Part shown: positions 1 through 64,000 of the stretch, piece after piece
Position numbering within the stretch: the stretch's first letter is position 1
How the letters are laid out: each line of letters opens with the position of its first letter
Assembly (NCBI GenBank): GCA_963969365.1
Contig: OZ017749.1
Span: 2,480,001-2,544,000 of the forward strand
DNA from: Asterochloris sp. CNOR1
Taxonomy: Eukaryota > Chlorophyta > Trebouxiophyceae > Trebouxiales > Trebouxiaceae
Direction: 5' to 3'
DNA length: 64,000 nucleotides
Notes under the pieces: model-generated
Database searches by the model: none
Seen by the model: the letters and a program-made list of their open reading frames with translations, nothing else
What the model was told of the DNA's origin: nothing
Translations under genes and position numbers: made by a program

Positions 1-3000
1 GCGGTGCGCCACTTCACCTGCCTGTTGAGACGGGTCCTACACTGCTGCTTCTCTTCTATGAAGTAGCAATGCGTGCGCGTCAGCAGGGTGCCACAAGTTG
101 ATGTGAAGCACAGGTCTGTGTGCAGCTGCATGGAAGCCATACCTTTGGGGAGGGGCGCATGAGCTGCACGTAAGCACATCCCTGTCACTGGCAAGAACCT
201 GAGAGCTGGCATGCCCTCCTGCAGGGCACCTCAGCTGCCTGTCAGCCACAGACCTGTATCGCTACCTCAGCCAGGAGCACGACGCCACCACTGTGGGCAC
301 CCTGCTGGGCATGGCAGCAGCCAAGCGGGGCACCCTGGATGCGACAGTGGGCAAGATGCTGTTCCTGCACATCCCCTCGCGGCACCCCACCAGCTACCCA
401 GAGCTGGAGCTGTCCCCCCTGGTGCAGGCGGCTGCCCTGCTGGGGGTGGGCCTGCTGTACCAGGGCAGCTGCCACAGGTGGGCAGCCTGGGCAGACTTGC
501 ACAGCTGAGATGAGTGGCAGAGTTGGGGCTGTGGCAGCCCTGGCACACCTGCACAGCTGAGATGAGTGGCAGAGTTGGGGTTGTCCCCCCTGGTGACGGC
601 CATTGCCCTGTTGGTAGTGGCCCTGCTGCACCAAGGCAGCAGCCAGTCTGAGTATGTGTGCATGGCTGAGAGGCCTATCAACATTGTATGCCTTGGCAGG
701 GCTCATGTACCCTTCCCCACCAGGGTAGATGCGTCAGATGGTCTGCTTGGCAGTGTCTCGACTTGCGGCTGTGCGCTGCCCCTGACATTTTGTGATCATG
801 CGTGAACACATCGAAGCAAGGCTCTGTGCAGATGAATGGTCTGCAAGGGCCAGGCCTGCTGCGGCCAGGAAGCTGCAAAAGACTGGCTGTGCTTGGCACA
901 GTTTCTGCTTGGTAGTTTCTGAGGGTGCAGGTGTGCAGGGGTGTGTGCAGCAAAAAGCCCTGATGCTGAAGGGGCAGGGCTGCCTTCTAGGCGCCCTGGG
1001 TGCCTTCTCTTTAGCCACGTGAAAGTCCAGTGATGTGCAGCTGGCAGGCAAGAGTTCACATGTTTGTGTGCTCATGCCTGGCCGTCATGTGCAGGTTGAC
1101 CGCAGAGATCATGATGGAGGAAATCGCTCGGCGGCCTGGCGGCGGCGGTGGGGAGGGCAGCGTGGGGGCCACCCATGGTGCGGCTGTGTCCCAGGATCGC
1201 GAAAGCTATGCCCTGGCGGCGGGCCTGGCCCTGGGATTGATCACGCTGGGGCGTGGGCGCAGCCATGTGGGGATCAGCGATCTGCAACTGGAGGCGCGCC
1301 TCAGGTGCGCTCTTGCTTAGAATGGCTCCTCAGACTGGTCTGTATGGCAGCAGTGCTGTCAGCTGAGTACCCTCAGCAACTTGCGGCTGGGGGTGAGTCT
1401 CAGGTTAGCTGCTGTCAGGTTGCAGCACTTGTGGGGCTGCATGTGGGCAGTCTGTGAGCTGCAATGCCCCCATCAGGTGGGCTGCCCCAACAATGTGCAG
1501 CAGGAGGTGCCCCTCAGGTGAGCTGCTCTGCTCACACGCTTCATGGTGGGGGTGCTCAGGCACTGGCGTGGCAAGCAGCCGCTCAGTGGCCTTCAAATGG
1601 GTTGCCAGGTGATCAGTGCTGCAGACCATGCCGTACTGCCCTACGTCTTAGATCGGAGGGGCTCCCTGACGGCTTACTCGAGTGCGGCCGCCACCAGAGC
1701 TTCACTGCCACTGACATGCTGTGCTTCGACTGCAGGTACTTCATGGTTGGAGGCTCAGACGCAGGCATGGTGGGCAGCCGATCAGTGGCCGCCTCAGGAG
1801 CCTCAGGTTCGCTCAAGGCCTCTCTCCGCGGTGGCCCTTTTGGCCCTGGCGGTCTAGGGTTTGACCCCACCCTGGGGGAGGACGCTGGCAGCATGCCTCC
1901 CATTGCCGGCGAGACCAGCTTCAACCGCAGTGGGCAGGACCCCAACGCGCAGCAGAGCGGGGTGTCTCAGGTAGGGCGTACAGTGGCAAGTGTCCTGCAC
2001 ACAAAACTCTTGTGACAGCAACAGTGCGGCAGCTGAATGTGGGCTTAAACTGCGGCAGGCAATGTCACCCTGCAGGTGTCTCTAGAGGCCAGGCTGGGAG
2101 CCTCACATGGCAGCTCCACCTGTGCCTGGCATCTGACTGTGCTGTGCTGGAATGCCCACTACTCCATCTGCTGTGCAGGCAATTGTGGAGGGCAAGCTGG
2201 GGGAGTCCTAGCTTGCAGCTACCCTGTGTTGTTCTGTGACATGTACCTATGCTGGAACCTTTAAGGATTTGCAGGTAGTTCTGGAGGGCAAGCTTGTGAA
2301 CTTGGACGTCACGAGTCCAGCAGCCACCATGGCTCTGGCCCTCATGTTCCTGAAGACCAACGACCAGGCTGTGGGCAGCAGCTTCACAGTGCCCCAGACC
2401 CACTTTGCGCTGGACTATGTGCGGCCGGACTTCATCCTGCTGCGCGTGTTTGCGCGGGGGCTGGTGCTGTGGGACTCGGTGCAGCCGACACGGGAGTGGG
2501 TGCAGGCACAGCTGCCTGAGATGCTCCAGGTGGGGCCAGCAGGCTGCATTGCTGTTGCAGGCACAGCCAGCTGTACATCCATTTGTAATGCTCCCTTTTT
2601 CTCTCTGCTGGGCTGCAGCCTATGCTCCTGGTGCAGCAGTGGGCCACCTGGTCGCCTTACTGTTGGCTTGTGTGTGCCATGTTGCTCTGGAAGATCAGTG
2701 TTGCACAAGCATAGCAGCGCACTGCTGCAGCAGGCAACTGCTGCTCACCAGCCTCAAGAGGGCAGCACGTGGCCCCAGGGGTCCAGGAGACCGCGGGGCA
2801 TGCCTGATGCTGCCACCCACCCTGCAGGGCCCCCTGAGCAAATTCATGGCGGGGGAGATCTGTGGCAGCAGCAGCGTGGACTGGCAGGCACTGGGGCAGG
2901 CCCACACCGCAGTCGTCGCAGGGGCCTGCCTGGCGCTGGGCGTCCGCCATGCAGGCAGCGCCAGCGCAGAGGCTGAAGGGGTGCTGCGGCACTACCTTCT

Positions 3001-6000
3001 GTACCTGCTGGAGGCCAAGCGCCAGGCCCCAGAGCGCCAGGCTTGTGAGCTCCCTGCCTCCATTTGCGGCATGTTCAGTGTACTTGAGTTTGTGTTCGAT
3101 AGCTGGAGGCTCATCGCCAGGCCCCAGCGCAACAGGCTTGTGAGGGTCCTGGCTGATATGGGCGGCTTGTTGTGGGTGAGCTTGGTGGGTGGGGGGGTGG
3201 TGCGCTGCCCCCTGATGTCGCATGTGGAGGCTGGCCCACAGAGGCGACAGGCCTGTGAGGGGCGTCAAGCCTGTTGTCCCACTGTATGACAGCTGGGGCT
3301 GTGTGCCTGAAGCTGCATCTGAGTGTGCTGGCCCATGCTGTGCGGCTGCAGAGGTAGGAACCCACTGGAGTAGTGACACCCATCGGACAGTAGCTGCATC
3401 ACACAGTATGCACACAATGTTGCCATCCTGCTGACTATGTCGCTCCTGCTGTTGAAGCGCAGCAGGCTGCACAGCTTGTCCTGCTTGCCTGCCCTGGTGC
3501 CGTGCTCAAGCCATATGGGGTCTGAATTGCTATGCAGTGGCCATCACTGCGATCAAAAGTAGCTGACAGCACAATCATTGAGACCAAGCAACTCATATGA
3601 AACCTCTTGCACCCGCTCTCAGGCTGCGCGCAATCTGCTCTGCTCTGCAGTGGGGGGCAGTGCGGCCTGGGGGCGGCTGGACAAGCACTCCTTGGAGTCG
3701 TGCATCGGCGTTGTAGCACTGGCACTGTCAGTGGTCATGGCGGGGACAGGGCACCTGCCAACATTCAAGCTGCTCAGAGGTGACACCTTGTAAGGTCCCT
3801 TGTGCATGGCACCCAGCTCTGGTGTGTGAATGCACCTCCTGCACCAGTCATGCCCACTGAGAGCCCCCTGATGATGTGGGACTCCTGTTGGGAGCTGCAG
3901 CTGCCAGCGAAAGCTTTGCCCTGCAAGCCAGCCACCACTGCAGTCCAAGCCAGCCAACAGTTCACTGCCTGCCGCACCCATGCCTGCAGCCCTGTACAGG
4001 CATGTGTGCCCACCTGCCCTTGGCAACTGCATGCATGCTCTCAGCACACAGCCCTGCAGCATGTCATCACCACTGCAACCCACCTCCTGCCCCACCTGTG
4101 CCCTGCAGCCCTGCGCAGGCGCCTGTGCGCGCCCGTGCCCACAGCGACAGCCCTGCAGTACCCCTCCCTGCTGGGCTTTGGGCAGCACATGGCCATCAGC
4201 ATGGCCCTGGGCATGCTGTTCCTGGCAGCAGGGTCCCACACCTTTGGCACCTCCAATTCCCAGGTGGCGGCTCTGGTCATCGCGCTGTTCCCCAAGCTGC
4301 CCCAGAGCACCACTGACCACCGCTGCCACCTCCAGGTCAGCCCCCTGTGATGTCATCAAGCTGTACTGATGACTACACCTTGTTGCATCTTTGAAGCGTC
4401 TTGCATCCACTGCTCGGCCTCAGAGTGATGTGCAGAGCACAGCAGCCCTTGCTGCCGCCTCCAGCTGGGTGCTTCCTGCAAGCTCGCGGCACAGAACGGA
4501 TGCACATCAGCATCGGGCATGACCTCTGCATCCTGCCAGGTCTGCCTCAGCCTGCCTTGGAGGCTGCTGCTTGCAGGCAGGTCCCCAGCCAGTGGTCAAG
4601 CTCCTGTTGAGCACAGGATGTTGTCCTATGCAGCATGCTTGACAACCAGTGCTCAAGAGACTCTGCATGCAGGTTGCTCAGCTTGAGTCATGCAGGTTGT
4701 GGGATTCAGTGGAAATGCAAACATCTGGTTGCTTTCACAAAGGCAGGTGACACTGCGCCGGCACCCCACACCTCCACTGCCAGGCCCCAGGCGCTGCGCT
4801 GAGCAGCACTCTGCTGCCTGCTGCAGGCCTTCCGCCACCTGTACGTCCTCGCGGCTGAGCGGCGGTGCATGCAGGCAGTGGACGTGGACACCCGGGAGCC
4901 TGTGTACGCCCCCCTCAACATCCATCTGCAACCGCCTGGTGCTGCAGCCACCTCTCAGGTGGCCACCAAGCCGCCGCGCCCACCTCAGGTGTGTGCGGTT
5001 GTAGGTTCACTTGCTGGTGGGGCAACAGCAGGGTTGTCTGGTGTGACCCCTGGCCGGTGGCCGGCAACTTGTCTGTGCCACCCTTGACATACGCCTGCAG
5101 CGGCCTGTTGCGGCGGCCACCTCTCAGGTGCCCAGCAAGCAGTTGAGCCCATCTCAGGTGCGCACCAGAGGGCATCAACGTTCAAAGAACAGTCAGGTCA
5201 GGGTGACAATGTTGATGCGTGAGCACGGGCAACCAAAGGTCAAAGGACGCTGAGCTGCTGGCTGGGGCTTGAGTCAGAGGCTGCACTGTGCCAGGTGGAC
5301 ACTGCACCTCAGTGCCAGCAGGCTGCAACTCAGGGGCCAGGCTGTCAGGTGAGACCAGGCAGACTGCCGCTGCTGCAAGCGCAGGGCTGCCCACGTGCAG
5401 ACGGAGGCGGCAGACGCCCCGAGCTCTTCAGTGTCCCAGCCCCTGCACTCCTTCATGAGGATGTAACATCTGCAGCTGCTGGGCAGTGCAATCGCATGAC
5501 TGCCTGCCTGCAGGCACGAGCGCCTGGGCCTTGCGCCTCCACAGGGCCCCAGCCCCTTCACCTGTCCCCCAGCCAGGCAGCTGCCCGGGATGCAACCTCA
5601 GCAGCTGTCGGCCAGCACCCGCTGGCAGCTGTCGGCGTGAGCACTGCCCGCCCTGCCCAGGCGGCAGCCCCGGCAGCTGACTGTGCCGGTGGGGACTCTG
5701 ATGAGGCGGTCACCGCGGTGGGCAACAGCTTCTCACGCACCGCCCCATGCCTGCTGCCAGAGCAGGACCAGGTGAGGCAGGGTCTGTGTGGACATGAAAG
5801 ATGGAGCTCAAACAACTGCCTGCCTGCAGCATGCACTGGACAGGGGTCCTGCCCCAGCCTTTAGGCCTCCGACCGGCAGCATGCTGCCCACTCAGCCCTG
5901 TTCTCGACACACGCAGCCTTTGACACTACAGCAGGTGTCCTGCTGGACGTTGACAGAGGATGCCATCTTGCAGGTGATGGAGGTGTCGGTGTGCGGCCCG

Positions 6001-9000
6001 CGCTACTGGCAGCACTCGGTCAGCGGTGCGGCAGAGGCTGGGAACCCCCTGGCGGCCTGCTACAGCGCGGGCGCCCTGCATGTGCAGCGGCGGGCTGGCG
6101 TGCTCAGCTATGCAGACGACCCCTCTGGCATCCGCAGTCTGCTGTCGAAAGCCTTCCGGCGAGTGAGTTTGGGAGGGCTGTGCCGCAGCAGTCTGTGGGC
6201 CCCGGCACCACATCGGGGCAGGGGCCCTGTCTGCCCCCTCTCTCTTGCAGAGCCTGGCGTGCAGGTGCATGTGCCCAGCTGCACGGGCGACAATCCTGGG
6301 ATCTGCAGCCTGCTGTTCAGAGCCTCATGCTGTGTGACTCCTTCACAGGGAGGTGCCTGACAGACTGCAGCATGCCTCACCCAGGGCAGTGCTGGTGGGT
6401 GGCCCGCCTCAGAGGAGGGGCCACCTTCTGCGCACAGCAAAGCCTGAAGGTGTCCTGCCTGCCCTAGAGGCACCTGCGTCTGAACAGGATGCACAGCGTG
6501 CACAGCCTGCCTGCCAGCAGGCACGCCAATGTGCTTCAGATTCCATCGCTGCGCTTTGCAGCAGGGGATGGAAGACGTTTGCATTGCATGTCACTGGGCA
6601 CCTGTCATCCAGCAAGCTGTTACCTGAGCTGCTGCTGCAGGGGTCTGGGATGGACAGCGACTCCGACCTGGCTCAGCTGTGCGCAACCTTCTCAGCTTCT
6701 CCATTCATCATGGCATTCGCGCAGGTGAGGGCCACTCCCACGTGCCTCTTGTGCATTACAATGTGCCATGACACAGCACACCGAGCTGCCTATGCCCACG
6801 TTGGTACAACACAATTGTCCCTGCACCACAGGGCCCAGTGTGCTGCCTTATTGGGGTCTTCAGGATCCTTGGTTGATCCATCAGTATGTGCTGCAAGTCT
6901 TGAGCAGCAGGACTGACTTGGCCCCACTGGCCCTGCAGCACATCTGCACCAGCAGGAGCAGCAGCACCAGCCTGACCTCCCATGGCTGGTGCTCGCTGCT
7001 GCCTTTACCCTGCCAGCCGCAGGAGGCGGCAGGCAGCTCGGCAGCTGCCATGGGAACACAGGCACAGGTTGGGGGGACAGGCGGGCTCCTGCAGCACCAG
7101 GCTACTCCAGGGATGCCTGCACAGGCCTGTTTGCAGGCCGACGAGCGCTTCCAGGCACTTTGCAGGTAAGTGGCAGCAGTGGCTCATCACCCTGTAGACA
7201 CTCAGGCGGGCAGAATGCATGCAGCACCCACCCCCCCCCCCATCATGTGCTCCTCAACAATCCAGGGTCAGCGCCCTGCACAGTACATGCTCAGAATGGC
7301 TGCTGTGTGCCGACGCAGCTCTGCTGCTGCTTGTCAGTGGACGACCTCTGGCCACTGTGGACCGTTGTGACCCCCTTTTGCCTGCTGCAGGAGCGCACTG
7401 TTCCGGTGCACCACAGAGGAGCGCCCTGCCATGTTGATGACCCTGCTGTTCCTGCATGCCACGGTGCAAGCAGCGCTCCTAGGGCAGGGTCCAACCGGCA
7501 CGGCACTGGCAGGTGACCTCTGCCTCGTCGAAGCACTGAACCCGTGGCAGCGTTTGCAGCTGCAGCACTCCAACTAGTTGTGAACTTGCACTCAAGGCGC
7601 TGCTGTACAAGACAAGGGTCTGGTCTGGGTTGTTGGGCTCTCAGGGAGACACCTGCCACCTTTGGCCATGGCAGATGGTCTGTGACAACCCTGCATTGTC
7701 TAGTTTTGGTGCACCATCAGGAGGCCTGCTCCTACAATGGCGGCCAAAGGGAGCCGGTGTTTGCTGCTGACCTGCTGGTGCTCTGCAGACCAGTCTGTTG
7801 GGCTGGCCCCCACAATCCCCCTGTGGAGCTTGAAGATGGCCCGGGCCTACGCTCACAGCAGCTGGTCTGCAGCCTGCTCTGCAATCAGCAAGGTGGGCCG
7901 CTGCGGCTGGCACCACCATGCAACATGTCTCCACGTCCTGCCACAACACCCTTGGCTCCCCAAGTGTCCCCCGCAAGTAACACTGCCAGGCAGGAGCTAA
8001 ACCCACTGCCAGGGCAGACTCAAGGGCAACTCAATGACATTCTGCTACTGAGATGGGCCATGCTTAGGTTCTTCGGCAGCTGATGATTTTGCACACTCTG
8101 TGCCAGCAGCCACAGGTTGACCTGTTGAGGAGCCCTGCCTGCAGATGCACTTCTCAGTGCTTTGACTTGAGCCTGCTGCGGTTCATGCTCAGTGACGCCC
8201 CATCTTTGCTCTGCAGGGGTTGCCAGCTGATACGCCGGCAGAGACCAGGAAGGCATGGGCTGCGCTGCTGCCGGCGGACTTTGTTGAGGGCCTCTGGCAG
8301 CAGCTGCAGGGGCTGTGGGTCCACATGGCCTTCTGCCGCCCCGCTGCAGCAGCATCGCCTGCACAGGCAGCAGCACCTGTCGCTGCTGCACAGTCCCCTG
8401 GTGAGTGCTCCCCTGCTCAGGCAGCGGTGCCTGTTGCTGCTGCACGGTCCCCTGGTGGGTGCTTGCCTGCAAACACAGCACTGGTGCCTGTCAGTGCTGC
8501 ACAGCCCTCTGGTGTGCGCAGGCACAAGCGGCAAGGCATCACGTCCTGCATTGCCACTGCTGCGCCAGCAATGCCGAGGTTGCCCATCCACTGAGACGCT
8601 CTCTGTGACCTTCAGCTGCCTGTCAGCCTGGGTGAGGCAACAAGGGCACTGCCTGGTTCATGCAGCCTGTAGCATGCCTGACTGCCAATACCTACATGAA
8701 GTGGGGGCGCTGTCTGTGACCCTGCAATTGAGCTGCCTCTGTGCAGGTCCGGCGACCAGGGCGCGGGCAGCTGCCCTGGCCAGTGCGGCGCGGCAGGCGG
8801 CACACATGAGGCCACTGGTGCTGGACTACTTGCAGACAGGGCGCATGCCTGATACTGACGCCGTCCCAGGTACCTTCCTCCGTCTGGCACAGGCAGTCCG
8901 CCACGATTTGCATCAACATGTTGCCGGCATCTTTTCCAAGTCACCTGACAACTGTTGTAAGTCACCTCCTTGCCTGCAGGGCTCTTCCACACTGCAGACC

Positions 9001-9209
9001 AGGCCTGGCCACAAGAGCTGTTTGGCACCTTTTTGAGCTTGAGTGACATTCCTGGTCCTAGGCAGACAGAAGCTGCGACCTCTGCAGCACAGTCCCTCTG
9101 CCGTGCCATGAGCCCATCTCAGGCTGACAGCGCCCTGGTCCCCTTTCTGGCCTTGACCATGCCCAACACCCCACTTGATGTGCTACATTTGATTGCTGCA
9201 AGTCTGTAG
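1..9209 (+). CDS. APC1: Anaphase-promoting complex subunit 1 (APC1), 5' end outside window
   Basis: APC1 is the largest scaffold subunit of the APC/C ubiquitin ligase, which drives mitotic exit in the nucleus. Exons whose splice phases agree include 225-477, 1095-1304, 1736-1970, 2275-2529, 2828-3044, 3651-3779, 4109-4335, 4827-4959 or 4989, about 5552-5771, 5974-6162, 6641-6724, about 7138-7165, 7391-7512, 7789-7892, 8217-8400, 8747-8869 and 8980-9209 (stop TAG). Family blocks seen are TVGTLLGMAAAKRGT with LHIPSRHPTSYPELEL, ESYALAAGLALGLITLGRG, HMAISMALGMLFLAAGS with STTDHRCHLQ, HLYVLAAERR (the PC-repeat/toroid region), and VCGPRYWQHSV with GVLSYADDPSGIRSLL near the C-terminus. Exons between 6725 and 7138 and the far C-terminus are less certain. 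Many introns contain degenerate copies of neighbouring exon ends, listed separately. The gene converges on ferrochelatase. The family assignment is firm; single exon limits are by eye. Confidence 0.93.
499..648 (+). repeat. APC1 intron: 30-bp direct repeat and copy of the preceding exon end
   Basis: A perfect 30-bp direct repeat lies at 499-528 and 551-580 (core GCACAGCTGAGATGAGTGGC, spacing 52 bp). The stretch 571-648 resembles the end of the preceding exon at 404-477: both hold TGTCCCCCCTGGTG and a parallel reading pattern (SPLVQAAALLGVGLLYQGS against SPLVTAIALLVVALLHQGS). The exon-to-copy spacing is about 171 bp. The perfect part must be a recent duplication; the exon copy is older. Confidence 0.85.
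1286..1520 (+). repeat. APC1 intron: copy of exon end and donor site
   Basis: The exon end at about 1281-1305 (GGAGGCGCGCCTCAGGTG) recurs in the following intron at about 1493-1520 as GGAGGTGCCCCTCAGGTG. The last bases of the exon and the GT donor are both included. Spacing is 213 bp. Confidence 0.6.
2071..2310 (+). repeat. APC1 intron: three tandem copies of the acceptor and next exon start
   Basis: The junction of the real acceptor and exon start at 2271-2310 (TGGAGGGCAAGCT after GCAGGTAGTTC) is preceded by two degenerate copies, at 2173-2207 (TGGAGGGCAAGCTGG) and 2071-2104 (TAGAGGCCAGGCTGG). Each copy follows a TGCAG acceptor-like string. Spacings are 102 and 98 bp. Confidence 0.85.
3010..3265 (+). 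repeat. APC1 intron: three tandem copies of exon end and donor
   Basis: The exon end 3010-3044 plus donor contains CGCCAGGCCCCAG and CAGGCTTGTGAG. It is repeated at about 3103-3150 (CGCCAGGCCCCAG, CAGGCTTGTGAGG) and 3226-3265 (CAGGCCTGTGAGG). The GT donors lie at 3045, 3140 and 3255, spacings 95 and 115 bp. Only the first is used in the frame that matches APC1. Confidence 0.88.
4926..5165 (+). repeat. APC1: exon end with two donors, copied in the following intron
   Basis: The exon end 4926-4995 holds two CTCAGGTG donor-like strings, at about 4955 and 4985. The block recurs at 5096-5165 with the same pair (CCACCTCTCAGGTG, then CATCTCAGGTG), spacing about 169 bp. A weaker third version may lie at 5270-5350. 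Confidence 0.8.
6085..6345 (+). repeat. APC1 intron: copy of exon end
   Basis: The exon end around 6100-6162 contains GCAGTCTGCTGTCGAAAGCC. The intron holds GCAGCCTGCTGTTCAGAGCC at about 6305, in a similar surrounding (GACGACCCCTCTGGCATC against GACAATCCTGGGATC). Spacing is about 171 bp. Confidence 0.75.
8354..8520 (+). repeat. APC1: three tandem copies of exon end and donor, period 54-57 bp
   Basis: GCTGCTGCACAGTCCCCTGG ends the exon at 8400. It is followed by GCTGCTGCACGGTCCCCTGG before 8455 and by a version ending CAGCCCTCTGG before 8512. All three stay open in the exon frame, so alternative donor use would add or remove whole repeats. GTG strings start at 8401, 8455 and 8512. Confidence 0.85.
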
Positions 9210-9462
9210 CACAACGTAGTGAAAAGCAATCAATAATTGAATGTGGGCTGCACGCATGGGCACACATTGCGACAGCAAAACAAAATGCAAGCTGCAGTCC
9301 ACAGCATTCAAGTATCTGCAGATGGTTCATTCTCTGCTGTGTGAGACAGCTAGTCAAGTTCAAAGAATGTAGTCAGACTATCCTGTTGCAAGTCCAGTGT
9401 TGTAGACCACACTGCTGCCATGCGCTACAAGACTTGCAGTGCCTAGACGCCCAAGCTGTCAC
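9210..9462. other. Convergent 3' intergenic gap, APC1 / ferrochelatase
   Basis: About 250 bp separate the APC1 stop from the ferrochelatase stop on the other strand. It must hold both 3' UTRs and is more AT-rich than its surroundings. I see no gene in it. Confidence 0.6.
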
Positions 9463-12400
9463 CTACTGGAACAGCTTGAAGCTGTTATAGGGCCAGTGCG
9501 ACAGGACGCCCTGGCCTGTGCTGACCTCCAGCAGCAGAATGACAAGCAGAGCAAGCATGGCAACCCTGCAAGCAACATGATAAGTCAGCATTTTGCCTTC
9601 AAGGCGGCTCAATCAAGGCCACCCAGCACTTTGCTTGCAGCTGTAAAGCAATAATTTGCTTTGCTGGGGCCGAACAGCAAGCTGTATGGGGCAAAGAGGT
9701 TCTTCGGCTGATGTACAGCCCAGGTGCCCTACCTGCCATTGACAATCTCTGCAGATCGTGTCCAGCCCCACTTCCAAGGAAGCACAGGGGCAGGCAGCAC
9801 GCGGCGCTCCCGATCATATGTCTCAAGCAGAGACTGAACATCCCCTGCAGCCATGCCAGCAGATATTCCAACCATGCTGAGATAGCGCAGCCCTGGCAAG
9901 GGCAGCAGCCGGCAGCAGCCAGACCAGGCACATGGCCCCAGCAGATTGTGCAAGCTGCTCTGACATGTGCAGCATCTGCCTTGCATGTGCACATGCTACA
10001 GCGCACCATGCCATCCACAATGTGAGACAAAGCCTGAAACGCTGCTGCACCTGTTCAGGGTCATAGGTGCCAATTGGAATGATTGATCTCTGATTGAACC
10101 CTGCCATGCTCCCGGCACACAGCTGCACCACATGCGTGCTGTACAGTCAGCGATTTGCGCTCCCCCAGGAGGATTCAGTAGTCTGTGAGACTTGTTCCCT
10201 GCCCGCGCATGGGACCCCACAGGCATGCCCAGCAGCCGGGACAAGACCCAACGGCAGTCGCACAGTGGCATCATCAGTTAGAAGGGCAGCTCCTTGCCAG
10301 GCTGCCCGCACACAGCAGCACCCACATGCACGCCACAGGGCCAACATCACAACCACGGCAGGGGTGCCATTCAGCTGAAGAGGTCGTTCCCCGCTAGGCT
10401 GCCTGTGCACCGCCAGCATCAGTCAAATTCACAAGATCAGTCAAAACACAAAGTCAGTCAAAACAAGAACAGGTGCTCACCCAGGGGATCATAGAGTCAA
10501 GGGCTTGCTCCTCAACATGCAGCACAACATGACACTACAGAAGCCAGAACATCAAAGCCCAGCTGCTTACCCACAGGCACCACTAAGACCAAAAAGTGGC
10601 TCCCTGCCATGCTGCTTGTGCACTGCCAGCACCAGCTGCGTGCAACAGAGCCAGTTCCAAGCAGCAGAACGCCCAATCTATATGGCACACACAGCTGCTC
10701 ACCCAGCGGCACCATGGAGTCTGAGGGGTTGCTTCCTGCCATGCTGCCTGCGTAAGGCAGCGCCTCAAGCACCGCATCAGCCAAGTCGTCAATGAAGGTG
10801 GGGTTAGTGTTGAGCGCGGGGACGCGCCCCCACCCGGGGATGCCTGACTCGTGTGCCAGCTCCCTGTACTCCATGTCAATCTCCTCCAGGGTCTCAATGT
10901 GCTCACTGACAAAGCTGATGGGCACTGCCAGCAGGCTCTTGCAGCCGCTGGCACCCAGCTCCCTGCAGCAGGACGGGGCAGAATTCCCGGCAGTTTTAGT
11001 GGAGAATGCAAGCATGTTGACAGGTAAACCAGCACTTTCTTGCCGTGGTTGCTCCCTGCAGCAACGCATACACAGAAGACTCTGTCCTGAGTGGCACAAA
11101 ACTGCGTCAGCCCTTGCTGTGATGCAGCCGTACACGCTCAGATCCCAGCAAGCAAGGTTTCAGGGCATCTCAGATGGCCTTTGTCAGCAAACTGATCAGC
11201 CACCTGCTCCCTGCAAGTGTCGCAGTGAGCTTGCTCACAAAGCTGAGGAGCACCGCCGGCTGCACTTCACAGGCCGGCCCTCTCACTGTAGCACCCCAGT
11301 CCACCTACTGACCACAAGATGAGCCCCACCACCCTCAAGGACCCAAATCTTACAAGCTGGCCCCCCACACACACCATGCACCATCCCCCACCCCACCCCA
11401 TGATGGAATTGCGAGGACTGCAGCGTTTTGACATGCTCCATTGCCCCTTGCAGGCCCCACCCTTACAAGCTAGCTCAAAGCTACTTACAAGGACACTGAG
11501 TCGCACCCTGCACCACCACCAACCCCACCTGATGGTGTCATCTGTGTAAGGCTGCAGCCACTTTACGGGCCCGACCCGCGACTGGTAGGCCAGGACATGC
11601 TCATTGTCCACCCCACGACGCTGCAGCTCCCCCATGATCAGCTGCACACACTGCTCCATCTCCTCCTTATAGGGGTCCCCTGCCTCCTCCACGTATGAGA
11701 CGGGGACGCCGTGGGCACTGAAGAAGATGCGCACCTCGTCCTGCAAAGGGTTGTGCATCAGTCAGCACTCAATTGGTAAAGCACTGCTTGTGGTGGGACC
11801 GGTCTCAAAAGAGTGGAGAGGCACCTGAAATGCGCCATACACATTGAGACCGAGGGAACTGCATGAGTCGGCCAGCAGGCAAGTGCTGCTGTGCACAATG
11901 GCAACATTGAGGAGCATGAGGAGCAGGCCATTCATCTGTATATCATCATAGAGAGGGGTCCCTGGTGTCCAGAATGGTCACTGCTGACTGCAAACCTGAT
12001 GTGACCAGATAGAGCAGGGGGCTCAAGTCCCCCTGGCGCTCATCTGAGGCATGCAGGCAGCAGCATCCAGGGACAGCATGTAGCTTGAAGCCAAGGCATG
12101 TCAGGCTGCCAAATGACACAGGCCACACAAACACTACAATCTCAGGCAAGACCTGTGTTTTGCTCGTTGGCCACCTTGTGGACATACTGAAGGCCATCCC
12201 AAGCAAGATGCATGGCTGGCGCCTGCGCCTCACCTTGCGCTGAAACCTCTGCAGCTCCTGCTGGATGAGGTCTGCCATGGCGGTGAGATAGCCCCTGCGT
12301 TGATACCAGCTGGCGATGACTGTGTGCTTCAGGTTGACCAGGGCGGGGTCGCTCTTGAATCTCTGCAGGCAGGGGATCCTCTAAAGTTCCCAGCCAGAAT

Positions 12401-14441
12401 CTGCCAAACGCTGCAGGTTGTAGCCAGCAGACATGTGGCAGGTGTGCCCCGGCAGGCCCAGCTGCCACGCAGCGCTGCCTGCCTGCAGCCGCCATCAGAT
12501 CAACTTACGAGGTACAACAGTATCTGACAAACCAGCAGCACAGATGATCCTATACCTCCAGACCCTCACTTCCTCAAAAGCATCAGGCTGCTCCCACTGG
12601 AACTGGGATTTCATTTGGCATTTCTCACTTGAGCGGTTCAGTAACAGCATCACCTCCCTGAACGGGGCAGGCAGGTTGGGTGCAAGACCACCACTCCCTC
12701 ACGTCACCCTGCACAGCTCAGCTCACCTCCTCCAGCAGCCTGAGACTGCTCCCGCTGGTCGAGATCGAGAACTGCGGGTACAGCGGCAGCACCACCAGGC
12801 GTGACACCCCATCTGTCTTGATCGACTCCAGGGCCTCCTCTGTGAAGGGGTACCAGTAGCGCATGGCCACATACACCGCTGCATCCTGCCCCTTGCGCTG
12901 CAGGGCAGCCCGGAGGGCCTCCCCCTGTTCCCCCGTGATGCGCCGCAGGGGCGAGCCGCCACCGATGGCCTTGTAGCCCTCAGCGGACTTGGAGGCGCGC
13001 AGCTTGGAGATGAGCCAGGCCAGCGCAGGCTGGGCAAAGCGGGCTGCAGGGCAGGAACACAGGGTGTCGACTTATCAAGGACGTTTGTGGAGGGCATGAA
13101 GGAAAGTGATTTGGGGCAGGTTGGGGCGAGGCAAACCAGGGTTGGACAGATATGCTGCAGGCTAGACAGGGGCCAGCTCAGTTGATGTTGCTGGAAGGTT
13201 CAGCCGATGTGGCAAACAAGGGTGCAGGACAGATGAGCGCAGGGGTGCCTGGTGCCCTGCAAAGTGACTGTAAAGGCAGCATGGATGGAAGCCTGGACAG
13301 TGGCTGAGATAGCAGGGGCTGCAGCCAAAGGCAACAAAACTCCTCCAAGGATCAGTGGTTTCTTGCGCAAGCGCCAGAGCCAGATGGTGCCTCTGGCCTT
13401 GCTTGAAGCTGGGTCAGGGCAGCACGGGCAGGGCAGAACAAGCTCTCATCCACAGTGAGAAGTGGCATGGACTGATGCAGCAGCAAGCCTGGCCAGCACA
13501 GCAGGGCGCAGGGCTCCAGCTGCCATGTCTGATGCATCAGGCTCCATTGCTGGCTGGCCTTCAACCTGCTGCCAAAAACAGGCATAGCTTGTTGCAGCCT
13601 CCTCTTCAGCTCAGTCAGGCACGTGAGTTGGCTTGCCTTGCGGGGGCAGCCTGATGATGTCAGGGTCGTTGAAGAGGTTGAACAAAAACTTCTCAACGTC
13701 CTCCAGCCTGTCTGGACCTCCTAGGTTCAGCAGCAGGACGCCCACCTTGTCAGTGGCAGCCTGCAAGGCGGACAGAAGGGTATGACCACATGACCTAGGT
13801 GTTTGCATAGTGATGGCAGAGGGTGGGAGGCTCACAGCTTCAGATGGTGCCCTGCCTAGCTGACACAATGAGCTGGGTGCACACGTATCTCCATCAGACA
13901 ACAGGCTGTAGCAGCCGACCTGACAGCTGTCGCCAGCGCTTTTGCTGGTCAAGGTGGCCAGCGGGCAGCAGAGCAGCGCTGCGCCACTGTCCTCCTGCCA
14001 CCGCGCAGCAGAGTAGTGCTGCACCACCGTCCTCCTGCCACTGCGCCTGCTCACCTGATGGGGCATCGGCTGCTGCAGCACCCAGCCTGCCTCACACTTT
14101 CAGCACAGGCAGCCTGCCAGTACGCAGAGGCAGTTACGCCTTGCCCATCCATGCCGCACACAGCTGCTCACCTGCTGGAGCATGCACTGCTGGCCCCACA
14201 GTCTGCCATTATTGTCAGCCCTAACTGGCTTGCTCGGTCAGCACTCAGCATGCTTGCTCACCTGCTGGGGCACAGGGTCCTGCGGTGTCATCCACTGCGA
14301 CGCATCCTGCTCTGCATCCCGCATCAGGGTGGCTGAGGCGACTGTGACACGCTGCTGCAGCGCGCAATGCCGTTTCCAGAGGTTCGCGCTGCGTTGACGT
14401 CTGCCCAATTGTGCTGCCTGCTGTCCTTCGTTGAGGTGATG
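9463..14441 (-). CDS. Ferrochelatase, plastid type with CAB-like C-terminal domain
   Basis: Ferrochelatase inserts Fe2+ into protoporphyrin IX, the last step of heme synthesis, here probably at plastid membranes. Exons with agreeing phases, in coding order, are 14441-14262 (start uncertain), 13760-13637, 13043-12727, 12362-12234, 11740-11529, 10962-10703, 9844-9733 and 9565-9463 (stop). Visible motifs are [54 protein letters not shown] (catalytic His) with [10 protein letters not shown], and [14 protein letters not shown] (catalytic Glu). The protein ends with a plastid-type extension, [13 protein letters not shown] then [19 protein letters not shown], the chlorophyll a/b-binding-like helix of cyanobacterial and plant type-II enzymes. 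The N-terminus before AATDKVG is basic and transit-peptide-like, but the start exon was not found. The intron after the LPPQ codons fits only with a GC donor (13636-13635). Confidence 0.93.
10050..10750 (-). repeat. Ferrochelatase intron: degenerate copies of exon end and donor
   Basis: The exon end and donor at about 10750-10697 (coding strand [15 protein letters not shown] then GTGAGC) is echoed downstream in the intron at about 10625-10565 (donor-like GGGTAAGC, spacing 132 bp). More diverged versions lie near 10410-10368, 10300-10200 and 10120-10050. All share a CTGGCAGGGAG-like start on the coding strand. The nearer copies are clearer than the far ones. Confidence 0.6.
14050..14265 (-). 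repeat. Ferrochelatase intron: three copies of exon end and donor
   Basis: On the + strand GCTCACCTGCTGGGGCA (donor at 14261/14260) is matched by GCTCACCTGCTGGAGCA at about 14167 and GCTCACCTGATGGGGCA at about 14050. Spacings are 90 and 117 bp. On the coding strand each reads as a CAG|GTGAGC donor preceded by similar bases. Near-duplicate CCACTGTCCTCCTGCCACCG-type strings follow at 13994-14045. Confidence 0.82.
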
Positions 14442-14993
14442 CCTGCAGGGCTAAGAGGAGCCCTGTCACCCTGGCGAATGTGCTGCTAAAACATGTACGC
14501 TGCATGCATGGCCTGCACTTGCAGAAGCATTGGCTCCAGTTGAGACTGCTCCACATCAGGACAGCCTCAGTGCTGACCGCCAGGCGGGATCAAAACTGCA
14601 ACTGGCCCAGACAGCAGAGGTTATGCCCAGGGGCCAGGATGCTGCACACCTGCAGGAGGGTCTTGACCTCCAGCCAGACTCTGTGTTGTAACTACAGCTG
14701 GGCTGACTGTCCATGATGGTGCTGCAGGGAGGCCTATACATGGCGCTGTGAACTGCGCCGATGCCTGCAGCAAATGCCTTGAAAGGGGTGGCTGTGCCTT
14801 CCTGCACACACGACAGCCACGCAGTATTGAATTTCGATTCCTCCAAAAAGGTCAGAATACTTGGTGAGTCCGGCTGCTTGGATCAGGTAAAGCTATAGGG
14901 GAGACCTGAGGTGTCACAAGCATGCTCTGGCAAGGCCTGCCTGCCATCCCTTCACATTGGCTGCATGCAGGCTGTGGGCAAGTCTTGCAGACC

Positions 14994-15607
14994 ATGCCGC
15001 GCAGAGGAATCCATCCTGTGAAACGCACCATGACATTGGTGCTCAACAACGGCGCCAGCATAAATCTTAGCACCATGCTGCAGACCAGCAAGCCTCTCAA
15101 GCTGACACAGGTGAGTGTTTGCAGCCTTGAGGTGAACTACTGGCAGTGTGGTTGCCTGCCTGCCTTGCTTCAATATCTCCTGCCTCCTGTTTTCAAACAC
15201 CCAACTATGCTCCTGCCTGCCCGTCTTGTGGGCTCTGCTGTGTTCTGCCCATCATGAGCATGGGTGTGCAGCTCTGCTTGTCTCTGCACGCAAATTTTCT
15301 GTCTTTGCCCTGTGAATTTTATGCTCGGCATAAGCAAGCAGCTCTGCTAACTCCGTCTGCCAGCTCTCGCGCCTTGTCAAGGCTCCCTTCAAAGCTCTTC
15401 CTGAAGAGCTTACATTCACACTTGCAGGACACCACATCACATCCTCTGTGGACAGGTGGCGACAGGAAATTGTCTGTCAAGGAGGGGCAGGCTGCGAAGT
15501 TCATGCAACGCTATGCGGGTTGGGGACAGGACGAGGCTGCGCGCCAGCCCAAGGTGTTGCAGGAGGCTTCGGCGCAACAGGGCCAGCCACCAAGATTAAC
15601 TGGTTGA
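14994..15607 (+). CDS. Mitochondrial-type ribosomal protein bL31
   Basis: The two exons 14994-15110 and 15428-15607 join in phase to about 98 residues. The start MPRRGIHPVKRTMTL and the motif SHPLWTGGDRKLS, then KFMQRYAGWG, match the bL31 pattern (IHP... HPFYTGK... F.kRY). bL31 sits in the central protuberance of the bacterial-type large subunit. The zinc-binding cysteines of many bacterial forms are absent, as in mitochondrial relatives. The ATG follows a TTGCAG acceptor-like string, so an upstream exon with more presequence is possible. The gene is divergent from ferrochelatase. Plastid rather than mitochondrial location cannot be ruled out. Confidence 0.72.
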
Positions 15608-15900
15608 ACTGTGGAGGAATTTATTGAGCAGTTGGGAGGGGAGGCGAAGAGGGGTCTGACCCGCATACAGAGGCTCAGGGGAGAGGCAGAACTAAGACAA
15701 TCAACCCATAAGCACTGAACAGTGGGCAGCAATTGCCAGCTGCTTGAGGCGTTTTGGCAGGGGCAGTCACCTTCATGCCTCCTTGGGATGGTCCATCTAC
15801 AGGCTGCCATGATTGCCACGACAGCTGCATGGTCAAACCAGCTATCCACTTTGACTCAGTTATCCCGACCCCTTTCAGCTGTTCACGAGTTGCTTTCGAT

Positions 15901-16971
15901 ATGACATCAACAGCAGCTGTGCGGGCACCTATAATAGCAGGCCGGTGCGCTGTTCCAACGTCCAGAAGTACAGCTGCCAGGGGGCGCACCTTGCGAGTCC
16001 AGGCTGCGCAAAAGGTGGGCGTTTGGGTGGCGCCAGGATACGGGTGGCAAGCTTGATCTCTCAACCTTGTAAGTGGAATGCATGCAGGATGTCAGCACAC
16101 TACAGCCTCACAAGGTATCGTTTACAGTCTCTGCTCTCATTTTGCCCTGCCTGAAAGGTGCAGCAAGCAGGTTTTGATCTGCAGGCCGCCGGTCTGCTCC
16201 TGGCAGGCTTTGCCGCCATGCAGTTGGCAGCAGCTCCCATGATTGGTGAGACGCCTGCATCAAAGCTGCTATCAATCTCTGCACCCATGCCCCCTGCTTG
16301 CAAAGGACAGCTTGTCTGTGCTGCAGGTCCTGCACAAGCACTTGATGGGCCTGGCTCGGCAAGTGGCAGTGTGGCGTCAAGCAAGGGCGGCGGCTTCCCC
16401 GCGCTGCCAAACCCTTTTGCGAGCACCGGCGGAACCAAGCAGCAGACCGGGAACACTGGCAATGACGTGAGAGCCCTATGTTGGGCTAAGCAGCTGCTGC
16501 TGCTGAGCCGTCTGGGCTCAAGTGGACCATTGTGCAAGAGCATCACATGGCACCCTTGGAGCTTGCACTGACTATGCCTCCTGTGTCTTCAGGCAAAGTC
16601 TGCTGGCGTGCAAGACAGTATCAAGGCCACACAGGGTGGGAAGGCCAATGAGGTGAGGGCCGACACCTTGAGGCCGTCTCATATTGCATGACTGGAAGCA
16701 GGCCTGGTGGTGGCCTGTGAGAGGAGCAACTGAGGTTGTCAGACACAGTGTTCCAATGCCACTGCTGTAACACAGGAACTGGCTCAGGTTCATTTGGTGC
16801 CTGTGCCTGCCAGACACAAGCTCAGTATTGTCGGGTGCTGACGCTTCAAGCCCTTTGCTGCAGGCTGAGGCACTCAGTGAAAAAATCAACAACAGCCGCC
16901 CCTCCACTGGTGCGCCCAGCACCAACACAGACTCCATGAAGTCTTTGAACACCACAGATGGCAACCTCTGA
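15901..16971 (+). CDS. Small protein with chloroplast/thylakoid-type targeting sequence, unrecognised
   Basis: Five exons join in phase: 15901-16014, 16164-16245, 16327-16466, 16593-16652 and 16864-16971 (TGA), giving about 167 residues. The first exon is a typical algal transit peptide (Ala/Ser/Arg rich, ending RTLRVQAAQK). A hydrophobic stretch follows (LLLAGFAAMQLAAAPMIGPA) ending in an AQA-like cleavage context, which suggests a bipartite thylakoid-lumen signal or one membrane helix. The rest is low-complexity, rich in Gly, Ser, Thr and Asn, with no motif I know. The function is unknown. I infer coding status from consistent phases and the clean targeting signal. Confidence 0.7.
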
Positions 16972-17172
16972 TCTGATGCAGTGAAAATTGTGAGAGAGCA
17001 TGAGCGTGACTGCAAACGAGCGATGGCAAGCGCTATGGACAAAGCGACCTGCCCATTCCTTCCAGGCTGTACTGATTCAAGCATTGCTTGCATAGTCATG
17101 GAGGGAGGCACCAGAATGAAAGGGGCACAAGACTAAAAGCTACGGATCACCAGGACAGACTAACTCTAGACC

Positions 17173-19630
17173 ATGGCGGGTGCAGACCCCGAGGTGGTCA
17201 CTGTCAGCTTTAATGAGCTGCAGCTGGGTGGGGCAGACACCCTTGCTCTGTTGGAAGATGCATTTGGGTTCAATGGATTGGGGATTCTATTGGTGTCTGG
17301 CGTGCCCTCTTTGGCAGAGCGCAGGCAGCAGCTGCTGCCCCTCTCACAGCAGTTTGCGGTGAGTTGACTGGCTTCACCCAACTGCTGCCGCACCCTAGCA
17401 TGTGTGCCCACTGTGGCCTGCAGGACCTGCCAGCTGATGTCAGAACCCAGCATGAGGATCCTGAGAGCTCCTACATGTTTGGGTGGAGCCATGGACGAGA
17501 AATGCTCAGCAATGGCCAGAGAGATGTCTACAAGGTCAGTTTGCTCTGCTGAGACTCGTTGCAGCAAAACACTAGCAACTGGCTGCTCTGCAGAGCTTGC
17601 TCTGTTGCAGTGCTGATCCCCAAGTCTCCCAGCATCGCACTGACTGTGCTGTGGGCACCTGCTGTGCAGGGCAGTTACTATGGCAACCCTGTGTTGGACA
17701 CGCCCTGCACAGATGCTGCACTGATGCACCAGTTTCCAGCGTATTGCAGGCCCAACGTGTGGCCGCACCAGCACCTGCCGCAGCTGCGTGAGGCTTTCAG
17801 GTGTGCACGCCAATACAGCGCAGCTGCCCTGTGCATTGATGATTGGTGGGGACACCTGCGCAAAGGAATGCTGCTTGCTTAGTAGCTGGCCCTGGTCTGG
17901 AAGGGCTGGGCAGGTGAGCGATGGTGGCTGTCTGAATGGCAAGCTTGACCCCTATACTGGGACATTAACATTTGAAGCTGGAAAAGCACGTGCTGGGCAT
18001 CTGCCCCTGGCCTGGTTAGAGTCGGGGGGCCAGGCAGATGCGACTGCCTGCCACGCCAGCCTCAGCCCTTGGCCAGCAGTCACGCAGCATCTGGATGATG
18101 CCTGCTGGGCGTGTGGCCAGGGTCTGGCAGACCAAGTCAGTGCAGCGGCCTGGACTGGCAGACTGCTGACGTGAGACCTCTGCCAATCTGCAAGCCAAGT
18201 TGCTGCGCAACTGCCCACGGCCTGGCCACGGAAGACTGCTGATCTGGCATCAGGCTCGACAATGCTGTGCAGGTCAGTTGGCAAGCTCATCATAGACGTG
18301 GGCCTCCTAGTGGCGGAGCAGTGCGACCGCTACTTGCAGCAGCAGAACCCTGCGTGGCCGCCTGGCACACTGCAGCGCAGCATTGCTGACAGTGCCTGTG
18401 CCAAGGTGGGGCTGCTCTGCTGCCAGGATCCTGCAGCGGCTGTGCTGCTGTGCAGGCGCAGCCTCTGCACAGCTCTGGCACTTGTCTGTTGCCGGGCAGC
18501 GATGCTGTGCTGGATCTTTGGATCATCACCAGAGGTGCAGCGACCAGCTTGGCTGGCTTCTACCTTTAGATGAAGCTTCAGTGTGAATGGCAGCAGGTGG
18601 CCTAGCAGCAGATGGCCTGGCAGCAGGTGGCCTGAAGCTCATGTGCCCACTGCCTGCCTGCAGGGACGCTTGCTGCACTACTTCCCGCCGGAGGCAGACA
18701 GGCACCAGCCATGCCAGCAGAGCATCCCCACCAGCGGGAACACTCAGCACACCTTGACATCCTCAGATGGCGCACAGTCCCCCCCAGGCCCAGCAGCTGA
18801 GGATTTGCCTGCAGACAGCTGGTGTGGCGAGCACACTGACCATGGCGCATTGACAGGGCTGACTGCAGCCATGTACCAACGGGGGCCCGACGAGGTCCCC
18901 TGCCCTGATTCTCAGGCAGGCTTGTACATCAGGACTTGCAGGAGGCAGCTGTTTCGGGTCAGCATCCCTCCAGACCACTTGGCCTTCCAGATGGGGGAGA
19001 CCTTTCAGGTGACCTGTCCGCACCATGGCGCAAAGAGTGGCTGTCGTGCGGTGGCCTGGCCTTGCTGCATCCATCAGAGTAGCTTCTGGGCCTGAGGTCT
19101 ACCATAAGCGCTTGATGCAGCTGTGGCAGCAGCTGCACAGCGGAGTGCACTGACGCAGCATGCGGGCATGTGCAAAGGCGCTGCTGCACTCTGTCTCTGA
19201 GCGCAATGTGACCCTCACTCTCACTGCACTGGCTGCAGGTCCTCACGGGTGGAGTTTTAAGGGCAACCCCCCATGTCGTGCAAGCGCCAGCCCGCGGCAA
19301 GGCGGCAGGCATTGCTCGCAGCACATTTGCAGTGTTCATGCAGCCCAGGTGGGGGCGATGTGTCAAGTGTGCGGCCTGCAGTGCACCTCTGAGCTGAGCA
19401 GGCAGTGGGCCTGCTGCAAGCCAGCAGCATCCTTGTGCTGCAGGTGGGATGCTGTCATGCAAGTTGAGGGCAGCCAGACCTCCAAGTGCAAGCATGGCAG
19501 GGTCGGCATTGATCGCTGGCAGCCAGGCATGACTTTTGGAGAGTTCACCGAGCGGACAATCCAGGCGTACTATAAGCCAGCGGTGCACTCAGCAGACAAG
19601 CAGTCCCACACTACTGCTGCAGCCAGCTGA
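17173..19630 (+). CDS. 2-oxoglutarate/Fe(II)-dependent oxygenase, isopenicillin-N-synthase-like
   Basis: Seven exons join in phase: 17173-17358, 17424-17534, 17670-17800, 18273-18405, 18664-19008, 19239-19348 and 19444-19630, about 400 residues. The N-terminal part (VVTVSFNEL, GILLVSGVP) matches the DIOX_N region. FGWSHGREML and YYGNPVLD resemble plant relatives of this family. The iron ligands are visible as H-x-D in EHTDHGALT and the distal His in RATPHVVQAP. The 2OG-binding Arg-x-Ser is in ARSTFAVFMQP. AGLYIRTCRR and IPPDHLAFQMGE fit the jelly-roll core. The catalytic set is complete, so the enzyme looks active; the substrate cannot be told from sequence. It lies 201 bp downstream of the previous gene on the same strand. 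Confidence 0.88.
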
Positions 19631-20533
19631 TGCTGACATCTTCATGGCCCATGCCTTGATGTCCTGCAGAATGTCTGCCTGTGCATTGACTACTATTGTG
19701 CAAACCCTGAACTCAATGACAGCTTACTGGCAGGAGTGGCTCGCATGTCGTCTGGAATGCATGCCAGATGCACACACAGCAGGGTAGCTGTAAGTTCTCC
19801 CTAAGCTGTTCTTGCCCTGCTTTGGCTACTGTGCAGGTCTTGGCGCTATCACCCAAAGAAGATATTGTAGAGGCCTGGGCAGCCATCCTGTGCAGCCATC
19901 TTGCACACCTGCCAAGAGGCTTGCCCAGGCTGTTCAAATCTTTGAACATGATTTTTTTTTTCATGTCTCTGGATTGCTGACAGTGCCTCTGCCACTGCTA
20001 TGCATCTCTTTCAGTCTCTGCTGCGGTGACAAAGGTGCTGCAGCGTGTGGAACTTTGGTGCTGCACTACTGCTTGTGCTGCTGTTTGAGCTTATACATGT
20101 GACCGCTCCTTTGGACACTCACTTCTGCTACAGGTAGGTAATATCTTTGCTTCCTGCATCTGCAGAGGTGTGCCGTAATGACAGGAGCAATGCGTTTTGT
20201 ACCCACACCTGCTGTCTGCACTTCCTGGCTTGAGGGACCACCTGGCTCACGTGCTCAATCACTGCCGAACCCCAGCATGAAACCAATGTTTGCACGTGTC
20301 CTAGCCCCTCCCCTGGAGTCAGATTAGCTAAATCTGAGTAGGAGACAGCACAGCATGGTTTCACAAGTAATTTTCAGCAAAAGCCACAAGGCACAAGCAC
20401 AGAATCATCAGAGCTTCCCCACTTGTTTCACTTACACTGAGCAGGTGTGGTATGGCATCTCCTGCTCCCACCAAAGCAGCTGGCGTGCTCAGACTTCAGG
20501 TGCCCTTGTGCAGGCATCCCACCGACCCCCATC
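19631..20533 (+). other. Intergenic stretch without a supported gene
   Basis: About 900 bp lie between the oxygenase stop and the next start codon. Short open frames occur on both strands but none shows a family motif or chain of matching splice phases. A run of ten T lies near 19950. It probably holds the 3' UTR and terminator of one gene and the 5' UTR, perhaps with a UTR intron ending near 20518, of the next. Confidence 0.5.
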
Positions 20534-23500
20534 ATGACCACTGACTGGCAGAAGGCACAGAATGTATTCCCGGAGCTGAAGCAGGTAAGCTGGAGCAGTC
20601 TGATGTGGACTTGTATGCATGGTTGGCAGCAGCATTGAGCCTGCGTGCTGAGTACAGCCATGTGCATGTCCTGCTCTCAGGTGTTTGGCTGCATCCCCTG
20701 CACTGAGCTACATGCTGAGACAGCTTGGTGCTTGCGTGGCTGTCAGAGGATAGGCTCCAAAGCTTCCTGTCTTGATTGCCCACAATGCACCCTCCATGTG
20801 CCCCTGCAGATCAAGGCTGAGTGGGACAGCATCCATAAGGCTCAAGGTGGGCTGACGGCCTGCCTTGAAAGCAGCTGCAACACACTGCCTGTGGCCCTGT
20901 CGGACTGCTGGCGCTGGCAGCCCCTGCACACCTGCTGGTGGCTGTGTGTGAATGCGTGATCTGTGCTCCAGTGGCTCCAGCAGTCGACTGCTCTGCCTGT
21001 GCCTGCAGTTGGGCATGACTCCTTCGCTGAGTTGACCTTCTGCTCAAAGGAGGTGGCTAAAGGCCTGAGCGACATCATCACCTATGGTGGGGCTGACCAG
21101 CTGCTGCCCTGTCGCCTGTATGGCAGCAGAACAGCCTGCTGAGACTGCTGCAGGTCATGGGAGGCCTGCCCTGTACTGCTGCTGCTGAGCAAATGCTGGG
21201 GGACATGACTGCTGCTGTTCTCAAAGGCCTGTTGGTTGCGCCTGCTGTTGCTCCTCCCAAGGCAGCTGCTCTGTGGTGCCTAAAACAAGCTCCTGCTGCC
21301 TACAAGCTTGGCCCCAAACCCTTGTCTGTGCAGCTTTATGAGACTGTGCCCTGCAGCCAACAATGTGGGAGCCATGTTCAAGCAGATGTCTGCCTACTTT
21401 GCCCTGGCAAATGTGAGTCTCCTTGCTGTGCATTGCACAGCGCAAGCCTGCTGCCTGGGCAAGCTCACAACCCCTTGCTTGCATGCAGGTTGGCCTGCCT
21501 GGTGTTTCCCTGCACTTCAAGGTGAGTGCCACTGCCATAGTGCCAGTCAAGCATGGCAGAGGCTGCACAGTGCAGCAGCTCCAGCGACTCAGCTTGCAGC
21601 CTTGCTGACTAAGCAAATCTATGTGCCAGCACTACACGCAATGCAATGGCCATGCGCATGCATTAGCATGCTGATACAAGCTCTGCTGCCTTGCAGAGCA
21701 CATCAGTCAAGTCAGCACTGGCCCCGGGCCCTGGCACTGACCTGTTCTGCCCATTGCTGCAGATTCAGCACCAAAACGAGATAAACGACGCCTTCTTCCT
21801 GGCTGACGCCCTGACCAAGAGGTGGGCTCATGTCCTTGTGCAGCCCTGCTGTGGCCTTGTGGGCTGCATGGTGGCCCATGCTGCCTGTCTGCTGGTCGCG
21901 TAAGCCCTGTCCATAAATGCTTGCCCCATGTGCTGCCTGGCACCTGTACCTGCATGGCATGCTGTGCTGCCCTGCTGTGCTGTGGAAATGGTGCAGTTGG
22001 GCCAGGTTCATGAGCCCTTATACGCTGCCTGGCCCTGGCTGCTGGTCCAGCCTGCCCTTGCCAGAGAGGGCTGCTCCATGTATGTGCAGCCGGCTCTGTG
22101 CTGAGGCCGACAATGTTGCTGCTGCCTGTGGCCGTGCTGAACTGCTGCAGGGGCCAGCACCCTGAGCTGGGAAACGTAGCTCCTCCTCCAGTAGAGGGGC
22201 TGAGGAAGGACTCGAGCTCCGTGCTGTGTGCCTTCGAAAAAGCGCTGGCCATCAACAAGGTTAAGGCGTCAGCTGTTGCTGATATGCTCTAGATGACCAG
22301 TAATGGTGTGGACTTTCCATGGTCGGTGGGCAGTGGCTGATCCTTCATCAACTGTCAATCACGAGTTTTCAGAAGACTCTGCTCTACTGCTTGATGTGAT
22401 GAGTCCCAGCTAAAGCTGCCCTGTTGCTCTGCAGCATCTGCCGTCGTCAAACCGTGACTCCAGTGCCTTGCTGCTCCCCTTGCAGACAGCTGTGGAGGCT
22501 GAGACCAAGGTGTGGCAGCAGGCAGTGAAGGATGGCGATGCCTTTGGCGCGGCCATTTCCTGCAAGCTTCTGGAGGCAGACCACTACCGGGCGCGGATGC
22601 ACGCATACTATGTTGCCCACCTGAAGGCCAGTATGGATTGCCTTATCTTAGGCTCACTGTCATGCTGCACCGCCCCACAGCTGACGTCTGCCTCCTTCTG
22701 TGCTCAGGCAGCCACTGATGCACTTTCACCAGCTGAGCTGCTGCTTCGCACCGTAGCTCTGTCCTCTCAAGCACAACCAGCAGCGGCCAACTTCCCACAG
22801 TGCCAGGGTGCTGACTTTTTGATGATCCTGCCCTGCAGCTTGTTGCTCCTGAGGACAAGCATGCGGTGAGTTTTGCACTGATGCCTCCTGCTGCACCCTC
22901 GCCAGCCTTCATATGTCGGCCGGACAAGTTTTCGATGGGAAGTTCTGAGTGTGCTTCTTCTTGTCTAGCAGCCACTACCTTGCTGGCTACCTGCACCTCT
23001 TCTGGCGCTGTTGTCCTTTGCATCTGCCAGGAGGCACCCTGCTGCTGCTCTGCTGCTTCCTGGTGCATGCTGCTGGGCCTTCTGCATGCTGGCCCCCTTG
23101 ATGCTGGTTCATGAGCTCTGACCGCTGCGATGTCTGGCTGCTGCAGGTGAAGGACTTTGACCGCCGTCTGCCCTACGAGCAGGAGCCCTTCGCTGCTGCT
23201 GCTGGCATTGAGGCTGCTGTACCTGGCAGGTGGGACCACGCTTTGCTGCCCAGGCTGTAAGTGTGCTGCGAGTGCAGCTGCCTGTGAAATGCTTAGCAAG
23301 GCAGGCACTGTTGTCCTGCCAACACATTATGTTGTGGTCTCGGCAAGCTGTGTACCACCGCTTTCTAGCGCCCTGCCATGGTGACTTGCCATTCCTGGGA
23401 CGCCGCTCTCCACACACTCTGAGCTTGCCTGCTGACCCAGCCCAGTTGGCAGGCCCCCTTGTCTGCTGTAAACCTCTGCATCAAGGGACTGGTCACTGTC

Positions 23501-23599
23501 TGCAGGCTGATGTGTGGGACTGTGCCTCGCGCGCTGAAGTGTGAGCAGGAGGTCTTTGAAGATGATACCAAGTGCTCGCGCCGTGTTTTTGAGAGATGA
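20534..23599 (+). CDS. Unrecognised helical multi-exon protein, possibly BAR-like
   Basis: Coding exons with agreeing phases are 20534-20584, 20810-20846, 21009-21086, 21357-21412 and 21489-21521, then exons near 21765-21823, 22150-22260 and 22493-22630. Likely later exons are near 22840-22868 and 23147-23229, with a last one about 23511-23599. Pieces seen are MTTDWQKAQNVFPELKQ, HDSFAELTFCSKEVAKGLSD, MFKQMSAYFALAN, QHQNEINDAFFLADALTKR, KVWQQAVKDGDAFGAAISCK and VKDFDRRLPYEQEPF. The protein is mostly amphipathic helix rich in Lys, Glu, Ala and aromatic residues, which recalls BAR/sorting-nexin coiled coils. I could not match it to a named family. The join between 22630 and 23147 is not resolved. 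Confidence 0.55.
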
Positions 23600-23989
23600 A
23601 CTTCTGCCGCTCACATTCACTCCCCTTGATGTTCCCTTGCCTGCCCCTGAACCCTGCATGAGCTGCAATGTAATGAATACTCCATTCAGATCTTTCAAGC
23701 GCTGGGCCTTGGGCTTGTGGCAACGGCTGAAGGAAAGACCTTTTGAGAGTGAAAAGCTGCCCGATGCGCCTGCACTGTGCCCATGTCATATTGCGACGAC
23801 TCCCAACAGACATCCTGCTGCAACAGAATGCTGCTGCAACAGAATTTCAGCAGCAACAATATCTATAAACAGTCAAAGGTCAAGCAAACACAGTCAACCA
23901 GCCTCTCCCCCCTCAACGAACGCCTGGCTTGACAGCACCTCGACAGCGATCACCATCGGCATCTAGCTGTCCCATTGAAAGGCTGCAAT
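23600..23989 (+). other. Gap upstream of the dehydrogenase
   Basis: About 390 bp, less GC-rich, with short repeats of GCAACAGAAT near 23820-23850. Open frames here have no recognisable motif. It probably holds the 3' UTR of the preceding gene and the promoter and 5' UTR of the dehydrogenase. Confidence 0.45.
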
Positions 23990-26900
23990 ATGACGTGGAC
24001 TCCAGAAGACATGCCGGATCAAAGCTCAAGAATCATCCTTCTCACAGGTAAAGCAATGCAATGGCACCACCTGGAGGCTGTGTCACATTGAAGAAGGCGT
24101 ATCCTGCCGTCCCAGGTGGCACATCTGGCATCGGCAGGGCTGCTGCCGAGGAGCTTGTGAAGAAGAATGGCCATGTGGTGGTGACAGGCAGGCGCGCAGA
24201 GAAGGGCATGAAGTGAGCTCTTTTGCAGGATGCTGAGCAGGCAAACTGTGCATCAGCGGGGTGATGCCCATGCCCTGGACTGTTACAGGGCAGTGCAGGA
24301 GATCCGCGAGGCAGCCAAGGGCTGCCATGGCGTTATTGAGTACATGAAGTGAGTCCTGAAGCCAGCGCAGCTGCAGTACTGACCTGGTTCAGGTTGCCTG
24401 ATGTCAACTTGGAATGCCTTTACTTGGCAGCACAGGGAGCTTACAGTTTTGTGGTGCCCTGCAGGTGCGACCACAGCAGCCTCAAGGTACCATTGCAGCA
24501 GTCCTGTGCTTGAACCTTGAACCTTATTCCGCTGTCGTATGTGGCAAGGAACGGCCTGAGCTGGCACCCTGCAGCACAGCAGGCGGTGTGCATAGGTGCT
24601 GAACCCTGCCAAGGTTTGGCTGGCATCCCTGCAGGAAAATAAGCATTTTGCAGATGAATTTAGGCAGAAGCTGGAGGGCATCAAGGACCGCAAGTTCCAG
24701 GTGGGTAGCCCTGTTGAAGAGCCGGTGGCTGGGACGTGGACCAGTGCCTAGCTGTACCTAAGCCAGCATAAGCCACCTGAGATGAATTGGCACTGTGTGC
24801 ATTGGACTCATGCGCACTGCTCACCCGGGTGCTGCTAGGCTTTTATAAACGACATGGCAGAGCTGTGTGTAGGAGGCCCGCATGCATCTCACCACCCTTG
24901 CCTGCCTTTGCTGGCCAGGCTGGAAGGGGTACCTGAGGTGTGGGTGGGTCGCCTGCATGTGCAGCTCAGCCTCAGCAGCCTGCACCTGTTGAGCATGCCA
25001 AACCGGCTTGAGGGGTCTCAATGCAGCTTGGCAGCCCTGCTGACTGCTGTGCCCACTCACATGGGGGTTGGCCATGCCGGAGGACATCAAGCCCCAGAGA
25101 TGGGGAGGCCCACAAGAGCTTGTATGCAGGACTGTGACATTCTGCTAGGGTGCAGATAGTTGACAGCTGCTGCCTGTTGAACCATCTCCTGGAAGCCTGG
25201 GTTCTAGTGTGCTGCCCTTTGCTGCGTGAGTTCAGGACTGAGCAACTGCTGGTGGTAAGTGCTCAGCAAGCCTGCTGCAGGTGCTGGCTGTTGGCCTGGA
25301 CATGGCTGAGGGCATCTGATCTCTGTGTGGGATGTCCTGCGACGTGCTCAGGGCATCATGCACTTCTGAGCACTCTTGCCGCCTGAATTGTGTAGAATGC
25401 TGCATGCTTGCACCTGCCTGCCCCACACCTGCAGTTGGATTACATCAAAACTCATGCACTGCAGGTGCTCATCAACAATGCTGGGGTCGCCCTCCCACGC
25501 CATAAGATCACAGAGGACGGCTTTGAGGTGGGGCACACATGCTGCTCCAGTTTAAGTGCCAGACTGTCGGCCTGCACGCTGTGCCTTGCCTAGGCGCACA
25601 GGCATGCTGAGTCTGCATCAGCAAGGAAGGTGCTCATCCTGCAGTGCTGCTCATTGTGGGACTCAGAAGTGCACAGACTCGGTGCTGAGTGCTGCTGCAG
25701 ATTACTTTGGCAGCCAACTACTTTGGGCCTGTGTTGCTGACGGTGATCTCCCTGCATCCCTGCCTGGACCAAACCCTCTAGAGCGTATACAGAACGTCGG
25801 AGTCTTGCTAATTAGAGTCGACTGCCCCTGGTTAGAGTCGCCTGTCCCTCCTGAGCTCATTGTTGATGCAGCACATTGGTGTCTAGTCACTTTGATGTTG
25901 CCAGAGAGCCTGAGGGCAACAACTTTCAGCGACCTGCAGGGCCTGCTGAAGGACATACTCCTGGAAACTTCGCCTGGCAGCAGGGTGGTGTATGAGAGCT
26001 CCTGTCTGGAGCAGTGGGGGCACATTGACTGGGATGACATTGGGTGGGGGGCTCACTTTCTGCTGCAGTGTGTACTTGCAGTGGACACTGACATCTCAAA
26101 CAGTCCACAGGCTGCTGTACCTGCCTGGTGCCCAGTGGCAGTAACATCTTGCATTTTCCGGTCATGCTCTGCGATGGTACTGTGAGCTACAGGCGCTTCA
26201 CTACTCAGCTCCTGGCACTGCCTCTGCAGGGGTTCCAAGGCCAAGACGTCTGACATGGGCATGTATGGCCCCATCATGTTGCTGTGCTGCTCTCCTTCCA
26301 CGGTGCATTGATTGCTCTGCCGGCCTGCAGGTATGGAACCAGCAAACTCTACCTTCTCATGATTGTCAAGGAGCTGCAGAGGCGCTATGGGGTACGCTGC
26401 ACATATGGAGTGCCCTGTGGAAATACTGCCTAAAACTCTGCGTGGCTCATGAATCCTCCCAGCTGACACCTAGGCCCTGCTTGCAGTCCAAAGGCACTGA
26501 TTATTTTGCCTCTCACCCTGGATGGAGCAACACCAGCCTCTGTAAGTTTGCCATCTGTGAAGCAACTTCCTTCAAAGGAAGGCCTTGTCACCCCTAAGAC
26601 TGTGCCCTGTTGTCCTGCAGACAGCAACATGCAGAAAAGCGCAGCCTTCTTCTGGTTCTTTGTCAGTGACTTGGAGCTGTGGGCTTGCCTGTGCCACACA
26701 GGTGACGCTGACCACTGGCTGCCTGTGCGCTGCAGAGAGTGAGTGAAATCCTCTTTGGCCAGTCGAGCAAGAGGGGCTGCATCAGTATGCTGTACTGCGC
26801 CACCGCGCCAGAGCTGGAAGGTGGGTCTGCAGCCTGAAGGCGTGGAAGGAAGGCACTGAGGCTGTGCCTGCCAAAGTGCACCACAGATGATGACGGGCTA

Positions 26901-27470
26901 CCTTTGCCATGCATGCTGATCAGTGCCTTGGAAGCAGGCGCCTGCTCCTGTGCCTCATGCTGCCAGGACAACTTGCGTTGTGCCCTGCAGGTAAGGGTGG
27001 CCAGTTCATTGGCCCGTTCTACTGGAAGCTGTGGGTGAGTGCTGAGCAGAAGAGCTGAGCTTGATCTTCCCTCACAATTTAGCGTCCCAGCTGCACCCTC
27101 CCTCTGCGTAGATGAGCATCCTCCTCTGCGTGCACAGTGCAGCCTCAAGCTCAAGATCTCTCTGCATATGCGCTGCATTGCCTGGCTCCACACCGCAGTG
27201 CAGCCATCCACCAGGACAGTGCCCCTCACACCACCCCCTGCACCACCACGCCTGTGATAAAGCACTGCCATCCCATTTATGTCCCAACCCCCACGTCCCG
27301 CCCCTGCACTGCCTCCTGCACTGCAGGTGAGCAACCTGTTCAACACCCACCCCTGCAAGCCAATGAACCCCATCGCCATTGATGTCAATGCCCAAAAGAG
27401 ACTGTACGAGGAAACTGAGCGCCTGCTGGAGGAGAGGGCCCCAAACAATGTCCCCAGGCCCATCATTTAG
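23990..27470 (+). CDS. Short-chain dehydrogenase/reductase (SDR), retinol-dehydrogenase-like
   Basis: An NAD(P)H-dependent Rossmann-fold oxidoreductase of about 350 residues in roughly a dozen exons. The first two are 23990-24047 and 24116-24212; the last ends at 27470 (TAG). The cofactor motif TGxxxGIG is seen as ILLTG|GTSGIGRAAAEEL, split by an intron. NNAG is in VLINNAGVALPRHK (about 25467-25520). The Ser region is RVVYESSCLEQWGHIDWDD. The catalytic YxxxK is YGTSKLYLLM, and HPGWSNTSL follows. The C-terminal exons give FIGPFYWKLW and NLFNTHPCKPMN. All catalytic residues are present. Plant relatives act on various lipophilic carbonyls; the substrate here is unknown. A short direct repeat (TTAGAGTCG) sits at about 25813 and 25833 in an intron. 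Confidence 0.9.
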
Positions 27471-27768
27471 TCAGTCTTGCCTTACTTGGCCTTTGGTGCA
27501 TCAGTCAGGCTGCAGCAGGTGTCCCAGCATCTAGCCCCCTGAATTGTTCCTCCTTCAAAGCTAACTGGGCAGTTCTCTCCACCCTTACTCTTTGCTGTGT
27601 TGTGGAAGACTCGAGAGAATGTATCTCCATTATACAGGGCAGTGTGAGCTTGAACAAAAATGCGCCAGCCTGTGACATGGTTTCATCATCATGTCAAGCT
27701 GTCATCTTGAACCCAGCCAGAATTTTGCCTGTGTGCCAGAAGGCTGCCCACCTCTGGCCAGCTTGCAC
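27471..27768. other. Convergent gap, dehydrogenase / coiled-coil gene
   Basis: About 300 bp between two stop codons on opposite strands. It should contain both 3' UTRs. No other feature is seen. Confidence 0.5.
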
Positions 27769-29430
27769 TCAAGCTGCATGAATGGCTGCAGCAGTTTTTG
27801 CAGCAGCCCAGCTGCCCTTCCGCGGGCTAATGCTCTTCGCTGGGCTGCTGTGCCTGGAGACATCGTCGTCGCTGTCTGCCAGCATGGCCTGCAGCTCTCC
27901 AGGGCTGAGCCTGCTTTGCGCCAAGTCTGGGTCTTCACCAGCATTCTGCTGAATCAGCAGTTGCAGCTGCGCAGCCTCTGAGGCTGCTAGGACTGTGTTC
28001 AGGGCGTAGATCTCCAGGCGGTTTCTCTCATGCTCCTTGCTCGTGTTCAGGCCTAAGTTGGCAATACGCTTCTGAAGCAGCAGAGGAGGCACTCTCCAGC
28101 TCTCTTGAGCAACTGCTGTGCTGGCATGCGCTGTGTGACGTGCACAGTGAGCTTGTGACTCAGGCACAGCAGGCACACAGTTCGTGCCTGGCAGGCTGCT
28201 GGTGGAAACACCTTTTTCAAACTGCATCTAGCAGGCAACAACTGCCTCAGATCAGCTTGGCAGTTCTGAGCTCCAACATCAGCGCAAGCTAGCTAGGTCA
28301 GCAGAGCAATGTTGGCTGCAGCTTGTCGCAACATGGCGACATAGCGCCACTATATTTGATATGTGCATGATCTGGACCAAGGGGGAGCATGCTGACCTAC
28401 AGGATCCCTACTCCTCAAACTCTTCATAGCAAATCTGTGCCTGGCAGCTCACCCTGCTGCGCCGAAGGCTGGTCTGAAGGTCGTCCTTGGGCAGTCCTAG
28501 ACTCTGTTTGGCTGGCTTGCCCACAGCTGGCAGACTGCTTTCTGTGGACCGCCTCAGCCTGCTGCGTGCAGGGGTCACAGCTGGGAGCTCTCTGCGGGCT
28601 GACTTGAGCAGGACTGCATCAGCTGACTGGCGCATCTGCATCCCCTGCACGATGCTGGCGGCCTGTCCCAGTCCAGGCTGCACGGCTGCCTGGACGCGGC
28701 CGGCTGCATTGGCCTCTGCAGGTCAGCTAAGGCAGCCATGAGTGAATGCAGAGCCTGGTCCCCTATCTGCCCATGTAGACTGCCACTTGGGCAGCGGCAG
28801 CAGCATGAAGCAAGCTGCAAACCTGGATGTGCAGCCAGCCGCTGCTTCTGACACCGACATGCAGGCTGGGCACCTGGCAGACCTGGGCTGTGCTGGTGAA
28901 CAGTCGCTTGGGTCTGCAGCAGTTGGCCCAGGACGCACGAGGGCACCTGGCAGAGACCAACCCACAGTAGCGAGGGTAACCAGCAAAGGCACCTTCAAGA
29001 TGCACCCACTGCCACCTACAAGCATGCAGGGCACCTGGCAAAGAGCCCCTGGGGCTGCACACAGCAGCTGCTGGAGGCAGGGGCAAGGTCTTCAAGCTGG
29101 GGGACCTCGTGTGGACTTCAGGGCTGCAAGAGCTGTTGCCTTCCTGCATGGCGCTGCTTTGGTGGCGGTGGCAGGCGCCACCACCACGTGAGGGCCTGCC
29201 TCCACCTTCTTGCTGTCACGCGTTGCTATGCGGGGTGAGGCACATGCCACAGGAGCTTGGAGAGGCTGCCTGCACAGCACGGAGTGCCCTGTGGTCACTG
29301 CTTTTGGCCCCTCAAGTACGTGTCTGCAGGTATGCGCCCACTTGGCCTTCAGCTGCTCCACCCAAGTGTCATACTTCTCAGGCCAAAACTGCTTGCCTTC
29401 CACAGACTGCGGGGCATGCATGCCTTGATG
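27769..29430 (-). CDS. Unrecognised basic coiled-coil protein, 5' end uncertain
   Basis: The last exon (about 28110-27769, stop) codes for a charged helix and a Ser-rich tail: KRIANLGLNTSKEHERNRLE, then DSDDDVSRHSSPAKSISPRK. The preceding exon (about 28718-28455) begins after a CCTGCAG acceptor and codes EANAAGRVQAAVQPGLGQAA and RRELPAVTPARSRLRRSTES, ending at a GTGAGC donor. A likely upstream exon near 29410-29320 reads KQFWPEKYDTWVEQLKAKWA. SP and SPRK motifs suggest a phosphorylated, nucleic-acid- or microtubule-associated protein, but that is a guess. I found no start codon with confidence. It is divergent from the HAD gene. Confidence 0.5.
28868..29045 (-). repeat. Three copies of an exon-end/donor-like segment
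   Basis: GCACCTGGCA(G/A)A occurs on the + strand at about 28870, 28943 and 29031, spacings 73 and 88 bp, each followed by similar bases. On the coding (-) strand these read TCTGCCAG|GTGCCC or near variants, a donor-like junction repeated three times. Confidence 0.65.
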
Positions 29431-29647
29431 CTGGCCAGCTGTATGAACGCAGGCGTCTTCACAGTGTTTGCAGCTCTGTGCTTCGTTGGAATCTCGTTGG
29501 CAAGGCTGCCCAGCTGCTTCCAATCCAACCTGAGCATTGTGTGTTGACTTTCTTTCAAGGGGTACGAAAATCAGCCAGTTGTCCCACCCGCAGGCAGTTC
29601 GCCTGCCAATGCATTGGCGGCCCAGCCTCTGAGTCCACTCTGCCAGC

Positions 29648-32120
29648 ATGCCCTTGCAGCGCTTGTTGCCTGGGGGGCAGCTTGACTTGACACCACTTAA
29701 CAAGAGCAGCCAGCCATGCTGGCCTCGCAGGCAGATCTGCAGGCGCCTGCAGGCTGCCACCAGCACGGCTGAGCGGCAAGCAGCATCTACATTGCATACT
29801 CCAGCATCACTGGAGGCGTGCCCAGTGGTGTCCACCCAACAGTGGCAGCAGCAGCTTTCCCTGCGCCAATCTAATGCTGTCTCATTGACCACGCCGTGCC
29901 TGACGCCCCCGCCGCGGCTAAGGGTGGCTGTGGATGTTGATGAGGGTGAGCTGCGCTTAAACACTCTGGCTGGCCTTGAGTGCTGACCAGCTGCAGACAG
30001 GAGACAGCATCCAATGGATCATCCTTGGTGCCCGAGTCATCTCAAATGGGCACAGCTCAGCAGGCTGACAGAGAAGACAGCTTGCTTGTGCCGCAACGCC
30101 TACAACTGCAAGCAGAGCCCTGCTGTAGCCATCATGGCGCCGCTGTGGCAAGGGACCCCTGCTTTCCCTCCACATGCAGTCCTGGGACGATTTCTGCACA
30201 GCCTCAACCGCTTCTGCTTGGACCAGTATGGCATGGAGTACGATGTGGGCGACTATGAGGAGTACAACTTTGCCAAGGTGGGCTCAGAAGACAAGCATGC
30301 CCTTTACCGCTGCATTTGCTGGGCGTATGCCCCCTGCATGCCGAGAAGCCTTACATGGAGCAGATTGATGCAAATCTAGGCCCCGCTGCCTGTGCATGCA
30401 CGTGCAGCTGTGCTGCCAGCTCTGCAGCTCTGGGGAAGGTGAGATTGGCAGACGCAGCGCAGGCTGGCTGGCAGAGGCATGCTGGATGCAGCTGGGCGGG
30501 CAGATTCCATGCACCCTGCACATTCCTGACAGCTGCAGGCCACCGCTGGGCGGGCAAGCTTCTCAGGTCTCCGCAGAGCATGACACCTGCGGCAGTCGGA
30601 TGAGCAGGCTGGCATGCCTCTCTGGGTGCACCCGCATGCTGCCACAGTGCGCTTTCAGGCACACTTTCAGGCTGCCGCTGGTCTGATTCAGCCCCCTCAC
30701 CTCAGCTGCACTGCCTGTGCAGGTGTGGGGATGCAGCCAGGAGGAGTCCAACCACATTGTGCACGAGTTCTTCAAGTCCCACCACTTTGCTGTGGGTGTG
30801 TTGCCCATCCCAGGTGAGCGCTGGGCTCACCACCTCACCTGGTACAGCCTAGCTAGTGAGGCAGCACTGACACCTGATGCCTGCTTGGACAGCCCAGCTG
30901 TTGGTCTCTCAGGTACAAAGCATGGTTGGCACCTCCTGTGGTTGCCTTGCAGCCTGAACACTGCAAGCATGGAGCAACGTGCTGTGAGCTCCATTGTCAC
31001 CCTGTTATGCACTGGCAATGCCTGCCACGGCCTCTGGCCTGCTGGCTGGCAGCAGGGCCGTTCGCTGCGGCCTGCTCTTGACCCTGCAGCAGTGACCAGT
31101 TACCAGGCTGCCTATCTGCCTTCAGGCAGCCTGTAGCGCTTCAGCAGATGCACAGCCTGAAGCGTCTGAGCAGCATGTCTCAATTATTTCATCTTGCATT
31201 TGCTGCAGGTGCAATGCACAGCCTGAAGCGCCTTGGGAGCATGTTTGACCTGGTGGTGGTGACTTCGCGCCAACATGTCATTCGGGACAGCACCTTGCGC
31301 TGGATTGACCTGCACTTCCCTGGCATTTTCAAGGAAGTCCACTTTGGAAACCACTGGGCCATGGAGGGCACCAGCAAGCCCAAGTCAGAAATCTGCAGGT
31401 GGGCTCCTGGCAGCTTGGTCCCCTGCCGTGGGACTGCACACCCGCCTGCCAATGCCAGCAGGGCATCTACAGGCGGGCTGTGAGCAGTGTTGTTCCCTGC
31501 TGTGCCGCCAGAAGGTGCATCTTCACTGCCAGTGCCAACCTGCCAGTCAGCTGGGTCGACTATCTGCAGCTGTCGCACATCAGCGAAGCAGTAAGCCAGC
31601 TGGGCTGGTCATGGGAAAGACAGAAGTAGTGCTGTAATTCCCTGCCTCGCTGCTGGGAAGCTGCACCAGCTTTCGCAATCGAGTACTGAGCAAGGCTGCT
31701 GCTGGTTCTGCCGGAAGAGTGCTGCTCAATAAGCAAAGTTTGCTACACCTACTCCCTCCTGTGATGTAGTCACCAGACTTGCTTGGCTGCAGGGAAGTGG
31801 GGGCCCAAGTGCTTATAGATGACAATCCACGATACGCCGTAGAATGTGCAGACGCCGGCCTACTGGTGTTGCTCTACGACTGGCAGCATTCGTACCCCTG
31901 GAGCAAAACAGCAGATGGGTGCGTTCCCTAAGTGCCAATGCTTTGACTTGCCAACCACATGTTAAGTACCCATGTACTTTGACAAATTTATCTGCATCCA
32001 AAACCTTGGGTCGTTGGGTGCAGGCCCTCACACCCACTGATCCAACGAGTGTCAGACTGGATCGATGTGGAGAGCGCACTAGCAGCTCTGGTGGCAGCAC
32101 AGCAACAGGCCCCCCTTTGA
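29648..32120 (+). CDS. HAD-superfamily phosphatase (5'-nucleotidase-like) with N-terminal extension
   Basis: Six exons join exactly in phase to about 299 residues: 29648-29945, 30180-30277, 30723-30813, 31209-31398, 31793-31918 and 32024-32120. HAD motif I is VAVDVDEVLGRF (DxD, split by an intron). Motif II is VVVTSRQHVI. The Lys region is EGTSKPKSEICR, and motif IV is VLIDDNPRYAVECADAG. The C-terminus gives LLYDWQHSYPW. This is the plant/algal HAD group related to the NT5C nucleotidases, so hydrolysis of a phosphomonoester is expected; the substrate is unknown. The first 90 residues are Arg/Ser/Gln-rich with few acidic residues, which fits an organelle transit peptide. The gene converges on STK19. 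An alternative later start is possible. Confidence 0.88.
31148..31250 (+). repeat. HAD gene intron: copy of next exon start
   Basis: ATGCACAGCCTGAAGCG occurs in the intron at 31148 and again in the exon at 31214, followed by TCTGAGCAGCATGT and CCTTGGGAGCATGT. Spacing is 66 bp. The 17-bp perfect match marks a fairly recent duplication. Confidence 0.85.
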
Positions 32121-32390
32121 TGGCTTTCTCTGCTGTACAGCATCTTTGTCCCTGCCATGCAAAGCACAGCATGCCAGGCAAATGCTGTTCGACATATTTG
32201 TATTTTAGCACTGGGCACTCGTTTCATTCCAGCCAATTCATCAAATGTTCCCTCGCTCATCTTGTACACACCTTCAAAGTAAGGGTTTGAGAGCAGCCTG
32301 CCATGCAATGCAGCTGCAAGAATGTAACACAGTATTCTGTCAAAGTGCTGGGTGTGAATCTGGATTCTGTGTGACACAGCCACTGCTTCT
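32121..32390. other. Convergent gap, HAD gene / STK19
   Basis: About 270 AT-richer bases between two stop codons on opposite strands. A 13-bp direct repeat CTTCTTCACAAGT (32387 and 32400) overlaps the STK19 stop, so the last codons of STK19 are duplicated just beyond it. Confidence 0.55.
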
Positions 32391-34707
32391 TCACAAGTGC
32401 TTCTTCACAAGTCTGAGGAGGGGGCCACTGGTGGAGTCCAGCTGCTGAAGCATGCCGGAGCCCACCATGTCACGTATGTGGAAGCGAACATCCAGCACTG
32501 TCTGACTGAGCTTTTTAGTCTGTAGCTCCTTCACAAACATCTCTGGATGCCTGCGCCGGGACAGCATGCCAGTCAGGTCCTGCAGGCAAACAGTGGTAGT
32601 CAGGCTGCTGCTTGGTCACCTGCTGTATCCTGATTCTGCAGGGATGGGCAGCAGAAGTGCACCGTTCACGGCTGCAGCGGCAGCTCCGTGCAGCAGCACA
32701 AGTGCAGGGGCACCTTGCGGCCCTTGACAAGGCTCTTGATGGCGGGGCCGATGCCAGCCATGGCGAAGGTCAGGCTGTCGGGGTGCACAGGGTGCCGCGC
32801 CAGCAAGCCGCTGTTGACCAAAAGGGAGATATGAGCATCTGTGACCCTGCGCCCCTGCTCCCCTTCTCTGCATTGCAGCCACTGTAGCGCTTGCCATTCA
32901 GCAGCTGACATGGCTTTGAATCTGTTCACGCAGCACAAGAGCGTCCGAGATCATCCAGCATCATTAGGGGTTGCATGGTGGCAGCAAGCATTGATGTGGG
33001 ACCAGGCTGTACCTGAGGCCACTGGCAGGCAGGCTCAGCAATCAAGAAGCTGACGCTGCAAAGCAAGGCGCCCGGGCATGGATTTGCTGTTTGCTACCGT
33101 GATTGTCATGCAGAGGTGCAGAGCAAGCCCCTGAATGATGATTATGGTGCAGAACATGGTGTGCAGCACTTCTATGGTCTCAATTGTCAGATGTTCGACC
33201 AGCTACGGGTGGTCAGAACGCAAACGCAATAACAGAACAGGTTGCAGGCCAGCCAGAGTTAGTGCACAGCTGTGGGCAGTCAGGTTGCGACAAAATGCAG
33301 TCAAAGGACTGGTTGCAAGCCAGCCAGAGTGCTGCACAGCTGTGTGCCCACACCCCCCCACCCCCCATCCTGTGCTGCTGCTGAGCTCCATGAGGGGTCA
33401 GATCTGCGAGTGCCTCTCTGGAGGCTCACCTGCTGTTGCCCAGCAGACGCCTGAGCTCCACACGGGCTATAGTGTCCTCCAGGCAACAGAGTGCGACTTG
33501 ATGCTGGAACCAGTCAAACACGTGCAACAGATCCTGAGAGGCGCCTGCCGCCTGCAAGGGGTCAGCTGCATGGCTGAGCATGCATTCTGCACATGCAGCA
33601 CGCATGCAAGCAATGCTTCCAGGCTGCTGTGGGTGGTGGGCAAAGGGCAGCAACGCACGGCTGCTTGCCTGTGCAGCGGCTTTCTGCTTGGCAATGTTGG
33701 CTCTGTACTGGTCTGGCAGCACAAAGGCGTACTCATCGGCAGCTGTGGGCAGCAGCAGCCTTCGCACCTGATGGTTGCGCCTGCAAGGTGCAACATCAGC
33801 TGGTCAGCATGCTGCATCAGCGTGCTTATCAGATGTACAGGTCCCGCTGCCACTGCCCGGCAGGTGCAAATGTAGGAAGGGGTCAGGTATCAGCCGCTGG
33901 CCACAGTCATTATGCTCAGCATGCTGTACCACACGCATGACTGACTGGGGAGAGGCCTGCATTGCTCACTGGAGCTCATCTAGCTGCTTGTCTGCCTCTG
34001 TCTGATCTCGCACCAAGCTGTAGACTTGACTGCGAAGCATGAAGGCTTCACAGGTCGCCTGCATGAATGTTTGCAGGTCAACCTCGCACATGGTGACGCA
34101 AGCCTCCGAGATCCAAATGATCAGGCTGCCGCGTGAGGACGCAAAGGGTGCAAGCATTGCACCATTCCTCACCTTGGCTTTCGCTGGGAACTGGTGCTGC
34201 AGCAGCTGCAGGGCCAGCATTGCATCCAATGGGGCACTGGACAGCAGCTCCTGCTCCTCTGCAGCAAAGGGATCAGCCCCCTGCTGGGTGTCTGCATCGA
34301 AGCTGTTGTCACATCTGCCGGCATCCTCCCATGTCAGTCCATGCATGGGAAGCCCGATGTCTGCATCGCTCAGCCTGCCAGGGGCAGACTGGCAGCACTG
34401 CATCCCAACTGTGTTCTGCAGGAGCCTCTCTTGGGCCCTGGGTGTGCCTGGCTCCTACAGAGAATGCAGCTTAGTGTTGAAGGACTATCTTGTGATCCAC
34501 TGGCCACAGGATACAGCTCATTGCTGAGGCAGCCTGCACCTGGTCGTTGCCTGTCCTCTTTCTTTTGCGAGGGATATGGCCCGGGGGGGGTGAACTCACA
34601 GTCCGTGAAGCTGCTCCCCTCCTTCTAATGTGCTCCTCTCCAACATCAGGAGCTTGCCTAGGCCTCATGCCGGCAGATGGATCTGCAGTTGCTGACACTT
34701 CTTCCAT
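32391..34707 (-). CDS. STK19: STK19-family winged-helix protein
   Basis: STK19 homologues are DNA-binding winged-helix proteins of the nucleus, known from animals for a role in transcription-coupled DNA repair. Phased exons, in coding order, are 34707-34540, 34454-34173, 34058-33970, 33780 to about 33696, about 33550-33426, then an exon about 32876-32730 and a last one about 32582-32391. Motifs are a basic stretch PRKRKR in a disordered N-terminus, QVYSLVRDQTEADKQLDELQ, DEYAFVLPDQYRANIAKQ, VFDWFQHQVAL, HISLLVNSGLLARHP, GPAIKSLVKGRK, and DVRFHIRDMVGSGML near the end. These follow the family order. The intron after IAKQKAAAQ appears to use a GC donor (CAG|GCAAGC). The start Met is the first in the exon and lies 89 bp from the divergent LRR gene. 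Confidence 0.85.
33239..33347 (-). repeat. STK19 intron: direct repeat, period 71 bp
   Basis: GGTTGCAGGCCAGCCAGAGT at about 33240 and GGTTGCAAGCCAGCCAGAGT at 33311 differ by one base. Both are followed by GCACAGCTGTG. The pair lies in one intron and holds TGCA(A/G)G strings. Confidence 0.8.
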
Positions 34708-34796
34708 TTAGAATACTTCTTTCACAACAGCAAGTCACTGATGTGACCCGCACTTGGCTGCATGGCCTGGCCACAGGTGCAGTAGCTCAAGGCAGG
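34708..34796. promoter_or_regulatory. Short head-to-head promoter region, STK19 / LRR gene
   Basis: Only 89 bp separate the two start codons on opposite strands, so both promoters and 5' UTRs must share or overlap this space or reach into the genes. No TATA-like box is clear. This is inferred from gene positions, not from a recognised element. Confidence 0.45.
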
Positions 34797-37700
34797 ATGT
34801 TGCGTGTGAGAGCCTCTTTCATACTAGTGTTGGCAGCAGTGCTCGCCACCGGCGCCTGGGCTCTGACTGCTGAGGACAGTGCTGGCCTGACATCCCTGCA
34901 GCAATCCTTGATGAATGACGAGCAGGCTGCAGCATACAAGTGGACCAATGGCACGGATCCCTGCTCTGGAACTGTATGGCTGGGTGTCTCATGCTCAGGA
35001 GACAGGTGTGGCTTGGCTGGGCGCCCTCCCAAGTTATCTGGGCTGCGAGATCCTGTGTGTGATGGCCCAGTTGCTTGAGGCTCTGCTTGCAGCAAAGGCA
35101 TTGCACCCAACAGAAGGCCCTCCGCATGCTGGCTGCTGCCTTCACATTGCTCCAAAGCTTCAGTCAAAGGGCTCCCCTCTTCAACACACTGGGCTGGTGC
35201 TGCAGGGTCACAGCAATCAGGGTTACTCCCCAGCTCAATGCTCAGGCTGCCCTGACTGCCCCGGGCGCCAGCCAGGCAGCACCCTCCAGCCTGCTGCTGC
35301 AGGGCAGTCTGCCAGGCGATGCCAGCCAACTGTCTGCGCTTCAAGTCATGGAGATTGCAGGGCAGAGGTGAGGTCTCTGCCCCCGCAGCGCTTCTGCAAA
35401 TTGCACAGGCGAGTCTGCCTGGATGCTGCCGTGCCCTCCTGCGATGGCTTGCTCCTGCACAATACATTGTTGTGTCTGCCAGCAGGCCATGAGCTTGCCC
35501 GTATGCCACCTGCAGGGTTTCAGGCAGCCTGCCCCCACAGTGGGGAGACATGGAGGGGCTGGCAGCGCTCATTCTTCAGAACAACAGGTCTGCCACACTT
35601 CATGCACCCTGCCGAGACAGTCCCATTCACCTGGTCTCAGCTTCCGGAGCAGCTGCGTCGAGGGGGGCATCAGGCCCCTGCACGAGAAAGCAGCAGGCTG
35701 CCTCCCCCCAAGCTGTCTAGTTTGCTCCCTGCAATGCACAGACAGGGAGTTCTCGTGCCTGTGCACAGCATGTTCTGAAGCAGGTGGCCGTGCCTCCCAC
35801 TTCAAGCTCAGGGCTCCTCCCTTCCTGGTGCAGTCTGACAGGGCAGCTGCCGCAGTCCTGGGCCAGCATGGCATCGCTGCAGCTGCTGAATCTGTCCTAC
35901 AATGGCCTCAGTGGGCCTGTCCCTGCCTCCTGGACCAGCCTGCGCAACCTCTCTGCCATGTGAGTGTCAGCCTGCCTGCCTGCTGATCCTGGCTGTCTTG
36001 GTGGCCACGCCAATCGCAGTCTCACCAGGAGTGTGAAGCCGTTTTGTGCTGGGAATGCTTGTTTGGACCTCCTGCCGTGCCTGTGCAACCTCTCTGCTGT
36101 GCCAACTGGCTGCCTGCTTGCTTGCTGTCTTGGCTGCATACTGCGCCTGGCAGGTCGTCATTCTGCCTGAAGCGCGCCTGGACCCCTCCTCCCACGTCAG
36201 CAGGTGGCACTAGCCACTCTTGCTGCTTGTGGCGAAGGCTCTGCAAGGTCTGCACAGCAATTCTGCGGCTGGGAGCGCTGGCGAGGCGCTGCCCTGATGG
36301 CCAGCGCATGCGTTCTGCCAAGAGGCTTGAGTGCGCCATCCTGCTTGGTGCCAGGGCAGCATGGTAGACTGCCTTTGAGGTCAGTGTGTGAGTGCATGGC
36401 TGCAGGAGCGTGCTGGGCAACAGCATGCTGTGCCGCCAGGGGGCCATCGGTAATGCGGCAGTGGATGGGGCACAGCAGACGCTGCCCGCCTGCAGCCCTG
36501 TACAGCTGGCACAGGCACCTGCAGGCCCTATGTTTCCTGTGATGCCGGTGACCACCCCAACTCCAGGTGCGGCTTCGGGTGCCTGGGGGCGCCCTGCTTC
36601 TGGGCTTCTGGTGCTGCCTGATTGACAATGCATGTCAATTGCTTGTGCCTTGGGATCCTGGCGCCGTTTGGGAATGTACTGTGCGGCGCAGCCTGCTTGT
36701 CAGTCCTCTTGGCTGGCCACTTCTCTGGTCCTGTGCTTTGAGCTGCTGCAGAGGCTTTGCATATGAATCGGCATGCATCTCGCATCAGTCTGCGCTGAAG
36801 CACGGCTCTGTTCAGCTGTCTGAGCACCAGAAGATGGGATGCCTCTACTGGCCTCATGCTTGCCCGTGCAGTGCAGCAGCATAACTCTCCGTTAAACAGT
36901 CCAACAAGCAGGCCTGTGCCTTGCAGCACCCCAGCAGTCATACAGCCCCTTCCTCACGACCAGCATGGGGACGCTCATCGCTGTGTCAGTCATGATTGGG
37001 CTGTGCCTCATGCTGGGCGTCACAGCAGGTCTGATCCGCATCCGCCAGCAGCACCGCAGCCATCAGGTTGGTCTTGCAGTTGCAGAGTTGAACCGCAGGC
37101 TGCCTCCTGGTGTCAGCGTGGAGCAGAACGGCTTAGCATTTGTGCAGTTGCTTCGTCAAATGTCATTTGGCTGGCACCATGTTGACATTGCAGGCACAGG
37201 ACAGGGATTGCCACTACTCTGGATCTAGGCATGCAGCTCAAATCTCAGCTCCCTGCACAGGTTGCAGCCTTCATCAGGGGAACCGCTCCCATAGCCCTTC
37301 TGGACAGCTGTCCGCCAGCACATTGCTGTGCGAGAGCTGAAGTCAATCCAGAAGGCCTGCGGGGCTAAGGTGTTCTGGCCTGGCCCTACAATAACTTGCC
37401 TGCTGCTGGCAGGGGACGATGCAGGCCTCTGTTGAGCGCTGCCTGCACCCTGCAACTGAGCAGCTGCACTGCCCTGCAGGCCTTCCTGACAGCCGCCCGC
37501 CAGCGTATCGAGGAGTTGTCCCGCGTGGAACGCGACCTACATTCCCGTTACGGCCACGGCGGCGGGGGTGCCCCCGGCGACCTGCCCGCCTTCAGCTCAG
37601 AGTTCGACATCCAGCCCCACCTTGTGCTGGACCCAGACGGGGTGTCCATCCTCATGGCGCGCAAGCTCAAGCAGCAGAGCGAGGATGGTGCTGGGGAGGG

Positions 37701-38911
37701 AGCTGGTGGTGCGCCCGGGACCGAGCAGGTGCAGTGCGGCTGAAATGTATCTTCAGGGCTGCTTTCGAGCTTGGGCAGCAGGGCGAGGGCAACAACGGGG
37801 CATGGGGCTGGGGCTGGTGATGCATCTGGTCTGGGCAGGTGGAACGCGGCTGGGTTGGCTGGTCGGACTTCTGATGAGCGTATTTCATGCTGACAGGATT
37901 GAGCTGGAGGTTGCCTGCCTTACTGCAAGTCCAGGCAGCCGGGCATAGGCAGCACTAGGAGGGGTTTTGTGCAACTGGTCCTGAGGGGTGCAATCCAACA
38001 AGGCCACACCAGCCAGTTGTCACTCTGTCTGGCAAAGGTCACTAGCGCCATCCTTTCTCTGCTGCTTGAGCTTGCTAGCCAGTGTCAAGCAGGCTGCGTC
38101 AGTCAGTCCCTTTGTACAAGTTATGGGCTGCATGTGCTTGCTCCTGAGGAGCCATCCCGGCTGTAATCTTGAGGAGCCCGCGGAACAGCTGCATGGTGCA
38201 TGCCTTCAGCCTGCTTCGGCTCTCCAGGTGGCATGCCCAGGCAAGGCGCGGGCTGCATTGGGCTTCAGCGCAACATCGAGTGCTGTAGAGCTACGCGACC
38301 TCCAAGGCACAGGTCTGGCTGCAGCCCTGCTGCGTGCTGTGCAGGCACCACAGCGGCCGGTGGAATCAACGCTGCCCAACTCCCGCCGCACCACAGTGTC
38401 AGAGTCCGGCCTCCTCGTCGTGGCTGGGCAGCAGCACTCTGACGCCCCCCAGCAGGAGGAGCTGACCCGGGTGCGCACTGGAACTCTGGCCGACTACTGG
38501 GGGGTCCAGGCACAGTCAGGTCGTCACGCCTCAGGGCAGCTGCTGGGCGGGGAGCCACAGGTTCAGGGTCACGGCCTGCAGGGACCTGGGCCCTGGCGAG
38601 TGGCCCCGCTGTTCACTGCCCTCTTAGAATGTGAGCAGCTGCCGGCGGCAGGGCAGATGCTGGCGCCAGTCGACCGCGTTCAGAAGCTGCCTGAGAGGGC
38701 CACGCAGGGAGCCCTGCCCTCACGGGCCAGCGTGGAAGCCTCAGGGCCCAGCAGCACCTCTGCGGCTGCTCCCGCCACCACCCCGCCTCAGTCCGCTCCG
38801 AACCAAAGCGCGCAGCCGCCAGACATTGAGCAAGGGTTGTCGACACCACAGCTTGCGCCCCCGCCCAACAGGAGCTGGTTCAGACTGCCATTGCGGCAGA
38901 CCCAGCAATGA
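34797..38911 (+). CDS. Leucine-rich-repeat membrane protein without kinase domain
   Basis: A type-I membrane protein. It starts with a signal peptide (MLRVRASFILVLAAVLATGA) and an LRRNT-like region (DPCSGTVWLGVSCSGD). Three LRR exons follow: LPGDASQLSALQVMEIAG near 35300, SGSLPPQWGDMEGLAALILQ near 35517, and LTGQLPQSWASMASLQLLNL with YNGLSGPVPASWTSLRNL at about 35836-35959. A Pro-rich stem ends near 36566. The membrane helix is in the exon about 36935-37065 (LIAVSVMIGLCLMLGVTAGL, then RIRQQHR). The cytoplasmic part includes RQRIEELSRVERDLHSRYG and a long Ala/Gln/Pro-rich last exon from about 38229 to the TGA at 38909-38911. I see no kinase. Fewer LRRs than usual suggest missed exons between 35003 and 35290. 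A receptor-like or wall-linked role is inferred. Confidence 0.72.
35930..36140 (+). repeat. LRR gene intron: copy of exon end
   Basis: The exon end around 35930-35959 (TGCGCAACCTCTCTGCCATG) and the first intron bases, to GGCTGTCTTGG, recur at about 36066-36137 (TGTGCAACCTCTCTGCTGTG... GCTGTCTTGG). Spacing is about 141 bp, and the copy spans the donor junction. Confidence 0.78.
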
Positions 38912-39259
38912 CACCTGTCCAGAATAGTTGAATCTAGAACGGTAGCGATGAAGGTCTGTCTCCTCAGTTGCTGGTTTCTCAGCAGTTCAACAAAGCCCCT
39001 ACATGCCTGGGCTCAGACATCGCTCACAGATCTGCTGTACCCTGTGTTTCTCCCACTTGCTGCTTGCCACCTGAAGTATCTCCCTGGGACAGAACGGACT
39101 GGCAGTGTATCTGCAAGTTTGACAAACCTCTCTAAATTCTGCACCTCTCATATTATGCTAAATTAAGTTTTTGAAATGCTCACATGATGGATTTGGTTCT
39201 TGACACGGGGAAGGGGGCCAGCACTTGCGCACCTTGTGCAGCAGATCAATCAAATCAGT
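38912..39259. other. Convergent gap, LRR gene / acidic-protein gene
   Basis: About 350 AT-richer bases between two stop codons on opposite strands. It includes TAAATTAAG near 39160. It likely contains both 3' UTRs. No gene is seen. Confidence 0.5.
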
Positions 39260-42200
39260 CTAGTCTGAGTCTTCAAGCAGCAGCTCATCAATACGAGCTG
39301 CTGCATTCTGGAGGACTCTAGTCTGCACACTGCCTGCTTCATTTTGGCGTTGTAGCTGAAGGTGCGGACTATCATCAGCACTGCTGAGAGCAGCCCTGCT
39401 GCCCCGCAAATCTGCACCAGAGCACCCCTGTGCCGCCGTCCCCACCTGTCCGCTGGTGCTGTCAACTGCAGCAGGAGCAGAGCAACCATACATGATCTAG
39501 GAAGAAAATGCTGCTGTGGCTTGACATGAATGCTCTTGGAACCAAACTAGAGTTGCCATGAGGGCACAACTAACAATGCCCTTCCTCATGTTGCTCTTTG
39601 CTGTTGCAAAAAGTCCTTGCCCACCTGGTGCTGCGATGCTGCTCCGCTTGTGTGGTTGAGTCTGCCTACGGCCTTCAGCTGTACAGGGACCTGCCCCAGT
39701 CGCTGCCATCCTGAGACCAGAGGGTGTCACAGCCCCAGCAGATGGGGGCAGGCGAGGTGGCCGCCTTACCCTGCTGGGCCCAGCGGTCACCCTCACACCC
39801 GATACTACAGCAGCACCAGCTGCTGGGGGCAGGCAGGGTGGCCGCCTTTCGTGAGAAGCCTGGAGGCCACCAAACATCTGTGCCTGCCGCAGGTTGGAGG
39901 CTCGCGTCAGACAGCTCCAGATTGGCACAGGTCTCTTGCTGCTGGCAACAGCATCAGCTGCATGCTTCTGCAGTCATGGTGGAGCATGCAGACCTGCGCC
40001 CCATGAGGACCATTCAAAATGCCTGGCTGTCATCTGTGCTGTGAGAGACATACATGAAGATGAAGCGAGGAGCATGGAGGACCCCAGGATGGAGCATGCA
40101 GTTGACAGTGCAGACGCTAAACAAGAGTGCTCAGAACAGGCAAGTACCTGAGCCTTCTCCCAGGAGGTGGCAGCCATGTGCCTTGCGATGTCCTCATCAA
40201 TTGCCTTGCGGACAGCAGGTGCCTGCATGAGGACAGCACTGGGATTGCAGCACATGGCGACCCCTGCGGCTGTGTTACTCAACAAATGCAGCACAACTTA
40301 CCTGCTGTCTTGACACCTTGTGTGCACTTTCTGCAGGCAGTCCCCCTCCTGGGTCATTGATCGAGCCACGCTGAACAGAGGCCAACAACGGCAGCCACAC
40401 CCAAACTTCGTCAGGCATTCCGCCAGCAGCCAGCCACTCCTCATGGGCAGGCCCCTGGAGCTACATACACGACGCCCACTGCATGCCGTCTGCCCTGTTG
40501 GCCAGCAGCTGCCAGGCAGCACAGGGCTGGCAAGGTCCGATCACCAGGCCGGCAACAGGAGAGAAGTGAGGACCCAGATGGCTACACTTTGTCTGCGGAG
40601 GTATACAGCCACAACAGTCACCGCAGTGAGAGGCCTGGTGGCACCTTGACGGCATCTCCGCAAAGGATTTGTCCTGCTGGTGTACCAACACTTGCAGGAC
40701 GTAGTCCCTTCTCCAGAGCAAGTGGAAGCAGCAGCAGCCAGGATGCTCACCGCGGCGGGATTGGCACTGCTGGCATGTGCTCTGTCTGCCAGCAGCATGT
40801 CCACCTGCTGCCGCCGGGGCTCTGGCAGCGCATCCAAGGCATCCTGGGACAGTCCAGGGGGCAGCTGCCTGGGGCGACCCGAGCGTCGAGGGGCCCTGCA
40901 GGCACAACAGGGCAGGTGAAGCACCAGCCTCACCGTGTCCCAATTTTCTGTCACAAACCCCGATGCAGACAGAGATCGCAGCACACTGGCCATTTGTTCA
41001 GCTCTGGTCCAAAGCGCGCCAAAGCAGCCTGCTGTGGACCCAGGCAAGCAGCTCGTCAACTGGCTGCTGCAGGCCGAGTCTGTCTGCTAGGCAGCGCCTG
41101 AGCCTGGGAGATTGCTGCACCCAGGCACATCCCTTCCACCAGCAAACAATGACTGCTGCCCTCAGGAACACACCACACACAGGAGAGGCAGCTGGGATGC
41201 AGCATGAGGTGTGTGACCGTGCATACCATGCTCCTTGAGGCCGCGCGAGACACAGAGATGGCAGCTGGGCAGCACCAAAAAGCGTGCCAGTGTGCGTACC
41301 TTGCTGTCTTCTGGCTGCTGCCATTGCCTGTTGCTGCAACAGGGCCCATGGATGCTTCATCAACATTCATGGGAACAGCAGCATCTGTGACACCTTCCTC
41401 CTCATCTTCCTCTGAGCCAGCAAAGGATGCCTGCACTTGGCACCACTCAGAGGGACTTACTGTTGTACCAGCCGATGAATTGGGTCACCAACAATGTCTG
41501 CATGCGCAGTGGTGTTGGTGAAGCATACATCTTTCTGGTGCAGGCCAACAGACAGCATTTTGTGCATCATGCTAAGCATAGCCTGAGCTACAGAGCTGCA
41601 TTCTCCATCATCCTCTCATGCCCTGCCCTCATGCAGCAACACTTGAGATCAGGACCTCCAGTTGCCCCATGCAAGGCTGCATCCACAATAGTGCAACATA
41701 TTGTATCATCCCACAGCATTGCTACCTGGCTTGCTCACCTGAAGAATGTTGTCCAGCATCTCATCGTCTCCTGCTCCGCCAGTCCCAGGCCCACCTGCTT
41801 CGTCAGCACTGCTATCCTCCATGAGAAGCCCTTCATCTGCAGCAGCAGGCCGCACCCGCCTCAGCCTCAGCAATGTCCCTGGGACTCGCTTAGCACCTCA
41901 TGGAGAGCGTCTGCCACAAGTCAAGCACACCTGCCAAACAGACCAGCAGTCAAGTCAAGAGCTCTGCGAGGTAACCTGCGCATGAGCCACCTGGGGTTGA
42001 AGTGCAAGGGCTTCTCAGCTGTGCCCACCAGCAGCTGAGCCAGATGCAATGCGCCAAGACTTCCATGCTGCTGACCTTGTGAATCCTGTGCACTGGCAAG
42101 CAGTCTGCGCTCAGACAGGATGTGTTGGCACTCTCAACAGCTGCTCTTGCTTCTGCCGCATGACTGCAAGGGATGACTCAGCCTCCTGCTCGTGCCCCTC

Positions 42201-42410
42201 CTGCATGGCTGCTGCTTCCGCAAGCCCAGCGCAAAACACGTCCCGATCACTTCCGCACCTGCGCCACACAGCCTTCTCCGCAAGCCTCTGGACACGCTAA
42301 GTGGTGGCAGCACTTAGGAAGTGCCTGGCTGAACTTGCCTGACAAGGCCACACAGGCGGTTGACACCCAGGCACAGCAGGATGGGCTTGAACCCTCCTAT
42401 TATGTTCCAT
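39260..42410 (-). CDS. Unrecognised multi-exon protein with acidic linkers
   Basis: Proposed exons, in coding order, are 42410-42339 (ATG; GC donor CAG|GCAAGT), about 42293-42130 (RLAEKAVWRRCGSDRDVF, MRQKQEQLL), about 42050-41932 (LAQLLVGTAEKPLHFNPRW), about 41890-41742 (acidic, DEMLDNILQ), about 41553-41478 (KDVCFTNTTAHADIVGDPIH), about 41432-41300 (SEEDEEEGVTDAAVPMNVDE), then exons near 41000-40930, 40895-40750 (PRQLPPGLSQDALDALPEPR), 40450-40330 (MPDEVWVWLPLLAS), 40225-40145 (AIDEDIARHMAATSWEKAQ) and the last, 39496-39260 (AARIDELLLEDSD stop). The chain reads as one nuclear-type protein with acidic linkers. I do not recognise the family. Several internal joins are by eye only. Confidence 0.55.
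39740..39860 (-). repeat. Intronic direct repeat, about 88 bp apart
   Basis: GGGGGCAGG(C/-)(A/G)(A/G)GGTGGCCGCCTT occurs on the + strand at about 39745 and 39827, each near CAGC(A/T)G. One copy is followed on the coding strand by a GGTAAGG donor-like string. It resembles the exon-junction copies elsewhere, but I could not show that either copy is coding. Confidence 0.5.
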
Positions 42411-42581
42411 GTTGCGAGAGGCCCAACACAACGCGCCGAGGGAGCCTCCCAACTCGGCCCTGTCCAAACACAGCACACCTCAACTTCGTTTCCCCTGCCC
42501 TACCCTGCCCACTCAACGCAGCTGCCTGTTCCGGAAGTCCATCGAGCTGGCAGAGCCTGCCTGGTAGTCTGCCTAGCATGA

Positions 42582-45500
42582 TCAGAGATCCAATGCACCT
42601 GCATGCTCCTGTTGCTGCACATCTTGCCCAGAAGCCTCCCCAGCCACCGGAGCCTGGCCTGCCCTCTCCTCGCCCTTCCCCTCAGTCTGCGTGCCCTGCC
42701 TCCTGGCTCGGATCCGCTTGCGCGACTGCTGTTTGAGGTTGTTGCGCCGCTTGCGCTCGCCGGAGGCCTGCTGCACCTGGTCCAGCATGCCCATATGCAG
42801 ACGCTGCAGACGGGCGCCCAAGTCGCGCGGGGCAATCCTCTGCAGCAGGCAAAAGCACAGGTGAAAAGAGGCCTTTCCTCTGCTTGCCTGGCATGGGCAT
42901 GCAGCTGGTGCAGATGGACTTCCAGGTTGGAGGGGCCAAGTCTCTGCAGTGGACAGGAGCACATCGAGATGTACGGGTATGCCCATCTGGAGGTGCTGCA
43001 AGCCGGCGCACAGATCTAGCGGTATAACATTCTGCAGCAGGCGAGAGCACAGGCAAATTCCTGGGATACTGTTGTGGGGCCTCCTTTGCTTGCCTGCAAG
43101 GCGAAGGTGTGCAGAGCATCAAGCAGGTGTTGTTGGGATGCTCTGCAGCAGGCGGCACCAGATCGAAGGAGAGTCGTCATCTTGCAGATGTTGAGTGACC
43201 GGCAGGCATGCACAACACAGGAGGGGACCATGCAGCAGCATACAGACCGTGGCATTGCAGTGCAGGCAGTGGGCCAGGCAGGCAGCCAGGTGCTCAAGGC
43301 AGCTCCGCATGCAGTCAGAAGGCATTGAGACTGGGCAGCGTCTTGCCCCATGTCGACACCTTATGCAGGCAAGGCATCTACAAGCCTGAGCACCATCACG
43401 TAAAGACCAGGATGGGCATCGAGTTCAGTTTCAGCAGTAGCTCATCTGCCTGCGGCCAGGGTCAGGCTCCTGCAGTGCGCCATGATTGCTGTTCTGACAG
43501 CGTCCATGAAGCAGGGCCCCCAGCAGCAGCCACCACTTGCGTGAGGCATGGCGCCAGTGCCCCTGACGCAAGCCCCCTGCAGAACCCCATGAATGCAGCC
43601 CTGACAGGCGCCCTCAAAGCAGTTCACTGCCCTTCTTGCCTGGGGCATGGCGCCTGTGCCCTTGAAGCATGCCTCCTGCAGCTCGTTGTACTCCTGCATG
43701 CGTGGGTCCACCTGCTCCACAGTGCCCAGCCCAAACAGCGTGCTGGTCAGGTGGTACTGCACTTCCCTGACAGCAGCTGCCCGGGCATGCGCCTGCTCCC
43801 GAATTTCCGTGGCCGCCAGCCTGCAGTCACTTAGATGTGCACACATGGCATGTGGCACGCAGCAGGATGACGCAGTCGTATGCCAAGTGCTGTGCTGCCT
43901 TTAGCATAGAGTGCGCCAGACATGCTGTCACCAGCTCAAGCAGCAGCACAGCTGTTCAGGGCACTGGACAGCAAAGGCCAGCAGGTGTTTGAGATCTGCA
44001 ATCTGTGACATGCAGTGCACAGTGGACTCACATGAGAGTTTTGCTGCAACATGAAATTGGCCTTGTTGACTTTGAGAGTTGCAGGCAGATGTGACTGTGT
44101 GTCACGCTCAGCTTGACAGATGCAGCGCCCACTGAATGCTGGGCTTCTGCTGCGCCACTTGTTGGGTCTTGCTGTCAACAGCAGATCAGCCATGCTGCCT
44201 GTCAGGCACATTGCTCACTGAACGCGGGGCTTCTGTTGCGCCACATGGTGCGCTTCGCTGCCGCGTGGTGGGTAGCGAATGGCCCCAACCACCAGGGCCT
44301 GCTCATCAGTCAGGCGCTTCAGTACAGCAGCCGTGTCTGCAATGCCATGGGCCTTGGCCTTCCTGCACAGCTGCGTGTACTGCCGCAGAATCTGCAGGAA
44401 CATTGTGAGGGTCTGCAGTCCTACACTTGTCTCAGCGGCTTGCTGTCAGCACGGCCGCAAGAATGAGTGCAGAATGCAATAGATGACTGTGTGCAAGTAG
44501 AGGTACAGCCCTGTGCAACAGCCCTGGGGAAAAAGTTGTCCAACAGCACCCCTTGCCTGACATCTCATCAAAGTAAGCATTGCATCTTGCCTCTGTGGGC
44601 ATGTATACATGGGTCTTGCCCGGCTGCGTCTGGTGCAGGCAGAACAGCGCATACAGGCTGCCCGCCTTGATGGCGAAGGGCACAGCTGCAGGGTCCACCC
44701 GTGTCGCCAGGCACCTCTGGCGGCAGCGCTGCCTCATGGGCGCCACCACCTCCCGGAAGTACTGGTCAAATCTCTGCACCACGAGGGGCGCTGCAGGAGG
44801 CTTGGCGCCCTTGCGCTTCCCTGGCGGCGGCGGGGGCTTGTGCACCTGCTGGGGCCTGGGGGAGGCTTGCGGCGGGGCCCTGGCTGCCAGCAGCTCCTGC
44901 AGAGGGAGCTTTTGTGGCGCTGCAGTGGAGGACTCTGACGGCGGCAGCAGCGCCTGCCCCTGCCGGCCTTCTGTGTCTTGCGCCTGGAACACAGCAGCAG
45001 AGGGGGCACCTGACAGACCCCCTGCAGGAGCCTGCGCAGCGGCAGCAGCAGGCTGCGCGCCGTCTGCTGTCGCCCCAGGGGGCACTAGCACTTCAGCAGC
45101 GCGGCAGCCTGCACCCTGTTGCTGCTGGTGGGCCCCTTCTGCCTGCGCTTCATGGTTGACAGGTGCGGCAGCTGCAGCGCCTGACTTGACAGCACTGGCG
45201 TGGAGAGGATCACTGGCAGGCTGAACCCCCATTTCATGCGCTCCTGCAGCCCTGGGCAACTGCTCTGGCACTATGGCAGGAGCTGGGTGGCCAAGTCCCT
45301 CAGGCGCCTGCATGCTCCTTGCCGCTGCCCCTGCTGGCTGTTCCTCTGCTGCATCGCTTCCCTCATCTTCTGGCAGGAGCATGTCTGTCAGAGTGGAGGA
45401 GGGGCAGGCAGAGTTGCTGGGGCCAGCTGATGGTGAGCGCCTGCGCCACCCGTCATCACTGCGCTCCGGGTGCAGGGCTGCCCCTGATAAGCTCAGGCCA

Positions 45501-46425
45501 TTTGGCAGCACCTCCAGCTCGTCCTGAGACGGTGATTCTGCATCACGGAGTAGCTCTGTGGTGATCTAGTAGAAACTGGGCAAGGTCAGCCAGCAAGTGC
45601 AAGATTGTGAGCAGCCCTGCAATCCTGGCGCTGCACTGCAGGTTGCAACGTGAGAGTAGCAACCCCATCATACCTTCAGCGTCGGCACCAAGCGGCTGCT
45701 TGACAACCATCCTGGTGAGCTGCTGGTTCAGCTCCGGGGCTGGGAAGTGTCTGTCGCCACGGTCCCCTCTGAGCTCCAAGCGCAGCTCGCGCCGCAAGCT
45801 CTGGCACTCCAGGGGCACATCAACACAGTTCATGGCAGCCTGGAAGAGGCTTTGTACAAAGTCCGACGTGTCCAGATCTGAAATGTTGCCCTGCACGCAA
45901 ACAATTGGGCAACGCTGCAGGCCTGTGCATGTCAAGATCAATTCCGAGCTGGCCTGACATGCAAGAGGGTCCGTATGTTGTCACCTCAAAGATATAAGAA
46001 AAGCTGAGCTGCTGCCAACACTGGGAGAATACCGCCAGAGTCGGAGGCTCTCCCTGCTCGACCACCCAGCCAAAGTGCTGCAGCAGGAGCTGCAGGTCAT
46101 ACTCTGCCACCTTCGCGTGGAACACCTTCTTGCCAGGCATCTCGAGGGGCAGGCCTCGGCTCAGCTCGTCTGAGGGGCAGAGGCCTGGCCAGTCAAACTG
46201 CGTTGACCATGACTGAGGGCGTTTGTCTGAGCCTCGCACGGCTTGCCTGCGATCTAGCCTCAGGACGGGGTCGCCAGGCTGCTGCGCAACCCGTTCCCGC
46301 ATCGCCAGCGTCAGTTCGAACTCAGGATGGGAGATTGCAGCTGCCTCAGGTTTGGAATCTCCCATGGCACTCACAGCGCTAGCCAGAGCCCCACGGCGTG
46401 AGGCAGAGGTCGCTGGGAGCAGCAC
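42582..46425 (-). CDS. SNAPC1-like protein (snRNA-activating complex) with long N-terminal extension
   Basis: The central part resembles SNAP43/SNAPC1, a subunit of the complex that recruits polymerase II/III to snRNA promoters: RFDQYFREVVAPM, then PFAIKAGSLYALFCLHQTQ and HVYMPTEARCNAYFDEM (compare the family's FQIRVGALYLLYGLYNTQ block). Later exons give ILRQYTQLCRKAKAHGI with LTDEQALVVGAIRYPPR (about 44400-44265), LAATEIREQAHARAAAVREV (about 43825-43650) and the last exon 42839-42582 (RIAPRDLGARLQRLHMGML, basic RRNNLKQQSRKRIRARRQG, stop). The first 250 or more residues (46425 to about 44870; EYDLQLLLQHFGWVVEQGEP, then Pro/Ala/Gln linkers) are not in SNAPC1. One exon join appears to use a GC donor. 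The start is MLLPATSASRR at 46425 or MGDSKPEA at 46365. Family assignment is moderate. Confidence 0.5.
42780..43190 (-). repeat. SNAPC1-like gene: exon start plus three upstream intronic copies
   Basis: On the coding strand the last exon starts at 42839 after CTGCAG and codes RIAPRDLGARLQRLHMGM. Upstream in the intron, other CTGCAG-led copies start at about 42943 (RLGPSNLEVHLHQLHA), 43032 (NVIPLDLCAGLQHLQMGI) and more weakly about 43181. Spacings are 104, 89 and 149 bp. Pattern and order of residues are kept; DNA identity by eye is moderate. Confidence 0.85.
43540..43690 (-). repeat. SNAPC1-like gene: copy of exon end and donor
   Basis: On the + strand GGCATGGCGCCTGTGCCC at about 43644 is matched by GGCATGGCGCCAGTGCCC at about 43544. 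Each is followed by a GCATGCCTCCTGCAG or GCAAGCCCCCTGCAG string. Spacing is about 100 bp. On the coding strand both end in ATGCC(C/T)CA(G/C)GCAAG, a GC-donor-like junction. Confidence 0.82.
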
Positions 46426-46467
46426 AGCCCGCGACAGGCTGGTGAGCAGGCGGGAAGGGCACTCAGC
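46426..46467. promoter_or_regulatory. Very short head-to-head intergenic region, SNAPC1-like / subtilase
   Basis: Only 42 bp separate the furthest-upstream possible start on the - strand (46425) from the subtilase ATG (46468). With the alternative - start at 46365 the gap is about 100 bp. Shared promoter use is inferred from spacing alone. Confidence 0.4.
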
Positions 46468-49400
46468 ATGTGTCGGGCGCTCTGCCCTGGGCTGCTGGCC
46501 CTTGTGCTGGTGCAGCAGCTTCTCTGCGGCTCAGTACAAGCAGCTGCTGGGGCCCAGCATGCTCATAGCCAGCAAAGCAGCCTATGCCAGCTCAACAGCG
46601 CCAAATCTGCTCCTGCTGTGTGGGCCACCTGCAGGTGAGTGCCTTTGCCGACAAGATGTGACACTATGATCCATCCACACGTGCACATGGCGAGGCTGTT
46701 TAACTGAATCGCAGAGTCCATCAACACAATGCGGCCTGCCTGCAGCTCCCCTGGAGGTTCTGTGGACTTGGGAGGATTAGGCAGTGGCACCGTCACAGCG
46801 CAGTCTATATCAACAGGTCCAGAAGTTGAGGAAGAGTGAGTACCCTAGTATGGTCCCAGAGATGGACAGCTGCTGTGGCCGACTATCGAGTGGGCAGGCG
46901 CAGGCCTCGCTGGCCCCTTACTGACACTTGGAACGTTCTGCCACTGCAGCCTCTTTCTGGCACCTCAGTGTCATCAGATCAGATTGCTGTTGCCGGTGCA
47001 GGTGGATTGTACTGTGGCGTGGGGACCGCAGTGCCCAGACAGCCGCAATCAGTCAGCTCTGCAGTGAGGCAGCTGCGACTGGGTTGGGCAGGTTCAATGG
47101 GCTGTGCACAGCCATATATGAGGAGACGTTGAACGGTTTTGCAGCTCAGGTGGGAGCTGCTGCGAGCATGGGTCCAGGCCTGCTTTGCAAAGCTGGCTGC
47201 AGAGCATTGAGGGACCTATTGTGTGTGCTGTGCACTGCACTAGACAAGTTGGTGCAATGGGGATTCAAAATGAAGCTGCGTGCAGGCCCCTGCATCACAC
47301 ACACAGCAACCTGCTTGTCCGCTGGAGGCTCATACAGACAACTCCAGGCCTCCATTCCAAAGCTGTATCTGCCGCTCTGCAGTTCACACGCAGCGAGCTA
47401 CTGGCCTGCGTTGAGGCCCACGCAGACAGCATCCTGTCTGTCCACCAAGACACAGGGGTGCACGCGTATGACAGTGTGACAGCAACTGATGGCGGGCCCC
47501 TAGCTGGTGCGCAGCCAACAGCGGACACCAGCAACAGCACCATCAATCTCACCGGGGGAAGCTCGGGCATTGAGACTAGCGCTCCCTGGGCACTGGACAG
47601 GCTGGACCAGACATCCCTGCCCCTGGACTCCCTGTACCACTACTACAGCACAGGCAGCAATGTCAACATTTACATCATCGACACAGTGAGGCTCACCTCA
47701 GCTCTGTCACGTCCTGCCAGGGTTGTCCACTAACCAAACAACACTGTGGACGCACTTCAATGACATTGACAGGTGACAGTGCCTGCCATCTCTGCTGTTC
47801 TTCACATTGCAGAGTGTCCTTGGGTATTCAAAGGCTTGTCAGGTTTGCAGCAACAAGCGGTGCAAGGCCCTTTCACTCTTGTGTGTGCTGCAGGTCTCGT
47901 GCTGCAGGGGGCAGTGCTGATCCCAAACAGTTCATGCTTGGCTGCAGCTACGCCAGGGGATTGAATTCACAGTGCTTGCAGGCCTGTGTGAAAGAGGAGA
48001 AGAGCTGCTGCCTTTTGCAGGGTTGATTGGGAAGTTCATGTTGGAGCTGCAGCTGCGCCAGCAGAGCATCTCATGCAAGGCTTTGCCCTGCTGCAGTCCC
48101 TTTGTTGCGCTGCAGGGGGTGCGTGCCACTCACGAGGAATTCAGGTACTCTGACGGCCAGCCAGGCAGCCGGGCCTCAGAGGTGTTTTCGCCCCTTTCCA
48201 GCGGCAACCCCAACCAGGACTGCAATGGGCACGGCACCCACGTCGCAGCCACTGTAGGGGGGCTGACCTATGGCCCTGCCAAAAATGCCACCCTGCTGGC
48301 TGTGCGTGCCCTGGATTGCAATGGCAATGGCTCGGTTTCACAGGTGTGTCCTTCCTCAACACCTACACCACTTCTTGGACCCCAAGAGCAAGAGTGTTGC
48401 AGCTGTGCCTCGTCATTGATCCGCCTCCTGCATCCGTACTGGTACCTGCCCAGTCTTCCTGTCGGTCATTTGATGTCCAGATTGATGTCGCCTGCAACCC
48501 TGCTGTCATGATGGAGGCCCCAGCGCTTCCTGCACCTGACATTCACCATGTTGCTGCAGGTCATTTCAAGTCTGGACTGGATAAAGGCTAATGTCCAGAC
48601 CCCTGCAGTGGTTGTGATGTCCCTGGGAGGTGTGTCACAGCAGGGACCTAACTTCTGCTTAGCAGGGTCCAGGTGTGCACTTGACCAAGCTGCCGTCCTG
48701 TGCAGGCTCGGGACAGTATGCTCTGGACATGGCTGTGCAGAGCATGGTGCTGGCAGGCATCCCCGTCATTGTGGCTGCTGGCAATGATGACACAGACGCC
48801 TGCTCTGAGAGCCCTGCCAGGTCAGAACCAGCCATGCGGCATGTGTCTGAGAGGTGTGCCAGCTTGGCGTGACGTCAGAGTGCGTCCACCTGATCTTGAC
48901 TGCACCAGGTTTTGTTGCCTGAAGGCTGAAATGCAGCAATGTGATGATGCAGGGAGCCACTGTCACTTACGGTGGCAGCCTCCACGATCACAGACAACCG
49001 CCTGTGGATCAGCCCCGGAGTTGGGTCCAACTACGGCAAATGTGTGGACATCTGGGCGCCTGGCAGCAACATTCTGAGTGCATCTGCCAGCAGTGATACA
49101 GCAACAGAGTAAGTGCTCTGGTTCACCATATGCAGCCCTCCCTGAGCATTCCTGACATAAGTCCACAACGCTGTTCAGGTTGCGGTCAGGGACATCTCAA
49201 TCTGTACCATTTGTAGCCGGTGTTATTGCCATGTACTACAACAACTACTCAAGTGAGCTGCTGTGCTTGCACTGAGGCGCAGCTGCAGGCCTGAACTTCC
49301 TACTTTGACCCAGCTGTTTTCTGCTTGCAACAGTCAGGCACTGGGAACATGGGGGCGGCCTGGGCCCATCACGACCTCATGGCCTGACTTGCAGGCGCTT

Positions 49401-52400
49401 CACCGGCAGAGGTCGAGTCTGCTCTTGCCTCCGCTGGTTCATGGAGTCAGATTTCTGAGCCCTCTGCCAGCGGGCCCTTCAATGCTCTCGTGCTGCAAGA
49501 CACACCCAACATTTTGCTGAACAGCAATGTTTTCAAAGTGCTCAATATTCAGCCAGAGGCGATCCAGGTGCGAGGGCTGCTTGTGTGGATGTTGGGGGGT
49601 GGGCCGTGCTGGGCAGTCATGTTTGTCTTGAATCTGATGTGACACTGTGCACCCTCCTCTAGCCTCCACCATAATCAGGTGCTGGTGGGCTGCAGATTGC
49701 ACCTGGAGCCAATGGTTTTGGACCCTATCCCTTCAGCTTGTCCATTGCTCAGGCCCCTCAGTCAGATGTGACCCTCTTCATCAGCATTTCAAACAGCACC
49801 AGGGGTGTCATTACACCCTCCCAGCTTACCTTCACAACTGCAGAATGGGCCGTGCCCCAGCAGGTGTGGCATTGACAAGCTTCCTGGTGTGCGCTGCCAA
49901 AAAGCCAAGGCACATGAAACTGTGCTGACTCCTGTGCACCCCTGCAGGCAGTCCTATCCGTCCAAGATGAGGCCTCCCAGACCACAGACAGTGATACGTT
50001 CTATGTTCAGTTCAACTCCAGCAGCAGTGATGGGCGCTTCAACATGCAGCACCCTAATGTAGAGGTAAGCACGGGGAGCAACCCTCCTTTGAGCACACCT
50101 AGGAAGGAGCAGCCTGCAGCTTCACTCATGATCTCTCTCCCCCTGTCTCTGTCTCTCTCTGCGAGAGTGTCTGCCTCCCCCTTGTTCCACGAACGACCCT
50201 GCTTCACACTGCCACTCTGTCTCTGCCATGTGCAGGTCAATGACAGCAAAGGTGATGTGCTGGCCTATCCAAAGGCCGTGCTGCAGTTACCTTTCAGCGA
50301 CCAGGACAACACCTACTTCTTCGCTGACGACTACGAGTGCAACTGCTCAGGAGACTACCCTGACAGTGGCTCAGGGAAGGTCAGCATGCTGTGCTTGTGC
50401 AGAACTGCTGACTGTAATTGAGAAGGCTGACAGTCAGCATCAGGCGGTGGAACCTGCCGGAGCTGCTGGCAGTGCAGGTCTGCACAATGTCACTGTGGAA
50501 GCTTAGCCAACTTCACAAACCCAGCCTGGACACTGCCCCCATGCTTTGGGCTTTGGCTGCACAATGGGATGAGCACCTTATCAGCATGCAGTGGTCATGC
50601 AGGTCTGCAATGTGGCCTGTTGGACCAAGTCAACCTCAGCTGCGCCCAGGCCTTTCCGCCTGAGACAAGCTCAGCAGGCTGTGATCATGCATGCGCGTGT
50701 GTGATCATGCACCCCTGTGAAGACTTACCTGCAGCTGCATTAGCCGGAGGACATGCCATCTGGGCTGGGTATAAGCAGATGTTGCTGACATTGCACTGCA
50801 CTGTCTGCAGGATGTGGTGTACTACTTTCAGCCCATGGACAGCTGCAACGTCACCATCTCTCTGTGCAACTCAGCCACCTTTGCCGACCAGTTTGACACC
50901 AAGCTCTACGTTGTGAGCAACATGCTGGGCACGGCGCCCTTGCAGCCCCTTGCCTGCAACGACGACTACTGCAGCTACCTCAGCCAAGTGACGGTGAGCG
51001 TGCATCCGTTGCCCAGGTGTTTTCAGCCACCTGTGTGTTGCAACACACCTGCCCTTCAGTGCTTGAACAGCTTCAGCCCATTATGCGGTCAGCAGATAGG
51101 GCCGTTTGGCATGCCCGCCCTGTGCAGGCCACTCAGGTGTCTGCCTGCGGCACACACAGGTGTGGCCTGGAGAGCCCAAAGGCTCAACCTACTGGCCAGC
51201 AGCTGTGAGCCTACATTGCAGTCAGCACGAGGGGTAGGCCAACATCAGGTGTGCATGTCGGCTGGCTGCTGGTCAGCAGTTGTGTCTGGCTGCCTGCAGG
51301 TCAGCATGCAAGCTGGCATTGGCTATGGCATCATAGTTGATGGCATGGACGGCAAGTTTGGCTCCTACCAGGTCGACATAACAGCTCAACAGGGCTCTGT
51401 GCAAGGAATGGCACCCCGCTTCAACCTGAGCAGCACCCTTGACATCCCAGCAGACCTCACCCCGGCAGGCAACAGCAACACATCAGCACCAGCGCCGGCG
51501 TCAACTCAGTCGCCAGTCTTGCTTGTGAGCCCCGTGGTGAGCACACATGTCCAGCATGACAAGTGCTCGTGTCAGCACTGCACCAGCCACACACGAGTGA
51601 ACTTTGCATCTTCACCATGCCTCAGAACACCACTGGCTTGCGTGCCTCACCTACTGCCCCCACCTGCACCATCATGGCTTCACTGTGCTCAGGGGCAAGC
51701 CCCATGCGCACCTCAGTCGGCAACGTGATTGCAACCCTCTCTCCAGGCATGCAGTGCCCCATCCGGCATCATCATGCGAGCCGTGATCAGAAGCGCTGTT
51801 GTGGGAAGACCTGATGACATCTCAAACGTTTGCCGGCACATGTATGCAGGGCTCCCCTATACCAGCAGGCACAGTCACCCTGCAGCAAGGGCAGCAGGCA
51901 GCGCCAACTCCCATAAGTGCTGCGCCTGCCTCAACTCAGGCTGCAAGGGACTTGGCCCCATCCCCTGGTTCAACAGCCCAACCTCCAGTGTCAGCAGCTC
52001 TAACGCCTAATGCTCTGCCACCCGCCTCATTCCTGCCAGCTGCTCTGCTCAGCCCAACACCTGTACCCTCGATCACGGCTGCCCAGGCACCGCCAAGCAC
52101 GGCCACTGCCCCTCTGGTCACCTCACCAGCGGCAGCAGCAGCTGAGGTCCGTGCAACAGCGCCGGCTGGGTCTGAGAGCCCTACCAGTGCCAACATCACC
52201 TCCCCGCAGCTGCCAGACAGCAGCACTGCGGCACCTAAGGCAACACCAGCTGACATCGCGACACTCACCCCCATGCCAAGCACCAACTTGTCAAAGGGCA
52301 CTCCTGAGCCTGTCGCCGCAGCTACACTGATTGCAAGCAGCGCACCTCAGACACCATCATCTGCTGTTTCATCCCGGCTGGAGGTGCTGGCTGTGCAGCC

Positions 52401-55400
52401 AGGTATCAAGCAGCCTGCTGGGGCAACCCCCACACCCGCGCCTGTGAGTGAGGCAGTTGCTGGCGCCCTGCCATTAAATGCAATTCAGCTGCTGAGCCCA
52501 GCAGGGCCACTAAACTTGACAGCAGAGAGCCCTGCAAACAGCTTGGCCTCCCCAACAGGCTCACAAGCCAGCAGCAATCAGACCGCTGCTAAGGGAGCAG
52601 TGCCGGCTGCTGCATCTCCTGAACAGGAGCCAGGGCAGCCTTTTAAGGCCACCATGGCGCCTGAGGTTGTCGCCAGCCCAGGAAACGCCATGGCCACAGC
52701 TGGGCCCATGCTTGGCCAGGGAGACAGCACCATCACAGCTGAGCCAGCGGCCAACCTGGCAAGTGCTACCACAACGCCTGAGCAGAGCCCTGAACAGTCT
52801 GCAATCGCCGCCATTGCCAGCCCAGCAACCGCCACCAATACTGCTGAGGTGCTCGGCAGCCCAGCAACAACTACAGCCACTGCTCAGCCCCTGCCTGGCC
52901 CAGCAAACGCCACCATCTCCGCTGCGCCAGGCGCCAGTTCAGCACCGGCAACCACTGCAGCTGAGCTCTCCTCCATCCCAGGAAACACCGCCAACACAAT
53001 TCAGCCCATCACAGGCACCCCCACAATGCCTGAGCCGGTGACCAGCCAGGTACAGCCTGGCCTCATCATCCAGGCACAGCCGCCCAACGGCACCAGCACC
53101 CTGATGGCAGGCACAGCGCAGGGAAACAGCAACAGTGCTGCCCCTGCAGTGGCACCTGCTGCTCAGGCACCCATGGGCTGGCAGCAGGCAGCCCCAGGAG
53201 CTGCAGGGCAGCCCAGGAACGTTCCCCTGCCAGCCACACCTGCAGCATTGACTGCCACCGTACTGCCTGCAGTCACGCAGCCAGCGCTGATAATCGCAGC
53301 CCTGCCCGTCCAGCCGGCAAACACACCTTCAAGCACAGACACAAGCTCGCCATGTCCCGCTGCCGCCGGCTGTACAGCAGGGAACAGCAGCATTGGGGGA
53401 GGCGCTGCCTCCCTGGCCGCCTCCGCCGTGCCGACTGCCACAGCTCCGCCCAGCGCAGAGCAACCCACTGCCAGGAGCAGCATGTCTGCACCCAAAGCTG
53501 GGAGCACGCCTGTCCCGGGTGCTGCTTTGAGGACGGCTGCACCAGCACCAGCGCCAGTCACGGCATCTGCCGGCACAGCGCTGCCAGCAGCTGTGCTGTT
53601 ACCAATGGCAATGGTAGGGCCTCTGGCTGGTGCTGCCGGCCTTCCCACGCCTGCAGCTGCGACACCAGCCAGGGCGCCAGCCACAGCACAGCCTCTGCAG
53701 CGAGCTTATGTGCCTGCACCAGCCCCTGCCCCTGGCACCCACCAGCCACAGGGGGCCAGGCTGCGACCTGTCGCACGCCAGGTCAGCATTGCTCCCACGA
53801 CAATGTCAACACCTTTCACAGCCGGATCCAGGGCCCCAGCCACCCCATCTGTGTCTCCTGTGGCTGCTGCACCATCACCATCAGGGCAGCTGGCACGCAG
53901 CCCCCTGGGACGTGCAGTGCCGGCAGCTGCACCAATGCTGCCTCTGCTGCCATCTGCGGTGGCTGGGCAGACCATCATCTTGCAAGTGGACATTGGGGCT
54001 GGCACCAGTCCGCCTGGCGCTGCAATCACAAGCATTGAGAGCGCCACAGCACCTAGCACTGAGACACCTGGCAGCCCCTCAGCTGCGCCTGAGCTGGCGC
54101 CAGAGAACACGTTGCAGAGCAGTGCTGGCAGCTCTGCACTGAGGCTCATCAATTTAACGTACTCAGCCTGCCGCGCCAGCCTACACTCTGCAGATGGCCA
54201 GCAGGAGCAGACTGTGCTTTGTCAGGGAAGTCAAGGCCAACTGCTGCCTGCGGCGGCTTGCTCAGCAAACAGCACAGGTAATCGCTCCAGCGTCTTCATT
54301 GTTGCTTGTCAGTTCTCTACACCAGGCTCTAAGGGCCACTTCTGGCAACAACAGCACTGAGCAGGGTTGTTGAGGAGTGCAGACTCAAGTCTCACATGTC
54401 CAATACCTGCGTACCGGCTCTGTCTGTGTGCAGGATACCTTGGATCGCTGGTGGTCAACTGCAGCTCTGCAGTAGGCATGCCAGCCACACAGGCCTCATG
54501 GCACCAGCTCCCCTGGGGGCCTTGCTCCCTGCGATGCAGCACTGGTGTGCAGCAGCGCACAGTGGAGTGCCTTGCCAGCAATGGAACTGTGCTGAATGCT
54601 CACCAATGCCCAGGAGAGGTGCCAGCAACCAGCCAAGCGTGCAACACGCAGCCATGCAATCTTGTGCTCTGGAAGGTGAGGGGCACAAGGGACTCTCAGC
54701 CAGTCAGGTCTGCTGTCACAAATCTGAGCTGGTCCAAGCATCAGCAACACCTGCTGCATGTGTCTGCAGGTTGGCAAATATGGTGGCTGCAATTCCACCT
54801 GCGGCGGTGGCACCATGTCGCGTGCTGTTATCTGCAGCGCAGGGAACAGCACTGCAGCAGACAGCCTGTGCTCAATGCTGCCCAGGTGAGGCTTAGCATT
54901 ACAGCGCTTGTGCTTGGCTACATGCTCACACTTCAACCAGGAGCAGTGCTTCTGTGACTGCAGACCGCCGACGATCACGTCCTGCAATGTGCAGCCCTGC
55001 GATGCATGTGTTGACCAGGGCGGAGACATCTGCTCTGAGAGGGGGACCTGTGTCGAGGGAGCCTGCAGGTGGGTCCACAAAGCTCCCCCTATGCTATGCA
55101 AAATGCCCCCAAATACATCCAATGTTTGGCACCTCAGGCATTTTACCATCTGATGTTGCTTTGCAGGTGTCAGGCTGGGTGGCAAGGCACATTGTGTGAT
55201 GTGCCAGCTGGCTGTTCTGGGCAGCTGGACAGCAATGGGACGTGCTGCTCTGGCTTCGTTGACAGGTCAGTCTCTGAGCAACACTCCCATGCTGAGGTGC
55301 AGTCCGGGGGTTGCCCATGTTCAAAATGTAAAACACAGCTGACATGTGCCTTGACCTGCTGCAGGCAGGGCAACTGCTGCCCAGGGGTTGCTATGCCAGA

Positions 55401-57833
55401 CTCTGATGGCCAGTGCTGCACAGGCGGTCACCTAGACGCTTGTGGGAAGTGCAATGGCAATGCCACAGTGGTAGACCTTGCTGGTGGGTACCTCCCTGCA
55501 GTGGTGCACTCAATGCTTGCAACAGCAGCGCCTGCCTGCGTGCTCGAGCCACCCAATGCTTGTAAAAGGCATTGCTCCTGCAGTTATGCAGCCTCCGCTG
55601 ACAGCCAAGCACCAGCAGCTGCTGTAGGGCTGCCTTGCTTCTACATGGCCCTCAGCAGCTGCAAGTTGCTGAGCTCAGGATGCCACCCGAGCTTGCCCTG
55701 GATTGATGTACAGGCACCTGCTGCACCACCCTGCTGGATGCTGGCGGCCTCTGCTGTCAGAGTGGCAGGCTTGACAGCTGTGGGGTGTGCAACGGGGACA
55801 GCTCAACCTGCAGCCTCAATGCACAGCTGCAGCTGCTTCTTGAGGGAGCGGGTGCAGACCCAAAGATGCTCAACACCAGCTCCCAAGACATCAGAGCAGG
55901 TCAACCATGCAGTCCAAGGGCTCATTGGCTTTGGCTTGACCTTGATCTGTAGGCAGAACATCAGCCCAGCTCTGACCTGGCAGCATCAAGCTTGAGTGTT
56001 AGTCTGTGGGCAGACCTTAGGATCCAACCTGGCATTCAGCTTCAAGTGCTTGTCTGTGGGCACCACCTCATCTCAGCTAGCCGGTGCTGCAGCGCTATCC
56101 TGCGGAGAGTTACATTGGCAGGTGCCTGCAGGAGTCGCCAGCCTTCTGGATGTTGATGCAGCACATGTGAACGTGACCAGTGTCCAGTCAGGCGCTGGCC
56201 AGCCATCAGACACAGTCTCAGCCCAGTCCCTCCTGGGCAACCCAGGCCTACGGCGTCTGCTGACCCACTGGGATGGGGGTCCACAGCATGGCAGCAGACT
56301 AGTCACAGCCACGCAGCACCAAGGTCTTGGCATAGACGGCAGCAGCTCTGACGCCTGGCTTCCAGGACCTGACAAACATGCAGCTCAGCCCGCAACAACC
56401 ACATCTGCAGCTCAGCAGTTTTCCAACTGCCAAGACCACGCCCGCATGCTTCAAGGGAGCTCTACAGCCAATGTCAGCGCAGCTGTGGCGATTGCCCCAG
56501 GCACACAGTCCAACCTGACCTCAATCAGCCACATCTTGACGCTGGGGCAGGCGGCCCTGCTGCTCCAGGTAGCTCAGCCGGGGTGACAGGTCGAGCCCTC
56601 CTGACCCAGCCCTGCTCTGCTCACGATGGAGCCCACTGGTGACACCTCTCTTATGGCCTGCTGCAGGCTGCTGTTGGACACTCATCTGGCTCGATACAGC
56701 TTCTTGAAAGTCCACTCATCACTGCAACACCCGTCTGTGGCAACCAGGTGAGCCAGCAATCTGCTAAGCAATCTGCTTGCATTTAGCGCTCCACACCTGG
56801 AGGCCAGGTCACGTGTACTGTAAAGTTACCTTATTTTGAGAATCATAGCATGAAGTGCACTTAGCTTGACTCATGTGCAGGTTTGTGAGGTGGGAGAGCT
56901 CCCCCAATATGGGGCAGCTTCTGCCACATCAATTCAGCCAGCCACACTGTGTCCTGCTGACTGCCCGGTGCCCTGGCATGCGTGCCCCAGCGTGGCTGTG
57001 GCAGGCGCAGGCATGCAGCAGTGCAGCGGTCGAGGCTTCTGCCTGCCCAGCAGCGGCGTGTGCAGCTGCTTCCAGGCAGGGTGTCTTGTTGTGCTGTCAT
57101 GCTGAGCTTTGCTGCCGCCTGCAACCTATCAGGCGATTAACTGCAGTGCCCAGCCTGTCTCCCGAGAAAGCAGGCAAAGGGCTGCCTGCCTGCAGGGCTA
57201 CAATGGCGACAGCTGTGGCCAGTGTGCAACCGGGTACAGAATGGTAAATCTCACCAATCAGGCCCAGTGCAGCCCCATTCTGCAAAGCAGCCACCTGGAT
57301 GCCAGCACAAGCAGGGCTGTGGCAGGCACCAGCCCAACAGGAGGTGGCAGCTCAGTGGCCAAGATAGCAGGGGTGGCAGCAGGTGCCGCATTGCTGGTTG
57401 CAGCAGGCATTGCAGGTGAGTTTTGTTTGTTGCCAAGTCATACCTCCAGTCCACATCAGCAAGCCTGTTCAAGAAGCACTTGCAATGACATGCTGCTGTC
57501 TTTCAGGGGCTTTCAGGCCATTGCCTGACATCTGCAGGCGTCACCATTTTTGCGATGCACCGGCGCAAGGCTGGGCAGCGCCGGGACTCAGAGGGCCCCC
57601 TACAGAAGTCAAGCTGTGAGCCGGCTGCCACAACATTTCCAGCAATCAGCAAGACCCCTCAGCCTGCAGCGGGCACGCCTGTGCAGCTGCAAACGCTCCC
57701 CAGGGAGCAGCACGAGTGGCCAGCAGGAATGGCTGCGGAAGGTTGGTCCAGCTTTGAGCACCTGCCGCAGGGAAAGCTGCATGGAGCCACAGTGCCAGCC
57801 TGCTGCGGCATGGTTGCTTGGCAGTGTTGCTGA
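46468..57833 (+). CDS. Large secreted/membrane-anchored subtilase with TSP1, Cys-rich/EGF-like and transmembrane domains
   Basis: A peptidase S8 protein of more than 2000 residues in about 25 exons. The signal peptide is [19 protein letters not shown]. An I9-like propeptide ([23 protein letters not shown]; 47002-47149) precedes the protease (47383-49567). Catalytic Asp is in [16 protein letters not shown], His in [14 protein letters not shown], oxyanion Asn in VIVAAGNDD, Ser in [19 protein letters not shown]-like exons follow ([38 protein letters not shown]). One exon of about 2.4 kb (about 51847-54277) is an Ala/Pro/Thr/Ser linker. TSP1-like repeats follow ([37 protein letters not shown]), then Cys-rich CCxxGxLDxCGxCNG units and an EGF-like exon near 57000. 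A membrane helix near 57360-57415 ([17 protein letters not shown]) and a basic tail ([13 protein letters not shown]) end the protein. Protease exons agree in phase; later exons are less certain, and two genes cannot be fully excluded. A wall-remodelling role is inferred. Confidence 0.8.
51847..54277 (+). repeat. Low-complexity Ala/Pro/Thr/Ser-coding exon of the subtilase
   Basis: About 2.4 kb is one open frame made of loosely repeated Ala/Thr/Pro/Ser/Gly segments, with recurring GNAxATA and SPATATAEV-like units near 52650-53000. It probably codes a stretched, O-glycosylated stem like other algal wall proteins. It is by far the longest exon in the window. Confidence 0.75.
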
Positions 57834-57898
57834 GCTGCAATCGCTTGCCGACACCCTCTGCATGTGCTGAGCCTGCGGATGCACTGGGCTGCACATAG

Positions 57899-58675
57899 AT
57901 GCAGGAGGCTAGCAAGGAGGGAGGGGGGGCCATATGGAGCAATGTTGAAGGCGACGCTGTCCGCATTGACTCGAGGGATCCCTGCTGTGCAGGTTTTGAA
58001 AGCTGCTCCAGCCAGAGGTCGCGCCGGACAGCCAGCTGCAGCAGCGGGCGCCATCGCCAAGCCCTGCACGCTGCCCTGATGCTGCCGTCGCCTTGCCAGC
58101 CTGGGGCAGACGCAGGTCACTTGCAGGAGCTGGCTAGAGCAGGCGTGGCTGATGCTGCCTGGCAGGACACCGAGGCTGGTGAGAGGCCAGGCCACCGGCG
58201 GCTGCGCTGTTCTGGGTGTGGCTGCGCCTTGCAGTGTGAGACCTTTGAGGGCTGTCCAGCCAGTGTGAGACTGCCATTGACAGCCCTGTCAAATGGTGCA
58301 GGACAAGCAGGTCATCAGGAAGAAGAGGCGCGTCTGCAGGCTGCATGCATGCAGTCCAAATATGCACAGCCATCTGAACAAAGAGGCAGGCAGCAGCCAG
58401 GCCACTGCAGCCACCAAGGGGCAGCTCCCGCAGGGCGCTCTGCGGCGTGGCAGCCCCAACGGCTGACCATGCCGGCGCAGCACGCACGCGACCAGTCCTC
58501 TGACAGGCAGACAGGTATGCTGCCTCCCAGGTGTGCCCCTGAGGTGCTCAGATTCGCACAGAGCCCCCATACACTTTGTCTGCCTCCCTGCAGGCACCGC
58601 TGCCCGCCTCCACAGCAACTGGTCGCTGCACAGCATAACCTTTTCAGACAGCCGGGCACAATCATGCACCAATAG
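57899..58675 (+). other. Open frame downstream of the subtilase stop, status uncertain
   Basis: A 258-codon open frame on + follows the proposed subtilase stop by 65 bp. Its start (EASKEGGGAIWSNVEGDAVR) after a TGCAG acceptor-like string could be a further exon of the membrane protein's tail if an intron removes the stop at 57833. The rest is Cys/Gln/Arg-rich without a motif and could equally be a 3' UTR. Confidence 0.3.
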
Positions 58676-58739
58676 GTTGCGCTCCAGTCTGTCCTGGTCA
58701 CTTGACCGCCAGGGAGCTTGATATGCTGCCTGAATGACA

Positions 58740-59775
58740 CTGAAACTCCCATCTTATTCTGTAGCATCACTTTGAAGATTGCCCAGCCATTGATTCTGCA
58801 CTGATCAACTCCCTTCTGCATGGTATGGTTCATCGTCCACCCCAGACTGCAAGTAGCTATATATGTCTGCATTGAGAACTTTTGACTGATTTGAAACCGG
58901 GTGACGACTTTGGCGGTTTGGAACAGCACGATTTAGACTCCCTTCCTTCCTCTTGCCTTCTAAACAGTTGCCGCATCGATCCTCCAGCGCGCTTCTCGCA
59001 AGCCCCAAGTGGTAGTGACCGGAGTGGAGGAGTGACTTCAAGGCAGCCCTTGAGCGGAAGAGGCTGCCTTTTGTCCGGCAAGACAGAGCCTCGAGGAGGC
59101 CGATCACAGCCTCACCGAAGAGGCAGCAGGGCGATACATCAAACAAGGAGCTCAAGGCAAAGCTTGCATGCAGGTAAGCCTGGGGAGAGGGGCCTCCTGG
59201 GTCCCACCCCCCCCTGAACGGCAGCAGCAGCAGGCTCCCAGAGCCATTCATAGCATAGAGAGGAAGCAGCGGAGCTTCCCGGGCTGTTTCGGGCTTGCCA
59301 CCTGGCCACCAGCAGAATTCTTCAATTGGCCGTTCGAAGCAGCCGGCCACCCAGCAAGCTTCAATGATGGCTCTGCGGGCCTTCAGTGGCCCTCCGGAGA
59401 GCTGCTCGAGGCCAGCAGGCAACAAGCCCTGCCTGCATCAGACCAGCAGAAGTGTCACCTTTGCTGCACTGGGCAGGAGAGTGGTTAAAGGGACCTCAAG
59501 CCACCCACTCTGCAAGTCAGATCAGGACTCAGCCCCAGCTTAGGCAGCAAAAGCCTGGCATGTGCGCCTGGTGTTGCAAGCTTTTGATGCTGGGTGCTGC
59601 TTGCTGGTGTGCCTTGCTTCCCTCTCGGGCCAGCAAGCTCCACCTGACCATCCATTCCCAGGGATGTATCATCATGCATATCTTTCCCGCTCAGTGGGCA
59701 CAGCAAACGTCAATACCCAGCAATGGGCTGCCTGCAGCCGCTGCCGTGCTAGTTAAGCAACAGCTGTTTCCTGTA
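58740..59775. other. About 1 kb between the two matrix genes; promoter side of the pherophorin-like gene
   Basis: No gene is well supported. The composition from 58860 to 59520 differs from the surrounding introns (fewer CTGCAG strings). A 206-codon open frame lies on the - strand at 58805-59425, and a possible + exon ends at a GTAAGC donor near 59172 (KELKAKLAC). This may be an upstream exon, a 5' UTR exon or a small gene. Confidence 0.4.
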
Positions 59776-62700
59776 ATGCAGGCAGTGGTTCTGCTGCTGG
59801 CTGCAGCAGGGCAGGCACTGACAGCAGCAGCACAGCGGGCCCCAGCGCCCGCACCCTCATCGCTTGGAGCATATGTTGACAGTGCTGGTCGGATAAACAG
59901 CTGCTATGCCATTGATGGTATAGCCAGCCCAGCCTTCGCAGCAAACGTGTCCTACACTGATTCTGGCTCAGTTGGTTCCTGCACTGTGTACTTCAAAGTG
60001 AGTCACCCATCGTTTGGCATCTTTTGGCCTTGCCTGTCTCACTGCGCATGCCCATGGAGCACTGTGTGGACTCCCAACTCATTGTTCTACTTGTTCAAGC
60101 ATAATCTATGCGGTTTTCATCTGGGGATGTGATTCCCAGATTGTAGATCATGTTAGTCACTCCGTCTAGCCTTTGTACAGCTGAGTCAAAGTAGCTGCCC
60201 TGTCCCATGTCCACCACCAGCCTGATGCTGAGCACGCTGTTGAGAATGGCATGCCCTGTGCAGGTTGACGCTTTGGCCAATGCCACAAGCACCACACGCA
60301 CCACCTCCTTTGGCCTGAGGCTGGCAGACCAGCTGGTGGCTCTTCCCCAGCGGTTGTCCACCACTCCCGCAGCAACTCTCAGCCAAAGTGAGCCTAGCTG
60401 CATGCTTCTGGACAGCCTGCAGAGGAGGCGACCCACCTGTACTGCAAAGAGCTGCTGGGCCATGTCAGCCCTTACAAGCCCAACCTCAGCTGGTTCACAG
60501 ACATGTCCTGCCACCCCCTGAAGCTAGTTGCTCACATGTCAGCCAATGCTGCCACCGCCGCCTGCAGGCCAGGGAACCATCTCATGGCCCGTCGCGGCAA
60601 ACAAGAGCAGCCAGACGTTTGCCATCACCCTCAACACGACAGGGCTGCAGACAGTGGCGGGCCCTGGCGGCGTGCCCGGCCTGACAGACCTGTGCCAGCA
60701 GGGTCTGACCATCACCCGCCCTGACGGCAGCACAGCCTTCACAGAACCTGGCGCCAGCGCCACATCTGCAGGCTCCTGCATGTGAGTGGGCAGTGTGCAT
60801 CAGCCCAGCTGCTGCCTGGTCCGGCTGCCTGGTCCGGCTGCCTGCATCAGCGCCAGTGTGAAGGCCTGAGTCTGGCACCTGTATTGTAACAACTGTTGCT
60901 CAGTGGCACTGCCTGGCCGCCAGGCTTTCTGCACACAGCCACCTTGTTGGGGGGGCTTGCCAAGCTCAGCTCGAGCCCTTGCTGGGTGCTCTTGTCCTGC
61001 CTTCTAACCTGCTCGTGCTGTGCGTGGGACAAGCAGTGAGTTGCTGAACCGCCAGCTGACGTCCTGCACTGTGCCTGCCCTGCAGCCTGTTTGTGCAGAA
61101 TGGCGCCAACCAATGCGCCTATGCCATCATCAGCGACAAGGACGCGCCCCAGAGCAGCCCGCGGCTGGCCTTCCCACCAGCACCTGCCTTCACGCTGGGC
61201 AGCTATGGCGGGGGCTATGGCCCCAACTACAGCCCACCCACATATGGCTCGCCAGCAGTCTATCAGCCGCCGATGAAGTCAGCGGCCCTACCGCCGGCGC
61301 CCACACTGTTTGGGGCTGCACCAGTGCAGCTGCCTGCTGCCTATGGCCTGCCAGCTGCCCAGCCGCCTTCCCCAGCTGTCAGGTGGGCCTGGCTGCGCAC
61401 ACCTCTGCAGTCAACACTCACGGGAGAGGGCATGCAGATTCTCATCATTCTCAGACACGACTGCTTTGCACTCAACTGCAAGTTCCCTGATGCTTCTGTT
61501 GGCAGCAATGGGACCTGGGAGTTGCAGGAGACTCACCAGGCAACACCAGTCTGCTCATCGTATAAGAACCACCACATCAGTAATTGTGCGCTACCAGCGA
61601 TTCTCTGCCCGCATGGGTCGCTTGACCAGGAGTGTTGTCCAGAGAGCTCAGGCATCAGCCTGCCAACACATGGTGGTGCTGCAACAGGCTTGCTGATGCG
61701 AGCTCTGCACATGGCTGACCCATGCCTGCGCATGTTGCAGGCCTTTCCAGATGGGCTCTTCAGCAACGCCGCCGACAGCCTATGGGACACCTGCACCTGC
61801 AGTGTATGGCACTCCTGCAGCCCAGCCGCCTGCACCCGCTGTCAGGTGATGCCTGCTGGACGCCTGGCTGCATCAGCACTAAGCCTTAGTCACCAGCTGC
61901 ACACTAGCTGCTGGCCAATGCTGCTGCAGTCAATTTGCAAAGGAATCTGTAGGGAATGCTGTTCCCCTGTCTAGCTTTGTCCGCAAGGGTCCCTTTAACC
62001 GATTCATCACGATGCTTGCGCTGATAGTTGTCCCAAACCAACATATATGCATGTGATGCAGGCCTGCTGCCATTGAGTCATTCGGCCCCCCTCAGGTGGT
62101 GGCATACAGTGCACCTCCGCCAGCACCCTCAGCCTACGGCACACCTGCCCAGCAGTCGCCTCCGCCAGCAGTGCAGGCCTTCACTGGAGGGGCCCCCCCG
62201 AAGGGCGCACCTGCGCCGCCAGCAGTGTATGGCACACCCGCCAGCTCCCCGGCTGCAGTGCCTCCCACGCCGGCGCTGTTTGGGACTGCACCACCTGTGA
62301 CTATCAGCCCTCCGTCTGCTCCTGTCAGCTATGGGCCGCCACCTCAGGCCGCGCCTGTGATCTATGGCACACCGGCGGCTCAACCTCCAGCACCTGCTGT
62401 CAGGTCAGGCCTTCAAGTCTGCCAGCTAGGCTGTGCCTCTGGCACCCCCTGGGCCATGTCGGGCTGTGCAATTGCTTGGGGTAGCTCCCCATACGTGGAA
62501 GGCCTGCACTAGTGCATTGAGCTGCCCTCCCGCCGCCCGCTGCAATCAGCTGACGTTGTAACTGCCTCTACTGCAGGCCCTTCACCGGTGGAGCTGTGCC
62601 CCCCACGCCAGCAGCCTACAGTCCAGCCTCACCACCACCAGCGGTCTACGGGACGCCTGCCCAGCAGACGCCTCCACCAGCGGTGAAGGGCTTCTCTGCA

Positions 62701-64000
62701 GGGGCACCCCCTGTGGCTGCTCCCGTGGCCTACAGCTCACCTGTGCAGGGTCTGTTCGGCCCCGCCATCAGCTTACCGCCCCAGCCCGCGGCGCCAGCCT
62801 ACTCCGCGGCGCCAGCCTACTCCCCAGCACCAGCCGTCAGGTGAGACGCCACTTCTCGATGAGGCCTGGCCATGGCGGCTGTCTCTCAATAGCCAGGGCA
62901 GTGTTGTCTGGTCGGTGGCCTAACTTCTCATGGAAGGGGATCGTCCTGTGGCTGCCCTTCATGCCCTTCACATGCTGTGATGCTGCTGCCTGGCTTGCAG
63001 CCACACTGCTCACTGCAGGAGAACTGCTTTCCTTTGCTGGACACCAGGAGAGCAATCTTGTTGTTGCCTTTTGCTTGAGCCGCAATCGCTGTGCAGGGTC
63101 CTTGCTGGCCAGGCTGGCCCATTGCTTCCTGCCGGGTTGCCTGTGGGATTGCGTGCTGGACCATGCCACTCCCACTCTGGGATGGCATGCTGGACCATGC
63201 TACTCTCATCTCCACATACACGCTGGGTGGCTGCCTGCAGGCCTGCTTCCATTGAGTCCTCAGGGCCACCCCAGGCAGTCTACAGTGCGCCACCTCCAGC
63301 CCCAGCAGTGTATGGCACGCCTGCCCAGCAGGCGCCTCCACCAGCAGTCAAGGGCTTCACTGGATCGGCACCTCCCACGGGCGCTCCCAGCGCCTATGGG
63401 CCCCCGCCCACCCCTGCACCAGCAGTGTACGGAACGCCTGCCCAGCAGTCACCGCCCCCTGCAGTCAGGTGAGAGACTTGTGTTGTCTCACTGCTGACAG
63501 GCTGCTGCTGAGCATAGTGATCAGTCAGGCTGCTGGAGGCAGCTCAGGACGGTAAGGCCAGCAACCTGGCCAGGCCCCATGGTACAGCCCGCAGCCAGCC
63601 CACCTGGCTCAGCCGTGCTGCCTGCCCTGCTGCAGGTCGTTTGCTCCAGCAGCGGTGGCACCCACCCCTGCGGCCTACAGCAGTCCCCAGCCGCCGTCAC
63701 CACCAGTGTACGGCGTGCTCGCCAGCCCGCACCTGTCACCCACAGTGCAGGGCTTCTCCACGGGCAGCCTGCCCCCCAAGGGTGCCCCGGCTGCCTACGG
63801 GTCACCCGCGCCTCCCACCTACGGGGCGGCAGCGCAGGCCCCATCACCATCAGTAAAGGGGACAGCCTTGAGCATGCCCCCTGCCTATGGCCCAGCACCA
63901 TACGGTGAGCTCCAACATCTTGCTTGAGTGCATTGTCCAGCCTGTGGGCTGGGGTTTGTGCCCATCCGCCGGCTCTAAAGTAGAGCCTAGTTGAATAAAC
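59776..64000 (+). CDS. Pherophorin-like cell-wall protein with Tyr/Pro repeat exons, 3' end outside window
   Basis: A secreted, hydroxyproline-rich-type protein. The start MQAVVLLLAAAGQALTAAAQ is a signal peptide. Exon 1 is 59776-59997 and exon 2 begins at 60264. A Cys-containing globular part follows (HLYCKELLGHVSPYKPNLSW, TDLCQQGLTITRPDG, ILFVQNGANQCAYAIISD), which resembles pherophorin domains. From 61180 a series of repeat exons codes YGTPAQQ(S/T)PPPAV units with APAVYGTPA and KGFTG. All the repeat-exon junctions I checked are phase 2, each exon running from AG|G (Arg) to GTC AG|. Symmetric exons of this kind can be duplicated or lost without shifting frame. Tyr and Pro density suggests an insoluble, cross-linked wall component. 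The gene continues past 63906. Confidence 0.72.
60820..60847 (+). repeat. 13-bp tandem duplication in an intron
   Basis: CTGGTCCGGCTGC occurs twice in a row in an intron of the pherophorin-like gene. It is a perfect, hence recent, short tandem duplication. Confidence 0.8.
63148..63215 (+). repeat. 34-bp tandem duplication in an intron
   Basis: Two adjacent units containing GTGCTGGACCATGCCACTC and ATGCTGGACCATGCTACTC lie about 34 bp apart, each preceded by GGGAT. The copies differ at a few positions. Confidence 0.8.

Follow-up and report, generated by a model that had tools for sequence, protein, structure and literature searches.

Introns of Asterochloris sp. CNOR1 carry copies of the ends of their own neighbouring exons, and the best reading of these copies is that they probably stem from short tandem duplications of an ordinary kind, most of them old, which lengthened introns. 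At a score of at least 14, we found an own-exon copy in the adjoining intron at 41 of 932 junctions, where unrelated introns predict 1.0. The junctions come from the window (W, the whole 64,000-nucleotide stretch analysed here) and four further blocks (B1, B2, B3 and B7), together 264 kb on five contigs; 953 junctions lie outside block B5, and the 21 that did not enter the test had either an intron shorter than 60 bp or an exon of insufficient length. Gene models were built in this analysis from the sequence, and the splice sites taken to be in use are those that the models predict. Each junction was given five controls, which were unrelated introns of the same genome matched in length and orientation. 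At a stricter score of at least 16, 31 of the 932 junctions had an own-exon copy and none did in the controls, while at a looser score of at least 12 there were 69 against 11.4 expected. The copies scoring at least 14 fell at 18 donors and 23 acceptors of the five-block sample. An earlier filter demanding that both flanking exons be strong gave 15/263 donors and 15/263 acceptors at p<=1/61, with 4.3 expected for each. Words resembling CTGCAG are abundant around acceptors (PWM), as a chance or shared low-complexity origin of the similarity would have it, and the sequence-only reading had allowed that composition might explain everything. However, matched introns of the same genome gave 0 copies against the 31 own copies at a score of at least 16, so that this explanation is refuted at these scores and has a negligible probability.

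Within the window, 16 junctions in six genes on both strands scored at least 14 (weakest accepted score, 14.0): six in an APC1-like gene, four in the ferrochelatase gene, three in a SNAPC1-like gene and one each in the NT5C/HAD, LRR and subtilase genes. These and related pairs are as follows.

399-645, + strand: APC1-like, donor 477/478; exon end 399-474 copied in the intron at 570-645 (80% over 76 bp, offset 171, score 33.6)
481-584, + strand: APC1-like, nested 52-bp tandem duplication in the same intron, 481-532 and 533-584 (90% over 52 bp; TRF 2.0 copies)
1275-1524, + strand: APC1-like, exon end plus donor, 1275-1311 copied at 1488-1524 (78%); outside the 16 scored junctions
1359-1413 and 1473-1527, + strand: APC1-like, further intron pair in the 1275-1524 region (71%)
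1554-1790, + strand: APC1-like, acceptor before 1736; exon start 1753-1790 copied at 1554-1591 (79%, offset 199, score 20.4)
3007-3154, + strand: APC1-like, donor 3044; exon end plus donor 3007-3059 copied at 3102-3154 (81% over 53 bp, score 21.8)
4892-5160, + strand: APC1-like, donor 4988; 100-bp exon end 4892-4991 copied at 5061-5160 (76%, offset 169, score 33.6)
5424-5561, + strand: APC1-like, acceptor before 5514; exon 5537-5561 copied at 5424-5448 (80%, offset 113, score 14.0)
6100-6325, + strand: APC1-like, donor 6162; exon end 6100-6154 copied at 6271-6325 (71%, offset 171, score 19.8)
8355-8520, + strand: APC1-like, unit of about 54 bp in three tandem copies, possibly with an exon end plus donor inside (TRF period 54, 2.9 copies); tallied as intron-intron, being an exon in the first gene model and below threshold in the second
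10576-10750, - strand: ferrochelatase, donor 10702; exon 10708-10750 copied at 10576-10618 (72%, offset 132, score 16.6)
10901-11260, - strand: ferrochelatase, acceptor 10962; exon 10901-10932 copied at 11229-11260 (78%, offset 328, score 16.6)
13002-13435, - strand: ferrochelatase, acceptor 13043; exon 13002-13036 copied at 13401-13435 (77%, offset 399, score 17.4)
13957-14046, - strand: ferrochelatase, acceptor 13994; 40-bp unit over the junction (TRF period 40, 2.2 copies, 86%; score 18.2)
31148-31244, + strand: NT5C/HAD, acceptor before 31209; exon 31214-31244 copied at 31148-31178 (87%, offset 66, 17-bp perfect run, score 22.2)
33222-33330, - strand: STK19, intron-intron pair 33222-33259 and 33293-33330 (82%, offset 71)
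35938-36097, + strand: LRR gene, donor 35959; exon 35938-35956 copied at 36079-36097 (19 bp, 95%, offset 141, score 16.8)
42787-43053, - strand: SNAPC1-like, acceptor 42839; exon-start copies at offsets 104 and 192 (73% over 75 bp, 69% over 65 bp; score 17.6)
43536-43681, - strand: SNAPC1-like, donor 43639; exon 43644-43681 copied at 43545-43582 (87%, offset 99, score 27.0)
44111-44260, - strand: SNAPC1-like, donor 44218; exon 44224-44260 copied at 44138-44174 (78%, offset 86, score 19.4)
47296-47443, + strand: subtilase gene, acceptor before 47383; exon 47419-47443 copied at 47296-47320 (80%, offset 123, score 14.0)

The duplication at 481-584 is a later event than the copy at 399-645, in whose intron it nests. 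The strong-exon filter missed the best case in the window because the first gene model had set small exons on the copies. These results bear out the sequence-only reading in the presence of copies at donors and acceptors and on both strands, and in the comparison of own exons with other introns that it proposed as a check. Its gene list holds for APC1, ferrochelatase, the HAD gene, the LRR gene and the SNAPC1-like gene, but the pair found in STK19 is intron against intron. The spacings that it gave as 52-213 bp run from 30 to 399 bp among the listed window pairs, and of its perfect matches of 17-30 bp, the 17-bp run in the NT5C/HAD exon copy stands whereas the almost perfect match of some 30 bp, within 481-584, joins intron to intron. 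It also found so many loci in one window striking; the window indeed has about twice the share of positive junctions found in the other blocks (16/225 against 25/713 junctions, Fisher p 0.025), yet those blocks are positive too, which makes the phenomenon genome-wide and the window a rich sample of it.

The copies lie close to their sources and in direct orientation, both of which are observed directly. Scanning the window for self-matches at offsets 12-411 (score at least 18) returned 37 near pairs, against 0 and 0 at the distant offsets 5000-5399 and 12000-12399. Across W, B1, B2, B3 and B7, at offsets 30-629 and a score of at least 16, there were 141 near direct pairs, whereas four distant ranges of equal width together held 7, as expected of the tandem duplication across junctions that had been proposed; inverted pairs showed no comparable near excess (5 near, 3 distant). 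Block B5, which is transposon-rich (57 near pairs, 18 distant), was excluded from this count. Tandem duplications make up about 6% of the non-coding DNA in the sample analysed, and the events are mildly clustered, with 9 segments holding at least three where 1.6 are expected, a pattern for which uniform placement does not account. Gapped alignment reached the junction in 31 of 31 chosen hits and passed it by at least 6 bp in 27, many of these alignments spanning most of the unit, although the loose aligner extends in controls as well and ran at least 6 bp past the junction in 68% of them. By a strict test, the intron side beyond +7 lay above control in 7 of 26 cases at p<=0.05 (combined p 2.7e-6), and fixed-register identity on that side gave a weak signal, 0.40 by +6 to +12 and 0.30 by +20 over a baseline of 0.254. 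Since the intron side has mostly decayed and loose-aligner controls pass the junction too, the tandem geometry is clear in part of the cases only. The direct copies are nevertheless consistent with junction-spanning tandem duplication in units of about 30-300 bp.

Under this reading, short tandem duplications, with a median unit of 104 bp in a range of about 30-300 bp, would have arisen across much of the genome, perhaps through slippage or the fill-in of staggered breaks. A unit lying wholly within an intron would yield two copies, both decaying. A unit spanning a junction would yield an exon copy held by selection and an intron copy that can decay, as splicing continues at the original, outer site, and the outcome would be a longer intron with a degenerate exon-end copy inside it. 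Such junction events would be recognisable for longer because the exon copy is conserved. Copy-bearing introns are longer (median 451 against 290; 312 once one unit is subtracted). Recent paralogues that would show introns before and after duplication gave nothing useful: for window positions 1-9400 and 40000-46400 every match was a self-match, and 46300-64000 had two hits, each about 100 bp long and 77-78% identical.

Mismatches between copy and exon fall at all codon positions (90/468, 84/470 and 117/468 at positions 1, 2 and 3, or 0.19, 0.18 and 0.25), which means that the copies are decaying and are not spare exons. The third-position excess is as expected if the exon, too, has changed silently since duplication. 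That the copies serve as alternative or mutually exclusive exons under selection is suggested by the exon-like sequence, often with splice-site letters, that they retain, and by the small exons that the first gene model called on some of them. This is very improbable, however, as changes are not confined to third positions, the first two mismatching nearly as often, most copies hold one exon end only, and small indels are frequent (31 gaps in 1568 aligned bases). The mutation spectrum is ordinary (Ti 164, Tv 150), ruling out RIP-like mutation; C>T/G>A changes stood at 24/145 at CpG and 63/853 elsewhere.

The sequence-only reading had further supposed an active mechanism by which exon ends lengthen introns or give rise to new ones. 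For a process aimed at junctions, the strictest of three exon definitions (exon score at least 12) gives 45 junction pairs where naive random placement expects 27.0 +/- 4.3, and W alone gives 17 against 13.1 +/- 2.7. Intron-only pairs, in contrast, are near expectation (54 against 54.6), and a forward null of uniform placement, which takes in the longer recognisability of a conserved exon copy, predicts 40-48 junction pairs against 44-45 seen under two exon definitions, so that the excess vanishes in two of three sets. In the strictest set it predicts 31-36 against the 45 seen (p 0.005-0.06), and there may thus be a mild junction preference, a marginal excess in that set only. The second expectation of such a process, creation, was examined in exact register, with the offset equal to the intron length, the exon 5' end resembling the intron end and the intron start resembling the next exon start. 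One 89-bp intron (B3 37762-37850, that is C3:737762-737850) has it, the only one of 309 at >=27/55 matches (0.05 expected); at >=24/55 matches there were 3 of 309 against 1.05 expected. With young copies nearly absent as well, a junction-aimed process is unlikely. Abundant junction copies need not imply a junction-seeking mechanism, given that near-uniform duplication with slower, exon-anchored decay yields a similar picture.

What we observed is therefore the lengthening of existing introns, the part of the earlier claim that survives, and not intron gain of the AGGT type. As outlined in excerpts of PMC4974935 and PMC3443670, the tandem genomic duplication model of intron gain (Rogers 1989; Hellsten 2011) likewise has a tandem copy of an exon-containing segment with splice-site letters in both copies; unlike in that model, duplications here normally cross an existing junction and lengthen an existing intron. 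In potato RdRp, according to the excerpt of PMC4974935, duplication over an intron-exon boundary produced a new intron and exon structure. The unit there, intron end plus exon start, is that of our acceptor-side cases, but our gene models retain the outer original acceptor and leave the copy intronic. Tandem exon duplication with mutually exclusive exons (PMC9013439) also sets copies of exon sequence side by side, whereas the copies here decay at every codon position and mostly comprise one exon end. Introns are also known to arise from introners, mobile elements with target-site duplications (PMC9860276), and those duplications could mimic exon copies. Yet introns show no likeness to one another beyond chance (unrelated 1.0, own 41), distant offsets yield almost no pairs, and the copies, 20-100 bp long, lie inside introns rather than at both ends, making an introner origin exceedingly improbable. 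No sequence common to introns of different genes emerged from the 932-junction test, where matches stayed at control level. Among the papers on algae that literature searches turned up, none reports the same phenomenon in its title or abstract opening.

Gao and Lynch reportedly found in 2009 that internal gene duplications are common in eukaryotes; internal duplication is common to both cases, and exon-anchored dating and the fewness of young events are added here. Only 1 of 89 non-exonic pairs of at least 30 bp (exon-intron or intron-intron) reached 90% identity, whereas production at a steady rate would put 29-30% of them there, a result that contradicts the continuing process that had been claimed. 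Split in two, the test gave 1/47 and 0/42 such pairs (P 2e-6 and 3e-7). Without the 30-bp cut, 10 of 58 intron-intron pairs reached 90%, every one above 93% being 16-20 bp long, and at periods 40-79, 4 of 31 pairs did. Young copies thus fall short of old ones, a scarcity observed directly in the sample, and with most events old and few young, duplication output seems reduced; presumably output fell, rather than a hidden bias concealing young pairs. Assembly collapse of young duplications seems an unlikely cause, as it should spare pairs of 90-95% and B5 has 9/40 at 90% or more, albeit in repeat-rich DNA. Copying that was error-prone at birth would account for the scarcity of near-identical pairs with copies that merely look old. 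We consider this improbable, because third positions differ more (117/468 against 174/938 at the first two), which points to silent change in the exon itself since duplication, and because divergence is greater on the intron side than in the exon; together these mean that time must have elapsed.

Junction-spanning duplications, having one copy frozen by the exon, would be dated fossils of an episode of old tandem duplication. We are evenly divided over whether that episode ended or dropped steeply at around 0.1 neutral substitutions per site before the present and left a measurable share of intron length, the duplicated part of non-coding DNA seen in the sample. Of the two dating estimates, one gives 0.07-0.12 and the other 0.12-0.25, with hardly any overlap. 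If such an episode took place, introns grow by duplication in waves and at no steady rate, and junction-spanning copies could date such waves within one genome, with no need of a sister species. In practice, exon-end-like copies mislead gene finders, as when the first, self-trained model placed small exons on some of them. GC content in the stretches measured was 0.564-0.592, in an assembly of 56.38 Mb and 21 contigs; excerpts of PMC6652019 give the Asterochloris glomerata genome as 56 Mb, with a GC content of 56-62% and 9 introns per gene.

We sampled the 56.38-Mb genome (21 contigs) at the window (C4:2480001-2544000) and at five 50-kb comparison blocks, B1, B2, B3, B5 and B7, on contigs C1, C2, C3, C5 and C7. 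The main counts omit the repeat-rich B5, giving a sample of 264 kb. Exon ends are those predicted by a small self-trained gene finder, and in the window the following had Pfam matches:

Ferrochelatase model (9463-14923, minus strand), 8.7e-102
Stk19 model, 6.8e-18
SNAPC1 model, 1.6e-17
Subtilase, 1.1e-15
LRR_8, 1.7e-11
Short-chain dehydrogenase, 1.1e-11
NT5C model, 5.5e-8
APC1-like gene, weak proteasome/cyclosome repeat, 4.5e-5

The C-terminal part of the ferrochelatase model is chlorophyll a/b-binding-like (PF00504), at 21.7 bits narrowly missing the cut-off of 22.3. The predicted protein at 24000-27000 (plus strand) has a match to the Ferritin-like domain (PF00210, 31.1 bits, cut-off 24.5) between dioxygenase-like and dehydrogenase-like parts, and this model is probably several genes fused.

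Near copies are abundant. Self-matches of the window scoring at least 18 at offsets (distances between two copies) of 12-411 numbered 37, against 0 and 0 in two distant ranges, and the window with B1, B2, B3 and B7 held 141 pairs scoring at least 16 at offsets of 30-629, against 7 summed over four distant ranges. The sequence-only reading held that introns carry copies of their own exon ends, at donors as well as acceptors, and proposed comparing exons with their own introns. For 932 of 953 junctions (B5 excluded), the final 60 bp of the exon, minus the 3 nt next to the junction, was searched against its own intron and five unrelated introns matched for length and orientation. Own matches far exceeded these controls at every cut-off (69 versus 11.4 expected at a score of at least 12, 41 versus 1.0 at 14, 31 versus 0 at 16), confirming copies beyond chance; the 41 at a score of at least 14 comprise 23 at acceptors and 18 at donors. 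Junctions with a copy were more frequent in the window (16/225) than in the other blocks (25/713; Fisher p 0.025).

The pairs are direct; inverted pairs showed no near excess (5 near, 3 far). Separately, an inverted repeat in the LRR gene region (window 37655-37697, score 27.6) has its partner about 405 bp off. Gapped unit-to-unit alignment of 31 matches (score at least 15, offset at most 260) reached the junction in 31/31 and overran it by at least 6 bp in 27/31, with an aligner so loose that 68% of controls, in which an unrelated intron was spliced in, overran by 6 bp. When the intron side past +7 was tested strictly, 7/26 were positive (p<=0.05; combined p 2.7e-6). With the register fixed, identity stood at 0.81 well inside the exon, dropped to 0.52-0.61 at the splice site and to 0.40 over +6 to +12, and was about 0.30 beyond (baseline 0.254). 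A gradient of this shape is expected if the exon copy is conserved while both intron copies decay; it also leaves tandem geometry plain in only part of the cases. Mismatches in the exonic part occurred at every codon position (90/468, 84/470 and 117/468 at positions 1, 2 and 3), so the intron copy is free to change, and we rejected the idea that these copies are spare exons; the third-position excess fits silent exon change after duplication. The mutation spectrum is ordinary (164 transitions, 150 transversions), with CpG transitions at 24/145 versus 63/853 elsewhere and 31 short gaps per 1568 aligned bases. Offsets are mostly 50-200 bp, dropping past 250; exon-intron and intron-intron events with offsets of 30-299, 102 in all, total 11,858 bp, or 6.4% of 185,931 non-coding bases. 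Such duplications may arise by slippage, or by staggered-break fill-in then joining. Exon-exon pairs from Pro/Ala/Thr-rich coding tandem repeats (window 52647-53016 and 61790-63467) are probably protein repeats, apart from the intron finding.

A continuing process, as previously proposed, is not borne out by the ages of the pairs. Where 30 or more bases matched and the offset lay within 30-399, identity of at least 90% was found in 0/42 exon-intron and 1/47 intron-intron pairs, whereas simulated steady production, seen through the same detector, predicts 30% (P 3e-7) and 29% (P 2e-6). The production cut-off that fits best lies 0.12-0.25 substitutions per site back for the exon-intron pairs and 0.07-0.12 for the intron-intron pairs, two estimates that scarcely overlap. 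Tandem Repeats Finder pointed the same way, with 14 arrays of period at least 25 (B5 excluded), none exceeding 91%. Counting against the deficit, 10/58 intron-intron pairs reach 90% when the length cut is lifted, those above 93% being only 16-20 bp long, and 4/31 pairs of period 40-79 reach at least 90%. The assembly is able to hold such pairs, since B5 retains 9/40 at 90% or more, and selection cannot account for a shortage of young neutral copies relative to old, because every old copy was once young. The simplest reading is that duplication output has fallen. B5 itself (loci L016-L020, C5:1200001-1250000) has many distant matches as well as a 93-bp double unit present at two places, and its repeats look like transposon copies.

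At offsets of 40-299 we counted 44 exon-intron, 54 intron-intron and 14 exon-exon pairs, versus 38.9 +/- 5.0, 54.6 and 18.5 at random; limiting exons to scores of at least 12 gave 45 exon-intron pairs versus 27.0 +/- 4.3. A forward null, with units placed uniformly, coding-breaking ones discarded, the exon copy held and the remainder decayed, predicts 43-48 for the main exon set (44 seen), 40-45 for exons scoring at least 8 (45 seen) and 31-36 for those scoring at least 12 (45 seen, p 0.005-0.06), a set that counts real but weaker exons as non-coding. The first two sets match uniform placement and the last shows an excess; on our reading no junction preference is clear, and a mild one may exist. 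Events cluster mildly (dispersion 1.25, upper limit 1.22), and 9 non-coding segments hold at least 3, versus 1.6 expected. Duplications are sparsest in B7 (loci L021-L025, C7:1000001-1050000), at 0.28 per kb of non-coding DNA versus 0.74 in the window. Median intron length is 451 at junctions with a copy (312 once one unit is subtracted) versus 290, though longer introns also offer more chance of finding a copy.

Tandem duplication as an intron source, and duplication spanning an intron-exon boundary, are already published (PMC4974935 and PMC3443670), so the event type itself is known; this analysis adds the own-intron-controlled count, the age deficit, and a null that accounts for junction copies with no aiming involved. 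The further proposal that introns are created from exon ends was not upheld by an exact-register test, in which the offset must equal the intron length: just 1/309 introns had at least 27/55 matches (0.05 expected), and 3/309 at least 24/55 (1.05 expected). The intron reaching 27/55 is the one candidate:

C3:737762-737850 (B3 37762-37850; L014 7762-7850), minus strand: candidate duplication-made intron, 89 bp

Its host gene had no Pfam match. The intron's start matches the next exon's start at 24/27 positions, and its end matches the upstream exon's end at 12/28. That upstream exon is low-scoring and located in a linker, and the intron may therefore alternatively derive from duplication of a pre-existing acceptor rather than from intron creation.
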